Source of the DNA: Micromonospora sp. NBC_01740
GTDB taxonomy: Bacteria > Actinomycetota > Actinomycetes > Mycobacteriales > Micromonosporaceae
Direction of reading: 5' to 3'
Length of the DNA: 64,000 bases
Assembly (NCBI RefSeq): GCF_035920365.1
Contig: NZ_CP109150.1
Coordinates: forward strand, 3,472,001 to 3,536,000
The notes below the pieces were generated by a model. That model worked only from the letters and a program-made list of their open reading frames with translations, did not search any database and was not told the DNA's origin. Shown here piece after piece: positions 1-64,000 of this stretch. The number at the start of each line of letters is the position of its first letter. The stretch's first letter is position 1. Made by a program: the position numbers and the translations under genes.

Positions 1-395
1 GCAGCCTTCCCGCGCGTCTCCGCCAGGGTCTTCGGCGCCACGATCCCGGTAGCCCGGAACGAGTACGCCAACCGACCGTTGCTGCCGACGTACGGCGTCA
101 CGGTCAGGTTCTCGAACTCCACCTGCTGAAACGGACCCACCGGCGACACCGGCTGCACATCCGCCAGGATCTTGATCGACACCTCACGCGAGCGCGAGCC
201 CAGCTCCGGGTCCATGTCCATCACCCGGCACTGCCACACCCGCTGACCCGTGACCTTGTCCTTCGCCGGCGTCCGCTGCCGAGTCGCCTCGTTGAAGTCC
301 TGCGCCTCCGCGATCGAGTCCGGCACGAATACCGCACCGTGCGGGAAGACAGCCTCGAACGGAACCGTGAACCGAGTACCACCACGAAGAGCCAT
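1..395 (-). CDS. Conserved integrative-element-type protein (3' end beyond window)
   Basis: The frame opens at ATG 395-393, seven bases behind GGAGG, and stays open for 131 codons to the left edge, so the C-terminus is missing. The protein starts MALRGGTRFTVPFEAVFPHG. Its middle has alternating polar and hydrophobic segments (around WQCRVMDMDPELGSRSREV and QVEFENLTVTPYVG) that suggest a small beta-rich protein. It recalls, from memory, the short conserved proteins that sit near repSA and FtsK/TraB-like genes in actinomycete integrative conjugative elements; that comparison is an inference. It is divergent from the helix-turn-helix gene at 554, and the 158-bp gap carries an inverted repeat. 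No catalytic motif is visible. Confidence 0.6.
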   Translation of the reverse strand, partial: MALRGGTRFTVPFEAVFPHGAVFVPDSIAEAQDFNEATRQRTPAKDKVTGQRVWQCRVMDMDPELGSRSREVSIKILADVQPVSPVGPFQQVEFENLTVTPYVGSNGRLAYSFRATGIVAPKTLAETRGKA

Positions 396-460
396 AGCCC
401 TGCCTCCTTCAGCGCCCAAGGCGCTCTCTGCTCTGCGACCCAAGAGCCGCTGCTTAGTGC

Positions 461-502
461 CCCTAAACAACTGGATCGCGCCTGTTCGGGTGATGTTTAG
501 GG
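461..502. promoter_or_regulatory. Inverted repeat in a divergent promoter region, candidate operator
   Basis: CCCTAAACA (461-469) and TGTTTAGGG (494-502) are perfect inverted arms 24 bp apart, in the gap between the leftward gene at 395 and the rightward helix-turn-helix gene at 554. The position suits binding of a dimeric regulator, plausibly the HTH protein itself. No clear -35/-10 pair was assigned. Confidence 0.35.
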
Positions 503-553
503 GGTGTAAGCGAGCATACACTGAGCGCCATGTCTGTCAAGGGGGCCTAAGCT

Positions 554-1402
554 ATGGCGATGAGTAGCCCTGACGAGCAGTTCGACCGCGTACGGCGAGA
601 GCCGGACCCGCTGCGTCAGGCGAAGCTTGCAGGCGAGTTGATCGCCGTCTACCAGCAGCGATCGGTGGAGCTAGCGCGGTTACGGAAGGAGGCGATCAAC
701 CGTGCAGCCGTGGAGCGGGGGATCTCTTTCAGCGCCATCGCGGCCGAACTCGACCTCACGCGAGGCCGCATCACCCAGATTCGGCAGGGAGCGCCCCCCG
801 CGGAGCGCGCATTCTTCGGCGTGGGACCGGTTTCAGTGGCGGTGCCACTGAGGCAGGTTGGGGAACGAAGCTTGCCCGTGATCTCCTCGGAAGACAGCCG
901 GGCAGCGGAGGTGCTGACCACTCTCTTGACGGGACTCGCCTTCCAGGTCAAGCCGCAACGCATCCCCGTCGATGGGAACTGGGCGCCCGGCGAAGACACT
1001 GTGGCGATCTGCGGTCCGAAGTCCTCACCCGTCACCGCGGCAGCGATCGAGTCGGATCCTTTCCTGACCTTCGCGCCGGACCAGGCGGGGAAGTGGACGA
1101 TCCGTGAACGCGATGGGAGCCGCGTCTACGAGTCGCGCATGGATACCGACGCCGGCTCCCTAGGTAGCGATGTCGCGTACGTGGCCCGGCTGATGCTTCC
1201 CGGCGGCTCCGGAACTCTGCTGGTGATCGCGGGGGTTCATGCTCTCGGCTCAGTTGGGGCTGCCGCCTACCTCGCACGACATCTCAAGGATCTCTACGCC
1301 CAGGTCGGCACACGACGATTCTCCATGGTCGTTACGAGCGACCATGACGGCGAGACCGTGACAAGGAGCGAGTTGCTATGCCCGCCCCGGACACACGAGT
1401 AG
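554..1402 (+). CDS. Helix-turn-helix protein with C-terminal sensor-like domain
   Basis: The 282-residue protein has a sigma-factor-like helix-turn-helix around residues 55-79 (ISFSAIAAELDLTRGRITQI), which should bind DNA. The larger C-terminal half is a compact alpha/beta domain with segments VAICGPKSSP, LLVIAGVHALGS and MVVTSDHDGE, resembling a ligand-sensing or SLOG/TIR-like fold, though I do not recognise the family firmly. The ATG at 554 lies eight bases after AGGGGG. The gene ends inside the next one (25-bp overlap with the PP2C gene at 1378), so the two are probably translationally coupled and act together. A role as regulator of a small stress or element-maintenance operon is inference. 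Confidence 0.75.
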   Translation: MAMSSPDEQFDRVRREPDPLRQAKLAGELIAVYQQRSVELARLRKEAINRAAVERGISFSAIAAELDLTRGRITQIRQGAPPAERAFFGVGPVSVAVPLRQVGERSLPVISSEDSRAAEVLTTLLTGLAFQVKPQRIPVDGNWAPGEDTVAICGPKSSPVTAAAIESDPFLTFAPDQAGKWTIRERDGSRVYESRMDTDAGSLGSDVAYVARLMLPGGSGTLLVIAGVHALGSVGAAAYLARHLKDLYAQVGTRRFSMVVTSDHDGETVTRSELLCPPRTHE

Positions 1403-2229
1403 TCACAGTTCGATGGGCTGAGCGCCGCGGCCCCGAGCGTCCTACAGAAGATCGCGTTTTCACCACACCCACCGCAGTGATCGTGCTCGACGGCGCATCC
1501 CAGCCCGACCCCACCGAGCGCGACGGCGGATGGCTCGCGGACACCCTGGGGCGCACTGTGCGGGACAACCTCGCCCAGCGCACCGACAGCCTGGCGGCCA
1601 TCCTGGCCGATTCGATCGATGCGGTCAGCCGGCGGTACGGCCTGAAGCCGGGATCGAGCCCGTCCACCACTGTGAGCATCGTCCGATGGGACGCCGACAG
1701 CGTTGACGTCCTGGTCCTCGGGGACAGTCCGGTGGTCGCACTCACGACCGATGGGAACGTGCACGAGGTGCGCGACGACCGGTTGCAGGACTCGGCACGG
1801 CATCAGCGCGAACGCCTCCGGTCCGGCACTGCCGAGCAGCACCACGAGCTGTGGCGGTCATTGGTGGCTGCCGAGCGCAGCCGACGTAACCAGCCGGGCG
1901 GCTACTGGATAGCGGAAGCCGACCCGACCGCCGCGTGGAACGCCTACGCGTATCGCTGGCACCGACAGGAGCTGCGAGCAATCCTGGCCGTCACGGACGG
2001 AGTTTCAGCCGGAATCGACCGGTACGGCATCCCGCCGGACTGGCCGTCCGCCTTCTACCTCGCCTTGGAGAACCCTCAGACACTCGTCGACGCGGTGCAC
2101 GAGGCCGAAGAACGCGACCGCGAGTGCCGGCAGTGGCCACGCAGCAAGCGGCACGACGACAAGGCCGCAGCGATCATCGGATTCGGGTGCGAGGAGGAAG
2201 GACGGAGAGGGGACGGGGGAGGGGCCTGA
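1378..2229 (+). CDS. PP2C-family serine/threonine phosphatase-like protein
   Basis: This 283-residue cytosolic protein carries the spaced acidic motifs of the PP2C metal-dependent phosphatases: VLDGAS near residue 37, VLGDSPV near 113, AVTDGVSAG near 204, and HDDKAAAII near 258. The order and spacing fit a small bacterial PP2C, although the middle (about 125-190) is divergent. The ATG at 1378 follows AAGGAG with a nine-base spacer and overlaps the upstream HTH gene, suggesting a two-gene operon in which phosphatase and DNA-binding protein share a signal. The C-terminal tail is short, charged and glycine-rich. The substrate is unknown. Confidence 0.8.
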   Translation: MPAPDTRVVTVRWAERRGPERPTEDRVFTTPTAVIVLDGASQPDPTERDGGWLADTLGRTVRDNLAQRTDSLAAILADSIDAVSRRYGLKPGSSPSTTVSIVRWDADSVDVLVLGDSPVVALTTDGNVHEVRDDRLQDSARHQRERLRSGTAEQHHELWRSLVAAERSRRNQPGGYWIAEADPTAAWNAYAYRWHRQELRAILAVTDGVSAGIDRYGIPPDWPSAFYLALENPQTLVDAVHEAEERDRECRQWPRSKRHDDKAAAIIGFGCEEEGRRGDGGGA

Positions 2230-3044
2230 CGGCCGGAGTATTGGTCTCAGGTGTTGCGGGCGTTGACTTGTCCGGGCGAGCTGTCGGGGATTGCGATGCG
2301 GGGTTGCTCGCCCAGGGCAGCCCTGTGCGGTCCGGGCGGCGGTGTCAGGTCGCTGCGGGTGGAAGTGCGGGGCGGTGGGTGGTGTCGTGTTGGCCTTGGT
2401 CGGCTCGGAGCTGCCTGTGATCTGTTGCCGAATTGGCCTGTACTAGATCAAGGCGCTCCGCGCGGCGCGGGCCGGGGCGCGGCAACCGGCTCCTACGGAG
2501 CCGCCGCCCCGGCCGCCTACGGCGCCGGGGCGGAAAGTCAGCCGGCCCGCAAACCACGCCCCGCCCCGCGCGTCACCCCTCGGTCCGTGAAGGGACCCGG
2601 TGACGAGTCCCGGGACTGACCGGGACCATGCGACAGCTCTACCTTCGTCTCTTCCAGCCTGGTGACGTCTCACCGCGGACCGGTCGACGGTCGGCCGGAT
2701 CGAGTTGCCGAACGGAATCCGTCGGGCCGCTCACGGGTCCGAGGTGGGGAAGAGGTGGAGGCAGGAGGAGGGGCGGAGGGTGAGGGCGGGGTTGGGGTTA
2801 GAGCTGCCTCCGGCGGGGGCGCAACGACTCCAGGATGGAGTTGCCGAACGGTTGCGGTCGTGGGTGGTTGGGGTGGGATGCCATCCCGCCAGCCACCGAC
2901 CCAGGCGAGCCGAGCAGACCAGGGCCAGGGCGACAAGGTCGTACGTCCGGTAGGGCGCTCCACCTTGTCGCCCTGGCCCTGGCCCGCTCCACGGTGTGTG
3001 GGTCGGCGGCAGACGGGATGGCAGTAGGGGGCCTGCTCGGTGGG
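2230..3044. other. Non-coding stretch with repeats
   Basis: No convincing gene was found in these 815 bp; the open frames lack consistent start signals. The stretch holds a GC-rich segment with short palindromes near 2480-2530, two copies of GAGTTGCCGAACGG (around 2703 and 2838), and the long inverted repeat listed separately at 2919-2982. It lies between a rightward operon and a leftward operon, so termination of both is its likeliest role. Confidence 0.5.
2919..2982. repeat. Perfect 21-bp inverted repeat with 22-bp loop
   Basis: The arms at 2919-2939 and 2962-2982 (CCAGGGCCAGGGCGACAAGGT and its complement) are perfectly complementary, and the pairing extends outward with two mismatches. 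It lies between the convergent PP2C operon and the leftward membrane-protein gene, so it could be a bidirectional terminator. The stem is unusually long and has no U-tract, which leaves open a cruciform or mobile-element end. Confidence 0.6.
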
Positions 3045-3761
3045 TTAGAGGCCGAGCTCACGCCTATCATAAAGCTCCTGGTTCATTGCGTAATCTGCCA
3101 TCGCGCGAAGGAGAGAGCCCATCTGGAGAATGGCGTAGAATAGCATTGCAGTCATTAGAAAAAGGCCCAGGCTGGATCGACGGCAATGGGAGCAGTCAAC
3201 CATATTGAGGTCGCCGGCAATCACAAAATACACTACACCGACAATTCCTAGACTAAGCTGCGTTCCAAGAGTCCATGTGAAGGTAAAGATGAGATCGCCG
3301 TAGAAGGACCTGAATAACGGCCCGTATTCTTTTGAGCTCAGTAGCGGCTGCTCGGCTGCGTTGGAGGCCTCCGCCCTCATGCCGGAGGCGGTTTTCTTGA
3401 CCTTGACCCGGGGTGCCTTTGGGCCATTTGTGATCATTGTGAAATAGAGATGGCCCTTCGGTATTCCGAGAGCTAGGACTGTTGCTGCGGTAGCGGCTCC
3501 GAACCCGAGAGCGGAGAATGCCAGGATGCCTGCTACAAGATCTTTAACGGCGACCTTCTGGAGGGCGGGCATCCAGTGCAGGCGGAAGGATGCAAAAACT
3601 AGCAGTCCGGCGAATAGCGTGCTTAATGCTACATTCCTGTGCAGCAGCGTCTCGTGCAGTCGGGGAGCGAGGTAGCGACGACTGAAACGGAATAGATCTT
3701 GTTTGGGTTGTCCAGGACTTGCCTTCTTCTCATTGCCTGAGGCTTCCGGGATCCCGCTCAT
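3045..3761 (-). CDS. Four-helix integral membrane protein of unknown function
   Basis: The 238-residue protein has four predicted membrane spans, about residues 43-60, 77-100, 158-182 and 199-220. A basic loop with KVKKTASGMRAE lies between spans two and three, and a cysteine pair (DCSHC) lies before the last span. It follows a 301-residue soluble protein on the same strand with a 35-bp gap, and both are markedly less GC-rich than their surroundings, pointing to acquisition by transfer. The ribosome-binding signal before ATG 3761 is weak. The layout of soluble protein plus multi-span membrane protein recalls two-component phage-defence units such as Kiwa, but no family match could be confirmed by eye. 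Confidence 0.7.
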   Translation of the reverse strand: MSGIPEASGNEKKASPGQPKQDLFRFSRRYLAPRLHETLLHRNVALSTLFAGLLVFASFRLHWMPALQKVAVKDLVAGILAFSALGFGAATAATVLALGIPKGHLYFTMITNGPKAPRVKVKKTASGMRAEASNAAEQPLLSSKEYGPLFRSFYGDLIFTFTWTLGTQLSLGIVGVVYFVIAGDLNMVDCSHCRRSSLGLFLMTAMLFYAILQMGSLLRAMADYAMNQELYDRRELGL

Positions 3762-3796
3762 GACTCAAGCCTAGACTCCAGGTATGACAAGTTAGC

Positions 3797-4702
3797 CTAC
3801 GTTGACTCAGCTTGGGGCGTGGCGTCTCCTTGTCGCCGGACGACGGGAAGCGCCTGCTGGGCAAGCCTGCGAACGGCTTCCCGCACGCTCTCGTCCTGCT
3901 CGTCCAAGGGAGCCTCGTCATCCACTCGTGCAACCGCGCGCATTTGATGTTTCTCTAGAGATACAGTGTGATCAGTTGGCTCTCCTAGTCGACGACCTAC
4001 CACCTTCATGTCGCGGATGTTTGGCAAACGTCGTCGAATATTAGAAACAATCACATTGATGATCCCCTCGCTTTTGCTTAGGGATTGGCCGCGAGGCGCA
4101 TGCACTACGACCGCCGCGTCTTTTCCGCCGGAACTTCCCGCGAGCTCTGAAAGGACATCGCTCGCATCGTTCCAGTCGGTGTTCGGCCTGTTCACTACAA
4201 TTGACGCTTCCTTGATCCTAGTCAAATCAAGAATCTCGCGCTCAAGGGACGGGGCGGGAAGCGGGTCGAGGTCCAGATCGACCGCTCCATAGCCGTTCTT
4301 TTGACTGACGCCGAAGAAGTATCGCTCTAGGCTCGATGAACTTACACCTCGGCGTCGATTCTCGATGAAGATCAAACGGTCTTTCGGGATGACTGAGACT
4401 CTCGTTGGCTGCGCAAGCCACGTATTTTCCGGTGTGCGAGCTTGCTGAGTAGTGCCTGTTTGCCTATTGAATAACAGTGGAATGCCCCGAGGGTTCCCGC
4501 TGACGAAGCGGAAATGAATGAACTCCCCGTCAATGGCAGAGGCTGCGACGGCAAGCACCTGGTCCTGAGCGACGGGTGCCTCGGTTGCGGGCGTCGGTAG
4601 ATCGGCGAGCCACCGAAAGAACCCGTCGTAGTTGAGAAGCGTTCTAGGCGTTCGACCGTGCATGACGAATGCCTTGACCTGCCGTGCTTGCTTGCGGGGC
4701 AT
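3797..4702 (-). CDS. Soluble protein of unknown function paired with membrane protein
   Basis: The 301-residue protein lacks a signal peptide and membrane spans. The N-terminal part has a positively charged start (MPRKQARQVKAF) and a stretch VSVIPKDRLIFIENRRR. The central part has KEASIVVNRPNTDWNDASDVL and AAVVVHAPRGQSLSKSEGIIN, which suggest an alpha/beta core; the C-terminus is acidic then basic. ATG 4702 follows GGAGG by four bases. Low local GC and codons such as ATA and TTA set it apart from neighbours. It precedes the four-helix membrane protein and is probably co-transcribed with it. A defence function is a guess from architecture; I do not recognise the family. Confidence 0.7.
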   Translation of the reverse strand: MPRKQARQVKAFVMHGRTPRTLLNYDGFFRWLADLPTPATEAPVAQDQVLAVAASAIDGEFIHFRFVSGNPRGIPLLFNRQTGTTQQARTPENTWLAQPTRVSVIPKDRLIFIENRRRGVSSSSLERYFFGVSQKNGYGAVDLDLDPLPAPSLEREILDLTRIKEASIVVNRPNTDWNDASDVLSELAGSSGGKDAAVVVHAPRGQSLSKSEGIINVIVSNIRRRLPNIRDMKVVGRRLGEPTDHTVSLEKHQMRAVARVDDEAPLDEQDESVREAVRRLAQQALPVVRRQGDATPQAEST

Positions 4703-5304
4703 GCAACCTCCATAACCTGTAGCCGCACCACCCTACAGGTGAGGGAGACTAGCTAGGTAACACGATCTGGGTGGGACAGTGGGCTCTTTCGCAGAAGTAA
4801 TCATCGTTGAAATCTCATATCTAAGGTTTTGGCAGCATTGAAGTCAACTGGGCATCGACTAGGACTCGTCTAGTGTCGGTTACCTGACATCGCGCCTGCG
4901 CGACGGGCTTAGCTAGCATTGCTTGCAATTGGTGTTTAAATCCACTTTTGGGCTATATCGTTTATAGCGGTACGAAGGGGTTGTGCGAAGGTAGTTGAGC
5001 GTGAGCATTCGCGATATGCCCGCGGGGCCTCCCGAGTTAGCGGCCCCCCGGACTCGAAGCCGGCCGACGGACGCGGTCCGAGGCCGACGGTGGACGACAT
5101 GATGAGCAGGCTAGCGCCAGTTACCGACGCCGACCGACAGAAGTCTTGATCTTTGCAGGGCAGAGGCAGCACGAAGGCAGCGAAACGGCCGCCAGCCGCT
5201 GACGACGCCCAGTGCGGGCCGGCACGAAGATCACGCTCAGCGGCACCAAATGGCAACGGCTGGCAGCCGATGGTGCGCCCTCTCGGCGTTCGGAACGAAG
5301 GGGT
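4703..5304. other. Intergenic region, relatively AT-rich
   Basis: No supported gene. The left 250 bp are AT-rich for this window and probably hold the promoter of the leftward soluble/membrane pair ending at 4702. The right part carries the first copy of the 107-bp direct repeat (5057-5163). Confidence 0.45.
5057..5163. repeat. Imperfect direct repeat, copy 1 (flanks NUDIX gene)
   Basis: This 107-bp segment recurs at 5891-5997 at the same length, with scattered substitutions. Identical blocks include CCGGCCGACGGACGCGGTCC at the start and CTTGATCTTTGCA near the end. The two copies bracket the NUDIX gene, suggesting duplication or insertion of a small cassette. Confidence 0.75.
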
Positions 5305-5817
5305 TCAGTCGTCGCCTGGCATGATCAGCGCGTCATGTTGCTCCCCAGGGCGGGCGAACCAGGCGGCGCCATCGAGGTTGTTCAGGGTGGTCTTAATCCG
5401 GAGCTTGGCGGTTTCTTCCATCTCTGGCAGTGCCCGGGCGGGGAACCATCCGACGGCTGATGTCTCGTCGTCGTTGACCCGTGCCTGGCCGCTCTTGGGG
5501 CGGCAGCGGAACCACACGTTCAGGTACTGGCAGGAGTCCCCGTTGGGGTAGGTGCGTGGGTAGAGTGCTACGCCCGCGATGCTCTGGACAGCAACCCGTA
5601 CGCCGGTCTCTTCCTCTACTTCACGGATAACGGCGTCTGCGGGCTGCTCGCCCGGCTCGACTGCTCCTGCTGGCAGCGACCAAGAGCCGTTGTCAGAGCG
5701 CCGGACGAGGAGGACTTCGTCGTCGTCGTTGCAGACGATGCCGCTGACCGAGGGCAGCATCAGTAGCTGTTGCCCGACCTTGGCACGCAGTTCCCGGAGA
5801 TAAGAGGAGATCGCCAT
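5305..5817 (-). CDS. NUDIX hydrolase
   Basis: The 170-residue cytosolic protein should cleave nucleoside diphosphates linked to another moiety. It contains a full NUDIX box around residues 45-68: GAVEPGEQPADAVIREVEEE followed by TGV, fitting GX5EX7REUXEEXGU with the metal-binding glutamates intact. The pre-box strand VLLVRRSDNGSWSLP is typical of small housecleaning NUDIX enzymes, and PNGDSCQYLNVWFRC supplies the substrate-side strand. The gene stands alone between two 107-bp imperfect direct repeats, so it may have moved as a unit. No convincing Shine-Dalgarno precedes ATG 5817; the start is conventional but not proven. Confidence 0.88.
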   Translation of the reverse strand: MAISSYLRELRAKVGQQLLMLPSVSGIVCNDDDEVLLVRRSDNGSWSLPAGAVEPGEQPADAVIREVEEETGVRVAVQSIAGVALYPRTYPNGDSCQYLNVWFRCRPKSGQARVNDDETSAVGWFPARALPEMEETAKLRIKTTLNNLDGAAWFARPGEQHDALIMPGDD

Positions 5818-5890
5818 CGATGGAGACTACCGCCCGAATGATCATGTGACGGGGCAAAACGGGGTCTGTTGTACAGCCATCCGTACAGCC

Positions 5891-5997
5891 AAGCCGGCCG
5901 ACGGACGCGGTCCGGAGCCGACGATGGGCGGCATGGCGAGCAGGTCAGCGGCAGTCACTGACGCCGGCCGACACGAGTCTTGATCTTTGCAAGGCAG
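5891..5997. repeat. Imperfect direct repeat, copy 2 (flanks NUDIX gene)
   Basis: Second copy of the 107-bp unit at 5057-5163, in the same orientation. It ends 32 bp before the start of the Imm35/YrhB-like gene, so it may also carry that gene's upstream region. Confidence 0.75.
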
Positions 5998-6028
5998 GGC
6001 TACCTGCCTCCGGCAGGAGGGGCATGAT

Positions 6029-6349
6029 GTGCAGGTGCTCAAGGAGCAGCAAGCAAGGGGGACGGCGGAAGCGGTGCTGCGGGACATGTCCTCGGAACCC
6101 GGCGTACCACCGCTGGTGATCACCTGCGTGGAGGAGCACCCCGTTTGCTGGGTCTTCTACTACCAGTCCGCGCGGCACATCGAGTCGGGATCCTTCCTCG
6201 ACTCGGTCATCGGAAACGCGCCGATCATTGTGGACCGAAGCACGGGCCAGCCTCACGAGACAGGTACGGCTCGTTCGATCGAGTACTACGTCGCCGAGTA
6301 CAGCAGCGGGCGGCACACCTGCGCGCTCTGCGCGACTGCGCAGCTGTAA
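6029..6349 (+). CDS. YrhB/Imm35-like small protein
   Basis: The chosen start is GTG 6029, eight bases after AGGAGG; an in-frame upstream ATG at 5987 lacks such a site. The 106-residue product has the pattern of the YrhB/immunity-protein-35 fold: VCWVFYYQSARHIESG, VIGNAPIIVDRSTG, then GTARSIEYYVAEY. Members are often small immunity partners of polymorphic toxins or stand-alone proteins in actinomycetes. No toxin is adjacent, so an orphan immunity gene is possible. It lies 200 bp left of the first tRNA-Val attachment-like repeat. Confidence 0.65.
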   Translation: MQVLKEQQARGTAEAVLRDMSSEPGVPPLVITCVEEHPVCWVFYYQSARHIESGSFLDSVIGNAPIIVDRSTGQPHETGTARSIEYYVAEYSSGRHTCALCATAQL

Positions 6350-6548
6350 GTTCGAGCCTCTCGAAGCTACCGCTTGTGAGCCAGCGTGCCGGCGATGGGA
6401 CCGACATCCAGGCTGAGGTGGTACGTCAGCGAGAAGTCAGCAAGAGGTCCGGCGCTAACCCTTGCTGTGTGACCTCTGACGGTGGCCGTGGCGCAAGCAA
6501 CGGCACTAGATGCCGCGGGTTGCTGCGCGACGGGAGGCCGGAGCAACA

Positions 6549-6592
6549 TTCACACCGAAGAGGTCACTGGTTCGATCCCAGTATCGCCCACC
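6549..6592 (+). repeat. tRNA-Val(CAC) 3' end, 44-bp attachment-site-like repeat, copy 1
   Basis: The 44 bp from TTCACACCGAAG to CGCCCACC are identical to 19278-19321. They match the anticodon loop (TTCACAC, anticodon CAC), the 3' anticodon strand, the variable loop, the T-arm (ACTGG/CCAGT stem, TTCGATC loop) and the acceptor 3' strand of a tRNA-Val. The sequence 5' of it does not pair to give a cloverleaf, so this is not a functional tRNA. tRNA 3' ends are the usual targets of tyrosine-recombinase integrative elements. Confidence 0.85.
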
Positions 6593-6608
6593 GTAAGTAT
6601 GTGCAGGT

Positions 6609-6648
6609 CACGAGGCCCGTTTCCGGAACTCCGGTAACGGGCCTCGTG
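6609..6648 (+). terminator. Hairpin terminator after tRNA fragment
   Basis: Perfect 13-bp arms CACGAGGCCCGTT (6609-6621) and its complement (6636-6648) enclose a 14-nt loop that itself can pair. The position just after the tRNA-Val 3' fragment suits a tRNA terminator brought along with the attachment site. Confidence 0.65.
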
Positions 6649-7134
6649 GCGTTCGGCCCTTATTATGGGAGCAGATTGGGAGCAGGCGTTCGTCCGGTGG
6701 CTGACCGAGGCAGGCGTGCCGGCGGCCACTACTACCGGGGCAACGGCTTAATCGTCGCTCCTCACCTGATCAAGGAGCTGAACATGCCGCTGACAGCCCC
6801 AGGTTAGGACAAGGCTCCCCGGCTACGGGCCAGCAGCCTGGCCGACGGCTGCTGGTCCGGTGGGCCGCCCACACGCCGGTCCACCAGGCTAGGTCGTGTA
6901 CCCACTTCTCGGTGCTCTGGCGGGCCTTGGCCGACCACTTTGACGCGTCAATTGCTGCGAAGTCGTTCAAGGCTTAGCGGTCGGTTGTGGCTGTTGCCGA
7001 TCAACCATGGGACGAGCAACGCGAGCTCGACCCATGGGAGCGGCCCTGGTTGCCCACGCCCATTCGACGATTCGTAGGCCGTGTGGTCACGATCAGGTGC
7101 GGCGTTTCGGCAATGGATAGCAAACACTACGTAC
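6649..7134. other. No gene recognised
   Basis: I see no supported gene in this stretch. It follows the tRNA-derived repeat and may be junction DNA of an integrated element. The right end leads into the decayed DUF5954 gene. Confidence 0.4.
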
Positions 7135-8135
7135 ATGGTCCATCACGACAAGCGGGTGCCTGAGCACCTGCTGATCACCATCGAGCAGCGGGACGATCCG
7201 GTATCGGCGGTCTCCGAGGATGATGCCCAATGCCGTTCGGTCACCTATCCCACGCTGATGTGAGCCCTTCACCTCTTCGGCGCGGCCGAAGAGGTGAAGG
7301 GCCGGTGGCGGATCGTGCGGCTCGACGCCGACGAGCCGCAGCACGCCCGCGACTGTCTCGCATCGCACTTCGGCGCCTGTTCGGCGAGACGCCGCAGACC
7401 GTCGAGAACGCGGCCGTGCGGGTCGCGTACGAGAGGGCGTACGAGGTGCGTGACTGGGAGCCGGTCAATGAGCTGACCGTCAGTGGCCGTCCTTACCGGA
7501 TCATCCGGGCGCAGCCGTTCATCCGGATGGACCGGAGCCGCCCCGGCCCACCGATGCCGACCCGTACCCGCCGGGCCAGGCGGAGCGGACCACGTCGCCG
7601 ATGGACGGCCTCGTCATCGACCCGACCGCGGGCACCGGGGCTCACCGACGCCCTCGTCCGGATGGAGTTGGTCTCGGCGTCCTAACGGCGACCTCCTTCC
7701 CTGAGGACGTGTACGCCGGCTCGTGCCGGGCGGTGTCCACGCACCCGAACGTGGTGCTGCTCCCGGTCGGGTTCATCGTCGGGAAGCACGTCGACGGCAG
7801 GTGGCGTCCCCGCTCGTTCACCACCTACCCGACGCCGCAGACCGCCCGGGACGCGGAGTCCTTCGCCATTGCCGACATTGCACGCGACGTCGACACCCCG
7901 ATCGAAGAGTTCATGGCGGCTTACGTGCGCGCCCGCGCGGGCGCATCGTCCGCAACGGACCGACGACTTCGAGGTCAGCGGTGTGGCGTGCCGGGTGACC
8001 CGGGTTCGAAACCTTTATCCGGTAAGGCCCGGACGCCCGGAAGGACCCCGCCCCTCCGACCACGACCCGCTGCCACCACCAGCCAGTCAGGTGGAACAAC
8101 TCCGCGCGCAAGGCCTGATGCCCGAACCAGACTGA
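7135..8135 (+). pseudogene. DUF5954-like gene, inactivated by stop and frameshifts
   Basis: A single protein can be followed across all three frames. It starts at ATG 7135 (MVHHDKRVPEHLLITIEQRD), meets a TGA at 7261-7263, then continues (ALHLFGAAEEVKGRWRIV). It shifts frame near 7370 (TPQTVENAAVRVAYERAYEV), near 7530 (PEPPRPTDADPYPPGQAE), around 7640-7690 (a TAA is met), and near 7950 before ending with GPEGPRPSDHDP and a proline-rich tail. The order of segments fits the actinobacterial DUF5954 family, whose function is unknown. At least four lesions mean it is not expressed as a whole. It lies inside the tRNA-Val-bounded region. Confidence 0.75.
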
Positions 8136-8283
8136 CCCGAACACGGCGGGCCCGGAGGCACGTACGCCGTACGCCCTGAAGCGGCCGAGGTGACCGTGTA
8201 GGTGGCCAACCAAGACAGGAAGACGGCGGTACCCCGTGGCAATTACGAACAAGATCGTGAGGACTTCGCCGCCCTCGTCAGCG

Positions 8284-8991
8284 TCAGGAGGGCCAGGTAA
8301 CCTCGTGATAGGTCACCGACGAAGTGATCGAGATGAGGTACTTCTGCCCCCGCAGCGGACCGTTCCATAGCGAGTCCAGGTCGACCGGGTGGTCGTCCTG
8401 AAAGACCAGGGGCCAGCGGGGTTCCACGGGATATTGACTGGCTCTGGAGTCAGTCGCCTGCGACCAACTGACGTGGAGCGGACCGTCGTACCCCGGCGCG
8501 ACGTAGGTCCACGTCGGCGGCGACAGGAGCTGCCCATCATCAGTCGTGCCGCCGGCCGCGAGGTTGGCCTCCACGTCCTGCAACGACTCGCCGCTGACCG
8601 CCATCAATCCAATCTGCTTCGCCGCCGCATCCAACTGGCGCCGTACATCGGGCAGGTCTCCCCGGACGGCGAAGTACCTCGTCTCACCCCAGCTGCACTG
8701 CAGGCGGTAGGAGTCATGCGGGAAGACGCCGTTCGTGTCGCCGGCTAGGCAGCTGTCGGATGTCGATGCCGCCACCGGCCGCATCCCCGGTGTCCGCTCG
8801 GCGACACCTGTCAGGATCTTGTCGAGCTGGGATACAACGGACGCGCTTGCCTGCCGGACCACGCCGGAGTTGGCCGCTCGGTTGGCATCCTCCGGGGCGG
8901 GGGCATCGGACCCGCATCCCGCCAGGGCGAGCGCCACGAGCAGAACAGTCGCCAGCTTGACCGGGAGCGAGGAAGCCACAATCACCAGCAT
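8284..8991 (-). CDS. Secreted lipoprotein of unknown function
   Basis: From ATG 8991 the product is 235 residues, with a lipoprotein signal peptide: a hydrophobic stretch PVKLATVLLVALALAGC ending in a lipobox LAGC. Lipidation of that cysteine would anchor it to the outer face of the membrane. Behind it lies a polar linker and a globular domain with two cysteines (DSCLAGD and LQCSWG) that may form a disulphide. A longer start at 9042 is possible but would bury the signal peptide. The family is not recognised. It stands alone between the decayed DUF5954 gene and a SMI1/KNR4 remnant. Confidence 0.7.
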   Translation of the reverse strand: MLVIVASSLPVKLATVLLVALALAGCGSDAPAPEDANRAANSGVVRQASASVVSQLDKILTGVAERTPGMRPVAASTSDSCLAGDTNGVFPHDSYRLQCSWGETRYFAVRGDLPDVRRQLDAAAKQIGLMAVSGESLQDVEANLAAGGTTDDGQLLSPPTWTYVAPGYDGPLHVSWSQATDSRASQYPVEPRWPLVFQDDHPVDLDSLWNGPLRGQKYLISITSSVTYHEVTWPS

Positions 8992-9151
8992 GTCGGGCCT
9001 GCCAAAGTCGGCGCTTGAGCTGCCGTACTCATCCTGTGACAAGCGGTCTTGGCCGCCTCGCTGACATCGCTACTACCCATCCGAGCCAGAAAGGTGCCTG
9101 TACGCGCCCGGCGGTACGGCCTCATTTCCGCATGGGGGGACAGAACCGTGA

Positions 9152-9404
9152 TCAGTCGCGGTACTCGGATCCGTCGACGATGCCCTTGAGGAAGGTCTCG
9201 AAGTCGGGAGCGAGGACGGTGATCTGGTAGTTCCACTCCTGATCGACGTGCACGACTGTCGGCTCCCCGGGGCAGCGGTAGTCGAGGGCGATCATGTCGT
9301 GGCCCGCTGACGGGCAGTCGACGATGTAAACGCCGATGTCAGGGTAGCCCCATTCGGCTATCCAGAACCCGCTGCCGAGTTCGCCGCACAGGCTGAAGGC
9401 GGAT
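9152..9404 (-). pseudogene. SMI1/KNR4 (SUKH) family fragment
   Basis: Reading leftward, about 80 codons end at TGA 9154-9152. They contain SGFWIAEWGYPDIGVYIVDC, then GHDMIALDYR, EPTVVHVDQEWNYQ and APDFETFLKGIVDGS. This is the C-terminal part of a SUKH/SMI1-KNR4 protein, a group that commonly serves as immunity proteins to toxins. An in-frame stop just upstream of 9404 and a change of sequence character show that the N-terminal part is lost, probably at the junction created by the neighbouring IS110 element. Confidence 0.65.
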
Positions 9405-9673
9405 CACCGTCAACGCCGCCGCATACAAGACGCTGACCGACTGGGCCGCCCGCTGGCCGCAACGCTGTCGGCGTACGGGGGTTCCGGTGCAGAGCCAGGT
9501 ACGCCAAATGTGCAGAGGCCTGGGCGAGTGGCCCTGGGGGACCTTGCGGCGCCGGTCGCCCCGGCGACGCACGTCCGTTGCTCACGATGAGTAACCGGTG
9601 GACGTGGGCGCCGCCCGAATCGCGGCTACTTAGAGACTTGGTTCAGGATCGATGTCCGGCCAGACTCGGTCCA

Positions 9674-9760
9674 GGTGCCCGGCGAGACGCTCCCACATTG
9701 CGGCTGCCCACCGGTGTCATTGGTGTGGCTCTCTCATGGCCTGCGGTCTCGCCGGGCACC
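9674..9760 (+). ncRNA. Structured IS110 leader, candidate bridge RNA segment
   Basis: Arms GGTGCCCGGCGAGAC (9674-9688) and its perfect complement (9746-9760) form a 15-bp stem enclosing 57 nt. It sits in the 250-bp non-coding leader directly upstream of the IS110-type transposase at 9855. In IS110-group elements this end of the element encodes the bridge RNA that pairs with target and donor DNA. The assignment rests on position and structure only; the loops were not matched to any target. Confidence 0.4.
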
Positions 9761-9854
9761 GCGCGAGGAGAGGCTGGAAAGGGGTTTGTCCTGCTCGAAG
9801 TAGCGGTGCCCTCCTTGCTGACAACCCCATCCGGTTCAGCCAAGGGAGGCGCCG

Positions 9855-11018
9855 ATGTCTGTGATCATCGGGATGGACCCGCACAAGCGCTCGGCCACCA
9901 TCGAGGTCGTTGACGAACGTGCCCGGGTGCTCGCAGTGGGCAGGTACGGCACCGACAAGACCGGCTACGCGCAGATGCTCGCCGCCGGCCGCCAGTACGC
10001 CGATCGGGTGTGGGCGGTCGAGGGTTGCAACGGCATCGGCAAGCACATCGCCCACCGCCTGCTGCATGACGGTGAGACGGTGCTCGACGTACCCGCGAAG
10101 CTGTCGGCGCAGGTGCGGGTGTTCGCCAGCGGCAACGGCCGCAAGACCGACCCGGTGGATGCGCACTCGGTCGCGATGGTCGCACTGCGCACCCCGAACC
10201 TCGTGCAAGTCCAGCTCGACCCGGACCTGCAGGTGATGGGAATGCTGGTCGACCGTCGCGACGAGTTGGGCCGCGCCAGGACGCAGACCATCAACCGGCT
10301 GCACCGGCTGCTGCTGGAGCTTTTTCCCGGCGGGGCAAAGCAATTCCTGTCCGCACGACAGGCACGGGCGCTGATCGCGACCATCAAACCCCGCGACATC
10401 GTGGGCAAGACCCGGCGCCGTCTCGCCGTCGAGCTCATCGGTGAACTCGAGGGCATCGACAAGAAGATCAAGACCGCGGAGAAGGACCTCAAGGAACTGG
10501 TGGTCGCCCGCAGCTCCACCCTGATGGACCTGCACGGCATCGGCCCCTCAGGTGCAGCCCGGCTGCTGGCAGACGTCGGCGACATCCGCCGCTTCGCCGA
10601 CCGCGACCGGTTCGCGTCCTGGAACGGCACCGCCCCGCTGGACGCCTCCTCCGGCGACCAGAAGCGTCACCGACTCTCCCGCGCCGGCAACCGCCGCATC
10701 AACCGCACACTGCACATCATGGCCGTCGTCCAGCTGCGCAACCGCACCGAAGGCCGCGCCTACTTCGACGCGAAGAAGGCCGCCGGGAAGACCTCCATGG
10801 AAGCCATGCGCGCCCTCAAACGCCGACTGTCCAACGTCGTCTACGCCCGCATGATCACCGACCAGAAACGCAGGCAGGCGGCGGATCCGGGAGGGCACTC
10901 GGGGACGACTCTGCAATCCAGCGTGACCGACCTAACCCCGGACATCGGCCCTTCGGACAAGCCACTTCCCGGACCCGCCACCAACCACCCTAAACCCCTG
11001 GTGTCAGCGGCGCCTTGA
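9855..11018 (+). CDS. IS110-family transposase (DEDD recombinase)
   Basis: The 387-residue protein begins VIIGMDPHKRSATIEVVD, carrying the first catalytic aspartate of the RuvC-like DEDD domain. NGRKTDPVDAHSVAMVAL gives a further acidic pair. The C-terminal Transposase_20 domain has LHGIGPSGAARLLADVGDI, then FASWNGTAPLDASSG and RLSRAGNRRINRTLH, including the conserved serine region. Length and order fit intact IS110 transposases. The start follows AAGGGAGG with a spacer of about six bases. IS110 elements lack terminal inverted repeats, so the element ends could not be drawn; the structured leader belongs to it. It sits next to a truncated SMI1/KNR4 gene that it may have interrupted. Confidence 0.93.
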   Translation: MSVIIGMDPHKRSATIEVVDERARVLAVGRYGTDKTGYAQMLAAGRQYADRVWAVEGCNGIGKHIAHRLLHDGETVLDVPAKLSAQVRVFASGNGRKTDPVDAHSVAMVALRTPNLVQVQLDPDLQVMGMLVDRRDELGRARTQTINRLHRLLLELFPGGAKQFLSARQARALIATIKPRDIVGKTRRRLAVELIGELEGIDKKIKTAEKDLKELVVARSSTLMDLHGIGPSGAARLLADVGDIRRFADRDRFASWNGTAPLDASSGDQKRHRLSRAGNRRINRTLHIMAVVQLRNRTEGRAYFDAKKAAGKTSMEAMRALKRRLSNVVYARMITDQKRRQAADPGGHSGTTLQSSVTDLTPDIGPSDKPLPGPATNHPKPLVSAAP

Positions 11019-11032
11019 CATAAAGGGGTGCC

Positions 11033-11506
11033 ATGAGCGACTGCGTCGGGCCAGTGACTAACGTCCCTGTCATGACAGCAATAGCAGCGGGAACGTTTCG
11101 TCGGACGCCGATCGAGCGATCGGACCAGCGCGTCGCATGGGAGCGGACAGACCAGGCTTTCTTCGCTGCCGGGGCGTGTCATGTCCTCGCCTGGGTATGC
11201 CGAGAGTTCTACGCGGACCGGTCGATTGAGATAGCGGCGGTGCGCTTCGCTGCCGAGCGGCAGGTCTTCCACGTCTACGCGGTCTGGGACGGCTGGGCGT
11301 TCGACCACTCAGGCTGGCATCCCGAGCCGCAGTTGCTGGCGGTCAACACAGAGTTCGAAGGCCGCCCGCTGGAGCGTGTCAAGATCACAGTTGGTCTCGC
11401 TGAGTTCTGCGAGGAGCACCACTCCCGTATGCCGTATCAGTATTGGCGCGACCCGCTTCCTCGTGCTCGCGAGTACGTGAGCCGGTACATCCCACCGTGG
11501 GCGTAG
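11033..11506 (+). CDS. Hypothetical protein
   Basis: The protein has 157 residues from ATG 11033, which follows AAAGGGGTG; a second in-frame ATG at 11072 lacks a site. It is soluble and rich in aromatic residues, with WERTDQAFFAAGACHVLAWV, HVYAVWDGWAFDHSGW and a C-terminal REYVSRYIPPW. No family is recognised. It starts 15 bp after the IS110 stop, so its promoter region may have been replaced by the insertion. Sequence composition is normal for the host. Confidence 0.6.
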   Translation: MSDCVGPVTNVPVMTAIAAGTFRRTPIERSDQRVAWERTDQAFFAAGACHVLAWVCREFYADRSIEIAAVRFAAERQVFHVYAVWDGWAFDHSGWHPEPQLLAVNTEFEGRPLERVKITVGLAEFCEEHHSRMPYQYWRDPLPRAREYVSRYIPPWA

Positions 11507-11690
11507 CGCCTCCGGTGCTCGCCTGTTGGCGGAAGCGAGCGCGTCACCTGATCTCACTCAGGTGATGCACCCTGACGCCCGGTCGGCGGCATAGCGTGCG
11601 TCTACCGCTGGAGGTGCGTACGAGGGCCACGATTGTCACGAGGCGGCGCCGTAGCCCGCATCATCCGTCGTTGGTGCATCATGGTCTCTC

Positions 11691-12239
11691 ATGTTCGTGG
11701 ATCAGCGGCATTTTCCCTTCCTGGCCGATCTTCGGGCACGGTGGGAGGCCATCCGGGATGAGTGCCTTGCTCTGCCGCGGGAGACCTATCAGCCGTGGGT
11801 GCAACGCGAGATGTACGGCCAGGGCTGGAGCGTGTACGGGCTTGTCGCCTTCGGGGAACGGATTGAGGGCGCGCTCGAAGCGTGCCCGGATACTGCCTCC
11901 GCGTTGACGAAGGTTCCTCACCTGACGACCGCTGGGTTTTCTCGGATGGTTCCTGGCACCCAGATCAAGCCACATCAGGGGTGGGTTACGACCGTTTACC
12001 GTGCGCATCTCGGGCTGGTCGTGCCGGAGGACTGCGCACTGCGAGTGGGCGACGAGACCCGACAGTGGCGCGAAGGTAAGACCTTTGTCTTCGACGACAC
12101 CGTCACGCATGAGGCGTGGAACTACGGCTCCAGCGACCGCGTCGTGCTCTTGTTTGATTTCGCCCGTCCTGGCTACGAGGGCATGCCGCAGGACGAACTG
12201 CCGGCCTCGGTGGCAGGCTTCGTACGACGCGGTGGATGA
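11691..12239 (+). CDS. Aspartyl/asparaginyl beta-hydroxylase-like protein
   Basis: The 182-residue protein matches the pattern of the Asp_Arg_Hydrox fold, a double-stranded beta-helix that binds Fe(II) and 2-oxoglutarate. FSRMVPGTQIKPHQGWV supplies the first metal histidine, HLGLVVPEDCALRVGDE the core strands, and GKTFVFDDTVTHEAWNYG the second histidine, followed by RVVLLFDF. Family enzymes hydroxylate Asp, Asn or small amino acids; the substrate here is unknown. ATG 11691 is used because it begins the conserved FVDQRHFPFL segment. No operon partner is evident. Confidence 0.8.
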   Translation: MFVDQRHFPFLADLRARWEAIRDECLALPRETYQPWVQREMYGQGWSVYGLVAFGERIEGALEACPDTASALTKVPHLTTAGFSRMVPGTQIKPHQGWVTTVYRAHLGLVVPEDCALRVGDETRQWREGKTFVFDDTVTHEAWNYGSSDRVVLLFDFARPGYEGMPQDELPASVAGFVRRGG

Positions 12240-12396
12240 GCGAGGCACCCCAGCGCACCTTCACCGCCCTGTCTTATCCCGCCGTTCGGAGAACCTGGCG
12301 AACGCCGGGTGAGCACTGCAGCATCCGAGGGCATCACGCTCCGCGCAGCGCCGTACGCGGCAGAAGAGCGCACCGCGACAGGAGGGCCATACTGGT

Positions 12397-12819
12397 GTGG
12401 TGACAGCGTGGTTCGACCAGGCATCGGCGGAAGCGGCCGAAGCGCGCGGTGACTGGACTACGGCGATCGCCCTGGTTGGCGAGTTCGCCGAGTGTTACAG
12501 CCACGACCCTTACCGGCACAACGCACACCTGTGGCACATGGATCTGCTCGTCAAGGCCGGATTGCTGCACGAGTTGGTTGATCGGGCCGAGATCGACGTG
12601 CACGCGCGGCGCCAGCTGAACCGGTTCCTGTACGAGGAAGGCCGCGACGGTGTACTACATGAGCGTGCCCAGCGCGGTGACAAGATCGCCCTGTATCTTC
12701 TGGCGCGCCTGCTTCGCGACCGAGGTGGGTCCGCGGCCGCTATGCAGGCGATCGCCGACATTGACATGACCAACACCTACGCCATCGAGCTGGCACACCG
12801 GCCGCAGTCGGACAGGTAG
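12397..12819 (+). CDS. Hypothetical helical protein
   Basis: The 140-residue protein starts at GTG 12397, with GGAGG eleven bases upstream; the next codon is also GTG. It is predicted helical with TPR-like spacing (AEARGDWTTAIALVGEFAEC, then HLWHMDLLVKAGLLHELVDR) and no membrane span or signal. I do not recognise the family. It stands alone, downstream of the hydroxylase-like gene with a 157-bp gap. Confidence 0.6.
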   Translation: MVTAWFDQASAEAAEARGDWTTAIALVGEFAECYSHDPYRHNAHLWHMDLLVKAGLLHELVDRAEIDVHARRQLNRFLYEEGRDGVLHERAQRGDKIALYLLARLLRDRGGSAAAMQAIADIDMTNTYAIELAHRPQSDR

Positions 12820-12917
12820 GACTGCTGGAGGAGTTCGGTGCGGCCCTCTTTGGCAGGAGATCGCACGACGCACTGATCTCGGCACGACCGGACGGGTTCA
12901 GTGCTGCGGTCGGTTAC

Positions 12918-13118
12918 TCAGCGCGCTGCCGGCCGGTGGCAGAAGTGTGGGCCTCGTTTCTCGAAGAGCGTTTCTCGCTGCTTCGGGTCGAGGATATTCC
13001 GTAGCGCGATAATGTTCCGGCGCCATTGCTCTCCTTTCGAGGCATCGTTCCATTCGACGGCACGCCAGGGAGACGTTGCGAGGACGTTATCGAGGGCGAC
13101 GATGGCCAGTTCCTTCAC
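12918..13118 (-). CDS. Short frame, probable detached C-terminus of the next gene
   Basis: The frame encodes 66 residues beginning KELAIVALDNVLATSPWRAV. It has no ribosome-binding site, and its reading frame, followed upstream, gives RDTGNGNVKELAIV, which joins smoothly to AERWL in the gene at 13120-14037. A small insertion of about ten bases near 13145-13155 would explain the split. It could also be a stand-alone small gene, but the frameshift view fits better. Confidence 0.4.
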   Translation of the reverse strand: MKELAIVALDNVLATSPWRAVEWNDASKGEQWRRNIIALRNILDPKQRETLFEKRGPHFCHRPAAR

Positions 13119-13119
13119 G

Positions 13120-14037
13120 TTACCGTTGCCGGTGTCTCGAAGGTGTGCTCAGCCATCGCTCCGCCCGGCGGCGTTTGTCGTCGTCGCCTGACTCCCTCGC
13201 TGCCATCAGCAGGCGTATCCGTAGCTCCGCTGGGACTTTGGCGATATCCCTCGCCTGCTGTTTGCGGGTCTTCCAGCCGCACAGGTGCCGCACGGCGCCA
13301 GCGTCGATGCGAGCGTCCGTGGGGTAGACCTGCATGGCTTGGATGAGGTAGGCGATCGGTGTTTCGGCGAGCGCCGGTTCCGGCAATGCTTCGTGTACTG
13401 GGAAGCCGGAACAGCGCCCTGTTCCCGAGCCAAACCAGGCAAGCATGAGGCCAGCCCGCTCGACCCGATCCGGAATCGCTTCTTCAAGGCGCTGGGCGAC
13501 CAGCCGGTGTATCCCCTCGGGAAGAAGTCCGTCGGTGCTGCCGGCGGCCACTGCCACATCAAGTAGGTCACTTACTGCGGCGGGTGCAGCGGCCCTCCAC
13601 CGCTGCTCCGCGAGCCGCTGCTCGTGGCGTTCCCATTGCTGCTGTTCCTCCTGCGCCAACGGACCTTCGACCCCCTGCTCAGCGAGCCAGCGCAGCACCG
13701 CGCCGCCATCGCACAGCGTGGCGTCGTCGTCCCAGCCCGACCAGCGCAGGTAGGTGGCGTGATGAAATCCCACGGCTGCAGTCAGCCGCCCGCTTCGGTC
13801 GAAGAACTCGAAGGCGAGGTCGCCGTGACACATGCAGTACCCGTCGGTCGTCTGCTTGACGGCCAAGGCCTGGATCAGCTGGCGAACTGCCGCCGGCTCA
13901 GCCACCTCCAGCAGCACATCCTCGCCCAGCACCCGGACACCAGACACCCCACCATTGGTCACCCGAACTCGGGCGGCGCTGCGCAACACCTCGCCGAGGG
14001 CGGCCTCCGAAGTCACCCCACTATTCTGCGGTTGCAA
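13120..14037 (-). CDS. Hypothetical protein, possibly frameshifted near its end
   Basis: The protein has 305 residues, soluble. The N-terminal third (VRVTNGGVSGVRVLGEDVLL, then TTDGYCMCHGDLAFEFFDRS) looks like a small beta-rich domain. The middle is charged and helical, and the last third resembles alpha-helical repeat packing (ELRIRLLMAARESGDDDKRR). The end STPSRHRQR is unlike the preceding pattern, while the adjacent frame at 12918-13118 continues it, so a frameshift is suspected. The family is unrecognised. It is leftward, with no operon partner apart from the detached piece. Confidence 0.6.
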   Translation of the reverse strand: MQPQNSGVTSEAALGEVLRSAARVRVTNGGVSGVRVLGEDVLLEVAEPAAVRQLIQALAVKQTTDGYCMCHGDLAFEFFDRSGRLTAAVGFHHATYLRWSGWDDDATLCDGGAVLRWLAEQGVEGPLAQEEQQQWERHEQRLAEQRWRAAAPAAVSDLLDVAVAAGSTDGLLPEGIHRLVAQRLEEAIPDRVERAGLMLAWFGSGTGRCSGFPVHEALPEPALAETPIAYLIQAMQVYPTDARIDAGAVRHLCGWKTRKQQARDIAKVPAELRIRLLMAARESGDDDKRRRAERWLSTPSRHRQR

Positions 14038-14174
14038 CGCCCCGGTGGCGAGACCCGCCCCTCACGACGTCGTCTTCTAGTCTAGAGCCGCTGATCAGGC
14101 GTTGGTCGTGCCGGACGCGATGCACGGTCATGCCGGTGAGGGGGCGTCGCGGTCGCTGTTGTACCGATGTGAGT

Positions 14175-14244
14175 TCGCCGAGAAGTGGCCGTCAGCGCCG
14201 GCCTGGCCGCACAGGTCTTGCATGGCGACCGTACTTCTCGGCGA
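14175..14244. repeat. Perfect 12-bp inverted repeat
   Basis: TCGCCGAGAAGT (14175-14186) and its complement (14233-14244) enclose 46 bp in the gap between two leftward genes. It could be a terminator-like structure or a small repeat element; there is no T-run. Nothing else was recognised between 14038 and 14281. Confidence 0.5.
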
Positions 14245-14281
14245 TGTGCGGGTCCGCTGGCAGACGCTGATTGTCGGCGGG

Positions 14282-14677
14282 CTACAGGTTGTTGATTCGG
14301 GCCAGTAGGTCTGCCTCGGTCAGGTTTTCCAGGACCGCGTCCTGCTTGCGGGCCAGGACCGCCAGCAGCTTCTCCTTCTCCAGCTTCTTGGCCGCCGCCG
14401 CCTTCGCCGCCTGGTCCTCCGTGAGGCGGACGGCGATGACGTGCTTGACGACCTCCAGCTTGGTCTCCAAGGTTGCCTTGGCCGGATTGGCCTCGGTGGC
14501 CACGAACGACTCGGTGTCGACGGCCTTGAGTTCAGCATTGACCGCCTTGGCCACATCATCGAGGCTGAAGCCGGACTTGGCGGTCAGCGGAAGCTCCCAC
14601 AGCTGTTCCGTGGTCAGCAGTCCCTTGGCCGACGGATAGCGGAACTTCTCCCGTGTGGCCTTCTCGAAAATGGTCAC
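14282..14677 (-). CDS. Conserved-looking hypothetical protein, second gene of a pair
   Basis: The 131-residue protein starts at GTG 14677, behind GAGAGG. It is helical and lysine/alanine-rich in its second half (DQAAKAAAAKKLEKEKLLAV), with a predicted coiled coil ending NLTEADLLARINNL. The start FEKATREKFRYPSAKGLLTT is more globular. It lies 31 bp downstream of the 669-residue protein at 14709-16718 on the same strand, so the two form an operon and perhaps a complex. Phage structural modules sometimes pair a small chaperone-like protein with a large one, but no phage neighbours are present. Confidence 0.65.
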   Translation of the reverse strand: MTIFEKATREKFRYPSAKGLLTTEQLWELPLTAKSGFSLDDVAKAVNAELKAVDTESFVATEANPAKATLETKLEVVKHVIAVRLTEDQAAKAAAAKKLEKEKLLAVLARKQDAVLENLTEADLLARINNL

Positions 14678-14708
14678 GGTAGCCTCTCTGAAATATCTGG
14701 GTAGGGAA

Positions 14709-16718
14709 TCAGAACTGGATGCTGATGAGGCGGCGCCGGCCGCCGGTCATGGTCACCTTGGCGACCACAGAGCTGCGGACCGTGGAGCTGAAGCCGAGGC
14801 CGGAGAGCTGATCCGGAGACGGCTCGCACTTGGTGCGGTCGCCGAGAACCTCGAACACCTTGCGGTGCGGTTGCAGGTCGCTGCGGAGGAACTCGTTGTA
14901 GATCCCCCGCGTCGGCTGGTCGTTCACGCACCCCTTCAGAATGAAGAAGTAGTGCCGGTTGCCAACCTCGTTGTCGTCGAAGTAGTTCGGCGAGTACATG
15001 ATGGTGGACACCGGTACGAACTGTTCGGTGGTGATGCCCCACAACTCCTTGCCCGCACTGCCCGGCAGCACGTCCTTACCCGGCCGGAAAGCGGTGATCA
15101 CCCCGCCGGCAACCGTCATCCGGCCCACCTCGACGGTCTCCTTGTGGCCGACCGCGCGCTCGTGGCTGTAATGCTCGGTCTTTCCGTTGCTCTCGGTCTC
15201 GATCACGAAGCCGACCTGGGTGCTGTCCCGCTTGCGGTACTGGTTCACCTCGATCCGGTACTCACCGTCGGGGACACGGTCGGTCCAGGTGACGTTCTCC
15301 ACCGGCTCGCGGGAGAGCGTCCCGCCGGCGTTCATGTCGACGTCCAGCTTGTTGCGCTTCTCCTGGTACCAGATGTGGTCGCCGTTGGGTTCGTACACGT
15401 GCAGGTCCAGGTCGTCGTGGTTGAACCAGGACAGGCTCACCCGCAGCTTGCCGGTGACGTTGCCGCCGGCCCGCTTGACCTTCTCCCTGATCGAGTCGGT
15501 GACGTTGCCGCCGTACGACCAGCCGAAATCGTTGTCCCACTTGAACAACCGCGGAGCAGCCGGGCACCTGCCGGTGGTGAGGCTGACGAGGTGCGGCTCG
15601 TAGGTGTTGGCAACCCACAGGTCGATGGTGGCGGCGCCGGGCAGGATGTCCTTCATGAAGGAGACCACCGGAATCTCCTCCGGCTTGGCGTCGCGAAGGA
15701 GCACACCTGACGACCGGGTGGTGGCCGCCTGCATGAGCAGCCCTTCGATGCCGTCCTTCATCCGTGCCTGGGCGTCGTTGTCGACCCACAGCACATTGGT
15801 GACCGACACGTCGGACAGCCTGGCGAACCGTCGCTGCAACGACTCCTCGATACCCAGCTCGGCAATGGTCCTCATGGCGGCCTTGACCATGCCCGGGGTG
15901 ATCAACGCCGTGGGGCGCTGGTAATTCTGCGGCGCCACCTTAGCCTCGAACGACCGGACCGCCTGCTCCAGGTCGACGCCCGCGGAGAGATCCTGGACGA
16001 GGGTGCCGATCACCGTGTTGCGGAACCGGGCCGCCGGGTTCATGGCGTTGGCGAAGACGAAGGCACGTCGATCGGTCGCCTGGGTCCACCGGTTCTGCAG
16101 CGAGCGGAACTCGGTCACCGCCCGGCGATGCTCCGCGCCGCGGTAGAGGGCGTTGTCGTCGACGAGGTCGACGACGGTGTCCAGAGCGTGCCGGGTCAGC
16201 TCGGCCAGGCCACGCTGGAAGACCTGCACCGCGGCGTCAAAGTTGCCCTGTGCCGCGCCGACGTCCTCGATGCGATGCCGCTTCTCCACCCGGCCGTGCA
16301 GGTGGTGCCACACCTCGACCTGGCCGTCGCGCAGCGTTCGGGTGGTCTTCGTCCCGTACTGCGCCTGAGTGGACCGGAAGATCGTGGACAACGGCAGCGA
16401 AAGAACGAACTCGTCCAGAGCGGCGGCGACGGGGGAGAAGACCGGGTCGGATGCCGACACGCCGGACCAGACGGTACGGACCCGCCCGTCGTGGATCTCG
16501 ACGACGTTGCCGAAGTGCTTGATGAAACCGCGGCAGGTCGAGCAGTCGTACTCGGATCGCTCACGGAACCGCAGATTGGTGCCGGCGGGGAAGGAATCGA
16601 GAAAGGTGAGCCAGAGTGAGTCCCGGTCGAGACCGTCGCCGACGACGTACAACTCACCCCTGGACATCGTGGACAGACGCGAAGTCACATCCGTCACGAA
16701 CTGCTGGAAATCGCCCAC
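14709..16718 (-). CDS. Large protein with YfaP-like beta domain, function unknown
   Basis: The start chosen is GTG 16718, eight bases after AAGGGGG, giving 669 residues; an upstream in-frame ATG at 16922 lacks a site. Residues 1-120 contain CSTCRGFIKHFGNVVEIHDG, a CxxC-bearing module. A middle helical part follows (about 150-340). The C-terminal half has LRVSLSWFNHDDLDLHVYEP and RIEVNQYRKRDSTQVGF, a pattern reminiscent of YfaP/DUF2135 beta-sandwich domains, then a final globular part with STIMYSPNYFDDNEVGNRHY. There is no signal peptide, so it acts in the cytosol or in a particle. It is co-oriented with the 131-residue protein downstream. The role is unknown. Confidence 0.7.
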   Translation of the reverse strand: MGDFQQFVTDVTSRLSTMSRGELYVVGDGLDRDSLWLTFLDSFPAGTNLRFRERSEYDCSTCRGFIKHFGNVVEIHDGRVRTVWSGVSASDPVFSPVAAALDEFVLSLPLSTIFRSTQAQYGTKTTRTLRDGQVEVWHHLHGRVEKRHRIEDVGAAQGNFDAAVQVFQRGLAELTRHALDTVVDLVDDNALYRGAEHRRAVTEFRSLQNRWTQATDRRAFVFANAMNPAARFRNTVIGTLVQDLSAGVDLEQAVRSFEAKVAPQNYQRPTALITPGMVKAAMRTIAELGIEESLQRRFARLSDVSVTNVLWVDNDAQARMKDGIEGLLMQAATTRSSGVLLRDAKPEEIPVVSFMKDILPGAATIDLWVANTYEPHLVSLTTGRCPAAPRLFKWDNDFGWSYGGNVTDSIREKVKRAGGNVTGKLRVSLSWFNHDDLDLHVYEPNGDHIWYQEKRNKLDVDMNAGGTLSREPVENVTWTDRVPDGEYRIEVNQYRKRDSTQVGFVIETESNGKTEHYSHERAVGHKETVEVGRMTVAGGVITAFRPGKDVLPGSAGKELWGITTEQFVPVSTIMYSPNYFDDNEVGNRHYFFILKGCVNDQPTRGIYNEFLRSDLQPHRKVFEVLGDRTKCEPSPDQLSGLGFSSTVRSSVVAKVTMTGGRRRLISIQF

Positions 16719-17143
16719 CGTTCCATCCCCCTTGATCGCCGGAGATCCTACGCAGCGAACGCCAATCGGAGAAACGGCGTTTCCGGCTGTCCGCACGGTC
16801 ACGGACGGGCGCCGGTGGCCGTCGGTCAGTCGACCGGAACGCGTACGGCGGTGGGGTGCCGGGCCGGCGGTCAGCATTTCCGCCAGTTGGCCGGCGGCGC
16901 CGTTGAGTACATCCCGGCTCACGCTGTGGTTGCCTTCCCGTGCACCGACAGGCCTGGGTGGTCGAACAACTTCTCAGGCACGCCAGGCTCGCACCGAGGG
17001 ACCGTGTGAACACGTGCTCGATCAGGTGCTCGCTCATGCCGCTGATCGGGTGTGTCGACGCTTCGCGGATGGTGAAGCCAACGCAATCGGTTTGCTAACC
17101 GTGGTGGGTCGATCGGTGTGAGCATCGCGGACAAAGGGGCAAG
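16719..17143. other. No gene recognised
   Basis: No supported gene was found in this gap between two leftward genes. It must hold the promoter of the 14709-16718 operon, and AAGGGGG at its left edge is that operon's ribosome-binding site. Confidence 0.45.
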
Positions 17144-17533
17144 TCAGCTTCTCCGTACCGTGGCCCCGGCTCGAATCGCCCGCGGGATCTCGGCGACATC
17201 GTCGACGCGATCCAGCAGCACGGCAAGTTCCTCGACGGACGCGGGTGAGCTCAGCTCGACCTGATAGGTGATGCCGCTCGATATCCACGTCTGCGTGTCG
17301 AACCCACCCTCAGCCGATACACGTACCCCGTCGATGCGGATGCCAAGTTCGCCTGCCTCCCGGTATATGTCGTTCAGGACGCATCCAGCCGCAGCGAGGT
17401 GCAACAGGTGGGCCCCGGTGAAGTCCGCCTCGACCGTGACGCCCTCAGGGGTCCACCGGTGTGGGAACCGGATCGCACCACCGTCACCTGAACTGAACGA
17501 GCCGGCGCTGACCATGACTGCAAATTGCTCCAC
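17144..17533 (-). CDS. OsmC-family protein
   Basis: The 129-residue protein has the OsmC/Ohr-type core helix FTGAHLLHLAAAGCVLNDIY, with one reactive cysteine, followed by the strand GIRIDGVRVSAEGGF. Members reduce organic hydroperoxides or have related thiol chemistry. The usual partner cysteine of Ohr proteins, in the N-terminal half, is not seen, so peroxidase activity is uncertain and the general OsmC-like label is preferred. No regulator such as OhrR is adjacent. Confidence 0.8.
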   Translation of the reverse strand: MEQFAVMVSAGSFSSGDGGAIRFPHRWTPEGVTVEADFTGAHLLHLAAAGCVLNDIYREAGELGIRIDGVRVSAEGGFDTQTWISSGITYQVELSSPASVEELAVLLDRVDDVAEIPRAIRAGATVRRS

Positions 17534-17733
17534 CGCTTGCTCCCTGCCCGATTTTCCTCGCCGACCGGCTCATTGTGATCCGTCACCGGCATCACCACCA
17601 GATGTCGAGGCATCCGCTTCTGCCGCGATCAGCTCATCTTCCAGGGCTCGGTGCGCTAGACGGGCGGTCAGGAAAGGGCACGACGGCGAATGGTGGGCGG
17701 CGAAGTCGGAGACCGCTGCCATACTCCCGCGCC

Positions 17734-18267
17734 ATGAGTGTTGACGAGTTCTGGAACGTGGTGGCGAAGGCACGGGAGTCTGCGGCCGACCCCTCGGACG
17801 CCGAGGACGTCGCCGAGCAGACACTGCGGCTGCTGGCTGCCCTGCCAGCCGACAGGATCGCGGAACTGGCGCAGCCGCTGTGGGATCTGCGTGCGCAGTC
17901 GTACGGGTGGGATCTGTGGCAGGCGGCCTATCTGATCAACGGCGGTTGCTCCGACGACGGCTTCGAGTACTTCCGCGGCTGGCTGCTCACGCAGGGGCGT
18001 GAGACGTTCGAACGCGCTGTGGCAGACCCGGATACGCTCGCCGACCTGCCGGTGGTCCAACGCGTTGCCGTCGACGGCGGGTTCGATCTTGAATGCGAAT
18101 CCATGTATGGCGTCGTATGGGACGCGTACGCGGTCGTATCAGGGAGCATGGAGCTGCCCAGCGCGGTCACTGGCAGATACCCGGAGCTCGGCCAGGGCTG
18201 GGACTTCGAGGACGACGGCGAGGTCCGTCGGCGTCTGCCGAGGCTCGCCGCGCTCTTCACGGATTAG
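17734..18267 (+). CDS. DUF4240 family protein
   Basis: ATG 17734 gives a 177-residue protein beginning MSVDEFWNVVAKARESAAD. It carries the DUF4240 hallmark AYLINGGCSDDGFEYFRGWL, then RETFERAVADPDTLADL, all in the usual order. Upstream in-frame codons to 17575 are not supported by a start site. Its function is unknown; proteins of this family are common single genes in actinomycetes, sometimes near toxin-immunity loci. It is soluble, with no signal peptide. Confidence 0.85.
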   Translation: MSVDEFWNVVAKARESAADPSDAEDVAEQTLRLLAALPADRIAELAQPLWDLRAQSYGWDLWQAAYLINGGCSDDGFEYFRGWLLTQGRETFERAVADPDTLADLPVVQRVAVDGGFDLECESMYGVVWDAYAVVSGSMELPSAVTGRYPELGQGWDFEDDGEVRRRLPRLAALFTD

Positions 18268-18399
18268 TCGCGTCAAGCGGATCTGCCACGGAGCGCCGTC
18301 ATGCCGAGATCAGTGCTGTGGCTGTTTCGCTATCGTGTTTCGTCGACGAGCGTGGAAATGGGGTTGCTTCAGGCCCGGCCTCGCCTCCGTAATTGTTGG

Positions 18400-19017
18400 A
18401 TGATCGCAGACGACGTGACGCGCGCTGTCGAGCTTGCCCGCGAGACTCTGGCGGCGGCCACCCATCTCGACTGGCAGAAGCCAGCTGGCGGACTGGAGTG
18501 GAGCTGCTGGGAGACGGTCGAGCACATGAGCGACGATCTCTTCGGGTACGCCGCGCAACTCGGTCCCGCGCATCCGTCCACGCGTACCCACGTACCGTTC
18601 GGCTGGCAGCGACGCCGCGAGGGTGGCCCGCCCTTGACGATCTTCGTGGACCCGGCTGAGGGGCCATCCGGGCTGGTGCAGGTCTTCGAGGCGTGCGGGG
18701 CGATGCTGGCGGCCATGATCGATGCCGTGCCGCCGGACCGGCGGTCGTTTCACGCGTACGGTCTATCCGACCCTTCCGGGTTCGCCGCGATGGGCGTGGT
18801 CGAGGTCCTGGTCCACATGTACGACGTGGCCGCCGGGTTGGACCTGACGTGGTCGCCCCCTGCCAATCTGTGTACGGGAGCGCTGCGCCGGCTGTTCCCC
18901 TCCGTGCCGTCAACCGGCGAGCCGTGGTTGACGCTCCTCTGGGCTACCGGCCGGGCGGACCTACCCGGCCTGCCGGCGCGGACATCTTGGAGGTGGGACG
19001 GCACTCCACGCCCCTGA
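18400..19017 (+). CDS. DinB/mycothiol-dependent maleylpyruvate isomerase-like protein
   Basis: The 205-residue protein begins at ATG 18400. The pattern DDVTRAVELARETLAAATHLDW, then GLEWSCWETVEHMSDDLFGY, fits the four-helix N-terminal domain of the maleylpyruvate isomerase/DinB superfamily, with a histidine (EHMSDD) at a metal-site position and a second histidine in EVLVHMYDVAAG. Many actinomycete members use mycothiol. No Shine-Dalgarno is obvious at the start, so the true start could be nearby. It is a single gene, just left of the second tRNA-Val repeat. Confidence 0.75.
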   Translation: MIADDVTRAVELARETLAAATHLDWQKPAGGLEWSCWETVEHMSDDLFGYAAQLGPAHPSTRTHVPFGWQRRREGGPPLTIFVDPAEGPSGLVQVFEACGAMLAAMIDAVPPDRRSFHAYGLSDPSGFAAMGVVEVLVHMYDVAAGLDLTWSPPANLCTGALRRLFPSVPSTGEPWLTLLWATGRADLPGLPARTSWRWDGTPRP

Positions 19018-19277
19018 ACGCCGGCACAGACCAAGGTCAGGTGCACTGATCTGCCGCTGACCGTGCGCGCGCCGCGGTGCTCTCTCCTGGACCTGCCGAA
19101 GTGCCGAGGCGCCGGGCGACGCCGCGGTCGCCCGCCGGGGATCGGGGAGCACGTGGGGAAGGCGGGCGCGCTGAACGGCGTTCAGCTGCATCCAACAGCA
19201 CGCAACGGCACTCAACTGCACCCGCGCCCACCTGCGAGTTCTCGTTTCTGCAGGTCAGAGTCGGTGTGGCGTCCTGC

Positions 19278-19321
19278 TTCACACCGAAGAGGTCACTGGT
19301 TCGATCCCAGTATCGCCCACC
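19278..19321 (+). repeat. tRNA-Val(CAC) 3' end, 44-bp attachment-site-like repeat, copy 2
   Basis: Identical over 44 bp to 6549-6592 and in the same orientation. The bases 5' of it (GTGGCGTCCTGC) cannot pair as an anticodon stem, so this too is only a tRNA 3' fragment. The two copies are 12.7 kb apart and would be attL/attR-like ends or tandem insertion scars. Confidence 0.85.
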
Positions 19322-19336
19322 ATCGAAATAACGCAG

Positions 19337-19365
19337 AAGAGCCACCCTCGGACGGGGTGGCTCTT
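19337..19365 (+). terminator. Rho-independent-type hairpin after tRNA fragment
   Basis: Arms AAGAGCCACCC (19337-19347) and its complement (19355-19365) with a 7-nt loop, directly after the second tRNA-Val fragment. It differs in sequence from the hairpin after copy 1. Confidence 0.7.
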
Positions 19366-19759
19366 GCTGATTCTGTCGTCAGCCGTCGTTAGGCGTCAGC
19401 GGATCATAAGCAAACGCGTCGCGGATGCGTTGATCCCGCCCGTCGGCCGCGGCCGGTGTTCGTCGAGTACGCGTCGGAGGGCGAGCACGTGACGCCGCGC
19501 TTGGGCGGTGAGGTGGTCCAGGCAGCACGAAGTGGCCCCGCCCACCCGGAGGTGAGCAGGGCCGCTGGGTTGGTGGGCCAACAGGATGAGAGCCACCCAA
19601 CCGTTCGCATGAGGGACGCCCGCGAACCCCGCCGCTGGAGGTGACGGTTGGTCCAGCCCGCAGGCTGCGTCGGCGTTGGTCGTTACCCGACGCAGCTGCT
19701 ACACGAAGCGTTCCCCGGAGCCGGGCGAGACTGCCCCCGAAGGCTCCTGATTTGGATAC
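19366..19759. other. No gene with firm support
   Basis: A leftward frame at 19396-19596 contains LTAQARRHVLALRRVLDEHR but has no start signal, so it is not called. Otherwise nothing was seen. Confidence 0.35.
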
Positions 19760-20047
19760 TCAGCGGGTGCAGTTGATCTGCGCCAGCACCGAGTAGAGGC
19801 CCGGCCACGGCTGCGTCGTGAAGCTTCCCCCGTGGCTGCACTGCGTGTCCGGGTCGAAGCCGTCGGCGCTGGCAAGGGAGCGCGCAGCGTTGTTGGCGTT
19901 GGTCAGCGCCGTGAAGTAGTTGTTGTTCATTCCCCGGCCGTAAAAGGACTTGGTTTCGGCGGCGACCGCAGGCCCGGAGAGCAGGACGGACGCGGACACC
20001 GCCCCGACCAGCGCTGTGGCTGCGACGACCCGACGAAGTGCAGACAT
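19760..20047 (-). CDS. Small secreted protein
   Basis: From ATG 20047, behind GGAG by five bases, the product is 95 residues. It has a Sec signal peptide (MSALRRVVAATALVGAVSAS, then SGPAVAA before ETKS) predicted to be cleaved after AVAA. The mature part is about 65 residues with two cysteines (DTQCSHGG and AQINCTR) likely to form a disulphide, and many asparagines (GMNNNYFTALTNANNAA). Such small exported proteins are common in actinomycetes; the function is unknown. It stands alone, left of the sigma/anti-sigma operon. Confidence 0.75.
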   Translation of the reverse strand: MSALRRVVAATALVGAVSASVLLSGPAVAAETKSFYGRGMNNNYFTALTNANNAARSLASADGFDPDTQCSHGGSFTTQPWPGLYSVLAQINCTR

Positions 20048-20304
20048 GCGAGCTCCACTCTGTTCGATCCGAATGCCGAGCCTGCCAGAGAAATTGACGT
20101 ACATCAACTACAGCGCGAAACGGGCCCCCGGTCCTCCCGAAGGAGAGCGGGGGGCGCTCGCACGTTGATCGGTGCTGACCGGGGCGTTACCGGGTTACCG
20201 CGCCAGCGAGCCTATTGGCGGCGAGCCAGCAGCCGGGGAGCGACGGTGGCACCGCAAAGGCTTCCGGCAGCGGCTCGGTCCACTACTGATCTACAGACCT
20301 GTTG

Positions 20305-20339
20305 AGGATGCGCGAAGGCGATTCGCCTCCGCGCATCCT
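20305..20339 (-). terminator. Hairpin downstream of anti-sigma-like gene
   Basis: Arms AGGATGCGCG (20305-20314) and its complement (20330-20339), with an inner GGCGATTCGCC that extends the stem. It lies 18 bp beyond the stop of the leftward gene ending at 20358, as expected for its terminator. Confidence 0.7.
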
Positions 20340-20357
20340 TGCGTCGGCGGGGCGCCG

Positions 20358-21632
20358 TCAGGGGGCGGATGGCGTCATGATCGACAATCTGGTCAGGTTG
20401 GCAAGGTCGGCTGTTGGCGTAAGCTCCACCGTGGTCGCGCCTGCCGCCTTGTCCGCAGACGCTCGCCCGATCGTGACAGCGCCAACCTGATTGCTCTGCT
20501 GGGACGGATCCGGCATCAAGACACGGTTGGTCTGGTAAACCTCACCGTTTGCGGGAACGCCCTCCATGACCAGCTTTCCGCCGGTGCCCCGTACGGAACC
20601 CGGAACATTACTGATATTCGTGTACACCTGGCCGGCGAACCCGGTGCTGGTAACGAGGTCGACAGTGGCTTCACCGCGGACGGTATCGACTGCCGTTACG
20701 CGTCCGACCAAACCTTCGGCGACGACGGCCAGTTGCCCTCGCCGGACTCCCTGGTCCTTCGGGAACGCCACGATTATCTGTTGGCCGTTCCTGCCAACCA
20801 CCTCAGCGGGTACGGCTCGCGGGTCGCCGTCCACACCGTCCTCACCGGGCACCTCGAATACTCTCGTGAGGCTGGCGAACGGTCGCTTCGTCTTGATGAA
20901 CCCCGCGATCGTCGTCGTCTGCGCGGTCGCAGCGAGCGGGAACCGTTTTACCACAAGACGACTCGTGGGTCCGTCCGGTTCTTGGATCATTTCATCATCG
21001 ACTGCGGTACTCGACACCCGCACCGCTGTCACGCCCGGCATGGCGAGGGCAATGGCATAGGTACCCGCGGAGTCATCACTGACTTCGCCGACGGCTCCGG
21101 ACAACCGTGGACTGACCAGACTTATCACCTGAGTCTTCACCGGGTCGGGCACCGGCCGATCAACCCGCATCCGCAAGGCGTCCGCCGCACCGGAATCACC
21201 GGTGAAGAACGCCAACCGCGCGTCGCCCTGCTTGTCGTATCCCTGCAGGACGACCACCGTCGAGCGCAGGCGTGGATGGCGCGTCGCGACAAGGGCCCGA
21301 ACATCAGTGTGCGGCCCTGCCGAGTTGGTACGGTCCCAGACGCTGGTGGCCTCACGTACCAGGCCAGCGTCCACGTCTCCCACCGGGGACCACCCCAGAA
21401 ACGGGCCATCCGGCAGCGGTGCAGCGAGTTGCGGTGTGGACCCGAATCCGACAGCCCGAAACATCGTGACCAGCACCGCCAAGCACACGGCTGTCGCGGC
21501 TCCTACAGCGATACGCCGCCGCCCTCGACGCCGGTCCGCCCGCCGCATGATCTTGCCTTCATAGCCCTCGGTCGGTACCACCGACTCGGCCAGGTCCGCC
21601 AGGCCGTCACGCAACTTGGTCGTGTTATGCAT
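20358..21632 (-). CDS. Membrane-anchored anti-sigma-like protein with MreC-like domain
   Basis: Starting at ATG 21632, which overlaps the sigma gene stop by eight bases, the product is 424 residues. It has a cytosolic N-terminus of about 40 residues (TKLRDGLADLAESV), one membrane span (IAVGAATAVCLAVLVTMF), and a long extracytoplasmic part. The layout fits partners of SigE-family sigma factors. Near the C-terminus, QIIVAFPKDQGVRRGQLAVV and EGLVGRVTAVDTVRG resemble the beta-barrel repeat of the rod-shape protein MreC, an unusual sensor domain for such a protein. No zinc-binding HxxxCxxC motif is seen, so inhibition of the sigma factor is inferred from coupling only. Confidence 0.75.
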   Translation of the reverse strand: MHNTTKLRDGLADLAESVVPTEGYEGKIMRRADRRRGRRRIAVGAATAVCLAVLVTMFRAVGFGSTPQLAAPLPDGPFLGWSPVGDVDAGLVREATSVWDRTNSAGPHTDVRALVATRHPRLRSTVVVLQGYDKQGDARLAFFTGDSGAADALRMRVDRPVPDPVKTQVISLVSPRLSGAVGEVSDDSAGTYAIALAMPGVTAVRVSSTAVDDEMIQEPDGPTSRLVVKRFPLAATAQTTTIAGFIKTKRPFASLTRVFEVPGEDGVDGDPRAVPAEVVGRNGQQIIVAFPKDQGVRRGQLAVVAEGLVGRVTAVDTVRGEATVDLVTSTGFAGQVYTNISNVPGSVRGTGGKLVMEGVPANGEVYQTNRVLMPDPSQQSNQVGAVTIGRASADKAAGATTVELTPTADLANLTRLSIMTPSAP

Positions 21633-22146
21633 AGCGCACCTCTTGATCAGCAGCAGCATCGGCCTCAACCCACTGCCTACGCAGAGTCTGCAGACCCCTT
21701 GATGAAAGACTCTTGACCGTGCCAACCGAACAACCCAGTACGTGCGCCGTGTCCTGCTCGGACAGGTCCTCGTAGAAGCGCAGTACGACGGCAGCACGCT
21801 GTCGTACTGGCAGCCCGTCCAACGCCCGGCGCAGCAGGTCCCGCTGTTCCACCCCCACGTACTCGTCGCGTGCCTGACTCTCCACCAGCCGACCCAAGGG
21901 CTGTTCCCACCAGGATCGGCGCCGCCTCCAGGTCACGAAGGTGTTGACTAGGATGCGCCGAACGTAGTGATCGACGCCTTCTGAGCGTTGCAGTCGAGGC
22001 CACGCCACAACCGTCTTGGCCAACGTCGTCTGGACTAGATCCTCGGCTTTCCCTTGGTCCCCGCACAGCAGGAAGGCGGTCCGGAGCAGCGATCCGTAGC
22101 GCGCCCGTACAAAGGCTGACACCTCCCTATCCTCGCGATCATGCAT
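21625..22146 (-). CDS. SigE-family RNA polymerase sigma factor (ECF type)
   Basis: The 173-residue protein has region 2 (FVRARYGSLLRTAFLLCGD, then KAEDLVQTTLAKTVVAWPRL) and region 4 (DGLPVRQRAAVVLRFYEDLS, then AHVLGCSVGTVKSLSSRGLQ) of the SigE/SigM-like ECF factors typical of actinomycetes. It directs RNA polymerase to its own promoter class. The following gene is translationally coupled and encodes its membrane partner, probably a signal-responsive inhibitor. The tryptophan-rich linker RRRRSWWEQPLG between the regions is a common feature of this group. The ATG at 22146 is used. Confidence 0.92.
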   Translation of the reverse strand: MHDREDREVSAFVRARYGSLLRTAFLLCGDQGKAEDLVQTTLAKTVVAWPRLQRSEGVDHYVRRILVNTFVTWRRRRSWWEQPLGRLVESQARDEYVGVEQRDLLRRALDGLPVRQRAAVVLRFYEDLSEQDTAHVLGCSVGTVKSLSSRGLQTLRRQWVEADAAADQEVRYA

Positions 22147-22204
22147 CAGCCACCCGCACCCTCAGTTCCAATCTCACGGCCACTACCTACGCTCTCGACC
22201 CCGG

Positions 22205-22700
22205 CAAACGTTGCCGTGACTCCGGAACTTTTGACGATCGATTAACTCGACCCGCGGGTCGGTGAGAGTGGCGACCAGCCCGGCTTCTTCGGTCAGCTCC
22301 CGGGCCCGCCGGGTCGGCCGCGGTCTTCGCGCCCGGCTCGATGTGGCCGTCGGGCAGCGCCCACCCGCCGCCGTCGCGGCGCTCGATCATGAGGTTCCAG
22401 CGGCGAGCTGGTCGCGCCGTGCCTGCAGTTGCTTGAGGGTCAGGGTGAGGTTCACCATGCGGATGCCCGTCGCCGGCTTCCAGGCTGAAGCCGTGCTCGT
22501 GCTCGAAGTCGGACCAGTCGACGTACCGCTCGTCGTTCTCCTTGGGCCAGTAGGCGCCGGGCGCGTCGGCGAAGTCGTCAGCGGTGATGGTGGCGGTGAG
22601 CGCGTCGTGCAGCTCCCGCCTCTGGTTGGGGTTGAGGTCGAAGTCCACCGTGTCGGCACCGTCGCCGATCTCCAGGTTCCGCCCGCGCCGGAGGTCCGCA
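22205..22700 (-). pseudogene. Decayed NUDIX-containing gene
   Basis: Reading leftward, VDFDLNPNQRRELHDALTAT and YVDWSDFEHEHGFSLEAGD are followed by LMIERRDGGGWALPDGHIEP, the first part of a NUDIX box. The second part (RARELTEEAGLVATLTDPRV) is in another frame. At least two frameshifts and no intact start show that this is a remnant. The N-terminal part may come from a different small gene fused during rearrangement. Confidence 0.6.
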
Positions 22701-22797
22701 CCGAGTCCAGGTACCGGACGTTAACGCCGTCACGGAGGTGCAGCGCCCCTCGGGCCGCCTCCCGGGCGCCGGTGGCGAAGCCCGACGGCTACGAGTG

Positions 22798-23133
22798 TCA
22801 GTGTTGCCGTCGGCGGCGGACCTTGATGTCGTCGAGGTCGGTCGAGACCGACTTGAGGTCGCGGTAGTCGGCACCGATTCCCGAGACGGCGGCTGCCGCG
22901 AGCGCTTCCGCCTTGCCAATCACGATTGCTTCTTCGTCCTCCCCGTTGGCCGAGACCAGGCAGCGGAAGGTGAAGGCGAGTAGGGACCGCTCGTAGGTCA
23001 CGGTGCCTTCCTCGGTGAACTTCGCCCGAAACACGTCGTGTTCGTCAGCCTTGGCGAGCAGCGCGGCCCGCTGCTCGTCATCGAGTGGCGCGAACTTGCC
23101 ACGCACGATGACCTGATATGTCTTTCGGGCCAT
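22798..23133 (-). CDS. DUF6204 family protein
   Basis: The 111-residue protein from ATG 23133 begins MARKTYQVIVRGKFAPLDDE. It shows the family pattern: ADEHDVFRAKFTEEGTVTY, FTFRCLVSANGEDEEA and a C-terminal STDLDDIKVRR. A ferredoxin-like alpha/beta fold is likely. The function is unknown; it is a common small actinobacterial protein. It is intact although bordered by decayed DNA on its left. Confidence 0.8.
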   Translation of the reverse strand: MARKTYQVIVRGKFAPLDDEQRAALLAKADEHDVFRAKFTEEGTVTYERSLLAFTFRCLVSANGEDEEAIVIGKAEALAAAAVSGIGADYRDLKSVSTDLDDIKVRRRRQH

Positions 23134-23303
23134 CGCTGGGGCCTCCGGTTTCGGCTGAGCATCACGACATCGGTCGGCGGCTGCGGCCGGAAGGGCTGCG
23201 GGCCGATCGCCGTCGCCATGCCCTGGCCGACCAGTGCGGCGGTGGCGACCCTACCCGGAGGAACACAGAAACGCATGGGCATTTCACAGCGGGTCAGAGA
23301 CCG

Positions 23304-23858
23304 TCAGGGTTTCCGGGTGTAGCTGACGGTCGGCGCTTGCTTCCTGTCGCGCGCGCCGAGGACCTCGTTGACGAAGTCGTCCTTGTTGCGTGCGTAGGCC
23401 ATGAGGTCAGCGCCGTGCGCGTGCGCGAGATCGCGCTTGAGGCGCTCGTACCGGGACCGGTAATCCGCCCGGCACCGCAGCGCATCGCGGAACGCGACTC
23501 GTCGCCGCCACAGCAGGGAGGTCGGCTCGGTGAGATGGAGTTGGTAGGTGCGCTCCCACCAGTTGTCGGTCTCCGGCTTGAAGAAGTAGTGCGCTTCCTC
23601 CGGACGGTGCATGCCGTTGCAGTAGCCGAGAGCGATGACCACCTCGATGGCGGCTACCGCCTCTGACAGACTGCGCACCGGCGCCATCATGTCGATGATC
23701 GGCTTTGCTGCCAGGCCGGGAACCGATGTGGAGCCGATGTGCTCGACTGGCCCGACCAGCCATTGCGCCAGAGCGGCTTCGAGGATGACCTGCTCCTGCT
23801 CGAACAGCACAGCCCATTGCGGGTCGTACGGGCTGAGGGTAACCGGTGCGCCGTCCAC
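23304..23858 (-). CDS. GrpB/UPF0157 nucleotidyltransferase-like protein
   Basis: The 184-residue protein starts at GTG 23858. It carries LSPYDPQWAVLFEQE, typical of GrpB N-termini, and the nucleotidyltransferase signature VEHIGSTSVPGLAAKPIIDM, with the GST and D-x-M residues in place. YFFKPETDNWWERTYQLHL and FRDALRCRADYRSRYERLKR complete the domain. The substrate is not known for this family. It is a single gene whose start abuts the integrase remnant on the other strand. Confidence 0.88.
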   Translation of the reverse strand: MDGAPVTLSPYDPQWAVLFEQEQVILEAALAQWLVGPVEHIGSTSVPGLAAKPIIDMMAPVRSLSEAVAAIEVVIALGYCNGMHRPEEAHYFFKPETDNWWERTYQLHLTEPTSLLWRRRVAFRDALRCRADYRSRYERLKRDLAHAHGADLMAYARNKDDFVNEVLGARDRKQAPTVSYTRKP

Positions 23859-23934
23859 GAGAACTGCCTTCCAGTATGAAGTACGGGTCGGGCGTTGCCT
23901 CTCATCGTCCCCTTCTCTTCATCGATCCCTTCTC

Positions 23935-24211
23935 GAGGGATCTACTCACCGCGGATCTGCACATCATGGTGCAGTACGGCATCGAGGAAGCGTCGGGCGG
24001 CGGCGGGGATCCGGATGCCGAGGATGCACCCCACATGCTGCGGCACACGTTCGTGACGACGACGCTCGACGCCGGCGTCAGCCTCCGCGACGTGCAGATC
24101 GCCGCCCGCCACACCGACCCGAGAACCACCATGCGCTACGACCGAGCACGCAAGGACCTCGACCGCCACCCCAACTACATCCTCGCCGCGTACATGGCCT
24201 CCGGGGCATAG
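23935..24211 (+). pseudogene. Tyrosine recombinase (integrase) C-terminal fragment
   Basis: About 90 codons retain the catalytic C-terminus: HMLRHTFVTTTLDAGVSLRD with H-x-x-R, then ARHTDPRTTMRYDRARKDL with the histidine and the nucleophilic tyrosine. The N-terminal DNA-binding part and the first arginine are missing; the sequence upstream (to 23846) is unrelated. It is presumably left over from an integrative element, and could be connected with the tRNA-Val attachment repeats, although it lies 4.6 kb outside the second copy. Confidence 0.8.
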
Positions 24212-24288
24212 CCAGCGCTCACGGCTCTGCCGAGTTGTGTGCATTTGATCAAGCCAGAATGCGGTAGACGGCAACGATCGGATGTTGT

Positions 24289-24332
24289 CAGAAGTGGGGA
24301 CATGGGCGAGCCGGCCTATGTCCCCACTTCTG
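24289..24332. repeat. 15-bp perfect inverted repeat
   Basis: CAGAAGTGGGGACAT (24289-24303) and its complement (24318-24332) enclose 14 bp. It lies between the integrase remnant and the convergent DUF1062 gene, so it may be a bidirectional terminator or an insertion-sequence end left behind. Confidence 0.6.
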
Positions 24333-24394
24333 ATTCCCGCTGTATGCGTATGTGGCGTGGTAACGGCTGTGACTCCCACCGCTGGGAGTGCAAA

Positions 24395-24964
24395 TCAGTT
24401 CATCGAGTCCCTCATCATCACGACAAAAGTGAATCCGGCGCTCGTCGGACGGCGCAGGGAAATGCCACACTTGACCCGGCGCAGTACCTCGTTTCTGCTG
24501 AGGCCGAGCCCTTGCGCGATGAGCCGCTCCGGGCGGACCGGCACCGGATCCTCGAAGTCGACCTCCACTTGCAGTGGCCACGCCTCGTCGAGCGGTGCCG
24601 GCGGAGTGTCCAGGTGCCAGGCCCCCTGCCAGTCCAGGGCGTACCGGTTGCGCCGGGCGAGCAGCGGATCCAGCAGCGTGGCCGCCACAAGCTCCGGATC
24701 GTTGGCGTGGTAGCCGTCGAGTAACGCCGGATCGAAGGATCTGACCGACGCTCGCTCGTGCACGGTGAGCTTGCTCGTCCGATTGCAGGACACGCAACGG
24801 ACCAGCAGCCACACGTCCAGCAGCTTGCCGTTGGCGTTGACGCGGAACCTGCCCTCGCCGGTGGTGGCCGACTCCGACCGGCAGTCCACGCACCGCAACG
24901 ACAGCAGAGGCAGCCTGGTCCGGCGAACGATCCAGGGCAGCACAGTATGAGGTTGTGAAGACAT
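24395..24964 (-). CDS. DUF1062 family protein
   Basis: The 189-residue protein has a probable zinc ribbon: CVDC near residue 25 and CVSC near residue 58. These bracket GRFRVNANGKLLDVWLLVRC, the hallmark of DUF1062. The remainder (LARRNRYALDWQGAWHLDTP and LSRNEVLRRVKCGISLRRP) fits the family. Its function is unknown. It is a single gene starting at ATG 24964. Confidence 0.85.
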   Translation of the reverse strand: MSSQPHTVLPWIVRRTRLPLLSLRCVDCRSESATTGEGRFRVNANGKLLDVWLLVRCVSCNRTSKLTVHERASVRSFDPALLDGYHANDPELVAATLLDPLLARRNRYALDWQGAWHLDTPPAPLDEAWPLQVEVDFEDPVPVRPERLIAQGLGLSRNEVLRRVKCGISLRRPTSAGFTFVVMMRDSMN

Positions 24965-25736
24965 GATGATCTCTCTAAAGACCTGACACGAGGCCGATTG
25001 CGCGCGGCCTCAAACGCTGCATGAACGGGCGCACGCGGGCAGCCCGGCAGAACCGACGGGAGGGTCGGCCTGTAGATGCGCGGAAGAAGGCGTCAGGTTT
25101 AAAGAGCGGGCGGGGTCACGCGGTTTGTCCTCTGTCCTCGCTGCGACGGGGCATCGGCAACCTACGGGAACGCGGAAGGAGGGCTCAAACGGTTTTCCGG
25201 CTCGAAAGTGATCCGCCTGCGGGGGGCACGTCGGGAACTCGTTGGACCAGGAGTGTGCCTTGCTCACGGAGGCGGAAAGCGGCGACAGCGAAGCCGTGAC
25301 CGAGGTCGTCGAGGAGCGTTTCCGCGGACAGCTCGAAGGCCAGGTCGGCTGCCCGCCCATGCTGCGATCAGCGCGCTGAGGCGTCGCAGATCAGTCGGCG
25401 GACGACTGACACACGATCAGTCGACGGAGGACACGGCCGGCTGCCGGCGGTCTTGAAGAACTCTCTGTATGTCTAAAAACGGCCCGCAACGGGCCGCGCG
25501 CGCCGCCGCCTGGGCGCGCGCCGGCCGCGCCGCGCCGGGGAAGGTGCGCGCCGGGACCGCGCGGCAAGGCCCGAGCATGGGGGCGGTGTCCGCCGAGGGG
25601 CGCGGTCCGTGACACGGGAGCCGACTCAGTCTGTTCCGGCAGCGGCCGTACGAGCAGTCGAGGCCCGCTTGACGTGGCGGAACGAGCAGCCGGCCTGCTC
25701 CCTCGAAGGGCGGGTCGGTGGTCGAGACGAAGCTGC
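24965..25736. other. No gene recognised
   Basis: This 770-bp gap lies between two leftward genes. Open frames are present but none has a family pattern or start signal. A GC-rich hairpin CGGCCCGC/GCGGGCCG-like element lies near 25486-25505. Confidence 0.4.
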
Positions 25737-26045
25737 CTACTTCACCGTCTTTATCGGCTCACCGGTCAAGGCGCTGTAGCTGACAGCAACCAAAATCATC
25801 ACGCCGGCCACTGCGAAAGCTACGCCTATCACCCGTTCCAGCAGGATGAAGCGCGCTAGACGCTCCTCATGCGGGACGTCGGGTAGCGAGCGCCACGGTG
25901 GGACTCGCCGTAGCACGCTCGCCGTGGACATCGATCGCCGAATATGCCACTCCGTCACCCCGCGAAAGTTGGTGGCCAGGGCGACGCCTAGGAGGCTCAC
26001 AGCCGGGCCGATGATGACAGCCGCCAGGACACGCCAGGTCTCCAT
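25737..26045 (-). CDS. Small membrane protein
   Basis: The 102-residue protein starts at ATG 26045, four bases after GAGAGGGG. It has two predicted spans: VLAAVIIGPAVSLLGVALAT near the start, and VIGVAFAVAGVMILVAVSYS near the end. A charged loop of about 40 residues (WHIRRSMSTASVLRRVPPWR) lies between them. The family is not recognised. No operon partner. Confidence 0.65.
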   Translation of the reverse strand: METWRVLAAVIIGPAVSLLGVALATNFRGVTEWHIRRSMSTASVLRRVPPWRSLPDVPHEERLARFILLERVIGVAFAVAGVMILVAVSYSALTGEPIKTVK

Positions 26046-26425
26046 CTGACCCCTCTCGGTGTGTGACGGCGGGCGCGGGCAGCGCGGGACGCCTGTGGAC
26101 TCCGGTGGGCCGTTCGAACAGCTCAGCCCTGCTGATGACACAGCTCAACGACGGCCGGTGCTTCCTAGGGACGAAGCAGTCACGAGAGTTTTTGCGAAGC
26201 AGGGCCGACGGCCCGATCGCATTGCGGTCCCGCCCATCACCGTGTGGACGCCCCTGCGGCCTGCCGGCCGGTTGTCTCCTGTTGCTGTCGGCCGCGTCGG
26301 TGACAGCAGCCAGCCGGGACGAGGGCAGCCGCTGGCGGCCGAGTGCGAACCATCGCCCTGAGGGTGCGTACGCGGATGGACGTTGCCGCACGGAGCGCAC
26401 AGGACCTACATGCGAGGAGCAATCG
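26046..26425. other. No gene recognised
   Basis: The gap between the small membrane protein gene and the HAD gene, both leftward. No conserved element was seen. Confidence 0.4.
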
Positions 26426-26941
26426 TCAAATCCTGTGGTTGACCCAGGCTGCGTGTAGCCATTGATCGAGGGCTGCGAAGTCGTCGTCGGTGAGGCCCCG
26501 CGATGCCACGACGTGATGGAGGAGGGCTCGGCCGGGATGGTGCGCGGACACCCAGTCCCGATCAGCGTCGCTGATCTCGTCGTCGACCCAGGCGAACGGG
26601 CGTCCCTCCGCCCACGCCACCACGGTCCGGGTCTTCCAGTGAAGTCCGAACCACTGGTCCTCACGTTCGTGCTTGTCCGAGGCCTCCGGCCAGCGCACGA
26701 CTGGTAGGCGTGGCAACCCGATCCGGGGCGCGATCTCGGTGTTCGCCTCCTCTTCCCAGGTCGTGGCCCAGACCAACGCACATGGCAGCGCCGCCAGACG
26801 ATGCCCGACTTGTGGGTCGAGCCGCGACAGATGCGAGGTCGACACGTCGCCTGCCAGTTCGCGCTGCGGGCCGTCCCCGAACGGAAGGAGCGGCCCATCG
26901 ACATCGAGGAACAGCAGTGGACTCTCCGCAGGGTCGGTCAT
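26426..26941 (-). CDS. HAD-superfamily domain protein
   Basis: From ATG 26941 the protein has 171 residues. LLFLDVDGPLLPF carries the HAD motif I (DxDG), with the nucleophilic and acid/base aspartates. WATTWEEEANTEIAPRIGLP and PFAWVDDEISDADRDW supply later motifs including the metal-binding DDE. It resembles the small HAD proteins often annotated as secreted or RNA-repair-associated hydrolases in actinomycetes; the substrate is unknown. The start overlaps the stop of an IS256 remnant by an ATGA, so its native promoter region has probably been replaced. No ribosome-binding site is clear. Confidence 0.8.
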   Translation of the reverse strand: MTDPAESPLLFLDVDGPLLPFGDGPQRELAGDVSTSHLSRLDPQVGHRLAALPCALVWATTWEEEANTEIAPRIGLPRLPVVRWPEASDKHEREDQWFGLHWKTRTVVAWAEGRPFAWVDDEISDADRDWVSAHHPGRALLHHVVASRGLTDDDFAALDQWLHAAWVNHRI

Positions 26942-27084
26942 GCCGCAGCGAACTGTTCGCGCTCGACGAGCACGCCCTTGTCGGATCGGGCCCCGGCCCG
27001 CACGAGAGCGACCTGGTGAGGGGCGTTGACCGCGCGCCAGCGTTTCTGGGCGGATTCGATGAGCTCGAACGTCATCGCAAAGGC
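26938..27084 (-). pseudogene. IS256-family transposase C-terminal remnant
   Basis: About 48 codons, FAMTFELIESAQKRWRAVNA then PHQVALVRAGARSDKGVLVE, match the end of IS256-type mutator transposases as known from actinomycetes. The rest of the transposase is absent. The remnant ends exactly at the HAD gene start. Confidence 0.75.
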
Positions 27085-27486
27085 GGCTGCGCGGGATCCG
27101 GCACCGCGTGACCTTGGTGCGCAGCCGCACGCCGATGGGGTGTCGGCAGAGGGGGAGGGAGTCCCGGCCGTCACCACGCCGATCATGTCACCGCAGTTCA
27201 CGCGACTGTCCGTCCATTTCCGCATCGACGTTTGATCCCTTCCGATAACCAGTGCAGGAACGAGCAGCCCAAGGTCCGCATTCAGCGCCTCGTGTGAGGC
27301 CAGCAGTACAGCAGGGAAGTGCCGCAGCCGTGCCAGCCGACCCGGCCCGAGACGAGCTTCAGCAGGCTGGATGACCTCGGACGGGGGCGCCGCGCGAGAC
27401 CAGCCCTGTGGCGTACGAGTGCCGCAGGTGCGCTACGGGCTGGTGGACCGTGAAGACGGCGCCATGAGATCTACGCCCTTGATTGA

Positions 27487-27648
27487 CTTGTCGCAAGGCT
27501 TGACGCGGCAAGCCGCGCCGCCGGCGAGTACGCCGCCGTCATCGCCAGCGTCGGCATCGACACCAACGAGGCCATCCGCATCGTCCAGGCGGCGCTGACC
27601 AAGGGCATCGCAGCAGCTCCCGCCACAGGGGAGCCGAAGGAGGCATGA
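27487..27648 (+). pseudogene. 5'-truncated small gene
   Basis: An open frame after a TGA at 27484-27486 encodes RAAGEYAAVIASVGIDTNEA, then IRIVQAALTKGIAAAPATG, ending at 27648, two bases before the GOLPH3-like gene. No start codon exists in frame, so the 5' part is lost. It was probably the upstream partner in that operon. Confidence 0.45.
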
Positions 27649-27649
27649 C

Positions 27650-28272
27650 GTGGCCGTACCCGACAGCCTTCCCGAGCGCATCTTCGTGCTGGCCTACGAC
27701 CCGGACAAAGGCGGCGTCGGCCTGGGTACCAACCTGGGCGCCATGCTCCGTGCCGCGGCCCTCGCCGACCTCCACCGGGGCGGCCACCTCACCGACGCAT
27801 GTGGCCGCGTCGCCATCGACGTTCGGCACCCCTGCCGCGATCCCGTCCTCGACGCGCTCCTCGAAGAGATCGCCGGCTCCAAGCCGCACACATGGCAGTC
27901 CTGGATCGGCCACAGGCAGGGCACCACCGTCCGAGCGGTACGCCAGCAGCTCAGCGACGGCGGTTGGGTCCACCTCCAACCCGCAAGATTCTCGGGCTGT
28001 TCCCCACCACCAGGGTGCCCCTCCGCGACCCCCGCGTCCGCACGGAACTCCTCGACCTGGTCAACGCCGCCCTGCACCAACCCGTCGGCAGCATCGACTC
28101 CGCCGACGCCGCACTCGTGGCCATCGTTGCCGCCGGCGACCTGACGCTCGTCCTCGACCGTGGGACCAGACGCGCCAACAAGCAGCGCATCCAGGAACTC
28201 ACCAAGCTCAGCGGACCGATCGGCCCCGCCCTGCGCAAATCGATCCAGGCCGCCGCGGTCGGTGAGGTCTAG
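27650..28272 (+). pseudogene. GOLPH3/GPP34-like gene with one frameshift
   Basis: It starts at GTG 27650, seven bases after GGAGG: PDSLPERIFVLAYDPDKGGV, GLGTNLGAMLRAAALADLHR and so on, fitting the GPP34 (GOLPH3/VPS74-like) family common in actinomycetes. Around 27981 the frame shifts by one base, and the family pattern continues as RKILGLFPTTRVPLRDPRVR, then ALVAIVAAGDLTLVLDRGTR, to the stop at 28272. A single lesion makes either recent inactivation or a sequencing error possible. Bacterial members are of unknown function. Confidence 0.75.
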
Positions 28273-28453
28273 TCGTCACCGGGATGAGGGGATCGACAGG
28301 ACCGACAGGCTCGACATCGACAGGCTGTCGAAACGCCACGGCGAGGCGGAACTGTCTCCAGCGGCCACCTGACGCGCGAGGTGGTACGGCGGGGGAGAAC
28401 GCGCCGTCCGATCGCCGCCAGACGGCGGGTCTCCTGTCGGCCAGGCTGCTGTC

Positions 28454-29197
28454 ATGAACAACGCACTTGACGGCAAGGTGGCTCTGGTTACTGGTGGTGG
28501 TCGCGGCATCGGCGCTGCGGTGGCGCTGCGCCTGGCGGAGGACGGCGCCGATGTGGCGTTGACGTTCCAGCAGAATCAGCAGCGCGCCGATGACGTGGTG
28601 GACCAGATCAAGGCTGCGGGACGGCGGGCCATCGCCGTGCAGGCGGACAGCGCCGACCCGGCGGCCGTGGTCGGCGCGGTCGACCGGGTCGCCGGCGAGC
28701 TGGGCCGGTTGGACATCCTGGTCAACAACGCCGGCGCGTTCCTGCTCGGACCGTTGGAGCAACTTAAGCTGGAGGAGTTCGAACAGACCGTCGCGGTCAA
28801 CGTCCGGGCACCGTTCATCGCCTCCCAGGCTGCGGTGCGACACATGTCGGCCGGTGGGCGGATCATCAACATCGGCAGCAACGTGGCAGAGCGGGCTGTC
28901 TTCCCGGGCTTCGCGCTGTATGCGATGAGCAAGACCGCCCTGATCGGCCTGACCAAAGCGCTCGGACGCGAACTCGGCGGCAGGGCGATCACCGTGAATC
29001 TGGTGAATCCAGGGGCCACGGACACGGAGCTGAACCCGGCCGACGGCCCCAATGCCGACACGATCAACGGGTACACCGCCCTCGGCCACTACGCGGACCC
29101 GGCCGATGTGGCAGCAGCGGTGGCGTTCCTCGCCGGCGCCGGCGGGCGCTACGTCACCGGGGCGACGATCAACGTGGACGGCGGCTTCACCATCTGA
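28454..29197 (+). CDS. Short-chain dehydrogenase/reductase (FabG-like)
   Basis: The 247-residue protein is a classical SDR. GGGRGIGAAVALRLAEDGAD gives the TGxxxGxG cofactor loop, NNAGAF the NNAG motif, GRIINIGSNVA the catalytic serine region, and YAMSK the YxxxK pair. It ends VTGATINVDGGF. It should use NAD(P)H to reduce or oxidise a small carbonyl or alcohol. It is convergent with a MerR-methyltransferase gene and separated from it by a strong hairpin; it is probably not part of the biosynthetic cluster, which begins 1.4 kb to the right. Confidence 0.92.
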   Translation: MNNALDGKVALVTGGGRGIGAAVALRLAEDGADVALTFQQNQQRADDVVDQIKAAGRRAIAVQADSADPAAVVGAVDRVAGELGRLDILVNNAGAFLLGPLEQLKLEEFEQTVAVNVRAPFIASQAAVRHMSAGGRIINIGSNVAERAVFPGFALYAMSKTALIGLTKALGRELGGRAITVNLVNPGATDTELNPADGPNADTINGYTALGHYADPADVAAAVAFLAGAGGRYVTGATINVDGGFTI

Positions 29198-29226
29198 TCG
29201 CCGCCGTCCCGGCCACCCTTGCACGC

Positions 29227-29265
29227 GGCTACGGCCCGTTCCTCCGCCGGGAACGGGCCGTAGCC
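29227..29265. terminator. Bidirectional hairpin terminator
   Basis: Perfect 16-bp arms GGCTACGGCCCGTTCC (29227-29242) and its complement (29250-29265) with a 7-nt loop, between the convergent SDR gene and the MerR-methyltransferase gene. Confidence 0.8.
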
Positions 29266-29387
29266 TTTGCCGGTCAATCAGCACCCGAGCCGGACCACCT
29301 CCATCCGGCACGTCCGGATGCCGTACACCGGTGGGCCGATCAGCGTGCGCCGGATCTGCGTCTCGCGCCCGGATGCCGCAGGGCGGC

Positions 29388-30503
29388 TCAGGCCACGAGC
29401 AGGCGGAGGCCGAGCTCTGCCGTGTCGAGGGCGAGGAGGTCGCGGTTGCGCTCGGCCCACCGGCCTGAGGCGAGGTCTTCGCGGAGATTGCGGACTGCCC
29501 GTTGCTCAGCCTGCGGTCCGACCCTGGTCCACACCGAGACCGCGCGGCGGACATGTTCGTCGAGGTACGCCTCGGGCCGGCGCCAGTGTGCCTCGAAGAA
29601 GCCGTCGGCGCAGTTCCACGGGACGAGCAACGGCTCCGCGCGTCCTCCGATCGCGCTGGTCAGGTCGGCCAGTGAGGGCCAGCCGACGAGAAGGTTCGCG
29701 AACTCGGGCAGGTAGTCACGGGTGAGCCAGAACCGTTCACGCCAGCCGGTGTCATCGGCGTCGTACGTGAACACCACCACGCGGCGGGCCACCCGCCGCA
29801 TCTCACGCAGCCCGGCGACGGGGTCCGGCCAGTGGTGGACGGTGCTGACGGCCATCGCGGCGTCGAAGGACTGGTCCTCGAACGGCAGATTCTCCGCATG
29901 GGCGGCCACGCACGGCGCGGCGCCCACGGGACGCTGCGCCCGCATGACCGCCGACGGTTCCACCGCCGTGACGTCCCGGTCGGGTGGTTCGTAGGAGCCG
30001 GTGCCAGCCCCGACGTTCAGCACCGTTCGTGCGTCCCCCAGCGCATCCCAGATGCGTGCGGCGATCCGTGGCTCGGTGCGTCGCGTCGCCGGGTAGGCAG
30101 ATCCGATGGCGTCGTACAACTGTGCCCCGAACACCTTCAGTTGCTCCTCCGGCGTCGTCCTGATCCCGATCGCCCGTGCCTCCAGTTCCCTGTCTATGGC
30201 CGTCACCATGGCGGCAGCACGGTCGCGCTGGTCCATCAGCAGGCCACGCAGCCGGCACAGGTGCGCGACCGCGTCGGTGGCCGGGTCGTCGACCAGAGCC
30301 GCGATCTCCCGCAGCCCGAAGCCGAGCCGCCGGTAGGCGAGCACCTCCCGCAGCCGCTCCACATCGCCCGCCGAGTAGGCCCGGTGCCCGGCCGCGGTCC
30401 GCGTGGACGGCTCCAGGAGGCCGATCTCGTCGTAGTGATGCAGGGTGCGGACGCTGACCCCGGCCAACTCCGCCACGCGCCCCACCGTCAGGTGCTCCGC
30501 CAC
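29388..30503 (-). CDS. MerR-family regulator fused to a SAM-dependent methyltransferase
   Basis: The 371-residue protein starts at GTG 30503. Residues 1-110 are a MerR DNA-binding domain: LTVGRVAELAGVSVRTLHHY, DEIGLLEPSTRTAAGHRAYS, and a coiled-coil helix MDQRDRAAAMVTAIDRELEA. From about residue 135 follows a class I methyltransferase: TVLNVGAGTGSYEPPDRDVT (motif I), AENLPFEDQSFDAAMAVSTV (motifs II-III) and REMRRVARRVVVFTY. In the TipA/MerR group the C-terminus usually senses a ligand; here an enzyme-like domain takes its place. It borders the biosynthetic cluster and could regulate it, but the 149-bp gap at 30504-30651 to the first cluster gene carries no proven operator. Confidence 0.85.
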   Translation of the reverse strand: MAEHLTVGRVAELAGVSVRTLHHYDEIGLLEPSTRTAAGHRAYSAGDVERLREVLAYRRLGFGLREIAALVDDPATDAVAHLCRLRGLLMDQRDRAAAMVTAIDRELEARAIGIRTTPEEQLKVFGAQLYDAIGSAYPATRRTEPRIAARIWDALGDARTVLNVGAGTGSYEPPDRDVTAVEPSAVMRAQRPVGAAPCVAAHAENLPFEDQSFDAAMAVSTVHHWPDPVAGLREMRRVARRVVVFTYDADDTGWRERFWLTRDYLPEFANLLVGWPSLADLTSAIGGRAEPLLVPWNCADGFFEAHWRRPEAYLDEHVRRAVSVWTRVGPQAEQRAVRNLREDLASGRWAERNRDLLALDTAELGLRLLVA

Positions 30504-30651
30504 GCCCCCGACTATGTGGCATGACGTCGCGTGAGGAGCAAGCGCTTCGCCGCCGGCGCGTGGCGGGCGGCGACTGACCGTGGAGCCGTCGTCCCTACGA
30601 CAGGGCCGAGGAACGCGAATCACCCCGGTGCCGGTCCGCCCTGCATGCCGA

Positions 30652-31692
30652 TTACGGACCGACCGGGAAAGCGGGAAGCGGGGCCAGGAGCGGTCGACCC
30701 AACCCGGTGAGGAGCTTCGCGAGCCGATCGGCGAAGTGCAGCCATTCGGCAGGGCGCAGCGCCTGATCGGCGTCGCACCGCGCCGTCGCGGCGTCGCTGT
30801 GGACGTCGATGAGCAGGCCGTCGGCGCCGGCGGCTGCGGCAGCCAGTGCCATGGGCTCGACGAGCCCCCGGTTACCGGTGCCGTGGCTCGGGTCGACGAG
30901 GACGGGGAGGTGACTGAGCTGCTTCACCATGGGGACCGCGCTCAGGTCCAGGGTGAAGCGGGTCGCCCCTTCGAAGGTGCGGATCCCCCGCTCACAGAGC
31001 ACGACGTTGGGATTGCCCCGAGCCAGCACGTACTCGGCCGCGTAGAGCCATTCCTTGATCGTGCACCCGAAGCCCCGCTTCAACAGCACCGGGAGGCCGG
31101 TCTCGGCGACCGCCGCCAGGAGCGAGAAGTTCTGCGCGTTGCGGGTGCCGATCTGCAGCATGTCGGCGTGTTCGGCGACCAGCCGGGCATGCCCGGGCTC
31201 CACCACCTCGGTGACCACCGGCAGCCCCACCTCGCGGCCGGCCTCCGCGAGCATCCGTACGCCCTCGATGCCCAGGCCCTGGAAGTCGTACGGGGACGTG
31301 CGCGGCTTGAAGCCGCCGCCGCGTAGCGCCCCGGCGCCGCCCCGGCGCACCAGGTCGGCGCAGTCGGACACCTGTTCGCGGCCCTCGACCGCGCAGGGCC
31401 CGGCGATCACGACGAACCCCTCACCACCGATGCCCAGTTGCGGGCCGAGGAACACGACCGAGCCGTCCGGCACGACGTCCCGGCTGGCCAGCGGTGGGTT
31501 CGCGTGCGACATGAGCACCTGCTCGACGCAGTCCAGCGCGGACAGCCGGTGGGTCAGCAGCACGTCCCCGTCGGGGAGGAACGCCACGGGCCGACCGCCG
31601 AGCACACAGGTCACGGGTGAGTGGGGGAGCGCGGCGACGGCCCGTAGGGAGGATGCGTCGGGATGCGTGCCACTTTTCATGATGACGAGCAC
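30652..31692 (-). CDS. DAHP synthase (class I beta, AroG/KdsA type)
   Basis: It condenses phosphoenolpyruvate and erythrose 4-phosphate, the entry to the shikimate pathway. GTG 31692, behind GGAGG, is preferred over the ATG at 31680. The 346-residue protein has an N-terminal extension of about 75 residues, then [73 protein letters not shown] and [15 protein letters not shown], all signatures of the class. A dedicated copy in a cluster that uses chorismate is a common way to raise precursor supply. It is the last gene of the leftward operon that runs from the P450. Confidence 0.93.
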
Positions 31693-31742
31693 TGTGCCTC
31701 CGTGCCGATGCGCTGGATGGGCGGAAGGGTGGGTGGACGGGT

Positions 31743-32792
31743 TCAGGACGCCGCTGCGGGCAGGTGCAGTGCGCCGCGGAAGAACGCCCCGATCTGTTCC
31801 TCGAGCCGGGCGAGCGCGTAGCCGCCCTCCTGGATGACCAGGAGCGGCCGACCTAGGGCGACGAGGCTCCTGCCCAGGTGCCACAGATCCTCGTCACCGA
31901 CGTCGAACGTGCCGACCGGATCGTCGGCGGCGATGTCCAGCCCGAGCGACACCACGACCGTCGCCGGATCGAACCTGAGCACCCGCTCCAGCAGCCGGTC
32001 GACGGTGGCGCGGTAGCGGAGGCCATCGGTGCCGTCGGGCAGCGGCAGGTTGAAGGTGGTGTCGCGGGCGTCGCCGACGCCCACCTCGTCGGGGAATCCG
32101 GAGAAGAACGGGAAGTGCCGGTCGGGGTGGCCGTGCACGGACCCGTAGAACACCTGGGGGTCGGCCCAGAAGACGTCCTGGGTGCCGTTGCCGTGGTGGA
32201 AGTCCAGGTCGACGACGGCAACCCGGCCCAGCTCCCGCAGGCTCGCTGCAGCGAGCGCGGTGTTGTTGAGGTAGCAGAACCCGCTGAAGTCCGCCACCGC
32301 CGCGTGATGCCCCGGCGGCCGGCAGAGCCCGTAGACCAGCCCGGTGCCGCTGCGGATCAGGTCGGCGCCGGTCAGCGCGAGGTCTGCCGCCTCCCGGGCG
32401 GCCGACCACGTCGACGCCATGATCGGTGAACAGGTGTCCCGGCAGTAGTATCCGGCCAGCACCCGGGCCGAGGCGTCCGCCCCGATCCGGGCCGGGCCTC
32501 CGCGCGGGCCGAAGCTGTCCGGTATGACCGGACCGGGCCGACCCTCTTCGCTCCAGCGGGCGTAGGCGGTGGCGAGGAAGCGCAGCATTCCCGGGTCGTG
32601 CACGGTCAGCAGGGACTCCTCGCCGTGCGCGGTCGGTGCGACGACGCGGGTGCCCACGGAACGAACGCCCCGCAGCAGCGCGTCGACCCGTTCCGGCCGG
32701 TCCAGCACGTCGACGATCTGCCCGTCGTCCACCTGGTGCGAGGGATCGTGCTTGCGGTGCTCTCGCCCCAGCACCGTCGTCATGTTCGACAC
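31743..32792 (-). CDS. HDAC-like/acetylpolyamine amidohydrolase
   Basis: The 349-residue protein belongs to the arginase/deacetylase superfamily and should hydrolyse an N-acetyl or other amide with zinc. Motifs: CRPPGHHAAVADFSGFCYLN (tandem histidines), VAVVDLDFHHGNGTQDVFWA (metal D and H), VVVSLGLDIAADDPVGTFDV (second metal D), and EGGYALARLEE (catalytic tyrosine region). GTG 32792 follows GAGGAGG by seven bases and overlaps the aminotransferase gene by 13 bp, so it is in the precursor operon. With the GNAT gene at 34841-35380 it could form a protect-then-deprotect pair acting on an amine of the product or precursor; this is inference. Confidence 0.88.
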   Translation of the reverse strand: MSNMTTVLGREHRKHDPSHQVDDGQIVDVLDRPERVDALLRGVRSVGTRVVAPTAHGEESLLTVHDPGMLRFLATAYARWSEEGRPGPVIPDSFGPRGGPARIGADASARVLAGYYCRDTCSPIMASTWSAAREAADLALTGADLIRSGTGLVYGLCRPPGHHAAVADFSGFCYLNNTALAAASLRELGRVAVVDLDFHHGNGTQDVFWADPQVFYGSVHGHPDRHFPFFSGFPDEVGVGDARDTTFNLPLPDGTDGLRYRATVDRLLERVLRFDPATVVVSLGLDIAADDPVGTFDVGDEDLWHLGRSLVALGRPLLVIQEGGYALARLEEQIGAFFRGALHLPAAAS

Positions 32793-33880
32793 GGCACCCC
32801 CTCCTCGTGTTGGTGCAGGGAAATCTCCTCGAGCACGTGCAGGAGCCGTTCCGTGTCCGGGCTGGTGGTGGCGGTGATCCGGATGCCGTGCCCGGGGTAG
32901 GCGCGTACCGCTATGCCGGCGGTGGCCAGCCGCAGCGCGACCGCGGCGGCGTGTCGCCCGAGTGCCAACCAGACGAAGTTCCCCTGGGAGGGCACGACCG
33001 GCCAGCCCGCCGTGTGGAGCCGCGCGGTCATGCTCTCCCGCTCGGAGACGATGCGGCGTACCCGGCGGGTGATCTCGGGTTCGTCGTGCAGCGCGGCCAC
33101 CGCCGCGGCCTCGGCGACCCGGCTCAGGCCGAACGGCAGCATCACGTTACGTAGCGCCGCGCTGACCACGGGGTGGGCGATGGCGTACGCCACCCGGAGC
33201 CCGGCCAGACCGTACGCCTTGGAGAAGGTGCGTAGCACGCACAGGTTGCCCCGGTCGGGCAGGGCCCGCAGCCCGTCCGCGAGGTCCGGCGCCGTACCGA
33301 ACTCGTGGTACGCCTCGTCGAGGACGACGGTGACCCGCGGGGGGACCGCGTCCAGGAACCGCTCCAACGCCTCCTGCGTGAAGGCCGTACCGGTGGGGTT
33401 GTTCGGATTGCACAGGAAGACCAGGCGGGTCCTCGGGCCGACCCGGTCGGCGATGTCGTCGAGGTCCAACCGGTGCTCGCGGAGCGGGGACCGCACGGGC
33501 ACCGCCTCGTGCAGCAGGGCGTCCACGAGATAGTCGTCGAACGAAGGCCAGGGGAGGACCACCTCGTCACCGGGGCCGGCGGTCGCGTGGACCAACCCGC
33601 GGCACAGGGCGACCAGTCCGGGACCGGCGACGACCATCTCCGCCGGCACCTCGCGACGGCTGGCCAGCAGGGCGGTCAGCTCCCCGTTGTCCATCGAGGG
33701 GTAGCGGTGGCCGTCCCGGCAACTGCGCAGTATCGCCTGCTGCACCGCCTCGGTGGGACCGTACGGGTTCTCGTTGAGGCCCATCCGGTGCGTGGGGCCG
33801 GCAAGCGCCAGGGGCGGCATCGGTTCGTCGGGCTCGGCGAAGGAACGCAGGGCGGGATGGTGGCGCGGCCGGTCCGTCAC
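32780..33880 (-). CDS. HisC-like aminotransferase
   Basis: The 366-residue PLP enzyme has the fold-type I, histidinol-phosphate aminotransferase pattern: MGLNENPYGPTEAVQQAI near the start, VFLCNPNNPTGTAF, VLDEAYHEFG, and the PLP lysine in LRTFSKAYGLAGLRVAY. It ends ATAGIAVRAYPGHGIRITA. Such enzymes often transaminate aromatic or prephenate-derived keto acids in secondary metabolism, so the likely substrate is the 2-keto acid made by the BacA-like protein just upstream; the genes overlap by ATGA. A genuine histidine-pathway role is unlikely in this setting. Confidence 0.88.
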   Translation of the reverse strand: MTDRPRHHPALRSFAEPDEPMPPLALAGPTHRMGLNENPYGPTEAVQQAILRSCRDGHRYPSMDNGELTALLASRREVPAEMVVAGPGLVALCRGLVHATAGPGDEVVLPWPSFDDYLVDALLHEAVPVRSPLREHRLDLDDIADRVGPRTRLVFLCNPNNPTGTAFTQEALERFLDAVPPRVTVVLDEAYHEFGTAPDLADGLRALPDRGNLCVLRTFSKAYGLAGLRVAYAIAHPVVSAALRNVMLPFGLSRVAEAAAVAALHDEPEITRRVRRIVSERESMTARLHTAGWPVVPSQGNFVWLALGRHAAAVALRLATAGIAVRAYPGHGIRITATTSPDTERLLHVLEEISLHQHEEGVPCRT

Positions 33881-34512
33881 CGCGGTCCCTCCGCCCGGTC
33901 CCCGGGGTCCGGGTCCGCGCCGATCACGGGCAGCGGCGGCAGCCGGTGGGCCACCCGCTGCGGGCGGCCGAAGACCAGCCAGCAGCAGACGACCGGGCCG
34001 ATCGTGGCCACCAGGTCCAACTCGTCGCGGTGCTCGTGGTAGCCCGGCATCGACACGATGGCCGCATCCGACCGCCCGGCGAGTGTGTGTCGCAGGGCGA
34101 TCGGCTTGGCCGAGACGTAGTCCACCCGCGAGAAGTCGGCGAGATCCAGGTAGCCGCGGGTGGCCGGCATGAGGGCGATGCTGGTCGGGCGGGCCACGTC
34201 GGCCCGCTTGACCAGCGCCAACGGCATCGTGGGCAGCGCGAAGAAGTCCACCATCGCGACCCTCCGCCAGTCGCGGGTCACCAGCAGGTCCACGTCCTGG
34301 TGCGCACTGTTGACCACCAGCAGCCGGAGGCCGTCGCCAGCGAGGAAGTCGCCTGCCGCCGCGAAGTCGGTGAGCAGGTGGATGGAGTGCCGGCCGTCCA
34401 GGCGGGTGCGGGCGTACTCGCGGGCGGCCCGTTCGTGGTCCGTCCCGGCGGGACCGAGCGTGCCGAGCGACCAGGTGGTGGGCAGGGTGGGCGACGCCGC
34501 CGGCGCGGTCAC
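33877..34512 (-). CDS. BacA-type prephenate decarboxylase-like protein
   Basis: GTG 34512 overlaps the mutase stop (GTGA), giving 211 residues, close to the 204 of bacilysin BacA. The start SLGTLGPAGTDHERAAREYA parallels BacA (LGPEGTSSEYAA) and prephenate dehydratases. LLVVNSAHQDVDLLVTRDWR occupies the substrate-loop position, and GPVVCCWLVFGR the place of the end segment. The Thr-Arg-Phe motif of true dehydratases is not found. In BacA-like enzymes, decarboxylation of prephenate proceeds without loss of the ring hydroxyl and leaves a non-aromatic dihydro ring. Here the natural substrate would be 4-amino-4-deoxyprephenate, supplied by the neighbouring mutase and synthase. The substrate is inferred from context. 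Confidence 0.75.
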   Translation of the reverse strand: MTAPAASPTLPTTWSLGTLGPAGTDHERAAREYARTRLDGRHSIHLLTDFAAAGDFLAGDGLRLLVVNSAHQDVDLLVTRDWRRVAMVDFFALPTMPLALVKRADVARPTSIALMPATRGYLDLADFSRVDYVSAKPIALRHTLAGRSDAAIVSMPGYHEHRDELDLVATIGPVVCCWLVFGRPQRVAHRLPPLPVIGADPDPGDRAEGPR

Positions 34513-34844
34513 TGCTGTGTTCCTGCCGGATCGTTGGCCATCAGCTCGTCCTCGAGGCGGCAGGCCGTCTCGATCAGCTCCGCCGCGATCCGATCCAGCA
34601 GGTCGTCGGGGATGCCGTGGGCGAGGCCGTAGGCGGCGTACCGGCTGCGCACGAACGAGACGCGGTCGCTCTGCATCATCGGTACGCCGCTGGCCTGCTT
34701 GTGCCGCGCGATCCTGCGGATCACGTCGAACCGGCTCTTGATGGCCTCGAGAATGCGGAGGTCGACCACGTCCAGCTCGTGACGCAGCCGGTCCAACTCG
34801 TCCAATGGGGATCCTTCTCTCGAGTAGCGATCCTCGTGCCTCAT
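34509..34844 (-). CDS. papB: Chorismate mutase, probably 4-amino-4-deoxychorismate mutase (PapB-like)
   Basis: The 111-residue AroQ-fold protein has LDELDRLRHELDVVDLRILE (first helix, with the arginine), AIKSRFDVIRRIARHKQASG (helix with the R and K ligands) and VPMMQSDRVSFVRSRYAAYG (third catalytic region). The MMQSDRV segment recalls PapB/CmlD-type mutases, which turn 4-amino-4-deoxychorismate into 4-amino-4-deoxyprephenate. The presence of a PabAB synthase in the same operon supports that over plain chorismate mutase. It overlaps both neighbours: ATGA with the GNAT gene upstream, GTGA with the BacA-like gene downstream. Confidence 0.85.
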   Translation of the reverse strand: MRHEDRYSREGSPLDELDRLRHELDVVDLRILEAIKSRFDVIRRIARHKQASGVPMMQSDRVSFVRSRYAAYGLAHGIPDDLLDRIAAELIETACRLEDELMANDPAGTQQ

Positions 34845-35380
34845 GCCGTGTCACCGCTCTGTAGACGCATTCGCAGGCCGATCGAGCGGAAGCCCTGCCG
34901 GGAGTAGAAGGAGCGGGTTCGCGGCTCCTGCGCGAACCGGTGCGAGGGAAGACCCACCTCGACCGTCCGGATGCCCGCGGTGGCGAGTTCCCCGAGGAGA
35001 CCGGAGACCAGCGCCGCGCCCACGCCGGCACCGCGGGCCTGCGGGCTCACGAACAACTCCTCGATGAGCGCGTAGCGGCCCGCCGTCCGCACCGCGAACG
35101 GGAAGCTCGCCGTGAGGATGCCCACCGGCACGGCGGCACGGGACGCCCGCGCCGGGGCGTGGTCCAGGTCGGCGAGGAGTACGAGTCCGCGGGACGGGTC
35201 GCCGAGCAGTTCTTCGGCGGCGCTCCGGCTCGCTTCGGCGAGCGTACGGTCGGGGACGCCCGAGAGCTCCCGGAGCAACCGGGTGACCACCTCCATCACC
35301 AGGTCGACGTCCGAGGGGGCCGCCCGTCGTACGACCGTCTCCTGCCGGCGCGGCTCGCCGGGCCGGTCGGTGCCGGTCAC
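34841..35380 (-). CDS. GNAT-family N-acetyltransferase
   Basis: GTG 35380 overlaps the synthase stop (GTGA), giving 179 residues. The central GNAT motifs are VGILTASFPFAVRTAGRYAL, EELFVSPQARGAGVGAALVS (acetyl-CoA pyrophosphate loop RGAGVG) and FYSRQGFRSIGLRMRL. It should transfer an acetyl group from acetyl-CoA to an amine. Inside this operon the candidates are the 4-amino group of the precursor or an amine of the finished compound, as self-protection or a pathway protecting group. The HDAC-like hydrolase downstream would reverse it. Other acyl donors cannot be excluded. Confidence 0.85.
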   Translation of the reverse strand: MTGTDRPGEPRRQETVVRRAAPSDVDLVMEVVTRLLRELSGVPDRTLAEASRSAAEELLGDPSRGLVLLADLDHAPARASRAAVPVGILTASFPFAVRTAGRYALIEELFVSPQARGAGVGAALVSGLLGELATAGIRTVEVGLPSHRFAQEPRTRSFYSRQGFRSIGLRMRLQSGDTA

Positions 35381-37518
35381 GGGTGCGGCCTCTCGTCCAT
35401 GGCCGTGGCGTTGACCGCGTTGAGCACCGACTGCGCCTTGAGCGTGACCTCCGCCCATTCCCGTTCCGGGTCGGAGAGGATGGTGAGGGCGCCGCCGGCC
35501 CCGACCGTGGTCGTTCCGTCGTGGTGTACCAGGGTGCGGATCACGATGTTGAAGTCGGCCGAGCCGTCGAGGCCGAAGTACCCGATCGTCCCGGAGTAGA
35601 TCCCCCGCGCCTGTCCTTCGAGTTCGTCGATGATCTGCATGGTGCGCACCTTCGGCGCGCCGGTCATGGATCCGCCGGGGAAGGACGCCCTCATGCAGTC
35701 CACGGCGGTCCGGCCCGGTGCCAGTCTTCCTTCGATCTTCGACACCATCTGGTGCACCGTCTCGAACGACTCGATCAACATCAGGGCGGGCACCCGGATC
35801 GAACCCGGCTGGCAGACCCGCCCGAGGTCGTTGCGGATCAGGTCCACGATCATGAGGTTCTCGGCGCGTTCCTTGGGGTCGGCGGCGAGCGCCCCGGCCA
35901 GCCGCCGGTCCTCGGCAGGCTCCGGGCTGCGGGGGCAGGTGCCCTTGATGGGCTTCGCGGTGACCGTGCCGTCCGCGCAGACCTTCAGGAAGCGTTCAGG
36001 GGACGACGACGAGACCTTCGTGTCGCCGAAGTCGAGGTAGGAGGCGTACGGTGCCGGATTGATCCGCCGTAGTCGCCGGTACGCCGTGAACGGTTCGAGG
36101 GCGAGTTCGACCTGGAACTGGGTGGTCAGGCAGACCTCGTAGGTCTCGCCCTCGCGCAGCAGTTCCCGGGACGTGTGGATGTCCTTCAGGTACTGGGCGC
36201 GCCCGCGCAGCGGATACGCGGGCGTCGCCGCCGGCGTGGCAAGGTCCGTCAGCTCCGGCGGCCGCACGCCCCGCAGCGGCTCCAGCAGCGCGGTGGTGCG
36301 GTCCAGCCAGTCGGCGGCATCCTCCTCCTGCCCGGCGATGGCCAACGCCAGCAGGTGGACCTCGTCGCGTTCGTGGTCCAGGACGACCAGTCGGTCGGCC
36401 ATGATCAGGGCGGCATCGTCCGTGGCCGTGCTGTGCAGGCAGCCCGTCGCCTCGTCGGTGGTGCACTCGTAGCCCAGCCAGCCGACGTAGCCGCCGACGA
36501 AGTCGAACGGAAGGCCGGCGGTGTCCTCGGCGTCGAGCTGAAGTTCGGCGAGGCGCCCGGCAAGGTAGTCGAGCACGTGGGTGTCGGGCAGCACGCGGTG
36601 CCGGCCGCCGGCCTCCACCCGGGTCGTCCGCGTCGTCGTCCTGTAGCGCACGACCTCGCTCAGCGGCCCACCCGGGGAGCAGACCAGGTAGGAGAAGCGT
36701 CCGGTGTCGTGACCGGTGCGGGCGCTGTCCAGCCACGCCGCCGCCGAGCCGACGTGCAGCCGCAGGAAGGCCAGCTCGGCGTCGATCGGTCCGCTGAGCG
36801 TCCGGCGGGCGACCCGTAACCGCTTCGCCCCGCCCGCCGTGGGCCGGGCGTCGGCGCGGACGCGTTCCGGCAGCGCCCAGGGCCGTCTCGTCCGGAGCCC
36901 CGCCCGGTGCTGTCGCCGTGCCCAGGACCGGGTCAGGTCGTGGAAGTTGCGGATGATCCGGTCGCCGTGCTCGGTCAGGATCGACTCCGGATGGAACTGC
37001 ACGCCGTACCGGGGACGGTCGGTCGCGGCGAGCCCCATCAGCGTTCCGTCGTCCGCCCAGGCGGTGGCGCGCAGCCCCGGTGGCAGCGGCTCCCCGATGG
37101 ACAGGGAGTGGTAGCGGACCACCGCGAAGTCCTGCGGTATGCCCGCGAAGAGCTCACCCTCGTGGCGGACGGTGCTCAGCCGGCCGTGCATGACCTCGCC
37201 CGCCGGCGCGGTGCGGGCGCCGTAGCTGACGGCGATGCCCTGGTGCCCCAGGCAGATCCCGAGCACGGGCACCGTCGCCTCGGCGATGGCCTCGTGACAC
37301 ACGCCGAAGTCGCCGGCGTTCTCCGGGCGGCCCGGACCGGGGGAGATCACGATGTTGTCCGGGTCGAGCGCGACCAGTTCCGCCCAGGTGAACTCGTCGT
37401 TGCGCACCACGATCGGGTCGCGGCCGTTCACCGAGGCGAGCTGGTGGAAGAGGTTGTACGTGTACGAGTCGTAGTTGTCGATCAGGAGGGTCCGGATCGG
37501 CTCGTCTGTCACGGTCAT
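35377..37518 (-). CDS. pabAB: Fused aminodeoxychorismate synthase (PabA-PabB)
   Basis: The 713-residue protein makes 4-amino-4-deoxychorismate from chorismate and glutamine. Residues 1-200 are the glutaminase half: LLIDNYDSYTYNLFHQLASV, GICLGHQGIAVSYGARTA (catalytic Cys near 90) and YGVQFHPESIL (His/Glu). From about 250 follows the PabB half, with YEVCLTTQFQVELALEPFTA and KPIKGTCPRS near 521. The lysine of PIKGT is the ADC-synthase signature, whereas anthranilate synthases have PIAGT. FPGGSMTGAPKVRTMQIIDE and YSGTIGYFGLDGSADFNIVI complete the active site. An in-frame TTA (Leu) codon lies at 36819-36817. The start is ATG 37518 or, with a better spacer after AGAGG, GTG 37512. Confidence 0.95.
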   Translation of the reverse strand: MTVTDEPIRTLLIDNYDSYTYNLFHQLASVNGRDPIVVRNDEFTWAELVALDPDNIVISPGPGRPENAGDFGVCHEAIAEATVPVLGICLGHQGIAVSYGARTAPAGEVMHGRLSTVRHEGELFAGIPQDFAVVRYHSLSIGEPLPPGLRATAWADDGTLMGLAATDRPRYGVQFHPESILTEHGDRIIRNFHDLTRSWARRQHRAGLRTRRPWALPERVRADARPTAGGAKRLRVARRTLSGPIDAELAFLRLHVGSAAAWLDSARTGHDTGRFSYLVCSPGGPLSEVVRYRTTTRTTRVEAGGRHRVLPDTHVLDYLAGRLAELQLDAEDTAGLPFDFVGGYVGWLGYECTTDEATGCLHSTATDDAALIMADRLVVLDHERDEVHLLALAIAGQEEDAADWLDRTTALLEPLRGVRPPELTDLATPAATPAYPLRGRAQYLKDIHTSRELLREGETYEVCLTTQFQVELALEPFTAYRRLRRINPAPYASYLDFGDTKVSSSSPERFLKVCADGTVTAKPIKGTCPRSPEPAEDRRLAGALAADPKERAENLMIVDLIRNDLGRVCQPGSIRVPALMLIESFETVHQMVSKIEGRLAPGRTAVDCMRASFPGGSMTGAPKVRTMQIIDELEGQARGIYSGTIGYFGLDGSADFNIVIRTLVHHDGTTTVGAGGALTILSDPEREWAEVTLKAQSVLNAVNATAMDERPHP

Positions 37519-37521
37519 CCT

Positions 37522-38664
37522 CTAACCACCGCTCACCTTGAGCTCCGGGGCAGCCTCGGTCAGGAACTGATCGAGGCGCTCCAGCGCCTCCGGCATGTTG
37601 CTGCGGCCGTAACCGATCCGGACGTACCCGTCCGGTTCGTCGAACACGTCACCCGGCAGCAGCAGCACGCCGGCCCGGCGTCGCACGAGGTCCACGAACT
37701 CGCGACTCGACATGCTGATCCTGAAACGGGGGAACGCCACCGTGCCCGCGCCCGGTCGGTTCCAGCTCACCAGGTCCCGGTGGCGGGCGAAGAACTCGTC
37801 CAGCAGCGGCAGGTTCGCGCGGACGATGCCCCGCGGACGGGCCAGCACCTGTTCGGCGTTGCGCAACGCCATCAGGGCCAGCAACTCGCTCGGCGCGGCG
37901 GCGCAGATCGTGGTGTAGTGCTTCATTCCCGCGGCCCGCCGCAGCAGGTCCGAGTTCTTGCTGGCCAGCCAGCCGATCCTGGCCCCCGGCAGCCCGTAGA
38001 CCTTGGAGACCACACCGATCGAGACGCCGGTGTCGGACACCTCGACCGCGGCCGGGAGCCGGTCGGCCACGTCGTGTTCGAGCAGCCGGTAGATCTCGTC
38101 GCTCACGAGCGTCGCACCGATGTCGTCGGCGAGCTGCCTCAGCCTGGTGAACTCGGCCTGGGTGGGCAGTGCCCCGGTCGGGTTGTTCGGGGCGTTCACC
38201 ACGATCATGCGGGTGTCCTCCCGCACGGCGTCGACGATCCGGGAGACGTCGAAGCCGAAGCCGTCGCCGACGTCCATCCGTACCCGGGTGACGTCGGCGC
38301 CGGCCGCCTCCGCCACCTCGTACAGGGGCTGCCAGCACGGCGTCGCGACCACCACGTGGTCCCCGGGGCTCAGCTCGGCGTTCATCATGCAGAAGATCGC
38401 GTCCTGGGCGCCGGAGAAGACCAGGACGTTCTCTGCCGTCACCCCGTCGTACTGGGCGGCGATGGCCTCGCGCAGCAGCGGGTGGCCCCACGTCTCGGTG
38501 TAGCCGAGGACGAGGTTGTCCCAGAGCTTCCGGCTCTCCGGGTCGGCCATCTCGACCAGGTCCCGCATCGGCAGTGCCTCCGCGTCGGAACCGCACATCA
38601 CGTACCTGGTCACGAATTCGTACTCGGCGAAGAAGGTCTCGATTTTCAACTCGGCGATGCGCAC
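37522..38664 (-). CDS. Class I/II PLP-dependent aminotransferase
   Basis: The 380-residue PLP enzyme from GTG 38664 (AGGAG six bases before) has EYEFVTRYVMCGSDAEALPM, LGYTETWGHPLLREAIAAQY, VVNAPNNPTGALP and the PLP lysine in VVSKVYGLPGARIGWLAS, with the terminal arginine in YVRIGYGRSNMP. It belongs to the COG0436 aspartate-aminotransferase-like group. It is the second aminotransferase of the operon; one may form the alpha-amino group and the other may act elsewhere in the pathway, or both may be redundant. It lies three bases from the start of the ADC synthase gene and is surely co-transcribed with it. Confidence 0.87.
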   Translation of the reverse strand: MRIAELKIETFFAEYEFVTRYVMCGSDAEALPMRDLVEMADPESRKLWDNLVLGYTETWGHPLLREAIAAQYDGVTAENVLVFSGAQDAIFCMMNAELSPGDHVVVATPCWQPLYEVAEAAGADVTRVRMDVGDGFGFDVSRIVDAVREDTRMIVVNAPNNPTGALPTQAEFTRLRQLADDIGATLVSDEIYRLLEHDVADRLPAAVEVSDTGVSIGVVSKVYGLPGARIGWLASKNSDLLRRAAGMKHYTTICAAAPSELLALMALRNAEQVLARPRGIVRANLPLLDEFFARHRDLVSWNRPGAGTVAFPRFRISMSSREFVDLVRRRAGVLLLPGDVFDEPDGYVRIGYGRSNMPEALERLDQFLTEAAPELKVSGG

Positions 38665-38779
38665 GAGGGTCTCCTGTTGCGAGAGGTTTCACGGACGTGG
38701 AGGGGCGCGGGACGCGTCACAGGTGGGGTGGCCGACGGGCCACCTCGCAGCTCGCGTCCGCCGACGGGGATACGGGGGA

Positions 38780-39973
38780 TCAGCGCGGGTCGAGCCGGAC
38801 GTGCAGGTCGCGTAGCCCGTTGATCGTGGTCGACGCCATCCGCCGTGGCGGAGTGAGGATCTCCGCGCTCGCGACGCGCGCGACCAGTTCCTCGAGGAAG
38901 ACCGAGAGTTCCAGCCTGGCCAGGGCGGAGCCCAGGCAGAAGTGCGAGCCACTGCCGAGGGCGAGGTGCTCGTTGGGCGTGCGCCCGAGGTCGAGTCGGT
39001 CGGGGTCGGCGAACGCCCGCTCGTCGAAGTTCGCCGAGGCGTACCAGATCACCACGTCGTCGTTCGCGCGGATGGTGCGCCCCTGGAGTTCGAGGTCGTG
39101 GCGCGCCCGCCGGATGACGTGCTTGCTCGGCGTGGTCCACCGCAGGATCTCGTCGACCGCCGGCCGTACCAGCCGAGGGTCCTGGCGCAGCCGGTCCCAC
39201 TGGTCCGGGAACTCGATCAGGGCCAGCAGGGCGCCGGCGGCGGCGTGCCGGGTGGTCTCGTTGCCGCCGAGCATCAGCAGATCGAAGAAGAGCAGCACCT
39301 CCTCCTCGGTGAGCTCACCCTTCTCCTCCGCCTGGATGAGCTGGCTGATGACGTTGTCCCCGGGCTCCGCCGGGGCCTGCGTCATCAGCTCGCGGCAGTA
39401 GAGCAGCAGCGCGCTGTGCGCCTGGGTCACGGCGGCGCGGCCCACCTCGTCGGTGGCCTCCACCGTGGCGCAGGCGGCGCTGGTCATCTCCAGCATCCGG
39501 TTCCAGTCGTCGGGCGGCACGTCCAGCAGGGCGGAGATGGCCGCGACCGGCAGCACCGAGATGACCTTGACGAGGTCGCAGCTGGTCGTCTCCAACGCGG
39601 TCTCGATGGCGTCGGCAGCCACCGCCCGCAGGTACGGCTCCAACTGGTTGATCCGACGCGGGGTGAAGCTGCGGCTGACCAGCCGGCGCAACTGCGTGTG
39701 CCGGGGAGGGTCGCTGACGTTCATGACCTTCCCCGCGGCCGGGTCACCATGCACGCGCTGCGGTCCCAGGACGTTGGCCTGCACGGACGTGAAGGAGGCG
39801 GTGTCCTTCTGCACCCGTACGCAGTCGTCGTACCTGGTCACGGACCAGAAACCGGGCTCCAGACGCGGCGGAGTCCACATCACCGGCGCGTGGTCGCGCA
39901 GCTCGCGAAAGGCGGGCCGCAAATCGTCCACATGTACGCCGGCATCAGCGAGATTGATGGTGTTGTCGTGCAT
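38780..39973 (-). CDS. Cytochrome P450, probable aminoacyl-PCP hydroxylase type
   Basis: ATG 39973, behind GGGAGG, gives 397 residues. The I-helix motif GGNETTRHAAAGALLALIEF is the GNETTR form found in P450s that hydroxylate carrier-bound amino acids, such as NikQ, OxyD and P450sky. The ExxR helix is in VDEILRW. The heme loop ALGSGSHFCLGSALARLE has the cysteine thiolate, but leucine replaces the usual phenylalanine before GxGxHxC. It is the first gene of the leftward operon and is divergent from NRPS 1. It could act on the amino acid held by that NRPS, on the cyclohexadienyl precursor, or on the final product; the substrate is an inference. Confidence 0.92.
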   Translation of the reverse strand: MHDNTINLADAGVHVDDLRPAFRELRDHAPVMWTPPRLEPGFWSVTRYDDCVRVQKDTASFTSVQANVLGPQRVHGDPAAGKVMNVSDPPRHTQLRRLVSRSFTPRRINQLEPYLRAVAADAIETALETTSCDLVKVISVLPVAAISALLDVPPDDWNRMLEMTSAACATVEATDEVGRAAVTQAHSALLLYCRELMTQAPAEPGDNVISQLIQAEEKGELTEEEVLLFFDLLMLGGNETTRHAAAGALLALIEFPDQWDRLRQDPRLVRPAVDEILRWTTPSKHVIRRARHDLELQGRTIRANDDVVIWYASANFDERAFADPDRLDLGRTPNEHLALGSGSHFCLGSALARLELSVFLEELVARVASAEILTPPRRMASTTINGLRDLHVRLDPR

Positions 39974-40994
39974 TCCCCGTTCCTCCCCGTGGGCAGACCG
40001 GTCGCGTCGAACGGAATTACCGATTGTTCCCGGAAGGGTCAAGGCGTGACCGCCTGCCGCGAACGTTCGAATTGCCGCACCGTTCGATGGAATCAGCAGG
40101 GCGGACCGATGGTGGCACGAAATTGTCCCGGCAAGCGGTGGATGGCTGACGCAATCTGCTTGCCGAGGCGTGCTGACCGTATGTCGCCGCGCTACTCCTC
40201 GCGCCGCTGTCGAGATCCCATCATGTCCAAGCCGTGCAGTGCTGTCAATATGAAGAAACGGGCACAACGGCGTTTCCGCGGGTGCGGTGCGCCACTTCGG
40301 CACCGGGAGGGATCGGTCCGATACGCGAGGATCGCGCTCGCGCGGCGTGGCGGCGCCGGTCGGGATCGAACCCCTGCTCAGGCCCTTTACACAGGGCCGA
40401 TCCGGAGGTTGCCGGCCGGCGACCGCGCGGCCCGGGCGCCCTGCAACGGAGGCTTGCGGAGGCTATGGGGCGGCGGTATCGTCAGCGCCGCACAGAGGGC
40501 GTTGAAGGTTGACGATGCGCTGCTGCGCCGCCGGACGAACCATTTCATGGCAGTCCTGCGCTGCGGTGCCGGCGACTCCCTTCTCTCGCCCCGAGTGCTT
40601 CAACGGGGAGGAAGTGTTGTGGGTGTTTTTGTCTTGCGTCAGCCGGTGTCGAAATCCCGTGGCGGATGCCCGCCTGTTTCCCTGACGCATCGTCGTCGTA
40701 CGAATGGCCCTTCGCACTGATCGGTCGGGCTTCGTCGAACCAGGGTCGTTCCCGGTTCAATTATCGTCGAGTGGCCTTTTTGGGCCGCCGCGGATGTCTG
40801 TGATCGTCGGTTCCTTCGGGGTGCCCGTATTCGGGGCCCGCCGTCCGGCATCCGTCGGCTTCCGTATCTCCCGCTGAATCAGCGCCCCCGTCATCGGGCA
40901 CCATTTCGCCCGTGGCGGACCGGACCGTGCGCGGATTTCCGTCTGGAAAAGACCTTCCAGTCGACGTCCGCCTGCCAGAAGGGACCCCCAGCAC
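39974..40994. promoter_or_regulatory. 1-kb divergent promoter region of the cluster
   Basis: No gene is supported between the leftward P450 operon and the rightward NRPS operon, so promoters for both arms must lie here. It also holds a tRNA-Tyr-like remnant on the minus strand (about 40347-40440: GTA anticodon-like loop, GGTTCGAT and GGCGCCGCCA), but the T-stem does not pair. No -10/-35 pair could be chosen by eye. The sequence is GC-moderate and lacks codon bias. Confidence 0.6.
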
Positions 40995-43900
40995 ATGTCG
41001 CCACAGGAGAAACGACTTGCCGCGCCCGCGGCGGCCGACCGCCGAGCACTGGAGGCGGAACTCCTGTTCAGGGCAGCTCGCCGGCAGCGGGGGGACCAGC
41101 TCGTCGCCCGCGAGGCCGACGAGCCCGTGCCGCTGGCGCTGCCGCAACGTCGCCTGTGGTTCTTCCATGAACTGACCCGCGGCCAGTCCCTCTACCAGTC
41201 GTCGGTCTGCTTCCGGCTACGTGGCCGCCTGGACCTCGGCAGCCTCCGGGCGGCCATCGAGGCGGTGGTCCGCCGCCACGAGGCACTGCGCACCAGGATC
41301 GACACCGGTCCGGCGGGCGAGCCGGTCCAGCAGTTCCCCACCGACCGACCGGTTCCCGTGATCGTCACCGATCTGCGTGACCGGCTGCCGGAGGACCGCC
41401 CGCAGGCTCTCCGGGAGGAGATGACCGCCACCGTCCAGGAACCGTTCGACCTGCACCGGGACCTCCCGGTACGGGCGCGCGTCGTCCGGGTGGACGAGGA
41501 CGAGCACCTGTTGGTGATCGCGCTGCACCACATGGTCTCCGACGGGCGTTCCCTGGAGGTCCTGTGCCGGGACCTCGCCGCCTACTACCGGGCCGGCGTC
41601 CTGGGCACCGACCCGGAACTGCCCGTTCTGCCCGTGCAGTACGGCGACTTCGCCCGGTGGCAGCAGCGCCAGCAGGATTCCCCGTCGTGGCGCAAGCAGG
41701 TGGAGTACTGGCGGACCCGACTGGCCGACGCTCCCCGTGTCCTGGCCCTGCCGCTGGACCGCCCCCGCGGTCAGCGCCAGAGCTACCGCGGCCGGGTGGT
41801 GCCGATGAGTCTTCCGGCCGACCTGGTCCAGCGGGCGCGGCTGCTCAGCGGCCAGTCCGGTTGCACGCTCTACATGACCCTGCTCACCGCGTTCCACGTC
41901 CTGCTGCACCGCTACAGCGGGGACGACACCGTCGTGGTGGGTATGCCGGTCGCCGGCCGCAACCAGCGCAAGGTGGAGAACCTGGTCGGGTTCTTCGTCA
42001 ACTCGCTCGCCATCCGGTTGGACTTCTCCGCCGACGACTCCTTCCTGGACCTGCTCGACCAGGCCCGCGACACGATCGTCGCCGCGATGGACCACCAGGA
42101 CGTGCCCTTCGACATGGTCGTCGAGGCGCTCGGGGGCGAACGGGACCTCTCGCACAACCCGGTCTTCCAGACCATGTTCCAGGCCAACGTCGACCCGGTC
42201 GCGGGAGTGGAACTGAAGGGGCTGACCGCCGAGAGGGTGTGGCCGGGCGCGGCCATGAGCGACTTCGACCTGAGCGTCTACCTCTCCGGTGCCGGGGACG
42301 GCGGCCTCACCGGCTGGTTCGAGTACGGCACCGACCTGTTCGACCACTCCACGATCGAGCAGATGGTCGCCCACTACGTGGCACTGGTGGGCGCGCTCCT
42401 CGCGCGGCCCGACCGCCCGGTCACCCAGGTCGCCTTCCTCTCCGAAGAGGAACGACGCCGCATCGTGCGGGAGTGGGGGGAGACCGGCCGGGCCGAGACG
42501 CCCGACCGGTTCTGCCACGAATACCTGGCCCTGCACGCCCGCCGGTCACCGGAGGCGACCGCGCTGGAGTGCGGCGACCAGCGCGTCACGTACGCCGAGT
42601 TGGCCGCTCGCACCGACCGCCTGGCCGCGGCGCTGCGGGACCGCGGCGCGGTTCGTGACGGCGTGGTGGCGGTGATGTTGGCGCCCTCGATCGAGGCGAT
42701 CACGACCATCATCGCGATCCTCAAGTCGGGGGCCGGCTACCTGGCGATCGATCCGAAGTACCCGGCGCCGTGGATCGAGTACGTGCTCAGCGACTCGGGC
42801 GCGGCGATGGTCGTCACCGACGACGCGCACGCCGAGGCGGTCCGGGGACTGGCGCCCACGGTCCTGTTCAGCGCGCTCGACGCACCGGCAGACGGCTCCG
42901 CAAGCGCACCGGCAGACCGATCCGGGAGCACACCGGCAGACGGCACCGGGAGCGCGCCGGCCGGCGGACGGGTGGCCGGCGGCGACCTCGCCTGCGTGCT
43001 CTACACCGGCGGCTCGACCGGCCGGCCGAAGGGCGTGCTCATCGAGCACCGGAACCTGGCACACCACGCGGCCTTCGGCTTCACACCCATGGGGATCAGC
43101 GCCGCGGACCGGTGCCTGCAGTTCGCGTCCCTCAGCTTCGACGCGTCGCTGGAGGAGATCCTCTTCGCGGTGACCACCGGAGCCACCCTCGTGCTCCGCG
43201 GCCCCGACTTCGACCTCAGCCCCTCGCGGTTCGCGCAGTGGTGCCTCGACCGGCGGATCAGCGTGCTGTCGCTGCCGACGTCCTACTGGCACGAACTCGT
43301 CGATTCGGGCGCCACGGCGGCACTCGTCGCCTGCCCGGAGCTGCGGGTGATCACCATCGGCGGCGAGGCCGCCGCGGCGGACCGCATCCGCCGCTGGCAC
43401 GACGAGGGAGGGGGCCGTGTCCGCCTGCTCAACGGGTACGCGCCCAGCGAGTGCACGATCTCCTCCTCGTGGTCCGAACTGACCCCGGACCGGATCGGCG
43501 GGCACGTCCCGATCGGGCGGCCGGTCACCAACTGCCAGATGTACGTCCTGGACGAGGCGGGCCAGCCGGTCGGCGCCGGGGTGGTCGGCGAGCTGTACGT
43601 GGGCGGCGGAGGAGTGAGTCGCGGATACGTCGGGCGTCCGGACCTGACCACCGCGGCCTTCCTGCCCCACCCGTTCAGCGACCAGCCCGACGCCCGGTTG
43701 TACCGGACCGGTGACCGCGCCCGCTACCTGCCCGACGGCAGCCTGACCGTGCTCGGCCGGCTCGACGACCAGATCAAGTTGCGCGGCTACCGGATCGAGC
43801 CCGGCGACATCGAGGCCACTCTCCGGCACCACCCGTTGGTGCGGGACGCTCTGGTACGCGTCCGCGAGGACAACCCGGGTGACCGCCGCCTGGTGGCCTA

Positions 43901-45197
43901 CGTGGTCCCGGACTCCGGCACGTCGGTGGCGGAGCTGGAGTCGATGTCGGCGGTCCTGCGCGACGGGCTGCTCGACCAGTTGCCCGGCTACCTCGTCCCG
44001 TCGGTGTTCGTCGTCCTCGACAGGCTGCCCCGTACCCCCTCCGGCAAGCTCGATCCGAGCCGGCTGCCCGCACCACGGCGTGAGGGCGGCGGGCGGCAAC
44101 GGGCGGCCGTCCGGAGCACCACGGAACTTCGCCTGCTGGCGCTCTGGCGGCAACTGCTCAACAAGCCGGACGTGGGCGTACAGGACGACTTCTTCCAACA
44201 CGGCGGTCATTCGTTGCTGGCGGTGCAACTGGTGGCCCGCATCGAGCGGGACTTCGGTCGCAGCATGCCGGTGAGCGCCCTCTTCCCCCAGGCGACGGTC
44301 GCCCGGGTGGCGCGGAAGCTGGAGGAGGAGGAGCCCGCGACGGCCAGCTCGGTGGTCGTACCCCTGCGGGTCGCCGCGGAGGCCGGCACCGTCGTGCTGG
44401 CACCCCCCGTGGGTGGCGACGTCGTGGCGTACACCGCACTCGCCTCGGCCCTGCCGCCGCTCAACGTGCTGGCCCTGCGCTCGCCGGGCCTCGAGCCGGA
44501 CGGCGTCCTGCACCGAGACCTGGAGTCGCTGGCGGCCAACTTCGTGACGGAGATGCGGGCGGCCGGCGTGTCGCAGCCGACGTTGCTCGGTGGCTGGTCC
44601 CTGGGGGGCGTGACGGGACTGGCGATGGCGCAGCAGCTCGCGGACGAAACGGGTTTCGCGCCGACCGTGCTGGTCATCGACGGGGTGTGGGGTCTCCGCG
44701 AGGGCGTGCTCTCCGACGGCGAGGTCGAGGCGTTCATCCTCTCCGCATTCGTCCGGGACGTTCGGCGGACCCTCGGCGCGCTCCTGCCCGGCGCGCAGGC
44801 GGACACCGCTCAGCCCGACACGCTGGACGGCCTGGAGCGGGAGTTGGTCACCGCCGGCCTCGTCGACCCGGAGACCAGCACGGAGTGGATACGACGGCGG
44901 TTCGACGTCTTCGCGGCCAACGTCCGCGCCGTGGCCGAGCACCGGCCCCGCCGCTACCCCGGACACGTGCTGCTGCTGCTGGCTGAGGAGCGCACCGATC
45001 ATGAGCAGGTCGTCGCCGACTGGAGCTCGGTGGCGGGCGGCGGATTGACCGTCCGCACCATCACCGGTGACCACTATTCGGTGGTGAGTCCCGAAGGGAT
45101 CGCGGAAATTCGCGGCGTCCTTGCCCAACTGTTGGGCCAAGATGGAGGGCTTGTGTCCGCCGCCGTGGCGCGGCACGGCGCAGTCCGTTCGGTCTGA
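40995..45197 (+). CDS. NRPS 1: C-A-PCP-TE
   Basis: The 1400-residue termination module has a condensation domain (LPQRRLWFFHELTRG, HHMVSDG near 180), then an adenylation domain (LYTGGSTGRPKGV near 670, SFDASLEEI, NGYAPSECT near 815, RLYRTGD, PRTPSGKLD near 1016), a carrier domain (GGHSLLA near 1073) and a thioesterase (GWSLGG near 1203, GDHYSVV near 1360). My reading of the Stachelhaus code is D-A-E-S-T-G-G-I-S-K. The acidic residue at 239 could fit a substrate bearing a basic side chain, such as the aminocyclohexadienyl amino acid, but this subfamily often has E there. The TE releases the chain. A 24-bp tandem repeat lies before motif A3. Divergent from the P450. Confidence 0.95.
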   Translation: MSPQEKRLAAPAAADRRALEAELLFRAARRQRGDQLVAREADEPVPLALPQRRLWFFHELTRGQSLYQSSVCFRLRGRLDLGSLRAAIEAVVRRHEALRTRIDTGPAGEPVQQFPTDRPVPVIVTDLRDRLPEDRPQALREEMTATVQEPFDLHRDLPVRARVVRVDEDEHLLVIALHHMVSDGRSLEVLCRDLAAYYRAGVLGTDPELPVLPVQYGDFARWQQRQQDSPSWRKQVEYWRTRLADAPRVLALPLDRPRGQRQSYRGRVVPMSLPADLVQRARLLSGQSGCTLYMTLLTAFHVLLHRYSGDDTVVVGMPVAGRNQRKVENLVGFFVNSLAIRLDFSADDSFLDLLDQARDTIVAAMDHQDVPFDMVVEALGGERDLSHNPVFQTMFQANVDPVAGVELKGLTAERVWPGAAMSDFDLSVYLSGAGDGGLTGWFEYGTDLFDHSTIEQMVAHYVALVGALLARPDRPVTQVAFLSEEERRRIVREWGETGRAETPDRFCHEYLALHARRSPEATALECGDQRVTYAELAARTDRLAAALRDRGAVRDGVVAVMLAPSIEAITTIIAILKSGAGYLAIDPKYPAPWIEYVLSDSGAAMVVTDDAHAEAVRGLAPTVLFSALDAPADGSASAPADRSGSTPADGTGSAPAGGRVAGGDLACVLYTGGSTGRPKGVLIEHRNLAHHAAFGFTPMGISAADRCLQFASLSFDASLEEILFAVTTGATLVLRGPDFDLSPSRFAQWCLDRRISVLSLPTSYWHELVDSGATAALVACPELRVITIGGEAAAADRIRRWHDEGGGRVRLLNGYAPSECTISSSWSELTPDRIGGHVPIGRPVTNCQMYVLDEAGQPVGAGVVGELYVGGGGVSRGYVGRPDLTTAAFLPHPFSDQPDARLYRTGDRARYLPDGSLTVLGRLDDQIKLRGYRIEPGDIEATLRHHPLVRDALVRVREDNPGDRRLVAYVVPDSGTSVAELESMSAVLRDGLLDQLPGYLVPSVFVVLDRLPRTPSGKLDPSRLPAPRREGGGRQRAAVRSTTELRLLALWRQLLNKPDVGVQDDFFQHGGHSLLAVQLVARIERDFGRSMPVSALFPQATVARVARKLEEEEPATASSVVVPLRVAAEAGTVVLAPPVGGDVVAYTALASALPPLNVLALRSPGLEPDGVLHRDLESLAANFVTEMRAAGVSQPTLLGGWSLGGVTGLAMAQQLADETGFAPTVLVIDGVWGLREGVLSDGEVEAFILSAFVRDVRRTLGALLPGAQADTAQPDTLDGLERELVTAGLVDPETSTEWIRRRFDVFAANVRAVAEHRPRRYPGHVLLLLAEERTDHEQVVADWSSVAGGGLTVRTITGDHYSVVSPEGIAEIRGVLAQLLGQDGGLVSAAVARHGAVRSV
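42882..42953 (+). repeat. Three in-frame 24-bp tandem repeats inside the NRPS 1 A domain
   Basis: Three consecutive 24-bp units starting GCACCGGCAGACGGCTCCGC encode APADGSAS, APADRSGS and TPADGTGS. They lie just before motif A3 and form a flexible surface insertion. Units differ by a few bases. Confidence 0.85.
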
Positions 45198-45209
45198 GGA
45201 GGCCCTCTC

Positions 45210-46520
45210 TTGTTCAAACTTCCATCGATGCGCGTGCTGCGGGAGCGCGACTTCCGGCTGCTGCTCGGCGGGCGCATCACCTCGCAGCTCGGCAACCAGA
45301 TCACCGTCGTGGCCCTGGCCTTCGGGGTGCTCGACCTGACTGGTTCCGCCTCCGACCTGGGACTCGTGCTCGCCGTGGAGGCGTTCTCCCTGGCGCTGTT
45401 TCTCGTGATCGGCGGCGCGGTCGCGGACCGGATGTCCCGGCGCCGGCTCATGATCACCGCCGACCTGGTGCGGTTCGCGTCGCAGGGCGTGATGGCGGCG
45501 CTGCTGATCTCCGGCCACGCCAGGATCTGGCACCTCCTGCTGTTGCAGGTGGTGTCCGGAATCGCCTCGGCGTTCTTCATCCCGGCCGTCAGCGCCCTGC
45601 AACCGGAGACGGTGCCGGCGGAGCACCACCGGGAGGCCAACGCGCTGCGAGGGCTGATGATTGCGGCTGCGGGGGTGGTGGGGCCGGCTCTGGGCGGGCT
45701 GCTGGTGGTGGCGGTCGGCGCCGGTTACGCGCTGGCGCTGGACTCGCTCTCCTTCCTGCTCAGCGCCGTGCTCATCAGCGCGATCCGGGTCGGCTCCGCG
45801 CCCGTCGCCAACTCGGGCAAGAGCGTGCTGCGTGACGTCCGGGACGGCTGGCAGGACTTCCGGTCGCGCAGGTGGCTCTGGCCGGTGACCCTCCAGAGCG
45901 CGCTCGTGCGGATGCTCGGCCTGGCGCCGTTCATGGTGCTCGGCCCGCTGATCGCGAAGGACGAGCTCGGCGGGCCGGCCAGCTGGGGCCTCATCCTGGG
46001 CGCGATCAGCCTCGGGGCGTTCGTCGGTGGATTCGTCGCCATGTCGGCCCACCCCCGGCGGCCGTTGATCCCGGCGGTGGCCGGCGCGTTCCTCTTCGTA
46101 CCCATGCTCCTGCTGCTCTCCGTCGCGGCTTCCCCGGTCGCCATCGCCGCGGTCGCGTTCCTCGGCGGGATCGCCCAGTCCGTCTTCTGGACGTACTGGC
46201 AGACGGCCATGCACGAGAACGTCCCGCCGGAGACCCTGTCGCGGATCAGCTCGTACGACTGGCTGGGCGCCTACACCTTCGAACCGATCGGGTACGCCCT
46301 GGCCGGTCCGGCGAGCGCCCTGATCGGGGCCAGCGCGACGCTGGTCGCCGGGGCCGGCGCCGTCGCGGTCGGCACGGCAGCGACGCTCGCGGTGCCGGAG
46401 GTGCGCCGGCTGCGGGCGCGGTCGGCGAGCACGGAGGAGCAGCCAGCCAGCGCGGCGGGCGGATCCGCCGAACCGGCCGGGGCACCGGGTCCCGACGGCG
46501 AGAAGCAGGTCTCCGCCTAG
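45210..46520 (+). CDS. MFS transporter, probable exporter of the product
   Basis: The 436-residue protein starts at TTG 45210, seven bases after GGAGG. It has about 10-12 predicted spans; loop ADRMSRRRLMITADLV after span two is the MFS motif A, and IASAFFIPAVSALQPETV follows. The C-terminal tail is hydrophilic and alanine/glutamate-rich. It resembles the enterobactin-exporter-like/MFS_3 group. It sits between NRPS 1 and NRPS 2 in the same operon, so export or self-resistance for the cluster product is likely. Confidence 0.92.
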   Translation: MFKLPSMRVLRERDFRLLLGGRITSQLGNQITVVALAFGVLDLTGSASDLGLVLAVEAFSLALFLVIGGAVADRMSRRRLMITADLVRFASQGVMAALLISGHARIWHLLLLQVVSGIASAFFIPAVSALQPETVPAEHHREANALRGLMIAAAGVVGPALGGLLVVAVGAGYALALDSLSFLLSAVLISAIRVGSAPVANSGKSVLRDVRDGWQDFRSRRWLWPVTLQSALVRMLGLAPFMVLGPLIAKDELGGPASWGLILGAISLGAFVGGFVAMSAHPRRPLIPAVAGAFLFVPMLLLLSVAASPVAIAAVAFLGGIAQSVFWTYWQTAMHENVPPETLSRISSYDWLGAYTFEPIGYALAGPASALIGASATLVAGAGAVAVGTAATLAVPEVRRLRARSASTEEQPASAAGGSAEPAGAPGPDGEKQVSA

Positions 46521-46606
46521 CCGCCCGCGGCTGCCAGCCCGATGACCCCGCGCCGGGTGTGCCCCGAGAAATCCCAGGCCACCATGACCGACAGGGAGCT
46601 CGTCAC

Positions 46607-49600
46607 ATGGAACTGTCCGACCGTCTCTCGCAACTCTCCCTCGGAGAACGGGACCGTCTGGAGCGCCTCCTGCTCGGCTCGTCGGCCCGCCCGGCGAAAT
46701 CCGCCATCACGCGCGGCGGCGCGGACACCGGGCCACTGTCCTGGGCGCAGCAGGGCGTCTGGCTGACCCAGCAGCTCGAGCCGAGCAGCCCGGCCTACCA
46801 CCTCGCGCTGCACACCAGGTGGACGGGGGACGTCGACGGCCCGGCGTTGCGCGCGGCGCTGGGCGTCGTCGTCGAACGGCACGAGACGCTGCGGACCCGG
46901 ATTCTCAGCGACGCCGGGCTGCCGGTGCAGGAGATCGTGCCCCGGGTCGAGATCCCTCTGCCGGTGACCGATCTGAGCGGCGTCCCGCACGGCGAGCGGG
47001 ACGCCCTCGTGCACCAGTTGGTGTGCCGGGTGACCGACGAGCCCCTGGAGCTGACGAGCGCGCCGCTGCTCCGCGCCCATCTTGTGCGCCTGACCGACCG
47101 GGAGGCACTGCTCCTGCTCACCGTCCACCACCTGCTGGCCGACGGGGCCTCCGCGTGGATCGTCCTCGACGATCTCCTCACGGCGTACCAGGCGATACGA
47201 CGGCAGCAGCCGCTCGCCGGCCCGCGGGCGGGCGTGCGCTACCTGGACTACGCGGCCTGGCAACGCGACCGGCCCGAGTCGACCTTCACCGACGCCGTCG
47301 AACACTGGCGCCGACACCTGGCCGGGCACCGCGGCCAGCTCGCACTCCCCACCGACTGGCCGGTTCCCGAACAGCGGTCGTTCGAGGGCGCCCGCCTCCC
47401 GTTGCGGGTGGGCGCCGGCCGGCTGGTGGAGTTACGGGATCTGGTCGCCCGGCGCGAGGCCACCGTGTTCATGGCCGCCCTCGCGACCGTGTACGTCGTG
47501 CTGCACCAGCTCAGCGGGGAACCGGACCTGGTGGTCGGCGTGGCGGCCGACCACCGGGACCGGCCGGAGACCCGGGACCTGGTTGGACTGCTGGTCGACA
47601 TGCTGCCGCTGCGGGTACGGCTCGCCGAGACGTGGACCTTCACGGAACTGCTCGCCGAGGTCCGCGAGGTGGTGCTCGCCGGCCTCGCACACCGCGACGC
47701 GCCCTTCGAGAAGGTGGTCGACGCCGTGCTCGACGGGCGTAGCGCCAACAGGTCCTCGCTGTTCCAGGTCGCCTTCACCTACCAGGAGACCGCGGCCCTG
47801 AGCCGGAGCGCGGAGACCGTCCAGGTGCGCCTGGTCGACCTCGGGGTGCGGGCCACCCAGTTCGACATGACGTTCTGCCTGGTCGGTGAGGGCGACGAAC
47901 TCTCCGGCTACCTGGAGTACCGCAGTGACCTGTTCCGTGCCGACACGGTGGCGGCGCTCGGCCGGCACTGGGACGCCGTCCTCGCCGCCGTCATCGCCGC
48001 GCCGGACGCGCCGATCGGCGACCTGCCACCGCTGCCGCCCGGCGCGGCGGGCAGCGTCGTACCGAACCAGCCGCCCGCGACTGCGGGGGGACGCGTCGGC
48101 ACGGCGGGCGACCAGCCGAAACCCGGCGACGGTACGGACGGGCCGGTCGACGACGACCGCGTCGCCCAGCTTCGCGCGATCTGGGCGGAGGTCCTCGGCG
48201 CGGAGGACGTCGACGACGACTGCGACTTCTTCGTCGCGGGCGGGAACTCGCTGGCCGCGACCCAACTGATGCTGCGCCTGCGGGCCCGCTTCGACGCGTC
48301 GCTGCCCCTGCGCTCGGTCTTCAGCCACCCCACCCCGGCCGCCTTCGCCCGTTACCTGCAACGCAACGTCCGCCAGGACGCGGCGGTCACACCGGCCCTC
48401 GTCGAGGAGGCGGACCACCGGGCCGACCAGCCCCTCTCCCTCGCCCAGCGGCGGATGTGGTTCGTCAGCCGACTGGAACCGGACTCCGCCCGTTACAGCG
48501 TGCCCATCACGCTGCGGCTCACCGGCGTCCTCGACGTGGCTGCCCTCGAAGCGGCCTTCACCCGGGTCGTCGCCCGCCACAGCGTGCTGCGCAGCGTCTA
48601 TCCGCAGGTCAAGGGAGAGCCCGTACAGCGGATCCGGCCACCCGGCCCGGTCCGGATCGACGTGCTCGACCTCACCTCCCGGCCGGACCCCGGGCAGTCG
48701 GGTCGACAGTGGCTGGACGCCGAACTGGCCAGCCCCTTCGACCTCGCCGAAGGCCCGCTGCTGCGGGTACGGCAGGCCCTGCTCTCGCCGACCGAGAGCC
48801 TGTTGTTGATCAACCTGCATCACATCGTCTTCGACCGGTGGTCGGGGGAGAACCTCTTCGCCGAGCTCGCCGAGCTGTACCGGGCGCACACCACCGGCAC
48901 CGAGGCCCGGCTGCCGGAGCTGTCGGCCCAGTTCGCCGACGTGGCGCTGTGGCAGCAGACGTGGCTGCGGGGCCCCGAGACGGCCCGACAGCTCGACTAC
49001 TGGAGGCAGGAGCTGCGGGAACCACCCGCGCCGCTGACCCTGCGGATGCAGCAGCCCCGCCCGGCCCGCCGTACGCGCCCCGGCGGCTTCGTCACCTTCG
49101 ACCTTCCGGGCTCGGTCCGGGCCGGGGTGACGGCGCTGGCCGGCTCGGACGGCACCACCCCGTTCATGGTGCTGGCGGCGGCGTTCCAGGCACTGGTGGC
49201 GTCCGCCAGCGGCCAGGACCAGTTCCTGATGGGTGTGCCGATCGCCAACCGCACCCGGGTCGAGTTCGAGCCGTTGATCGGATTCTTCGTCAACACCCTG
49301 GTGCTGCGGGCCGACGTGTCGGGGGATCCCACCTTCACGGAGCTGCTGGCCCGGGTACGGCGCACCGCGCTCGGGGCCTACGCCAACCAGGACGTGCCCC
49401 TGGACCGGATCGTGGAGGAGCTACGTCCCCCCAGGGAGAGCAACCGCGATCCGTACGTGGACATCATGCTCACCTATCAGAACGTGCCGCGGGGAGGCGG
49501 GCTGCGGCTGCCCGGCCTGGACGTCGAACTGCTCCCGATCAGCGAGTGGGCGGCCAAGCGGGACTTCACCATCCGGATCGAGGACAGCGACGACGCGTAC

Positions 49601-50833
49601 CGGGCGGTGCTGGAGTTCGATCGGGAACTCTTCCGCCCCGACGACATGCGCGGATTCGCGGAGACCTTCGTGTCCCTTCTCACCCGGCTGGTCGCCGACC
49701 CCTCGGCGCCGCTGAGCCGGGCACTCGCCACCAGTGGACGCAGGAAGCGAGAGGCAATGACCGACGGAGAACGACGTGCCGCGCCCGGCCGGCGCGCATT
49801 CGAGCAGGTGATCTCCCGCGCGCCGGCGACCGTCGCGGCCACGGAACAGGAGCAGGTACGGGTCGGCTCGCTGACCGACCACCCGGACGCACTGCCCCTG
49901 GTGGTGCAGGCGAGCGGCGCGAGCCTCGACCTGACCTCCTGGGCGGCGGCCCACCCGGACCTCATCGGCCGCGGCCTCGTGGCGCAGGGCGGGGTGCTGT
50001 TCCGGGGCTTCGAGGTCGCCTCCGCGATCGACTTCCGCCAGTTCGCCGCGACGCAGATCGCGCACCTGCTCGACTACCAGGAGCGGTCGACGCCACGGCG
50101 GGAGGCCGGCCAGAAGAACGTCTACACCTCGACCGAGTACCCCGCCGACCAGTACATCGAGCTGCACAACGAGATGTCGTACTCGCACGAGTGGCCGATG
50201 AAGATCGCCTTCTACTGCGAGCACCCGGCGACGACCGGCGGGGCGACTCCGGTGGCGGACTCCCGCCGGGTCTACCGGATGCTCGACCCCGACCTGCGGA
50301 AGCCGTTCGAGGAACTCGGCGTGACGTACGTGCGCAACTACGGCGCCGGCGTCGACCTGCCCTGGCAGGAGGCCTTCCAAACGGACGACCGGGAGCAGGT
50401 CGAGCGGTACTGCGCCGAGTCGGGGATAGACCTGCGCTGGCGGGGCGCCGACGGTTTGCAGACCCGACAGGTCCGGCCGGCAGTCCACCGGCACCCGGTC
50501 TCCGGGGAGACGACCTGGTTCAACTCCGCGCACATGTTCCACGTCGCCGGTCTCGACCCGGAGGTGCGCCGGTCCCTGACCGGGCTGCTGGACGAGGAGC
50601 AGTGGCCGCGGCACGCCTACTACGGTGACGGTTCCCCGATCGCCGACGACACCATCGAGGCGATCAGGGCCACCTACCGCGCCGCGACGGTCCGGTTCCA
50701 GTGGCGCCGGGGCGACGTCATGCTCCTGGACAACATGCTGAGCTGCCACGGCCGGGAGCCGTACACCGGTCGCCGCAAGGTCCTGGTCGCCTTCGGCGAC
50801 GCGGCGGGCCTCTCCGGCAGCTCGCCCGGTTGA
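46607..50833 (+). CDS. NRPS 2: C-PCP-C*-Fe(II)/2-oxoglutarate hydroxylase
   Basis: The 1408-residue protein lacks an adenylation domain. Order: condensation (WAQQGVWLTQQLEP, HHLLADG near 175), carrier (AGGNSLAATQL near 548), a second C-superfamily domain (LAQRRMWFVSRLEP, with HHIVFDR near 740 in which arginine replaces the catalytic-motif glycine), then from about 1040 a TauD/SyrP-like hydroxylase. In the latter, LHNEMSYSHEWPM holds the H-x-E pair (H1187, E1189) and SCHGREPYTGRRK the distal histidine (H1381) and arginine. The C*-hydroxylase pairing recalls the interface domains of siderophore aspartate beta-hydroxylases. The PCP must be loaded in trans. TTA codon at 47432-47434. The start is ATG 46607, after GGGAG. 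Confidence 0.93.
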   Translation: MELSDRLSQLSLGERDRLERLLLGSSARPAKSAITRGGADTGPLSWAQQGVWLTQQLEPSSPAYHLALHTRWTGDVDGPALRAALGVVVERHETLRTRILSDAGLPVQEIVPRVEIPLPVTDLSGVPHGERDALVHQLVCRVTDEPLELTSAPLLRAHLVRLTDREALLLLTVHHLLADGASAWIVLDDLLTAYQAIRRQQPLAGPRAGVRYLDYAAWQRDRPESTFTDAVEHWRRHLAGHRGQLALPTDWPVPEQRSFEGARLPLRVGAGRLVELRDLVARREATVFMAALATVYVVLHQLSGEPDLVVGVAADHRDRPETRDLVGLLVDMLPLRVRLAETWTFTELLAEVREVVLAGLAHRDAPFEKVVDAVLDGRSANRSSLFQVAFTYQETAALSRSAETVQVRLVDLGVRATQFDMTFCLVGEGDELSGYLEYRSDLFRADTVAALGRHWDAVLAAVIAAPDAPIGDLPPLPPGAAGSVVPNQPPATAGGRVGTAGDQPKPGDGTDGPVDDDRVAQLRAIWAEVLGAEDVDDDCDFFVAGGNSLAATQLMLRLRARFDASLPLRSVFSHPTPAAFARYLQRNVRQDAAVTPALVEEADHRADQPLSLAQRRMWFVSRLEPDSARYSVPITLRLTGVLDVAALEAAFTRVVARHSVLRSVYPQVKGEPVQRIRPPGPVRIDVLDLTSRPDPGQSGRQWLDAELASPFDLAEGPLLRVRQALLSPTESLLLINLHHIVFDRWSGENLFAELAELYRAHTTGTEARLPELSAQFADVALWQQTWLRGPETARQLDYWRQELREPPAPLTLRMQQPRPARRTRPGGFVTFDLPGSVRAGVTALAGSDGTTPFMVLAAAFQALVASASGQDQFLMGVPIANRTRVEFEPLIGFFVNTLVLRADVSGDPTFTELLARVRRTALGAYANQDVPLDRIVEELRPPRESNRDPYVDIMLTYQNVPRGGGLRLPGLDVELLPISEWAAKRDFTIRIEDSDDAYRAVLEFDRELFRPDDMRGFAETFVSLLTRLVADPSAPLSRALATSGRRKREAMTDGERRAAPGRRAFEQVISRAPATVAATEQEQVRVGSLTDHPDALPLVVQASGASLDLTSWAAAHPDLIGRGLVAQGGVLFRGFEVASAIDFRQFAATQIAHLLDYQERSTPRREAGQKNVYTSTEYPADQYIELHNEMSYSHEWPMKIAFYCEHPATTGGATPVADSRRVYRMLDPDLRKPFEELGVTYVRNYGAGVDLPWQEAFQTDDREQVERYCAESGIDLRWRGADGLQTRQVRPAVHRHPVSGETTWFNSAHMFHVAGLDPEVRRSLTGLLDEEQWPRHAYYGDGSPIADDTIEAIRATYRAATVRFQWRRGDVMLLDNMLSCHGREPYTGRRKVLVAFGDAAGLSGSSPG

Positions 50834-50928
50834 GCCTCGGCCCCTGCCGCCAGCGCGTCGCGCCCCCGCCGGTCCGCCAGTCCGCCCCGCGTCGATCGCG
50901 GTCCGATCCGTAGAAGGAGTGCCAGTCA

Positions 50929-55212
<4,284 letters not shown>

Positions 55213-55278
55213 CCGTCGGCCAGCCCAACCAGAAAGTAGCCCTGTGGCGCCGGGTACGGCGTGGAAGGACGGGATCAG

Positions 55279-58200
55279 ATGGGGTCAGCGGTTCGGGAAT
55301 ATCCCGCGTCGTACGCGCAGCGCGGCATGTGGCACGCCTTCGAGCTCGCCCCGGAGAGCTCGGTGTACCACGTGACCGTACGGGCCGACGTCTCCGGCCA
55401 CCTCGACATGGCGGCCCTCCGGGCCGCGGCCGGGCGGCTGGCGCAACGGCACGACGTCCTCCGGACCACCTTCCGGTCGACGGGCGACGAGTTGTCCGCC
55501 CGGGTCCACGACGACCTGCCGGTGCCGGTCACCGAGGTGCACGTCGCGGATCGCGACCCGGACGGCTTCGAGGACCGGGTCCGGCACGAGGCCCGGATCC
55601 CGTTCCGGCTGACCGAGGAGGGACCGCTGCGGATCGTGCTGCTCGACGGGGCGCCCGACCGGCAGGTCCTGCTCTTCGTCTTCCACCACATGTCCTGGGA
55701 CTTCGAGTCGATCGTGCTGGCATTGCGCGAACTCGGGGAGCTGTACCAGGACGGGCTCACCCGGGCCGGCCGGGACCCGGGCGGGACTCACCGGGAGGGG
55801 GCGGCGGGCTACGCCGCCTTCGCCGAGTGGGAACACACCTGGGTCGCCGGGCCGGAAGGCGAGGAGTCGCAGGCGTACTGGGCGCAGCAGTGGGCGGACC
55901 TGCCCGAGGCACTGGACCTGCCGTCGCGGCGCCCCCGCCAGGCGGCGCGCAGCTACACGGGCGCCATGCACTGGACCGAGCTGGAACCGACCCACGTCAC
56001 CGGGCTCGACCAGCTCGCCCGGGACGCCGGGGTCACCCGCTACGCGGTGCTGCTGACCGCCTTCACCGTGCTGCTCAGCCGCTTCGCCGACCAGCACGAG
56101 GTCACCGTCGGGCTCGCCGGCAGCCAACGGACCCTGCCGGAGCACCGGTGGACGCTCGGCAACTTCGTCAACCCGCTGGTGCTGCGGAGCGACGTACGGC
56201 CGGAGCGGACCTTCCGCGACCTGGTCACCGCGGGCAGCCGGACGGTCTTCGCGGCCCTGCGCCACCGGATCGTGCCCTTCCCGCTGCTCGTGCAGCGGCA
56301 ACGACCCGACTACGACACCAGTAGGGCGCCGGTGTTCGACGTCCTGTTCGCCTACGACAAGCCGCACAACCGCGACCAGGACCTCCTGGCCCGGTTCGTG
56401 GCGGGCCGGGGCGAGACGCGCTGGGGCGACCTGCTGCTGCGCAGCCGGCCACTGGACTGCGCCGAGACGTTCTACGACCTGACCACCTACGTCTTCGACA
56501 GCAGCAGCGCGGTCGCCGTGCGGTGGGAGTACAACACCGACGTCCTCACCGACGAGGCCGTCGCGGGACTGGGCCGACACTTCGGCGCGCTGCTCAGCGC
56601 ACTCCTGGCCGCGCCCGACACACCGGTGGGGGAACTGGTCGTCGACGAGCCGGCCGAATCCGTGGCCACCCAGGAGACCGGGATCAGCACGGCCAGCCTC
56701 GTGGCGGCCCACGCCGCCGCGGCACCCGACCGACCGGCACTGCACTGTGCCGGCCGGGTGCTCAGCTACGGCGAGCTGCACAGGTCGGTGGAGCGACTGG
56801 CCGACCAGCTCCGTGCCGTCGGCGCCGGCCCCGGGACCGAGGTCGCGATCCGGTTGCCCCGGTCGGTCGGACTCGTGGTCGCGCTGCTCGCCGTCGACCG
56901 GGTGGGCGGCAGCTGCCGGCTCGTGGACCCGCACCTCGACCCGCCGCCGGGATCGGTGCACCTGGTGGTGACGGAGGCCGGGATCACCCGGAACTCCGGT
57001 GCCGCCGACGCGGGCCCGCCGGCGACGACGGACGGCGACGGCGGCCACCTGGAACTCCTGCTGGCGCGGTATCCGCTCGACGGGCGCGACCGGGTGCTCC
57101 AGCACGAACCGGTCACGTCGCGGACCCCGTTGGCGGAGTTCCGGTGGCCGCTGGCGGCCGGCGCCCAACTGGTCCTGGCCCCGCCGGACGCGGACGGGGA
57201 ACCGGCGGGCCTGGCGGCCCTGCTGGCCCGGGAGCGGCCGACCGTGGTGCAGTTGCGCACCGAGACGTTGCCGGCGGCGGTGATCGAGCCGCTGCCGCCG
57301 CTGCCCGGCCTGCGGCGGGCGTTGTGCCGGGGAGACGTGCCGAGCCTGGCCCAGGTGCGGCAACTGCGCCGCTGGACGGGTGTCGAACCCGACCATCTCT
57401 ATCTCGTCGACGGGACACCGGTCGGCGCACTGTCGGAGGTCGACACCGCCGACGGCTTTCCGCTCCTGGACCGCCTTCCGCCCGGCGTACGGCCGCAGCT
57501 GCTGGACGCCGACGGACATCCGGTGCCGCCGCACGCCGTCGGGGTGCTGACGCTGTCCGCCCCGGCACCCGCTGGCTCCCCGGCGCAGACGTCCGGGCCC
57601 GGCATCCTGACCTGCACCGGTCGTCTCGCGCGGCGGGAGGCCGACGGGCGGATCCGCCTGCACGGCAGGGCCTCGCGCCGGGTGCGGGTCGGCGGCTACC
57701 GGGTCGACCTCGACGAGGTGGAGCGGCTGCTCGAGGCGCAGCCGGCGGTGCGGGAGGCGGTCGTGGTGACCAGCGAGGACCAGGGGCGGGCCCGGATGGC
57801 CGCCTTCCTGGTGCCCCACCGCGCCGACGGGTCCGGGCTGCGGGAACTGCGCGAGGCGCTGTCCCGGCAGCGGGCGCGCTACCTCGTGCCGGCGGAGTTC
57901 CACCGGATCGCCCAGGTGCCCCGGGACCGGCACGGCCGGATCGATCTGGCGGCGCTGACCGCGCCGGCCGCCGACCCGGATTCCGAGTACACGCCTCCGG
58001 CCACCCCGCTGGAACGGGAACTGGCGCTGATGTGGGGCGACCTGCTCGGCGTCGAGAAGATCGGCCGGCACGACGACTTCTTCCACAGCGGCGGGCACTC
58101 GCTGCTCGCCACCCGGGTCTCCGCCGAGGTCAAGGACCGGTTCGGCGTCGCCTTGCCGGTGCGGACCATCTTCGTCTCCTCCACGCTCGAGCGTTACGCG

Positions 58201-58332
58201 GTCGCTGTCCTACAGGCACTGGTCGAGGTCGCCGGGGCGGAGCTGGTCCACCACGACAAGGCGGACGCCGGCACGGCGACCGGGCGCCGGCGACCCATCG
58301 AGAGCGGAGGACGAGATGACCCGAACGCGTGA
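55279..58332 (+). CDS. NRPS 4: C-A(inactive)-PCP
   Basis: From ATG 55279 (AAGGA nine bases upstream; GTG 55261 is the alternative) the protein has 1017 residues. The condensation domain has HHMSWDF near 136, phenylalanine replacing the last glycine, and the usual NFVNPLVLRSDV. The adenylation domain keeps the N-terminal part (ALHCAGRVLSYGELHRSVER) and C-terminal part (GRASRRVRVGGYRVDLDEVE). It has lost motif A3 (no SGSTGxPKG), recognisable A4-A5, and the A10 lysine (RHGRIDL), so it cannot adenylate. The carrier (SGGHSLLATRV near 938) is intact and must be loaded by another A domain or the adjacent AMP-ligase. Confidence 0.9.
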   Translation: MGSAVREYPASYAQRGMWHAFELAPESSVYHVTVRADVSGHLDMAALRAAAGRLAQRHDVLRTTFRSTGDELSARVHDDLPVPVTEVHVADRDPDGFEDRVRHEARIPFRLTEEGPLRIVLLDGAPDRQVLLFVFHHMSWDFESIVLALRELGELYQDGLTRAGRDPGGTHREGAAGYAAFAEWEHTWVAGPEGEESQAYWAQQWADLPEALDLPSRRPRQAARSYTGAMHWTELEPTHVTGLDQLARDAGVTRYAVLLTAFTVLLSRFADQHEVTVGLAGSQRTLPEHRWTLGNFVNPLVLRSDVRPERTFRDLVTAGSRTVFAALRHRIVPFPLLVQRQRPDYDTSRAPVFDVLFAYDKPHNRDQDLLARFVAGRGETRWGDLLLRSRPLDCAETFYDLTTYVFDSSSAVAVRWEYNTDVLTDEAVAGLGRHFGALLSALLAAPDTPVGELVVDEPAESVATQETGISTASLVAAHAAAAPDRPALHCAGRVLSYGELHRSVERLADQLRAVGAGPGTEVAIRLPRSVGLVVALLAVDRVGGSCRLVDPHLDPPPGSVHLVVTEAGITRNSGAADAGPPATTDGDGGHLELLLARYPLDGRDRVLQHEPVTSRTPLAEFRWPLAAGAQLVLAPPDADGEPAGLAALLARERPTVVQLRTETLPAAVIEPLPPLPGLRRALCRGDVPSLAQVRQLRRWTGVEPDHLYLVDGTPVGALSEVDTADGFPLLDRLPPGVRPQLLDADGHPVPPHAVGVLTLSAPAPAGSPAQTSGPGILTCTGRLARREADGRIRLHGRASRRVRVGGYRVDLDEVERLLEAQPAVREAVVVTSEDQGRARMAAFLVPHRADGSGLRELREALSRQRARYLVPAEFHRIAQVPRDRHGRIDLAALTAPAADPDSEYTPPATPLERELALMWGDLLGVEKIGRHDDFFHSGGHSLLATRVSAEVKDRFGVALPVRTIFVSSTLERYAVAVLQALVEVAGAELVHHDKADAGTATGRRRPIESGGRDDPNA

Positions 58333-59707
58333 CTGGTGGGGTTCCGCCCTGCTCCAGCGCGGCGGCGACGACGAGGTGTGGGCGTGGGGCAGCCACGCGG
58401 TGACGCACGCCGGACTTCGGGAGGCCGTGGCGCGCCTGGCCGCCCGGTTCGAGGCGGCGGGCGTCGGGCCGGGAGCCAGTGTCGTGCTGCGGCTGCCGCC
58501 GTCCCTGACCCTGATCCAGTCGATGCTCGCCCTCTGGTCGCTCGGCAGCCAGGTCATCCTGGCGGACGTCCGGCTGAAGCCCTCGGAGGTGGCCCGCACC
58601 CTGGATCTGCTCCGCCCGACCCACCAGGTCCACTCCACCGACGCCCACCAGCCGTTCACTCCGTTCCGCGACCGGTGCGAGGTCCTCGTCGAGAGGCTGC
58701 CGGAGGGTTCCGCGGCCGTCGCGGACGTGGTGCTGGTGCAGCTCAGCTCGGGGTCGACCGGGCTGCCGAAGGTGATCGGCCGCAGCGCCGAATCGCTCCT
58801 GTCGGAGCTGCGCCGGCACGCCGACATCGCGGGCATGCCCGGACCGGGGGAGCGGGTGCTGGTGCTCAGCTCGATCATCCACGCGTTCGGACTGATGGCC
58901 GGTGTGCTCCACGCGCTGCGCGTCGGCGCCCAGGTGGTGTTCGCCGACCGTCTCCAGCCGGACGACCTGCTGCACCGGGCCCGTACCGCCGAGGTGGCGG
59001 TGATCCTCGGGGTGCCGGCCCACTTCGACCTCCTCGCCCGCGCCTCCGGCGAGGAGCGGATGCCGCGACTGCGGGTGGCCGCGTCGGCGGGGGAGGCCCT
59101 CACCGCCGCGGTCCGGCAGCGCTTCCTCGACCGGTACGGGGTCCGGCTCGGCCAGGAGTACGGCATGACCGAGGTCGGCGTCATCGCCGCCGACCTTCGC
59201 GGGGAGCATCCCACGCCCTCGGTCGGCACGTTGGCGCCCGGGATCGAGGCCCACAGCGTCGGCGGTGAACTGCGGGTCCGGCTGGAGCGCTCGCCCTACC
59301 TGTACGCCGAAGGCAGCGACCGCCACGCGGACGGCTGGTTGCGTACCTGCGACCGGGGTGAGCTGGACCCGGTCACCGGAGCCCTGCGGCTCGCCGGACG
59401 GACGGACAGCCTCGTCGCGGTCGGCGGTCTCAAGGTCGATCTCGGCGAGGTGGAGGCGGCGCTGCGGGAGCACGCCGGGGTTCGTGACCTGGTGGTGGTC
59501 TTCGGCGATGGCATCGAGGCCCACGTCGAGGCGGAGCCCAGCGTGGACGCGACGGCACTGATGGCGTGGTGCCGGGAGCGGCTCAGCGACTACAAGCTTC
59601 CCCGCCGGATCTACCTCGTGCCGGCCATCCCGCGCAACGCGACCGGCAAGTTGCTCCGCAATCGGGACCTGCTGCACGCCGCGTACGACGGGTCGGGGCC
59701 GGCGTGA
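58316..59707 (+). CDS. ANL-family AMP-ligase (acyl/aryl-activating)
   Basis: The 463-residue stand-alone enzyme starts at ATG 58316, after GGAGG, overlapping NRPS 4 by 17 bp. It has the phosphate loop LSSGSTGLPKVI, YGMTEVG (A5), WLRTCDRGELD (A7), GRTDSLVAVGGLKVDLGEVE (A8) and the catalytic lysine in RNATGKLLR. It should adenylate a carboxylic acid and pass it to a carrier protein, most likely the ACP encoded next. It recalls the activating enzymes of aryl-polyene and fatty-acid-like pathways rather than amino-acid A domains, but an aryl or cyclohexenyl acid substrate is only inferred. Confidence 0.9.
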   Translation: MTRTRDWWGSALLQRGGDDEVWAWGSHAVTHAGLREAVARLAARFEAAGVGPGASVVLRLPPSLTLIQSMLALWSLGSQVILADVRLKPSEVARTLDLLRPTHQVHSTDAHQPFTPFRDRCEVLVERLPEGSAAVADVVLVQLSSGSTGLPKVIGRSAESLLSELRRHADIAGMPGPGERVLVLSSIIHAFGLMAGVLHALRVGAQVVFADRLQPDDLLHRARTAEVAVILGVPAHFDLLARASGEERMPRLRVAASAGEALTAAVRQRFLDRYGVRLGQEYGMTEVGVIAADLRGEHPTPSVGTLAPGIEAHSVGGELRVRLERSPYLYAEGSDRHADGWLRTCDRGELDPVTGALRLAGRTDSLVAVGGLKVDLGEVEAALREHAGVRDLVVVFGDGIEAHVEAEPSVDATALMAWCRERLSDYKLPRRIYLVPAIPRNATGKLLRNRDLLHAAYDGSGPA

Positions 59708-59772
59708 CGGAGCCCGTTCCCACCAGCCAACGTCCCCGGTGGCGGGACGCCACCGTCCGAAATGGAGTAATG

Positions 59773-60048
59773 ATGCAGGCAGCGGTCCGGTCGTACGTCA
59801 GGGAGTCGATCGAGAAGATGACGGGGAACCGGGTTCCGGAGGAGTGCGACGACGACACACCGCTCGGCTACGGCGGCCTGGAGCTCGAATCGCTGTACCT
59901 GATGGAACTCACGGTCCAGGTGGAACGGGAGTACGGCGTGAACCTCGGCCTGGACCTCGCCGAGCTGCCCGGTTACACGATCGGTGACCTCGTCCGCCGG
60001 GTGTCCGGCGTGGCCGAGGGGCGGCCCGGATCGGAGAGCCGGCCGTGA
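59773..60048 (+). CDS. Acyl carrier protein 1
   Basis: The 91-residue protein has the phosphopantetheine site in GLELESLYLMELTVQVE, with serine in the LES-L context. ATG 59773, five bases from GGAG, is chosen over the ATG at 59770. It follows the AMP-ligase by 65 bp. The pattern DDDTPLGYGGLELESL differs from the PCPs of the NRPSs and matches dissociated type II carriers, so it is the likely acceptor of the AMP-ligase product. Confidence 0.88.
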   Translation: MQAAVRSYVRESIEKMTGNRVPEECDDDTPLGYGGLELESLYLMELTVQVEREYGVNLGLDLAELPGYTIGDLVRRVSGVAEGRPGSESRP

Positions 60049-60308
60049 CGGACCTCGACGAACTCCGTACCCTGCTCGCCGAACAGCCGACGATCTTCGG
60101 CGGCGCCGACCTGGACGTCGACACGGAACTGGCGTTGGACTCGCTGGCGACGGTCTGGCTGGTGCACCTCCTCAGCCGGCGCTACGGCATCGACGAGCGG
60201 GCGCTGGAGCCGCTGACGGCGGAGTTCACCTCGATCCGGCGCATCCACGCCCACGTCAGCAGGCTGGCCGGGCCGGCCCCGGACCCCCTGCCCGGCAGCC
60301 GGTCATGA
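60045..60308 (+). CDS. Acyl carrier protein 2
   Basis: The 87-residue protein has TELALDSLATVWLVHLLSRR with the DSL phosphopantetheine serine. GTG 60045 overlaps ACP 1 (GTGA), and its own stop overlaps the ketosynthase ATG. Two different adjacent carriers suggest separate roles for starter and extender, as in aryl polyene systems. Confidence 0.87.
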   Translation: MTDLDELRTLLAEQPTIFGGADLDVDTELALDSLATVWLVHLLSRRYGIDERALEPLTAEFTSIRRIHAHVSRLAGPAPDPLPGSRS

Positions 60309-61480
60309 CCAGGAACGTGGTGATCACCGGGTTCGGCATCTTCACCGCCTTCGGATTCGGCGCCGAGCCGCTGCGTACGGGGGTCTTCGGCGGTAACCCG
60401 GCCTTCGCGCCCGTCACCCGGTTCGACACCGCGTGCTTCCGGGCGCGGCACGCCGCCACCCACCGGTGGGCGTCGGGCGATCCGGACGCGACCCCGAGGC
60501 AGATCTCGGTCTTCCTGGAGTGCGCGCGGGCGGCGCTGGCGATGGCCGGTCCGCCCGACCCGGCCGCGATTCCGGTTCTGATCGGCACCCAGGGCGACTA
60601 CACCGCCGTCACCGACTTCTGGTCGACGCCGGAGGCCGCGCGGGGGACCGACCCGGACGCCGGGGCCGCCGGGCTGGCCGCCTGGCTACCGCGGCGGCTG
60701 GGTACGGAACTCGGGCTGGGGGAGCCCCGCACGGCCTTCATCAACGCCTGCGTCGCGTCCACCAACGCGATCATCCACGGCGCCCGGCTCGTCGCCGCGG
60801 GGCGGGCCGACGCCGTGCTCTGCGGCGGCGCCTACCTGGTGGAGCGGGAACTGTTCGCCAAGTTCGACTCGGGGGCGGCGTTCGCGGTGGACGGACGGAT
60901 CCGCCCGTTCAGCCGGGACCGGTCCGGGCTCCTGCTCGGCGACGGGGTGGCGGCTCTGGTGATCGAGTCGGAGCAGAGCGCGGTGGCCCGGGGCGCCGAG
61001 CCATTGGTCCGGCTGGCGGGTTGGGGCATGGCGGCGGACGCCTACCACGTCGTGCGCCCCGATCCGGCCGGGTCGGGGATGGCCCTCGCCATGAACCGGG
61101 CCCTGCGCCGGGCCGGCGTCCGGCCGGAACGGATCGGCTACGTCAACGCCCACGGCACCGGTACCGCGGCCAACGACAGCGCCGAGGCCACCGCGCTGTC
61201 CCGGGTCTTCGGGCCGGGCGCCGGCGGCGTCCCGGTCAGCTCGACGAAGAGCACGACCGGGCACCTGCTCGAGGCGGCGGGAGCGGTGGAGGCCGTCATC
61301 ACCATGGTGGCGCTGCGGACCGGCCTGGTGCCGCCCACCGCCGGCTTCACCGAACCCGACCCGAACTGCGAACTCGACCCGGTGGCCAACCAGGCACGGC
61401 ACACCTCGCCACGCCTGGCGGTGAGCCTCAACGCCTCGTTCGGAGGAGTGAACGCGGCCCTCGTGATGGAGCGACTGTGA
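60305..61480 (+). CDS. Beta-ketoacyl-ACP synthase (KS)
   Basis: The 391-residue condensing enzyme has a complete triad. The nucleophile is in FINACVASTNAII (C149), the first histidine in YVNAHGTGTAANDSAEAT (H283), and the second in SSTKSTTGHLLEAAGAVE (H320, with its lysine). It ends AVSLNASFGGVNAALVM. It is of the FabF/type II PKS class. ATG 60305 overlaps the ACP stop. It should extend an acyl-ACP, probably with malonyl units, in concert with the short ketosynthase-like partner downstream. No malonyltransferase is encoded in the window, so the host enzyme would be used. Confidence 0.93.
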   Translation: MTRNVVITGFGIFTAFGFGAEPLRTGVFGGNPAFAPVTRFDTACFRARHAATHRWASGDPDATPRQISVFLECARAALAMAGPPDPAAIPVLIGTQGDYTAVTDFWSTPEAARGTDPDAGAAGLAAWLPRRLGTELGLGEPRTAFINACVASTNAIIHGARLVAAGRADAVLCGGAYLVERELFAKFDSGAAFAVDGRIRPFSRDRSGLLLGDGVAALVIESEQSAVARGAEPLVRLAGWGMAADAYHVVRPDPAGSGMALAMNRALRRAGVRPERIGYVNAHGTGTAANDSAEATALSRVFGPGAGGVPVSSTKSTTGHLLEAAGAVEAVITMVALRTGLVPPTAGFTEPDPNCELDPVANQARHTSPRLAVSLNASFGGVNAALVMERL

Positions 61481-62253
61481 CGAAGGTCTTCGACGACGCG
61501 ACCCGTGCAGGCTGTGCCGCCGAGCAGGTCGGGCCGGGGCCCGGCACCGAGATCGTGGCCACCGCCGCGGTCACGCGGGGACCGGCCGACGACCCCCGCG
61601 GGCCGGTCCGCTCCCGGGACTACGACCTGCCCGGTTTCGTGGAGTCCCGGTTCAGTCCGCTCGTGCACGAGGCGGCGCAGCTGTGCCTCGGAAAGCCCGG
61701 GGCCAGCCACGCCGACGACTGGCGGGAGAGCACGGCGATGCTCCTGGTCGGCACGTTCGGGGACGCCGTCACCGCCGACACGGCGAGCACCCGCCTGCTG
61801 GCCGGACTGGTGCACAACCCGCTGCTCTTCTACCAGTCGGTGCCCACCTCCGTGCTGGGCCATCTCGCCCGCGAGTACGGCATCACCGGCGAGATCTCCT
61901 GCCTCTCGGTGGACCGCGACGTCTGCGCGCCGGCACTGGCCGCGGCGGAACTGATCCTCCACGACGGCGACATGCGCCAGGTCCTGGTCATCGGCGTCGA
62001 ACTGGCGGCGACGCCCCGTACCGCGCCGGCCTACCGCAGCGCACAGTTGCCCTACCTGACGGCACCCCGCCACGACGTGGCCGCGGCTGTCCTGCTGCGG
62101 AGCACCGACCCGACCGTCCCGACCGTCGACCGGACGCCGGCGGGCCTGCCGGCTCCGGTGGAGTTCGGCAGCCTCAACGAACTCGTACGGCTCTGTACCG
62201 GCGCCAGCCGGCGGGTACCGGCCGCGACGCCACCAGCAACGAAGGAGAACTGA
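61477..62253 (+). CDS. Short ketosynthase-like protein, possible chain-length-factor partner
   Basis: GTG 61477 overlaps the KS stop, giving 258 residues. The region NPLLFYQSVPTSVLGHLARE, then YGITGEISCLSVDRDVCAPA and GDMRQVLVIGVELAATP, parallels the N-terminal half of ketosynthases. No active-site cysteine in the usual context and no C-terminal histidines are present. The size resembles the short beta-ketoacyl synthase chain-length-factor family (Ketoacyl-synt_2) of aryl polyene clusters. It would form a heterodimer with the complete KS, setting chain length. The N-terminal 60 residues are not recognisable. Confidence 0.7.
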   Translation: MTKVFDDATRAGCAAEQVGPGPGTEIVATAAVTRGPADDPRGPVRSRDYDLPGFVESRFSPLVHEAAQLCLGKPGASHADDWRESTAMLLVGTFGDAVTADTASTRLLAGLVHNPLLFYQSVPTSVLGHLAREYGITGEISCLSVDRDVCAPALAAAELILHDGDMRQVLVIGVELAATPRTAPAYRSAQLPYLTAPRHDVAAAVLLRSTDPTVPTVDRTPAGLPAPVEFGSLNELVRLCTGASRRVPAATPPATKEN

Positions 62254-62256
62254 GAC

Positions 62257-62982
62257 ATGACCGGCATCCCCCTGCTCTGCCTGCCGTTCGCCGGAGCGGG
62301 TGCGAGCTACTACTCGCCATGGCGCGACCGCGACGAGCGGGTCCAGGTGCGTCCGTTGCAGCTCCCAGGCCGGGAGAACCGGCTCGAGGAGGAGCCGTGC
62401 ACCGAGGTGCGGGCCGCGGTCGACGACCTGGTGCGCAACCTCCCGCCAGCGGTGACCGGTGGAACGGCGGTGGCGGTGTTCGGGCACAGCCTGGGCGCGG
62501 TACTCGCCTTCGAACTGGTCCGCCGCCTGGAGACGGCCACCGGTGTCGTGGTCCGGCACCTGTTCGTCTCCGGTTCCCCCGGGCCGTGGTCGGTGCGGGA
62601 GAACGGGGCCAGCGGCCTCACCGACGAGGCGTTCCTGCGCCGGGTCCGGGAGTTCGCCGGGTACGAGCACCCGGCGCTGGCCGACGAGGAACTGCGCGAC
62701 CTGATCCTGCCCGCGATGCGTGCCGACGTGCAGATGCACGAGAGCTATCGGGCGGCGCCCGACGCGCGGGTGGCGGCGCCGGTGACGGTGCTGCGGGGTG
62801 CCGAGGACGCGCTCGTCGCCGAGGACGAGGCCGCGCAGTGGCGGGCGGCCACCCTCGGCGACTTCCGGCTGATGAACCTCCCCGGTGGGCACATGTACCT
62901 GACCGACCAGGTCGACGCGATCCTGGGCCTGGCGGGGGAGACGCTGGCCGAGGCGGCCCCGGTATCCGGCGGAGCGCGATGA
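62257..62982 (+). CDS. Type II thioesterase
   Basis: The 241-residue alpha/beta hydrolase has PLLCLPFAGAGASYYSPWRD at the start, the nucleophile in VFGHSLGAVLAFEL, an aspartate near PVTVLRGAEDALV, and the catalytic histidine in NLPGGHMYLTD, all typical of GrsT/RifR-type enzymes. These remove stalled or wrong acyl groups from carriers. It is coupled to the downstream SDR by an ATGA overlap. ATG 62257 follows GGAG by nine bases. Confidence 0.93.
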   Translation: MTGIPLLCLPFAGAGASYYSPWRDRDERVQVRPLQLPGRENRLEEEPCTEVRAAVDDLVRNLPPAVTGGTAVAVFGHSLGAVLAFELVRRLETATGVVVRHLFVSGSPGPWSVRENGASGLTDEAFLRRVREFAGYEHPALADEELRDLILPAMRADVQMHESYRAAPDARVAAPVTVLRGAEDALVAEDEAAQWRAATLGDFRLMNLPGGHMYLTDQVDAILGLAGETLAEAAPVSGGAR

Positions 62983-63803
62983 GGCTCGACGGGAAGGTCG
63001 CCGTCGTCACCGGCGCCGCCCGGGGTCTCGGCCGGGCCTGCGCCGTCGCGTACGCCGACGAGGGAGCCGCCCTGGTCCTGACCGACGTCGCAGCGGACAT
63101 CGACGGCGTGCCGTACCCGCTGGGCTCACTGAGCCAGCTGGAACACACCGCGGAACTCTGCCGGGACCGAGGTGCCCCGGTGCTGGTACGCACGGCGGAC
63201 CTGCGGTCCACGGCGCAGGTGCAGCAGGTGGTAAGCGACACAATGGACCGGTTCGGTCGGGCCGACGTGCTGGTCAACTGCGCGGGTATCGCCGCACCGT
63301 CGGGGCAGTCGACCCAGGAGATCACCGAGGCCCAGTGGCTGCTCATGATCGATGTCGACCTCAACGGCGCGTGGCGCATGATCAGGGCGACGGCCCCGGG
63401 GATGCTCGCGCAACGCGCGGGCAGCATCATCAACGTCTCCTCCACCGCCGGACTGGTCGGCTACCGCAACTTCGCGGCCTACGTCGCGGCCAAGCACGGC
63501 CTGATCGGCCTGACGCGGGCGGCCGCCCTGGACTTCGCGCCGCTGAAGGTACGCGTCAACGCGTTGTGCCCGGGTTCGGTGCGGGACAGCGAGCCCTTCG
63601 AGGGGCGGATGCTCTCGGAGATCGCCCGATCCCTGGACGTCGCGGTGGCCGACCACGAAGAGACCTTCCTGCAGGGGCAGCCGATGAACTCGCTGGTCGA
63701 ACCGGAGGACGTCGCCTCCGCGGCGCTCTGGTTGGCGTCCGACGAGTCCCAGCGGGTCACCGGGAGCGTCGTCACGGTGGACGGTGGGTTCACCAGCCGA
63801 TGA
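62979..63803 (+). CDS. Short-chain dehydrogenase/reductase
   Basis: The 274-residue SDR has TGAARGLGRACAVAYADEG (TGxxxGxG), CAGIAAP (NxAG), INVSSTAGLVGY (catalytic Ser) and YVAAKHGLIG (YxxxK), ending VTGSVVTVDGGF. Compared with FabG it has an insertion DVAADIDGVPYPLGSLSQLE after the second strand, which recalls mycofactocin-coupled SDRs that hold a non-exchangeable nicotinamide. It could reduce the beta-keto group made by the KS, or oxidise an alcohol if mycofactocin-type. The gene overlaps the TE stop by ATGA. Confidence 0.88.
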   Translation: MRLDGKVAVVTGAARGLGRACAVAYADEGAALVLTDVAADIDGVPYPLGSLSQLEHTAELCRDRGAPVLVRTADLRSTAQVQQVVSDTMDRFGRADVLVNCAGIAAPSGQSTQEITEAQWLLMIDVDLNGAWRMIRATAPGMLAQRAGSIINVSSTAGLVGYRNFAAYVAAKHGLIGLTRAAALDFAPLKVRVNALCPGSVRDSEPFEGRMLSEIARSLDVAVADHEETFLQGQPMNSLVEPEDVASAALWLASDESQRVTGSVVTVDGGFTSR

Positions 63804-63857
63804 CCGCGCCGCCACGTCGCTTGTCGCGGGGCCGGAGCGGTGGAGTTGGAGGTACGG

Positions 63858-64000
63858 ATGAGCAACGAACTGCCGACCCGGCCGGTCGACCCGGCCGTGG
63901 ACCCGACGCCGACGCGCCGCACCGGCGCTGACCTGCCGGCGCGTGGCTGGTCGCCGACGGACACGCACGCTGTTGCGGTGCCCCTGCCGGCCGAGGTGAC
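63858..64000 (+). CDS. Next gene of the operon (truncated by window edge)
   Basis: ATG 63858 follows GGAGG by five bases, 54 bp after the SDR stop. Forty-seven codons are visible (MSNELPTRPVDPAVDPTPTR, then GADLPARGWSPTDTHAVAV). The proline-rich N-terminus and the same orientation suggest another cluster gene; its function cannot be read. Confidence 0.5.
   Translation, partial: MSNELPTRPVDPAVDPTPTRRTGADLPARGWSPTDTHAVAVPLPAEV

Follow-up and report, generated by a model that had tools for sequence, protein, structure and literature searches.

From position 30,652 onward, the window (a 64,000-nucleotide stretch of Micromonospora sp. NBC_01740, NZ_CP109150.1 positions 3,472,001–3,536,000) is read here, with a probability of about one half, as a roughly 37-kb NRPS/highly reducing type II PKS hybrid locus in which 4-amino-4-deoxychorismate (ADC) serves two branches. 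The cluster's likely product is a short peptide that has an aromatic-acid cap and is linked to an unusual, non-aromatic amino acid bearing a ring; we know of no compound assigned to the cluster. Other actinobacteria carry part of the same enzyme set. Genes were called by ORF and Pfam/NCBIfam analysis, which recovered every gene named in the original prediction and found four that its list did not contain: a GNAT, an acetylpolyamine-type deacetylase, an NRPS crossing the window edge and, just outside the window, a class IV gene resembling ADC lyase. The cluster thereby runs past the right edge to ~67.66 kb, through an NRPS (63858–66830) and then the class IV PLP gene, which is split.

The minus strand carries the genes assigned to the ring amino acid. 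A DAHP synthase (3-deoxy-7-phosphoheptulonate synthase; 30652–31680, ATG at 31680), predicted to supply precursor, exceeds the cutoffs of NCBIfam models PRK08673 (394.7 bits, cutoff 335) and TIGR01361 (345.1, cutoff 267.75). It is followed by an HDAC-superfamily deacetylase of the acetylpolyamine-amidohydrolase type (31743–32792; PF00850, 218.4 bits), whose best PDB relatives are acetylpolyamine amidohydrolases (3q9b, E = 7e-75; 9gkz; 6phr). This protein retains GHH, DLDFHHG and GLD, which we take to contain the Zn ligands and the tandem His, and it is proposed to act as the N-deacetylase of the ring amine. Next come a HisC-like aminotransferase (32780–33880; PF00155; PRK03321, 370.6 bits against a cutoff of 374), a candidate 2-oxo acid transaminase; a BacA-like protein of prephenate-dehydratase (PDT)-like fold with neither TRF nor ACT (33877–34512); an AroQ chorismate-mutase-family protein (CM_2; 34509–34844; PF01817, 51.9 bits), which matches intracellular chorismate mutase in the PDB with E values from 3e-7 to 4e-6; a GNAT N-acetyltransferase (34841–35380; PF13508/PF00583; GTG at 35380); and PabAB, a fused aminodeoxychorismate synthase (35377–37518; PF00425 and PF00117). 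The last scores 358.4 bits with the pabB model TIGR00553, above its cutoff of 328.4, and contains PIKGT, which like TRF is a diagnostic motif. Overlaps of 4 bp link pabAB, the GNAT gene, aroQ, the bacA-like gene and the aminotransferase gene successively, and the aminotransferase and deacetylase genes overlap by 13 bp as called. An ADC synthase and a chorismate mutase, the pair found in the stravidin/amiclenomycin-type pathway, are both present by family membership, their activities being predicted.

Beyond PabAB lie a PLP enzyme (37522–38664; PDB matches 3op7 and 8fft) and a cytochrome P450 (38780–39973; PF00067), both also on the minus strand. The PLP enzyme falls in the GntC/VioD/PRK07324 group of transaminases and cyclodehydratases, with all scores below cutoff (GntC 277.6, cutoff 415; PRK07324 261.7, cutoff 476; VioD 224.5, cutoff 390.9), and thus need not be a transaminase. 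It is the second of the two aminotransferases originally listed.

The BacA-like ORF is a real gene, since it has homologues elsewhere (about 50–60% identity) and overlaps both of its neighbours by 4 bp. Searched alone, it gave no Pfam or NCBIfam match, no PDB sequence-search match and no match to PF00800 (prephenate dehydratase) at E up to 1. Its family aligns (hhalign, 98.8%) to a bridging family that weakly matches PDT, in a comparison from which named BacA sequences were absent, and the match to the PDT fold is loose (TM 0.46–0.47, rmsd 5–7). The sole PDB match of its profile, a phage neck protein (E = 0.004), was taken as chance. TRF is present in the genome's own PDT and absent from the BacA-like protein; BacA is not known to carry TRF either. 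Its clade is marked by the stretch NxAHxxVDLxxTxxW, which is invariant, and by a KP pair. We propose that this protein is a non-aromatising decarboxylase of 4-amino-4-deoxyprephenate, a candidate function with which its fold and the loss of the motif agree. A single PF02153 prephenate dehydrogenase was found in the genome, at 455950–456345, about 3 Mb away, so the cluster has no PapC, in agreement with the earlier view that no PapC-like enzyme aromatises the ring. We read the ring amino acid most readily, and with somewhat better than even confidence, as a decarboxylated 4-amino-dihydrophenylalanine that has stayed non-aromatic.

Recurrence was assessed for the BacA-like protein, the deacetylase and PabAB, leaving aside AroQ, GNAT and the aminotransferases; co-residence, in Amycolatopsis and for the other homologues, was deduced solely from identical contig size. 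Five of the seven BacA-like matches outside the genome itself (54–61%) share a same-sized contig with a deacetylase and/or PabAB homologue (contigs of 5475, 5983, 6717, 2805027 and 10547576; adjacency does not follow for the 2.8-Mb and 10.5-Mb ones), and the remaining two lie on contigs under 2 kb. Three of these contigs, one only 5.5 kb long, carry both PabAB and BacA-like relatives, and a sixth contig (57237) pairs deacetylase and PabAB homologues. The nearest PabAB, at 63% in Micromonospora sp. DT233 (contig of 849776), has no same-sized contig among the BacA-like or deacetylase matches, and most other top PabAB matches likewise have no such partner, which suggests that this type of PabAB also works without the other two proteins. 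Four of nine close deacetylase relatives (contigs of 944–6057 bases) were also without a partner. Two scans of genome contigs gave no relative of the BacA-like gene. With the query or its clade, the only close match among 354 family, 397 order and 394 class genomes (overlapping sets) was in the genome itself; 390 genomes of the family taken for Pseudonocardiaceae gave no close relative outside it and one distant match; and none was found outside it in 4 genomes of one genus or 3 of one family, where an empty result is no evidence of absence.

The plus strand carries the assembly line, with NRPS domains assigned by Pfam. N1 (40995–45197; C-A-T-TE, C motif HHMVSDG) is the terminal module and is followed by an MFS exporter (45210–46520; PF07690/PF05977). 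N2 (46607–50833; ATG start) is C-T-C(HHIVFDR)-TauD with no A domain; its second C may be an interface domain, and its TauD part is a 2OG-dependent hydroxylase domain (PDB match 1y0z). N3 (50929–55212) is C-A-N-methyltransferase-T with a degenerate, partial C that has no HHxxxD motif, and N4 (55261–58332) is C(HHMSWDF)-A-T with a degenerate A, which is a partial AMP-binding match in Pfam and has lost the A3 core motif. N5 (63858–66830, the window ending at 64000) is A-T with a C-like N-terminus unrecognised by Pfam. HHxxxDG is the condensation-domain motif, and three condensation domains, those of N1 and N4 and the first C of N2, have an intact HH motif. The A codes were read tentatively by alignment to GrsA and compared with Lys/Arg, Asp and Thr reference codes: that of N1, DAESTGGISK, is Lys/Arg-like, with the Glu at position 239 that is typical of such codes; that of N3, DLTSLGHVGK, is Asp-like; and that of N5, DFWSVGMVHK, is Thr-like. 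The predicted N-methyl/hydroxy-Asp-like residue finds support, the methyltransferase-bearing A domain being Asp-like and a TauD hydroxylase domain being present.

Between N4 and N5, on the same strand, lies a compact acyl arm: an aryl-acid AMP ligase (58316–59707) in the AvaA1/CmaA1 position, the proposed aminobenzoate loader; ACP1 (59770–60048; PF00550; 44% to the first ACP of NBC_01343) in the AvaA2/CmaA2 position, the putative extender carrier; ACP2 (60045–60308; PF00550 at only 14.8 bits, below cutoff), the putative starter carrier, whose W and H stand three positions apart, as do Trp38/His41 of CmaA3; a ketosynthase (60305–61480; PF00109/PF02801; NACVAS, HGTGT and TKSTTGH present; 52% to the NBC_01343 KS); a short chain-length-factor-like partner (61477–62253; 52% over 165 aa to the NBC_01343 CLF) with no Pfam or NCBIfam match of its own; a type II thioesterase (62257–62982; PF00975, 133.3 bits); and an SDR resembling mycofactocin-coupled SDR subfamily 1 (62979–63803; TIGR03971, 281.1 bits, cutoff 300), a candidate ketoreductase. 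Among the 30 matches listed for the ligase, all five plasmid-borne relatives of at least 40% identity (40–49%) lie by aminobenzoate genes, as do those in three of three further genomes examined (8/8 in total, at least 40% identity). The KS-CLF starter is thus probably p-aminobenzoate (PABA), a reading drawn from gene neighbourhoods. A counterpoint is that PABA formation requires the class IV gene, ADC-lyase-like and located after N5, which is split between two frames (66916–67413 and 67425–67661). Tblastn at 1e-4 found no 3,4-AHBA genes (ADHS, DHQS II) in the window plus 20 kb of right flank. Further points against the overall reading are that the ligase relatives in NBC_00503, 01022 and 00464 have no KS/CLF in the stretch examined and that NBC_01340 has KS/CLF with no close ligase or AHBA genes. 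The CLF-like protein found matches in 126 of 354 genomes, its own included, mostly at 35–47%, and the top three beyond its own were followed. Plasmid regions of Pantoea, Aliiroseovarius and Variovorax were unrelated in context. Whereas the non-aromatic ring amino acid and the Asp-like residue of the original prediction mostly hold up, its generic 'extended acyl unit' gives way to an aminobenzoate-primed unit of the ava/cma type, which looks likelier.

From these genes we infer the substrates, module order, acetyl cycle and product as follows. The dedicated DAHP synthase would feed PabAB, whose product ADC may enter two branches. In the minus-strand branch, AroQ would convert ADC to 4-amino-4-deoxyprephenate, the BacA-like enzyme would decarboxylate this without aromatising it, and an aminotransferase would yield 4-amino-dihydrophenylalanine (4-aminocyclohexadienyl-alanine). 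Aminocyclohexadienes are unstable; while the molecule is being assembled, the GNAT would acetylate the fragile allylic amine of the ring, which the acetylpolyamine-type deacetylase would release at the end. In the other branch, ADC would become PABA, be loaded on ACP2 by the ligase, receive one or two malonyl units from KS-CLF and be reduced by the SDR to an aminocinnamoyl-like acyl group. N1, the first C of N2 and N4 would link this acyl group, Thr, an Asp that is N-methylated and probably beta-hydroxylated, and the basic amino acid bearing the ring, and the TE of N1 would release the proposed product, (aminocinnamoyl-like)-Thr-(N-Me-OH-Asp)-(aminocyclohexadienyl-Ala).

An aminobenzoate-primed acyl unit gives PabAB a second possible job, and the BacA-like enzyme could use plain prephenate. 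PabAB might then serve the PABA starter only, with AroQ and the BacA-like protein turning ordinary chorismate and prephenate into a 4-hydroxy, bacilysin/salinosporamide-like dihydrotyrosine or a cyclohexenyl-alanine. We regard this as rather unlikely, if well worth weighing: on the NBC_00335 plasmid, pabB and a class IV gene adjoin the same kind of ligase/KS/CLF set, the closest PabAB relatives (e.g. P0131) have no same-sized contig among the BacA-like matches, and the known prephenate decarboxylases act on prephenate (Mahlstedt 2010, as cited in PMC10157211). Against this, PabAB is tied by overlap to the BacA operon, with the ligase 20 kb off, PabAB and BacA-like relatives share the three contigs described above, a GNAT and an acetyl-amine hydrolase within the operon point to an amine, and the N1 A code looks basic.

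Neither of two further alternatives seems probable. In actinomycetes, 4-amino-4-deoxyprephenate usually ends up as p-aminophenylalanine, and the BacA-like product could be oxidised to this amino acid by the P450 of the minus arm or the SDR of the plus arm, as in chloramphenicol, streptogramin and dnacin. This is unlikely, since no PapC-type dehydrogenase lies near the cluster, an aromatic route would need no separate decarboxylase lacking a dehydrogenase domain, and the SDR sits in the acyl arm. Less likely again is a starter other than aminobenzoate, either 2-oxoglutarate, as for cispentacin/coronafacic acid, or else the cluster's own non-aromatic ring acid. The KS does match cispentacin AmcF over its full length (219.6 bits), and the split class IV gene would fit; however, the AmcF cutoff is 325, the CLF has no AmcG match, and the ligase's kinship and neighbours indicate aminobenzoates. 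A cispentacin-type KS/CLF was dropped because the control KS of an AHBA cluster scored alike (222.7).

Within the preferred reading of a non-aromatic ring amino acid, a further step can be imagined by analogy with VioC and VioD, which act on arginine to form capreomycidine. The P450 and the VioD/GntC-like PLP enzyme might hydroxylate 4-aminocyclohexadienyl-alanine at C-beta and drive the loss of water, whereupon the ring amine would close onto C-beta, producing an amino acid of the azabicyclo[2.2.2]octane (isoquinuclidine) type, the acetyl group controlling the timing of the amine's attack. We consider this a long shot; if true, it would be a chorismate-derived counterpart of capreomycidine, arising from a decarboxylase-plus-deacetylase module.

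To our knowledge, it is unusual for an acyl module of the ava type, here with a likely PABA starter, to feed an NRPS. Few natural products, the amiclenomycins among them, are known to retain an amine of chorismate origin without the ring being aromatic. Amiclenomycins block biotin synthesis (PMC9113118). The recurring PabAB/BacA-like/deacetylase set offers a genomic handle for finding more such compounds and suggests a way in which cells protect an amine that readily aromatises. The BacA-like proteins form a new clade, open to testing, that lies near the prephenate decarboxylases and whose substrate may differ from theirs. Like BacA, SalX and AerD, to which it is likened without direct sequence comparison, the BacA-like protein is short and PDT-like with neither ACT nor TRF, but it belongs to a clade of its own with a contig link to PabAB and the deacetylase.

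The stravidin/amiclenomycin cluster (staA–staN, Streptomyces avidinii) makes a chorismate-derived non-aromatic 4-aminocyclohexadienyl amino acid of the kind proposed here, and N-acetyl-amiclenomycin occurs in stravidin 8 (PMC13336041). The present cluster differs in having a multi-module NRPS and a type II PKS and, as originally stated, no homologation (branched-chain-type) enzyme, none being found by Pfam scan among the main ORFs of 30.6–74 kb; sta sequences were absent from this comparison. An Avidin search gave no match in the genome, and none in control genomes either. VioD/GntC-type PLP cyclases neighbour an arginine hydroxylase; the PLP enzyme here, which scores best with the capreomycidine (VioD)/guanitoxin (GntC) group at values below cutoff, has the P450 as its neighbour. 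The Streptomyces sp. NBC_00335 plasmid cluster similarly has pabB and a class IV gene beside ligase/ACP/ACP/KS/CLF (33–47% identity), but also encodes a diiron oxygenase and an additional KS, and the stretch yielded neither a BacA-like nor an HDAC match. Through such Streptomyces plasmid relatives, rather than by direct comparison with ava or cma sequences, the acyl arm resembles the avenalumic (ava) and p-coumaric (cma) acid systems, sharing the ligase-ACP-ACP-KS-CLF order and the Trp/His pair of the starter ACP (PMC10777205). It departs from them in lacking 3,4-AHBA genes, in that no diazotase or nitrosuccinate genes were noticed among the scanned ORFs, and in that its acyl chain would feed an NRPS.

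The genome is a single contig of 7.32 Mb, in which the window occupies positions 3472001–3536000. ORF, Pfam and NCBIfam analysis bore out the gene list of the original prediction, and four genes were added to it. The same analysis placed a GNAT gene (34841–35380) and an HDAC-family deacetylase gene (31743–32792) in the minus arm, which runs from the DAHP synthase to the P450 gene. The other two are the NRPS gene N5 of the plus arm, which starts at 63858 and ends outside the window, at 66830, and, wholly beyond the right edge, a class IV PLP gene at about 66.9–67.7 kb (66916–67661; about 2916–3661 of the right flank, L006). The cluster is directly flanked on its left side by a minus-strand gene for a MerR-type regulator fused to a methyltransferase domain (29388–30623).

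In the series pabAB, GNAT, aroQ, bacA-like and HisC-like aminotransferase, successive genes share 4 bp at each junction, and the aminotransferase gene shares 13 bp with that of the deacetylase as called; thus the GNAT and the deacetylase share an operon with the chorismate genes. PabAB contains the PIKGT motif and scores above the pabB model cutoff. The nearest relatives of the deacetylase are acetylpolyamine amidohydrolases (3q9b, E 7e-75), and its metal-site motifs are retained. The gene at 37522–38664 scored highest with GntC, PRK07324 and VioD, all under the cutoffs of those models. The non-aromatising route that had been proposed was left standing, as no PapC lies beyond the right edge: the sole PF02153 match of the genome is at 455950–456345, about 3 Mb from the cluster.

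The best evidence that the BacA-like protein (33877–34512, minus strand), a putative decarboxylase, acts on an amine-bearing substrate derived from 4-amino-4-deoxychorismate (ADC) is the sharing of contigs by its relatives, and the same data also mark the limit of this evidence. Sharing was defined as the presence of homologues of different queries on contigs of identical size in bases, using the best 120 matches each for the deacetylase and PabAB. A database search with the BacA-like query gave 10 proteins: its own, seven at 54–61% and two at 30–32%. For five of these seven foreign close homologues, a partner (PabAB and/or deacetylase) was found among the best 120 matches per query: relatives of both on contigs of 10547576 (Amycolatopsis sp. 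NBC_00345) and 2805027 bases, PabAB on one of 5475, and the deacetylase on those of 5983 and 6717. For the remaining two, the contigs (1232 and 1960 bases) are too small to reveal a partner. On the 5–7 kb contigs the genes are necessarily close to one another; for the two large ones, sharing shows presence alone and does not imply adjacency.

Viewed from the other side, a partner was found for five of the nine foreign deacetylases whose identity is at least 55% and none for four (contigs 944, 1322, 3065 and 6057), and for 4 of the best 120 PabAB matches; deacetylase and PabAB relatives also share contig 57237. The closest PabAB relative (P0131, Micromonospora sp. DT233, contig 849776) has no BacA-like or deacetylase partner among the best 120 matches. 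Thus, where testable, the BacA-like gene is accompanied by PabAB or the deacetylase, yet such a PabAB also occurs in its absence. Several Kineosporia carry a PabAB 57–59% identical to that of the cluster (P0134, P0137, P0141, P0145, P0148), with no BacA-like match on contigs of the same size, and this set may mark another ADC-using pathway.

A second, distinct PDT-like family (about 175–190 aa, no TRF, no ACT) occurs in eight stretches (L063–L070); seven genomes belong to the same family as the window and one to family f15. An NRPS-like A domain lies about 5 kb from its gene in four of the eight (L064, L065, L067, L069), and these stretches are probably other non-aromatic chorismate pathways.

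From the gene content we infer an acetyl cycle, in which the GNAT would acetylate the ring amine during assembly and the deacetylase would later remove the acetyl group. Amines of this kind are chemically labile, which such a cycle fits. It also fits the N-acetyl-amiclenomycin residue that stravidin 8 contains (PMC13336041). The product of the cluster is a prediction; a literature search, with most subscription papers outside its reach, found no paper on a cluster of this make-up.

A-domain codes were read by alignment to the GrsA reference. The code of N1 (40995–45197), DAESTGGISK, we take to be Lys/Arg-like; those of N3 (50929–55212; DLTSLGHVGK) and N5 (DFWSVGMVHK) are Asp-like and Thr-like, and the A domain of N4 (55261–58332) lacks the core motif. 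The HH pair is kept in the C motifs of N1 (HHMVSDG), N4 (HHMSWDF) and the first C domain of N2 (46607–50833; HHLLADG). The second C domain of N2, fused to TauD, reads HHIVFDR and may be an interface domain; no motif was found in the C domain of N3, and HRSLLDG stands at the corresponding position in N5. With three C domains at work, the chain would consist of four units, namely an acyl group, Thr, N-methyl-Asp and, at the end, a basic residue. Since the T domains of N2 and N4 have no working A domain of their own, some loading in trans is necessary; the module order is a guess. The exporter at 45210–46520 matches PF05977 (MFS_3), a group that includes siderophore exporters, and this group and the Asp hydroxylase might hint at metal binding.

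The acyl unit is likely primed by p-aminobenzoate, judging from gene content: ADHS and DHQS II are absent from the locus, where PabAB and the class IV gene are present instead. A ligase search of a plasmid collection gave 2196 matching records; among the 30 matches listed, all five relatives at 40% identity or more adjoin aminobenzoate genes. These are ADHS and DHQS II in NBC_01343, NBC_00503, NBC_01022 and NBC_00464, of which the last two have identical neighbour proteins and are not independent, and pabB with a class IV gene in NBC_00335. ACPs, KS and CLF are also present in two of the five (NBC_01343 and NBC_00335); KS/CLF were not seen in the fetched stretches of the other three. In three genomes picked by CLF similarity, KS, CLF and ADHS/DHQS II accompany the ligase at distances of up to about 11 kb. 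NBC_01340 counts against the association, having KS/CLF (55% and 43%) without a close ligase or ADHS/DHQS II. A cispentacin alternative failed its control.

Compared with its homologue in NBC_00335 (40% and 48% in the two frames), the ADC-lyase-like class IV gene apparently changes reading frame partway, a break that may be sequencing error or real decay. On that Streptomyces plasmid (L028), the pabB and class IV genes adjoin ava-like ligase, ACP, ACP, KS and CLF genes, a diiron oxygenase and an aminoacyl-tRNA-ligase-like protein, and the stretch looks like a PABA-primed aryl cluster.

The plus arm can be likened, by published description, to the ava and cma clusters, whose order A1–A5 is the one in which its own ligase, ACP pair, KS and CLF genes are arranged (PMC10777205). 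The same paper also ties a Trp/His pair to the starter carrier ACP of those clusters, and ACP2 likewise has Trp and His three residues apart (PMC10777205).
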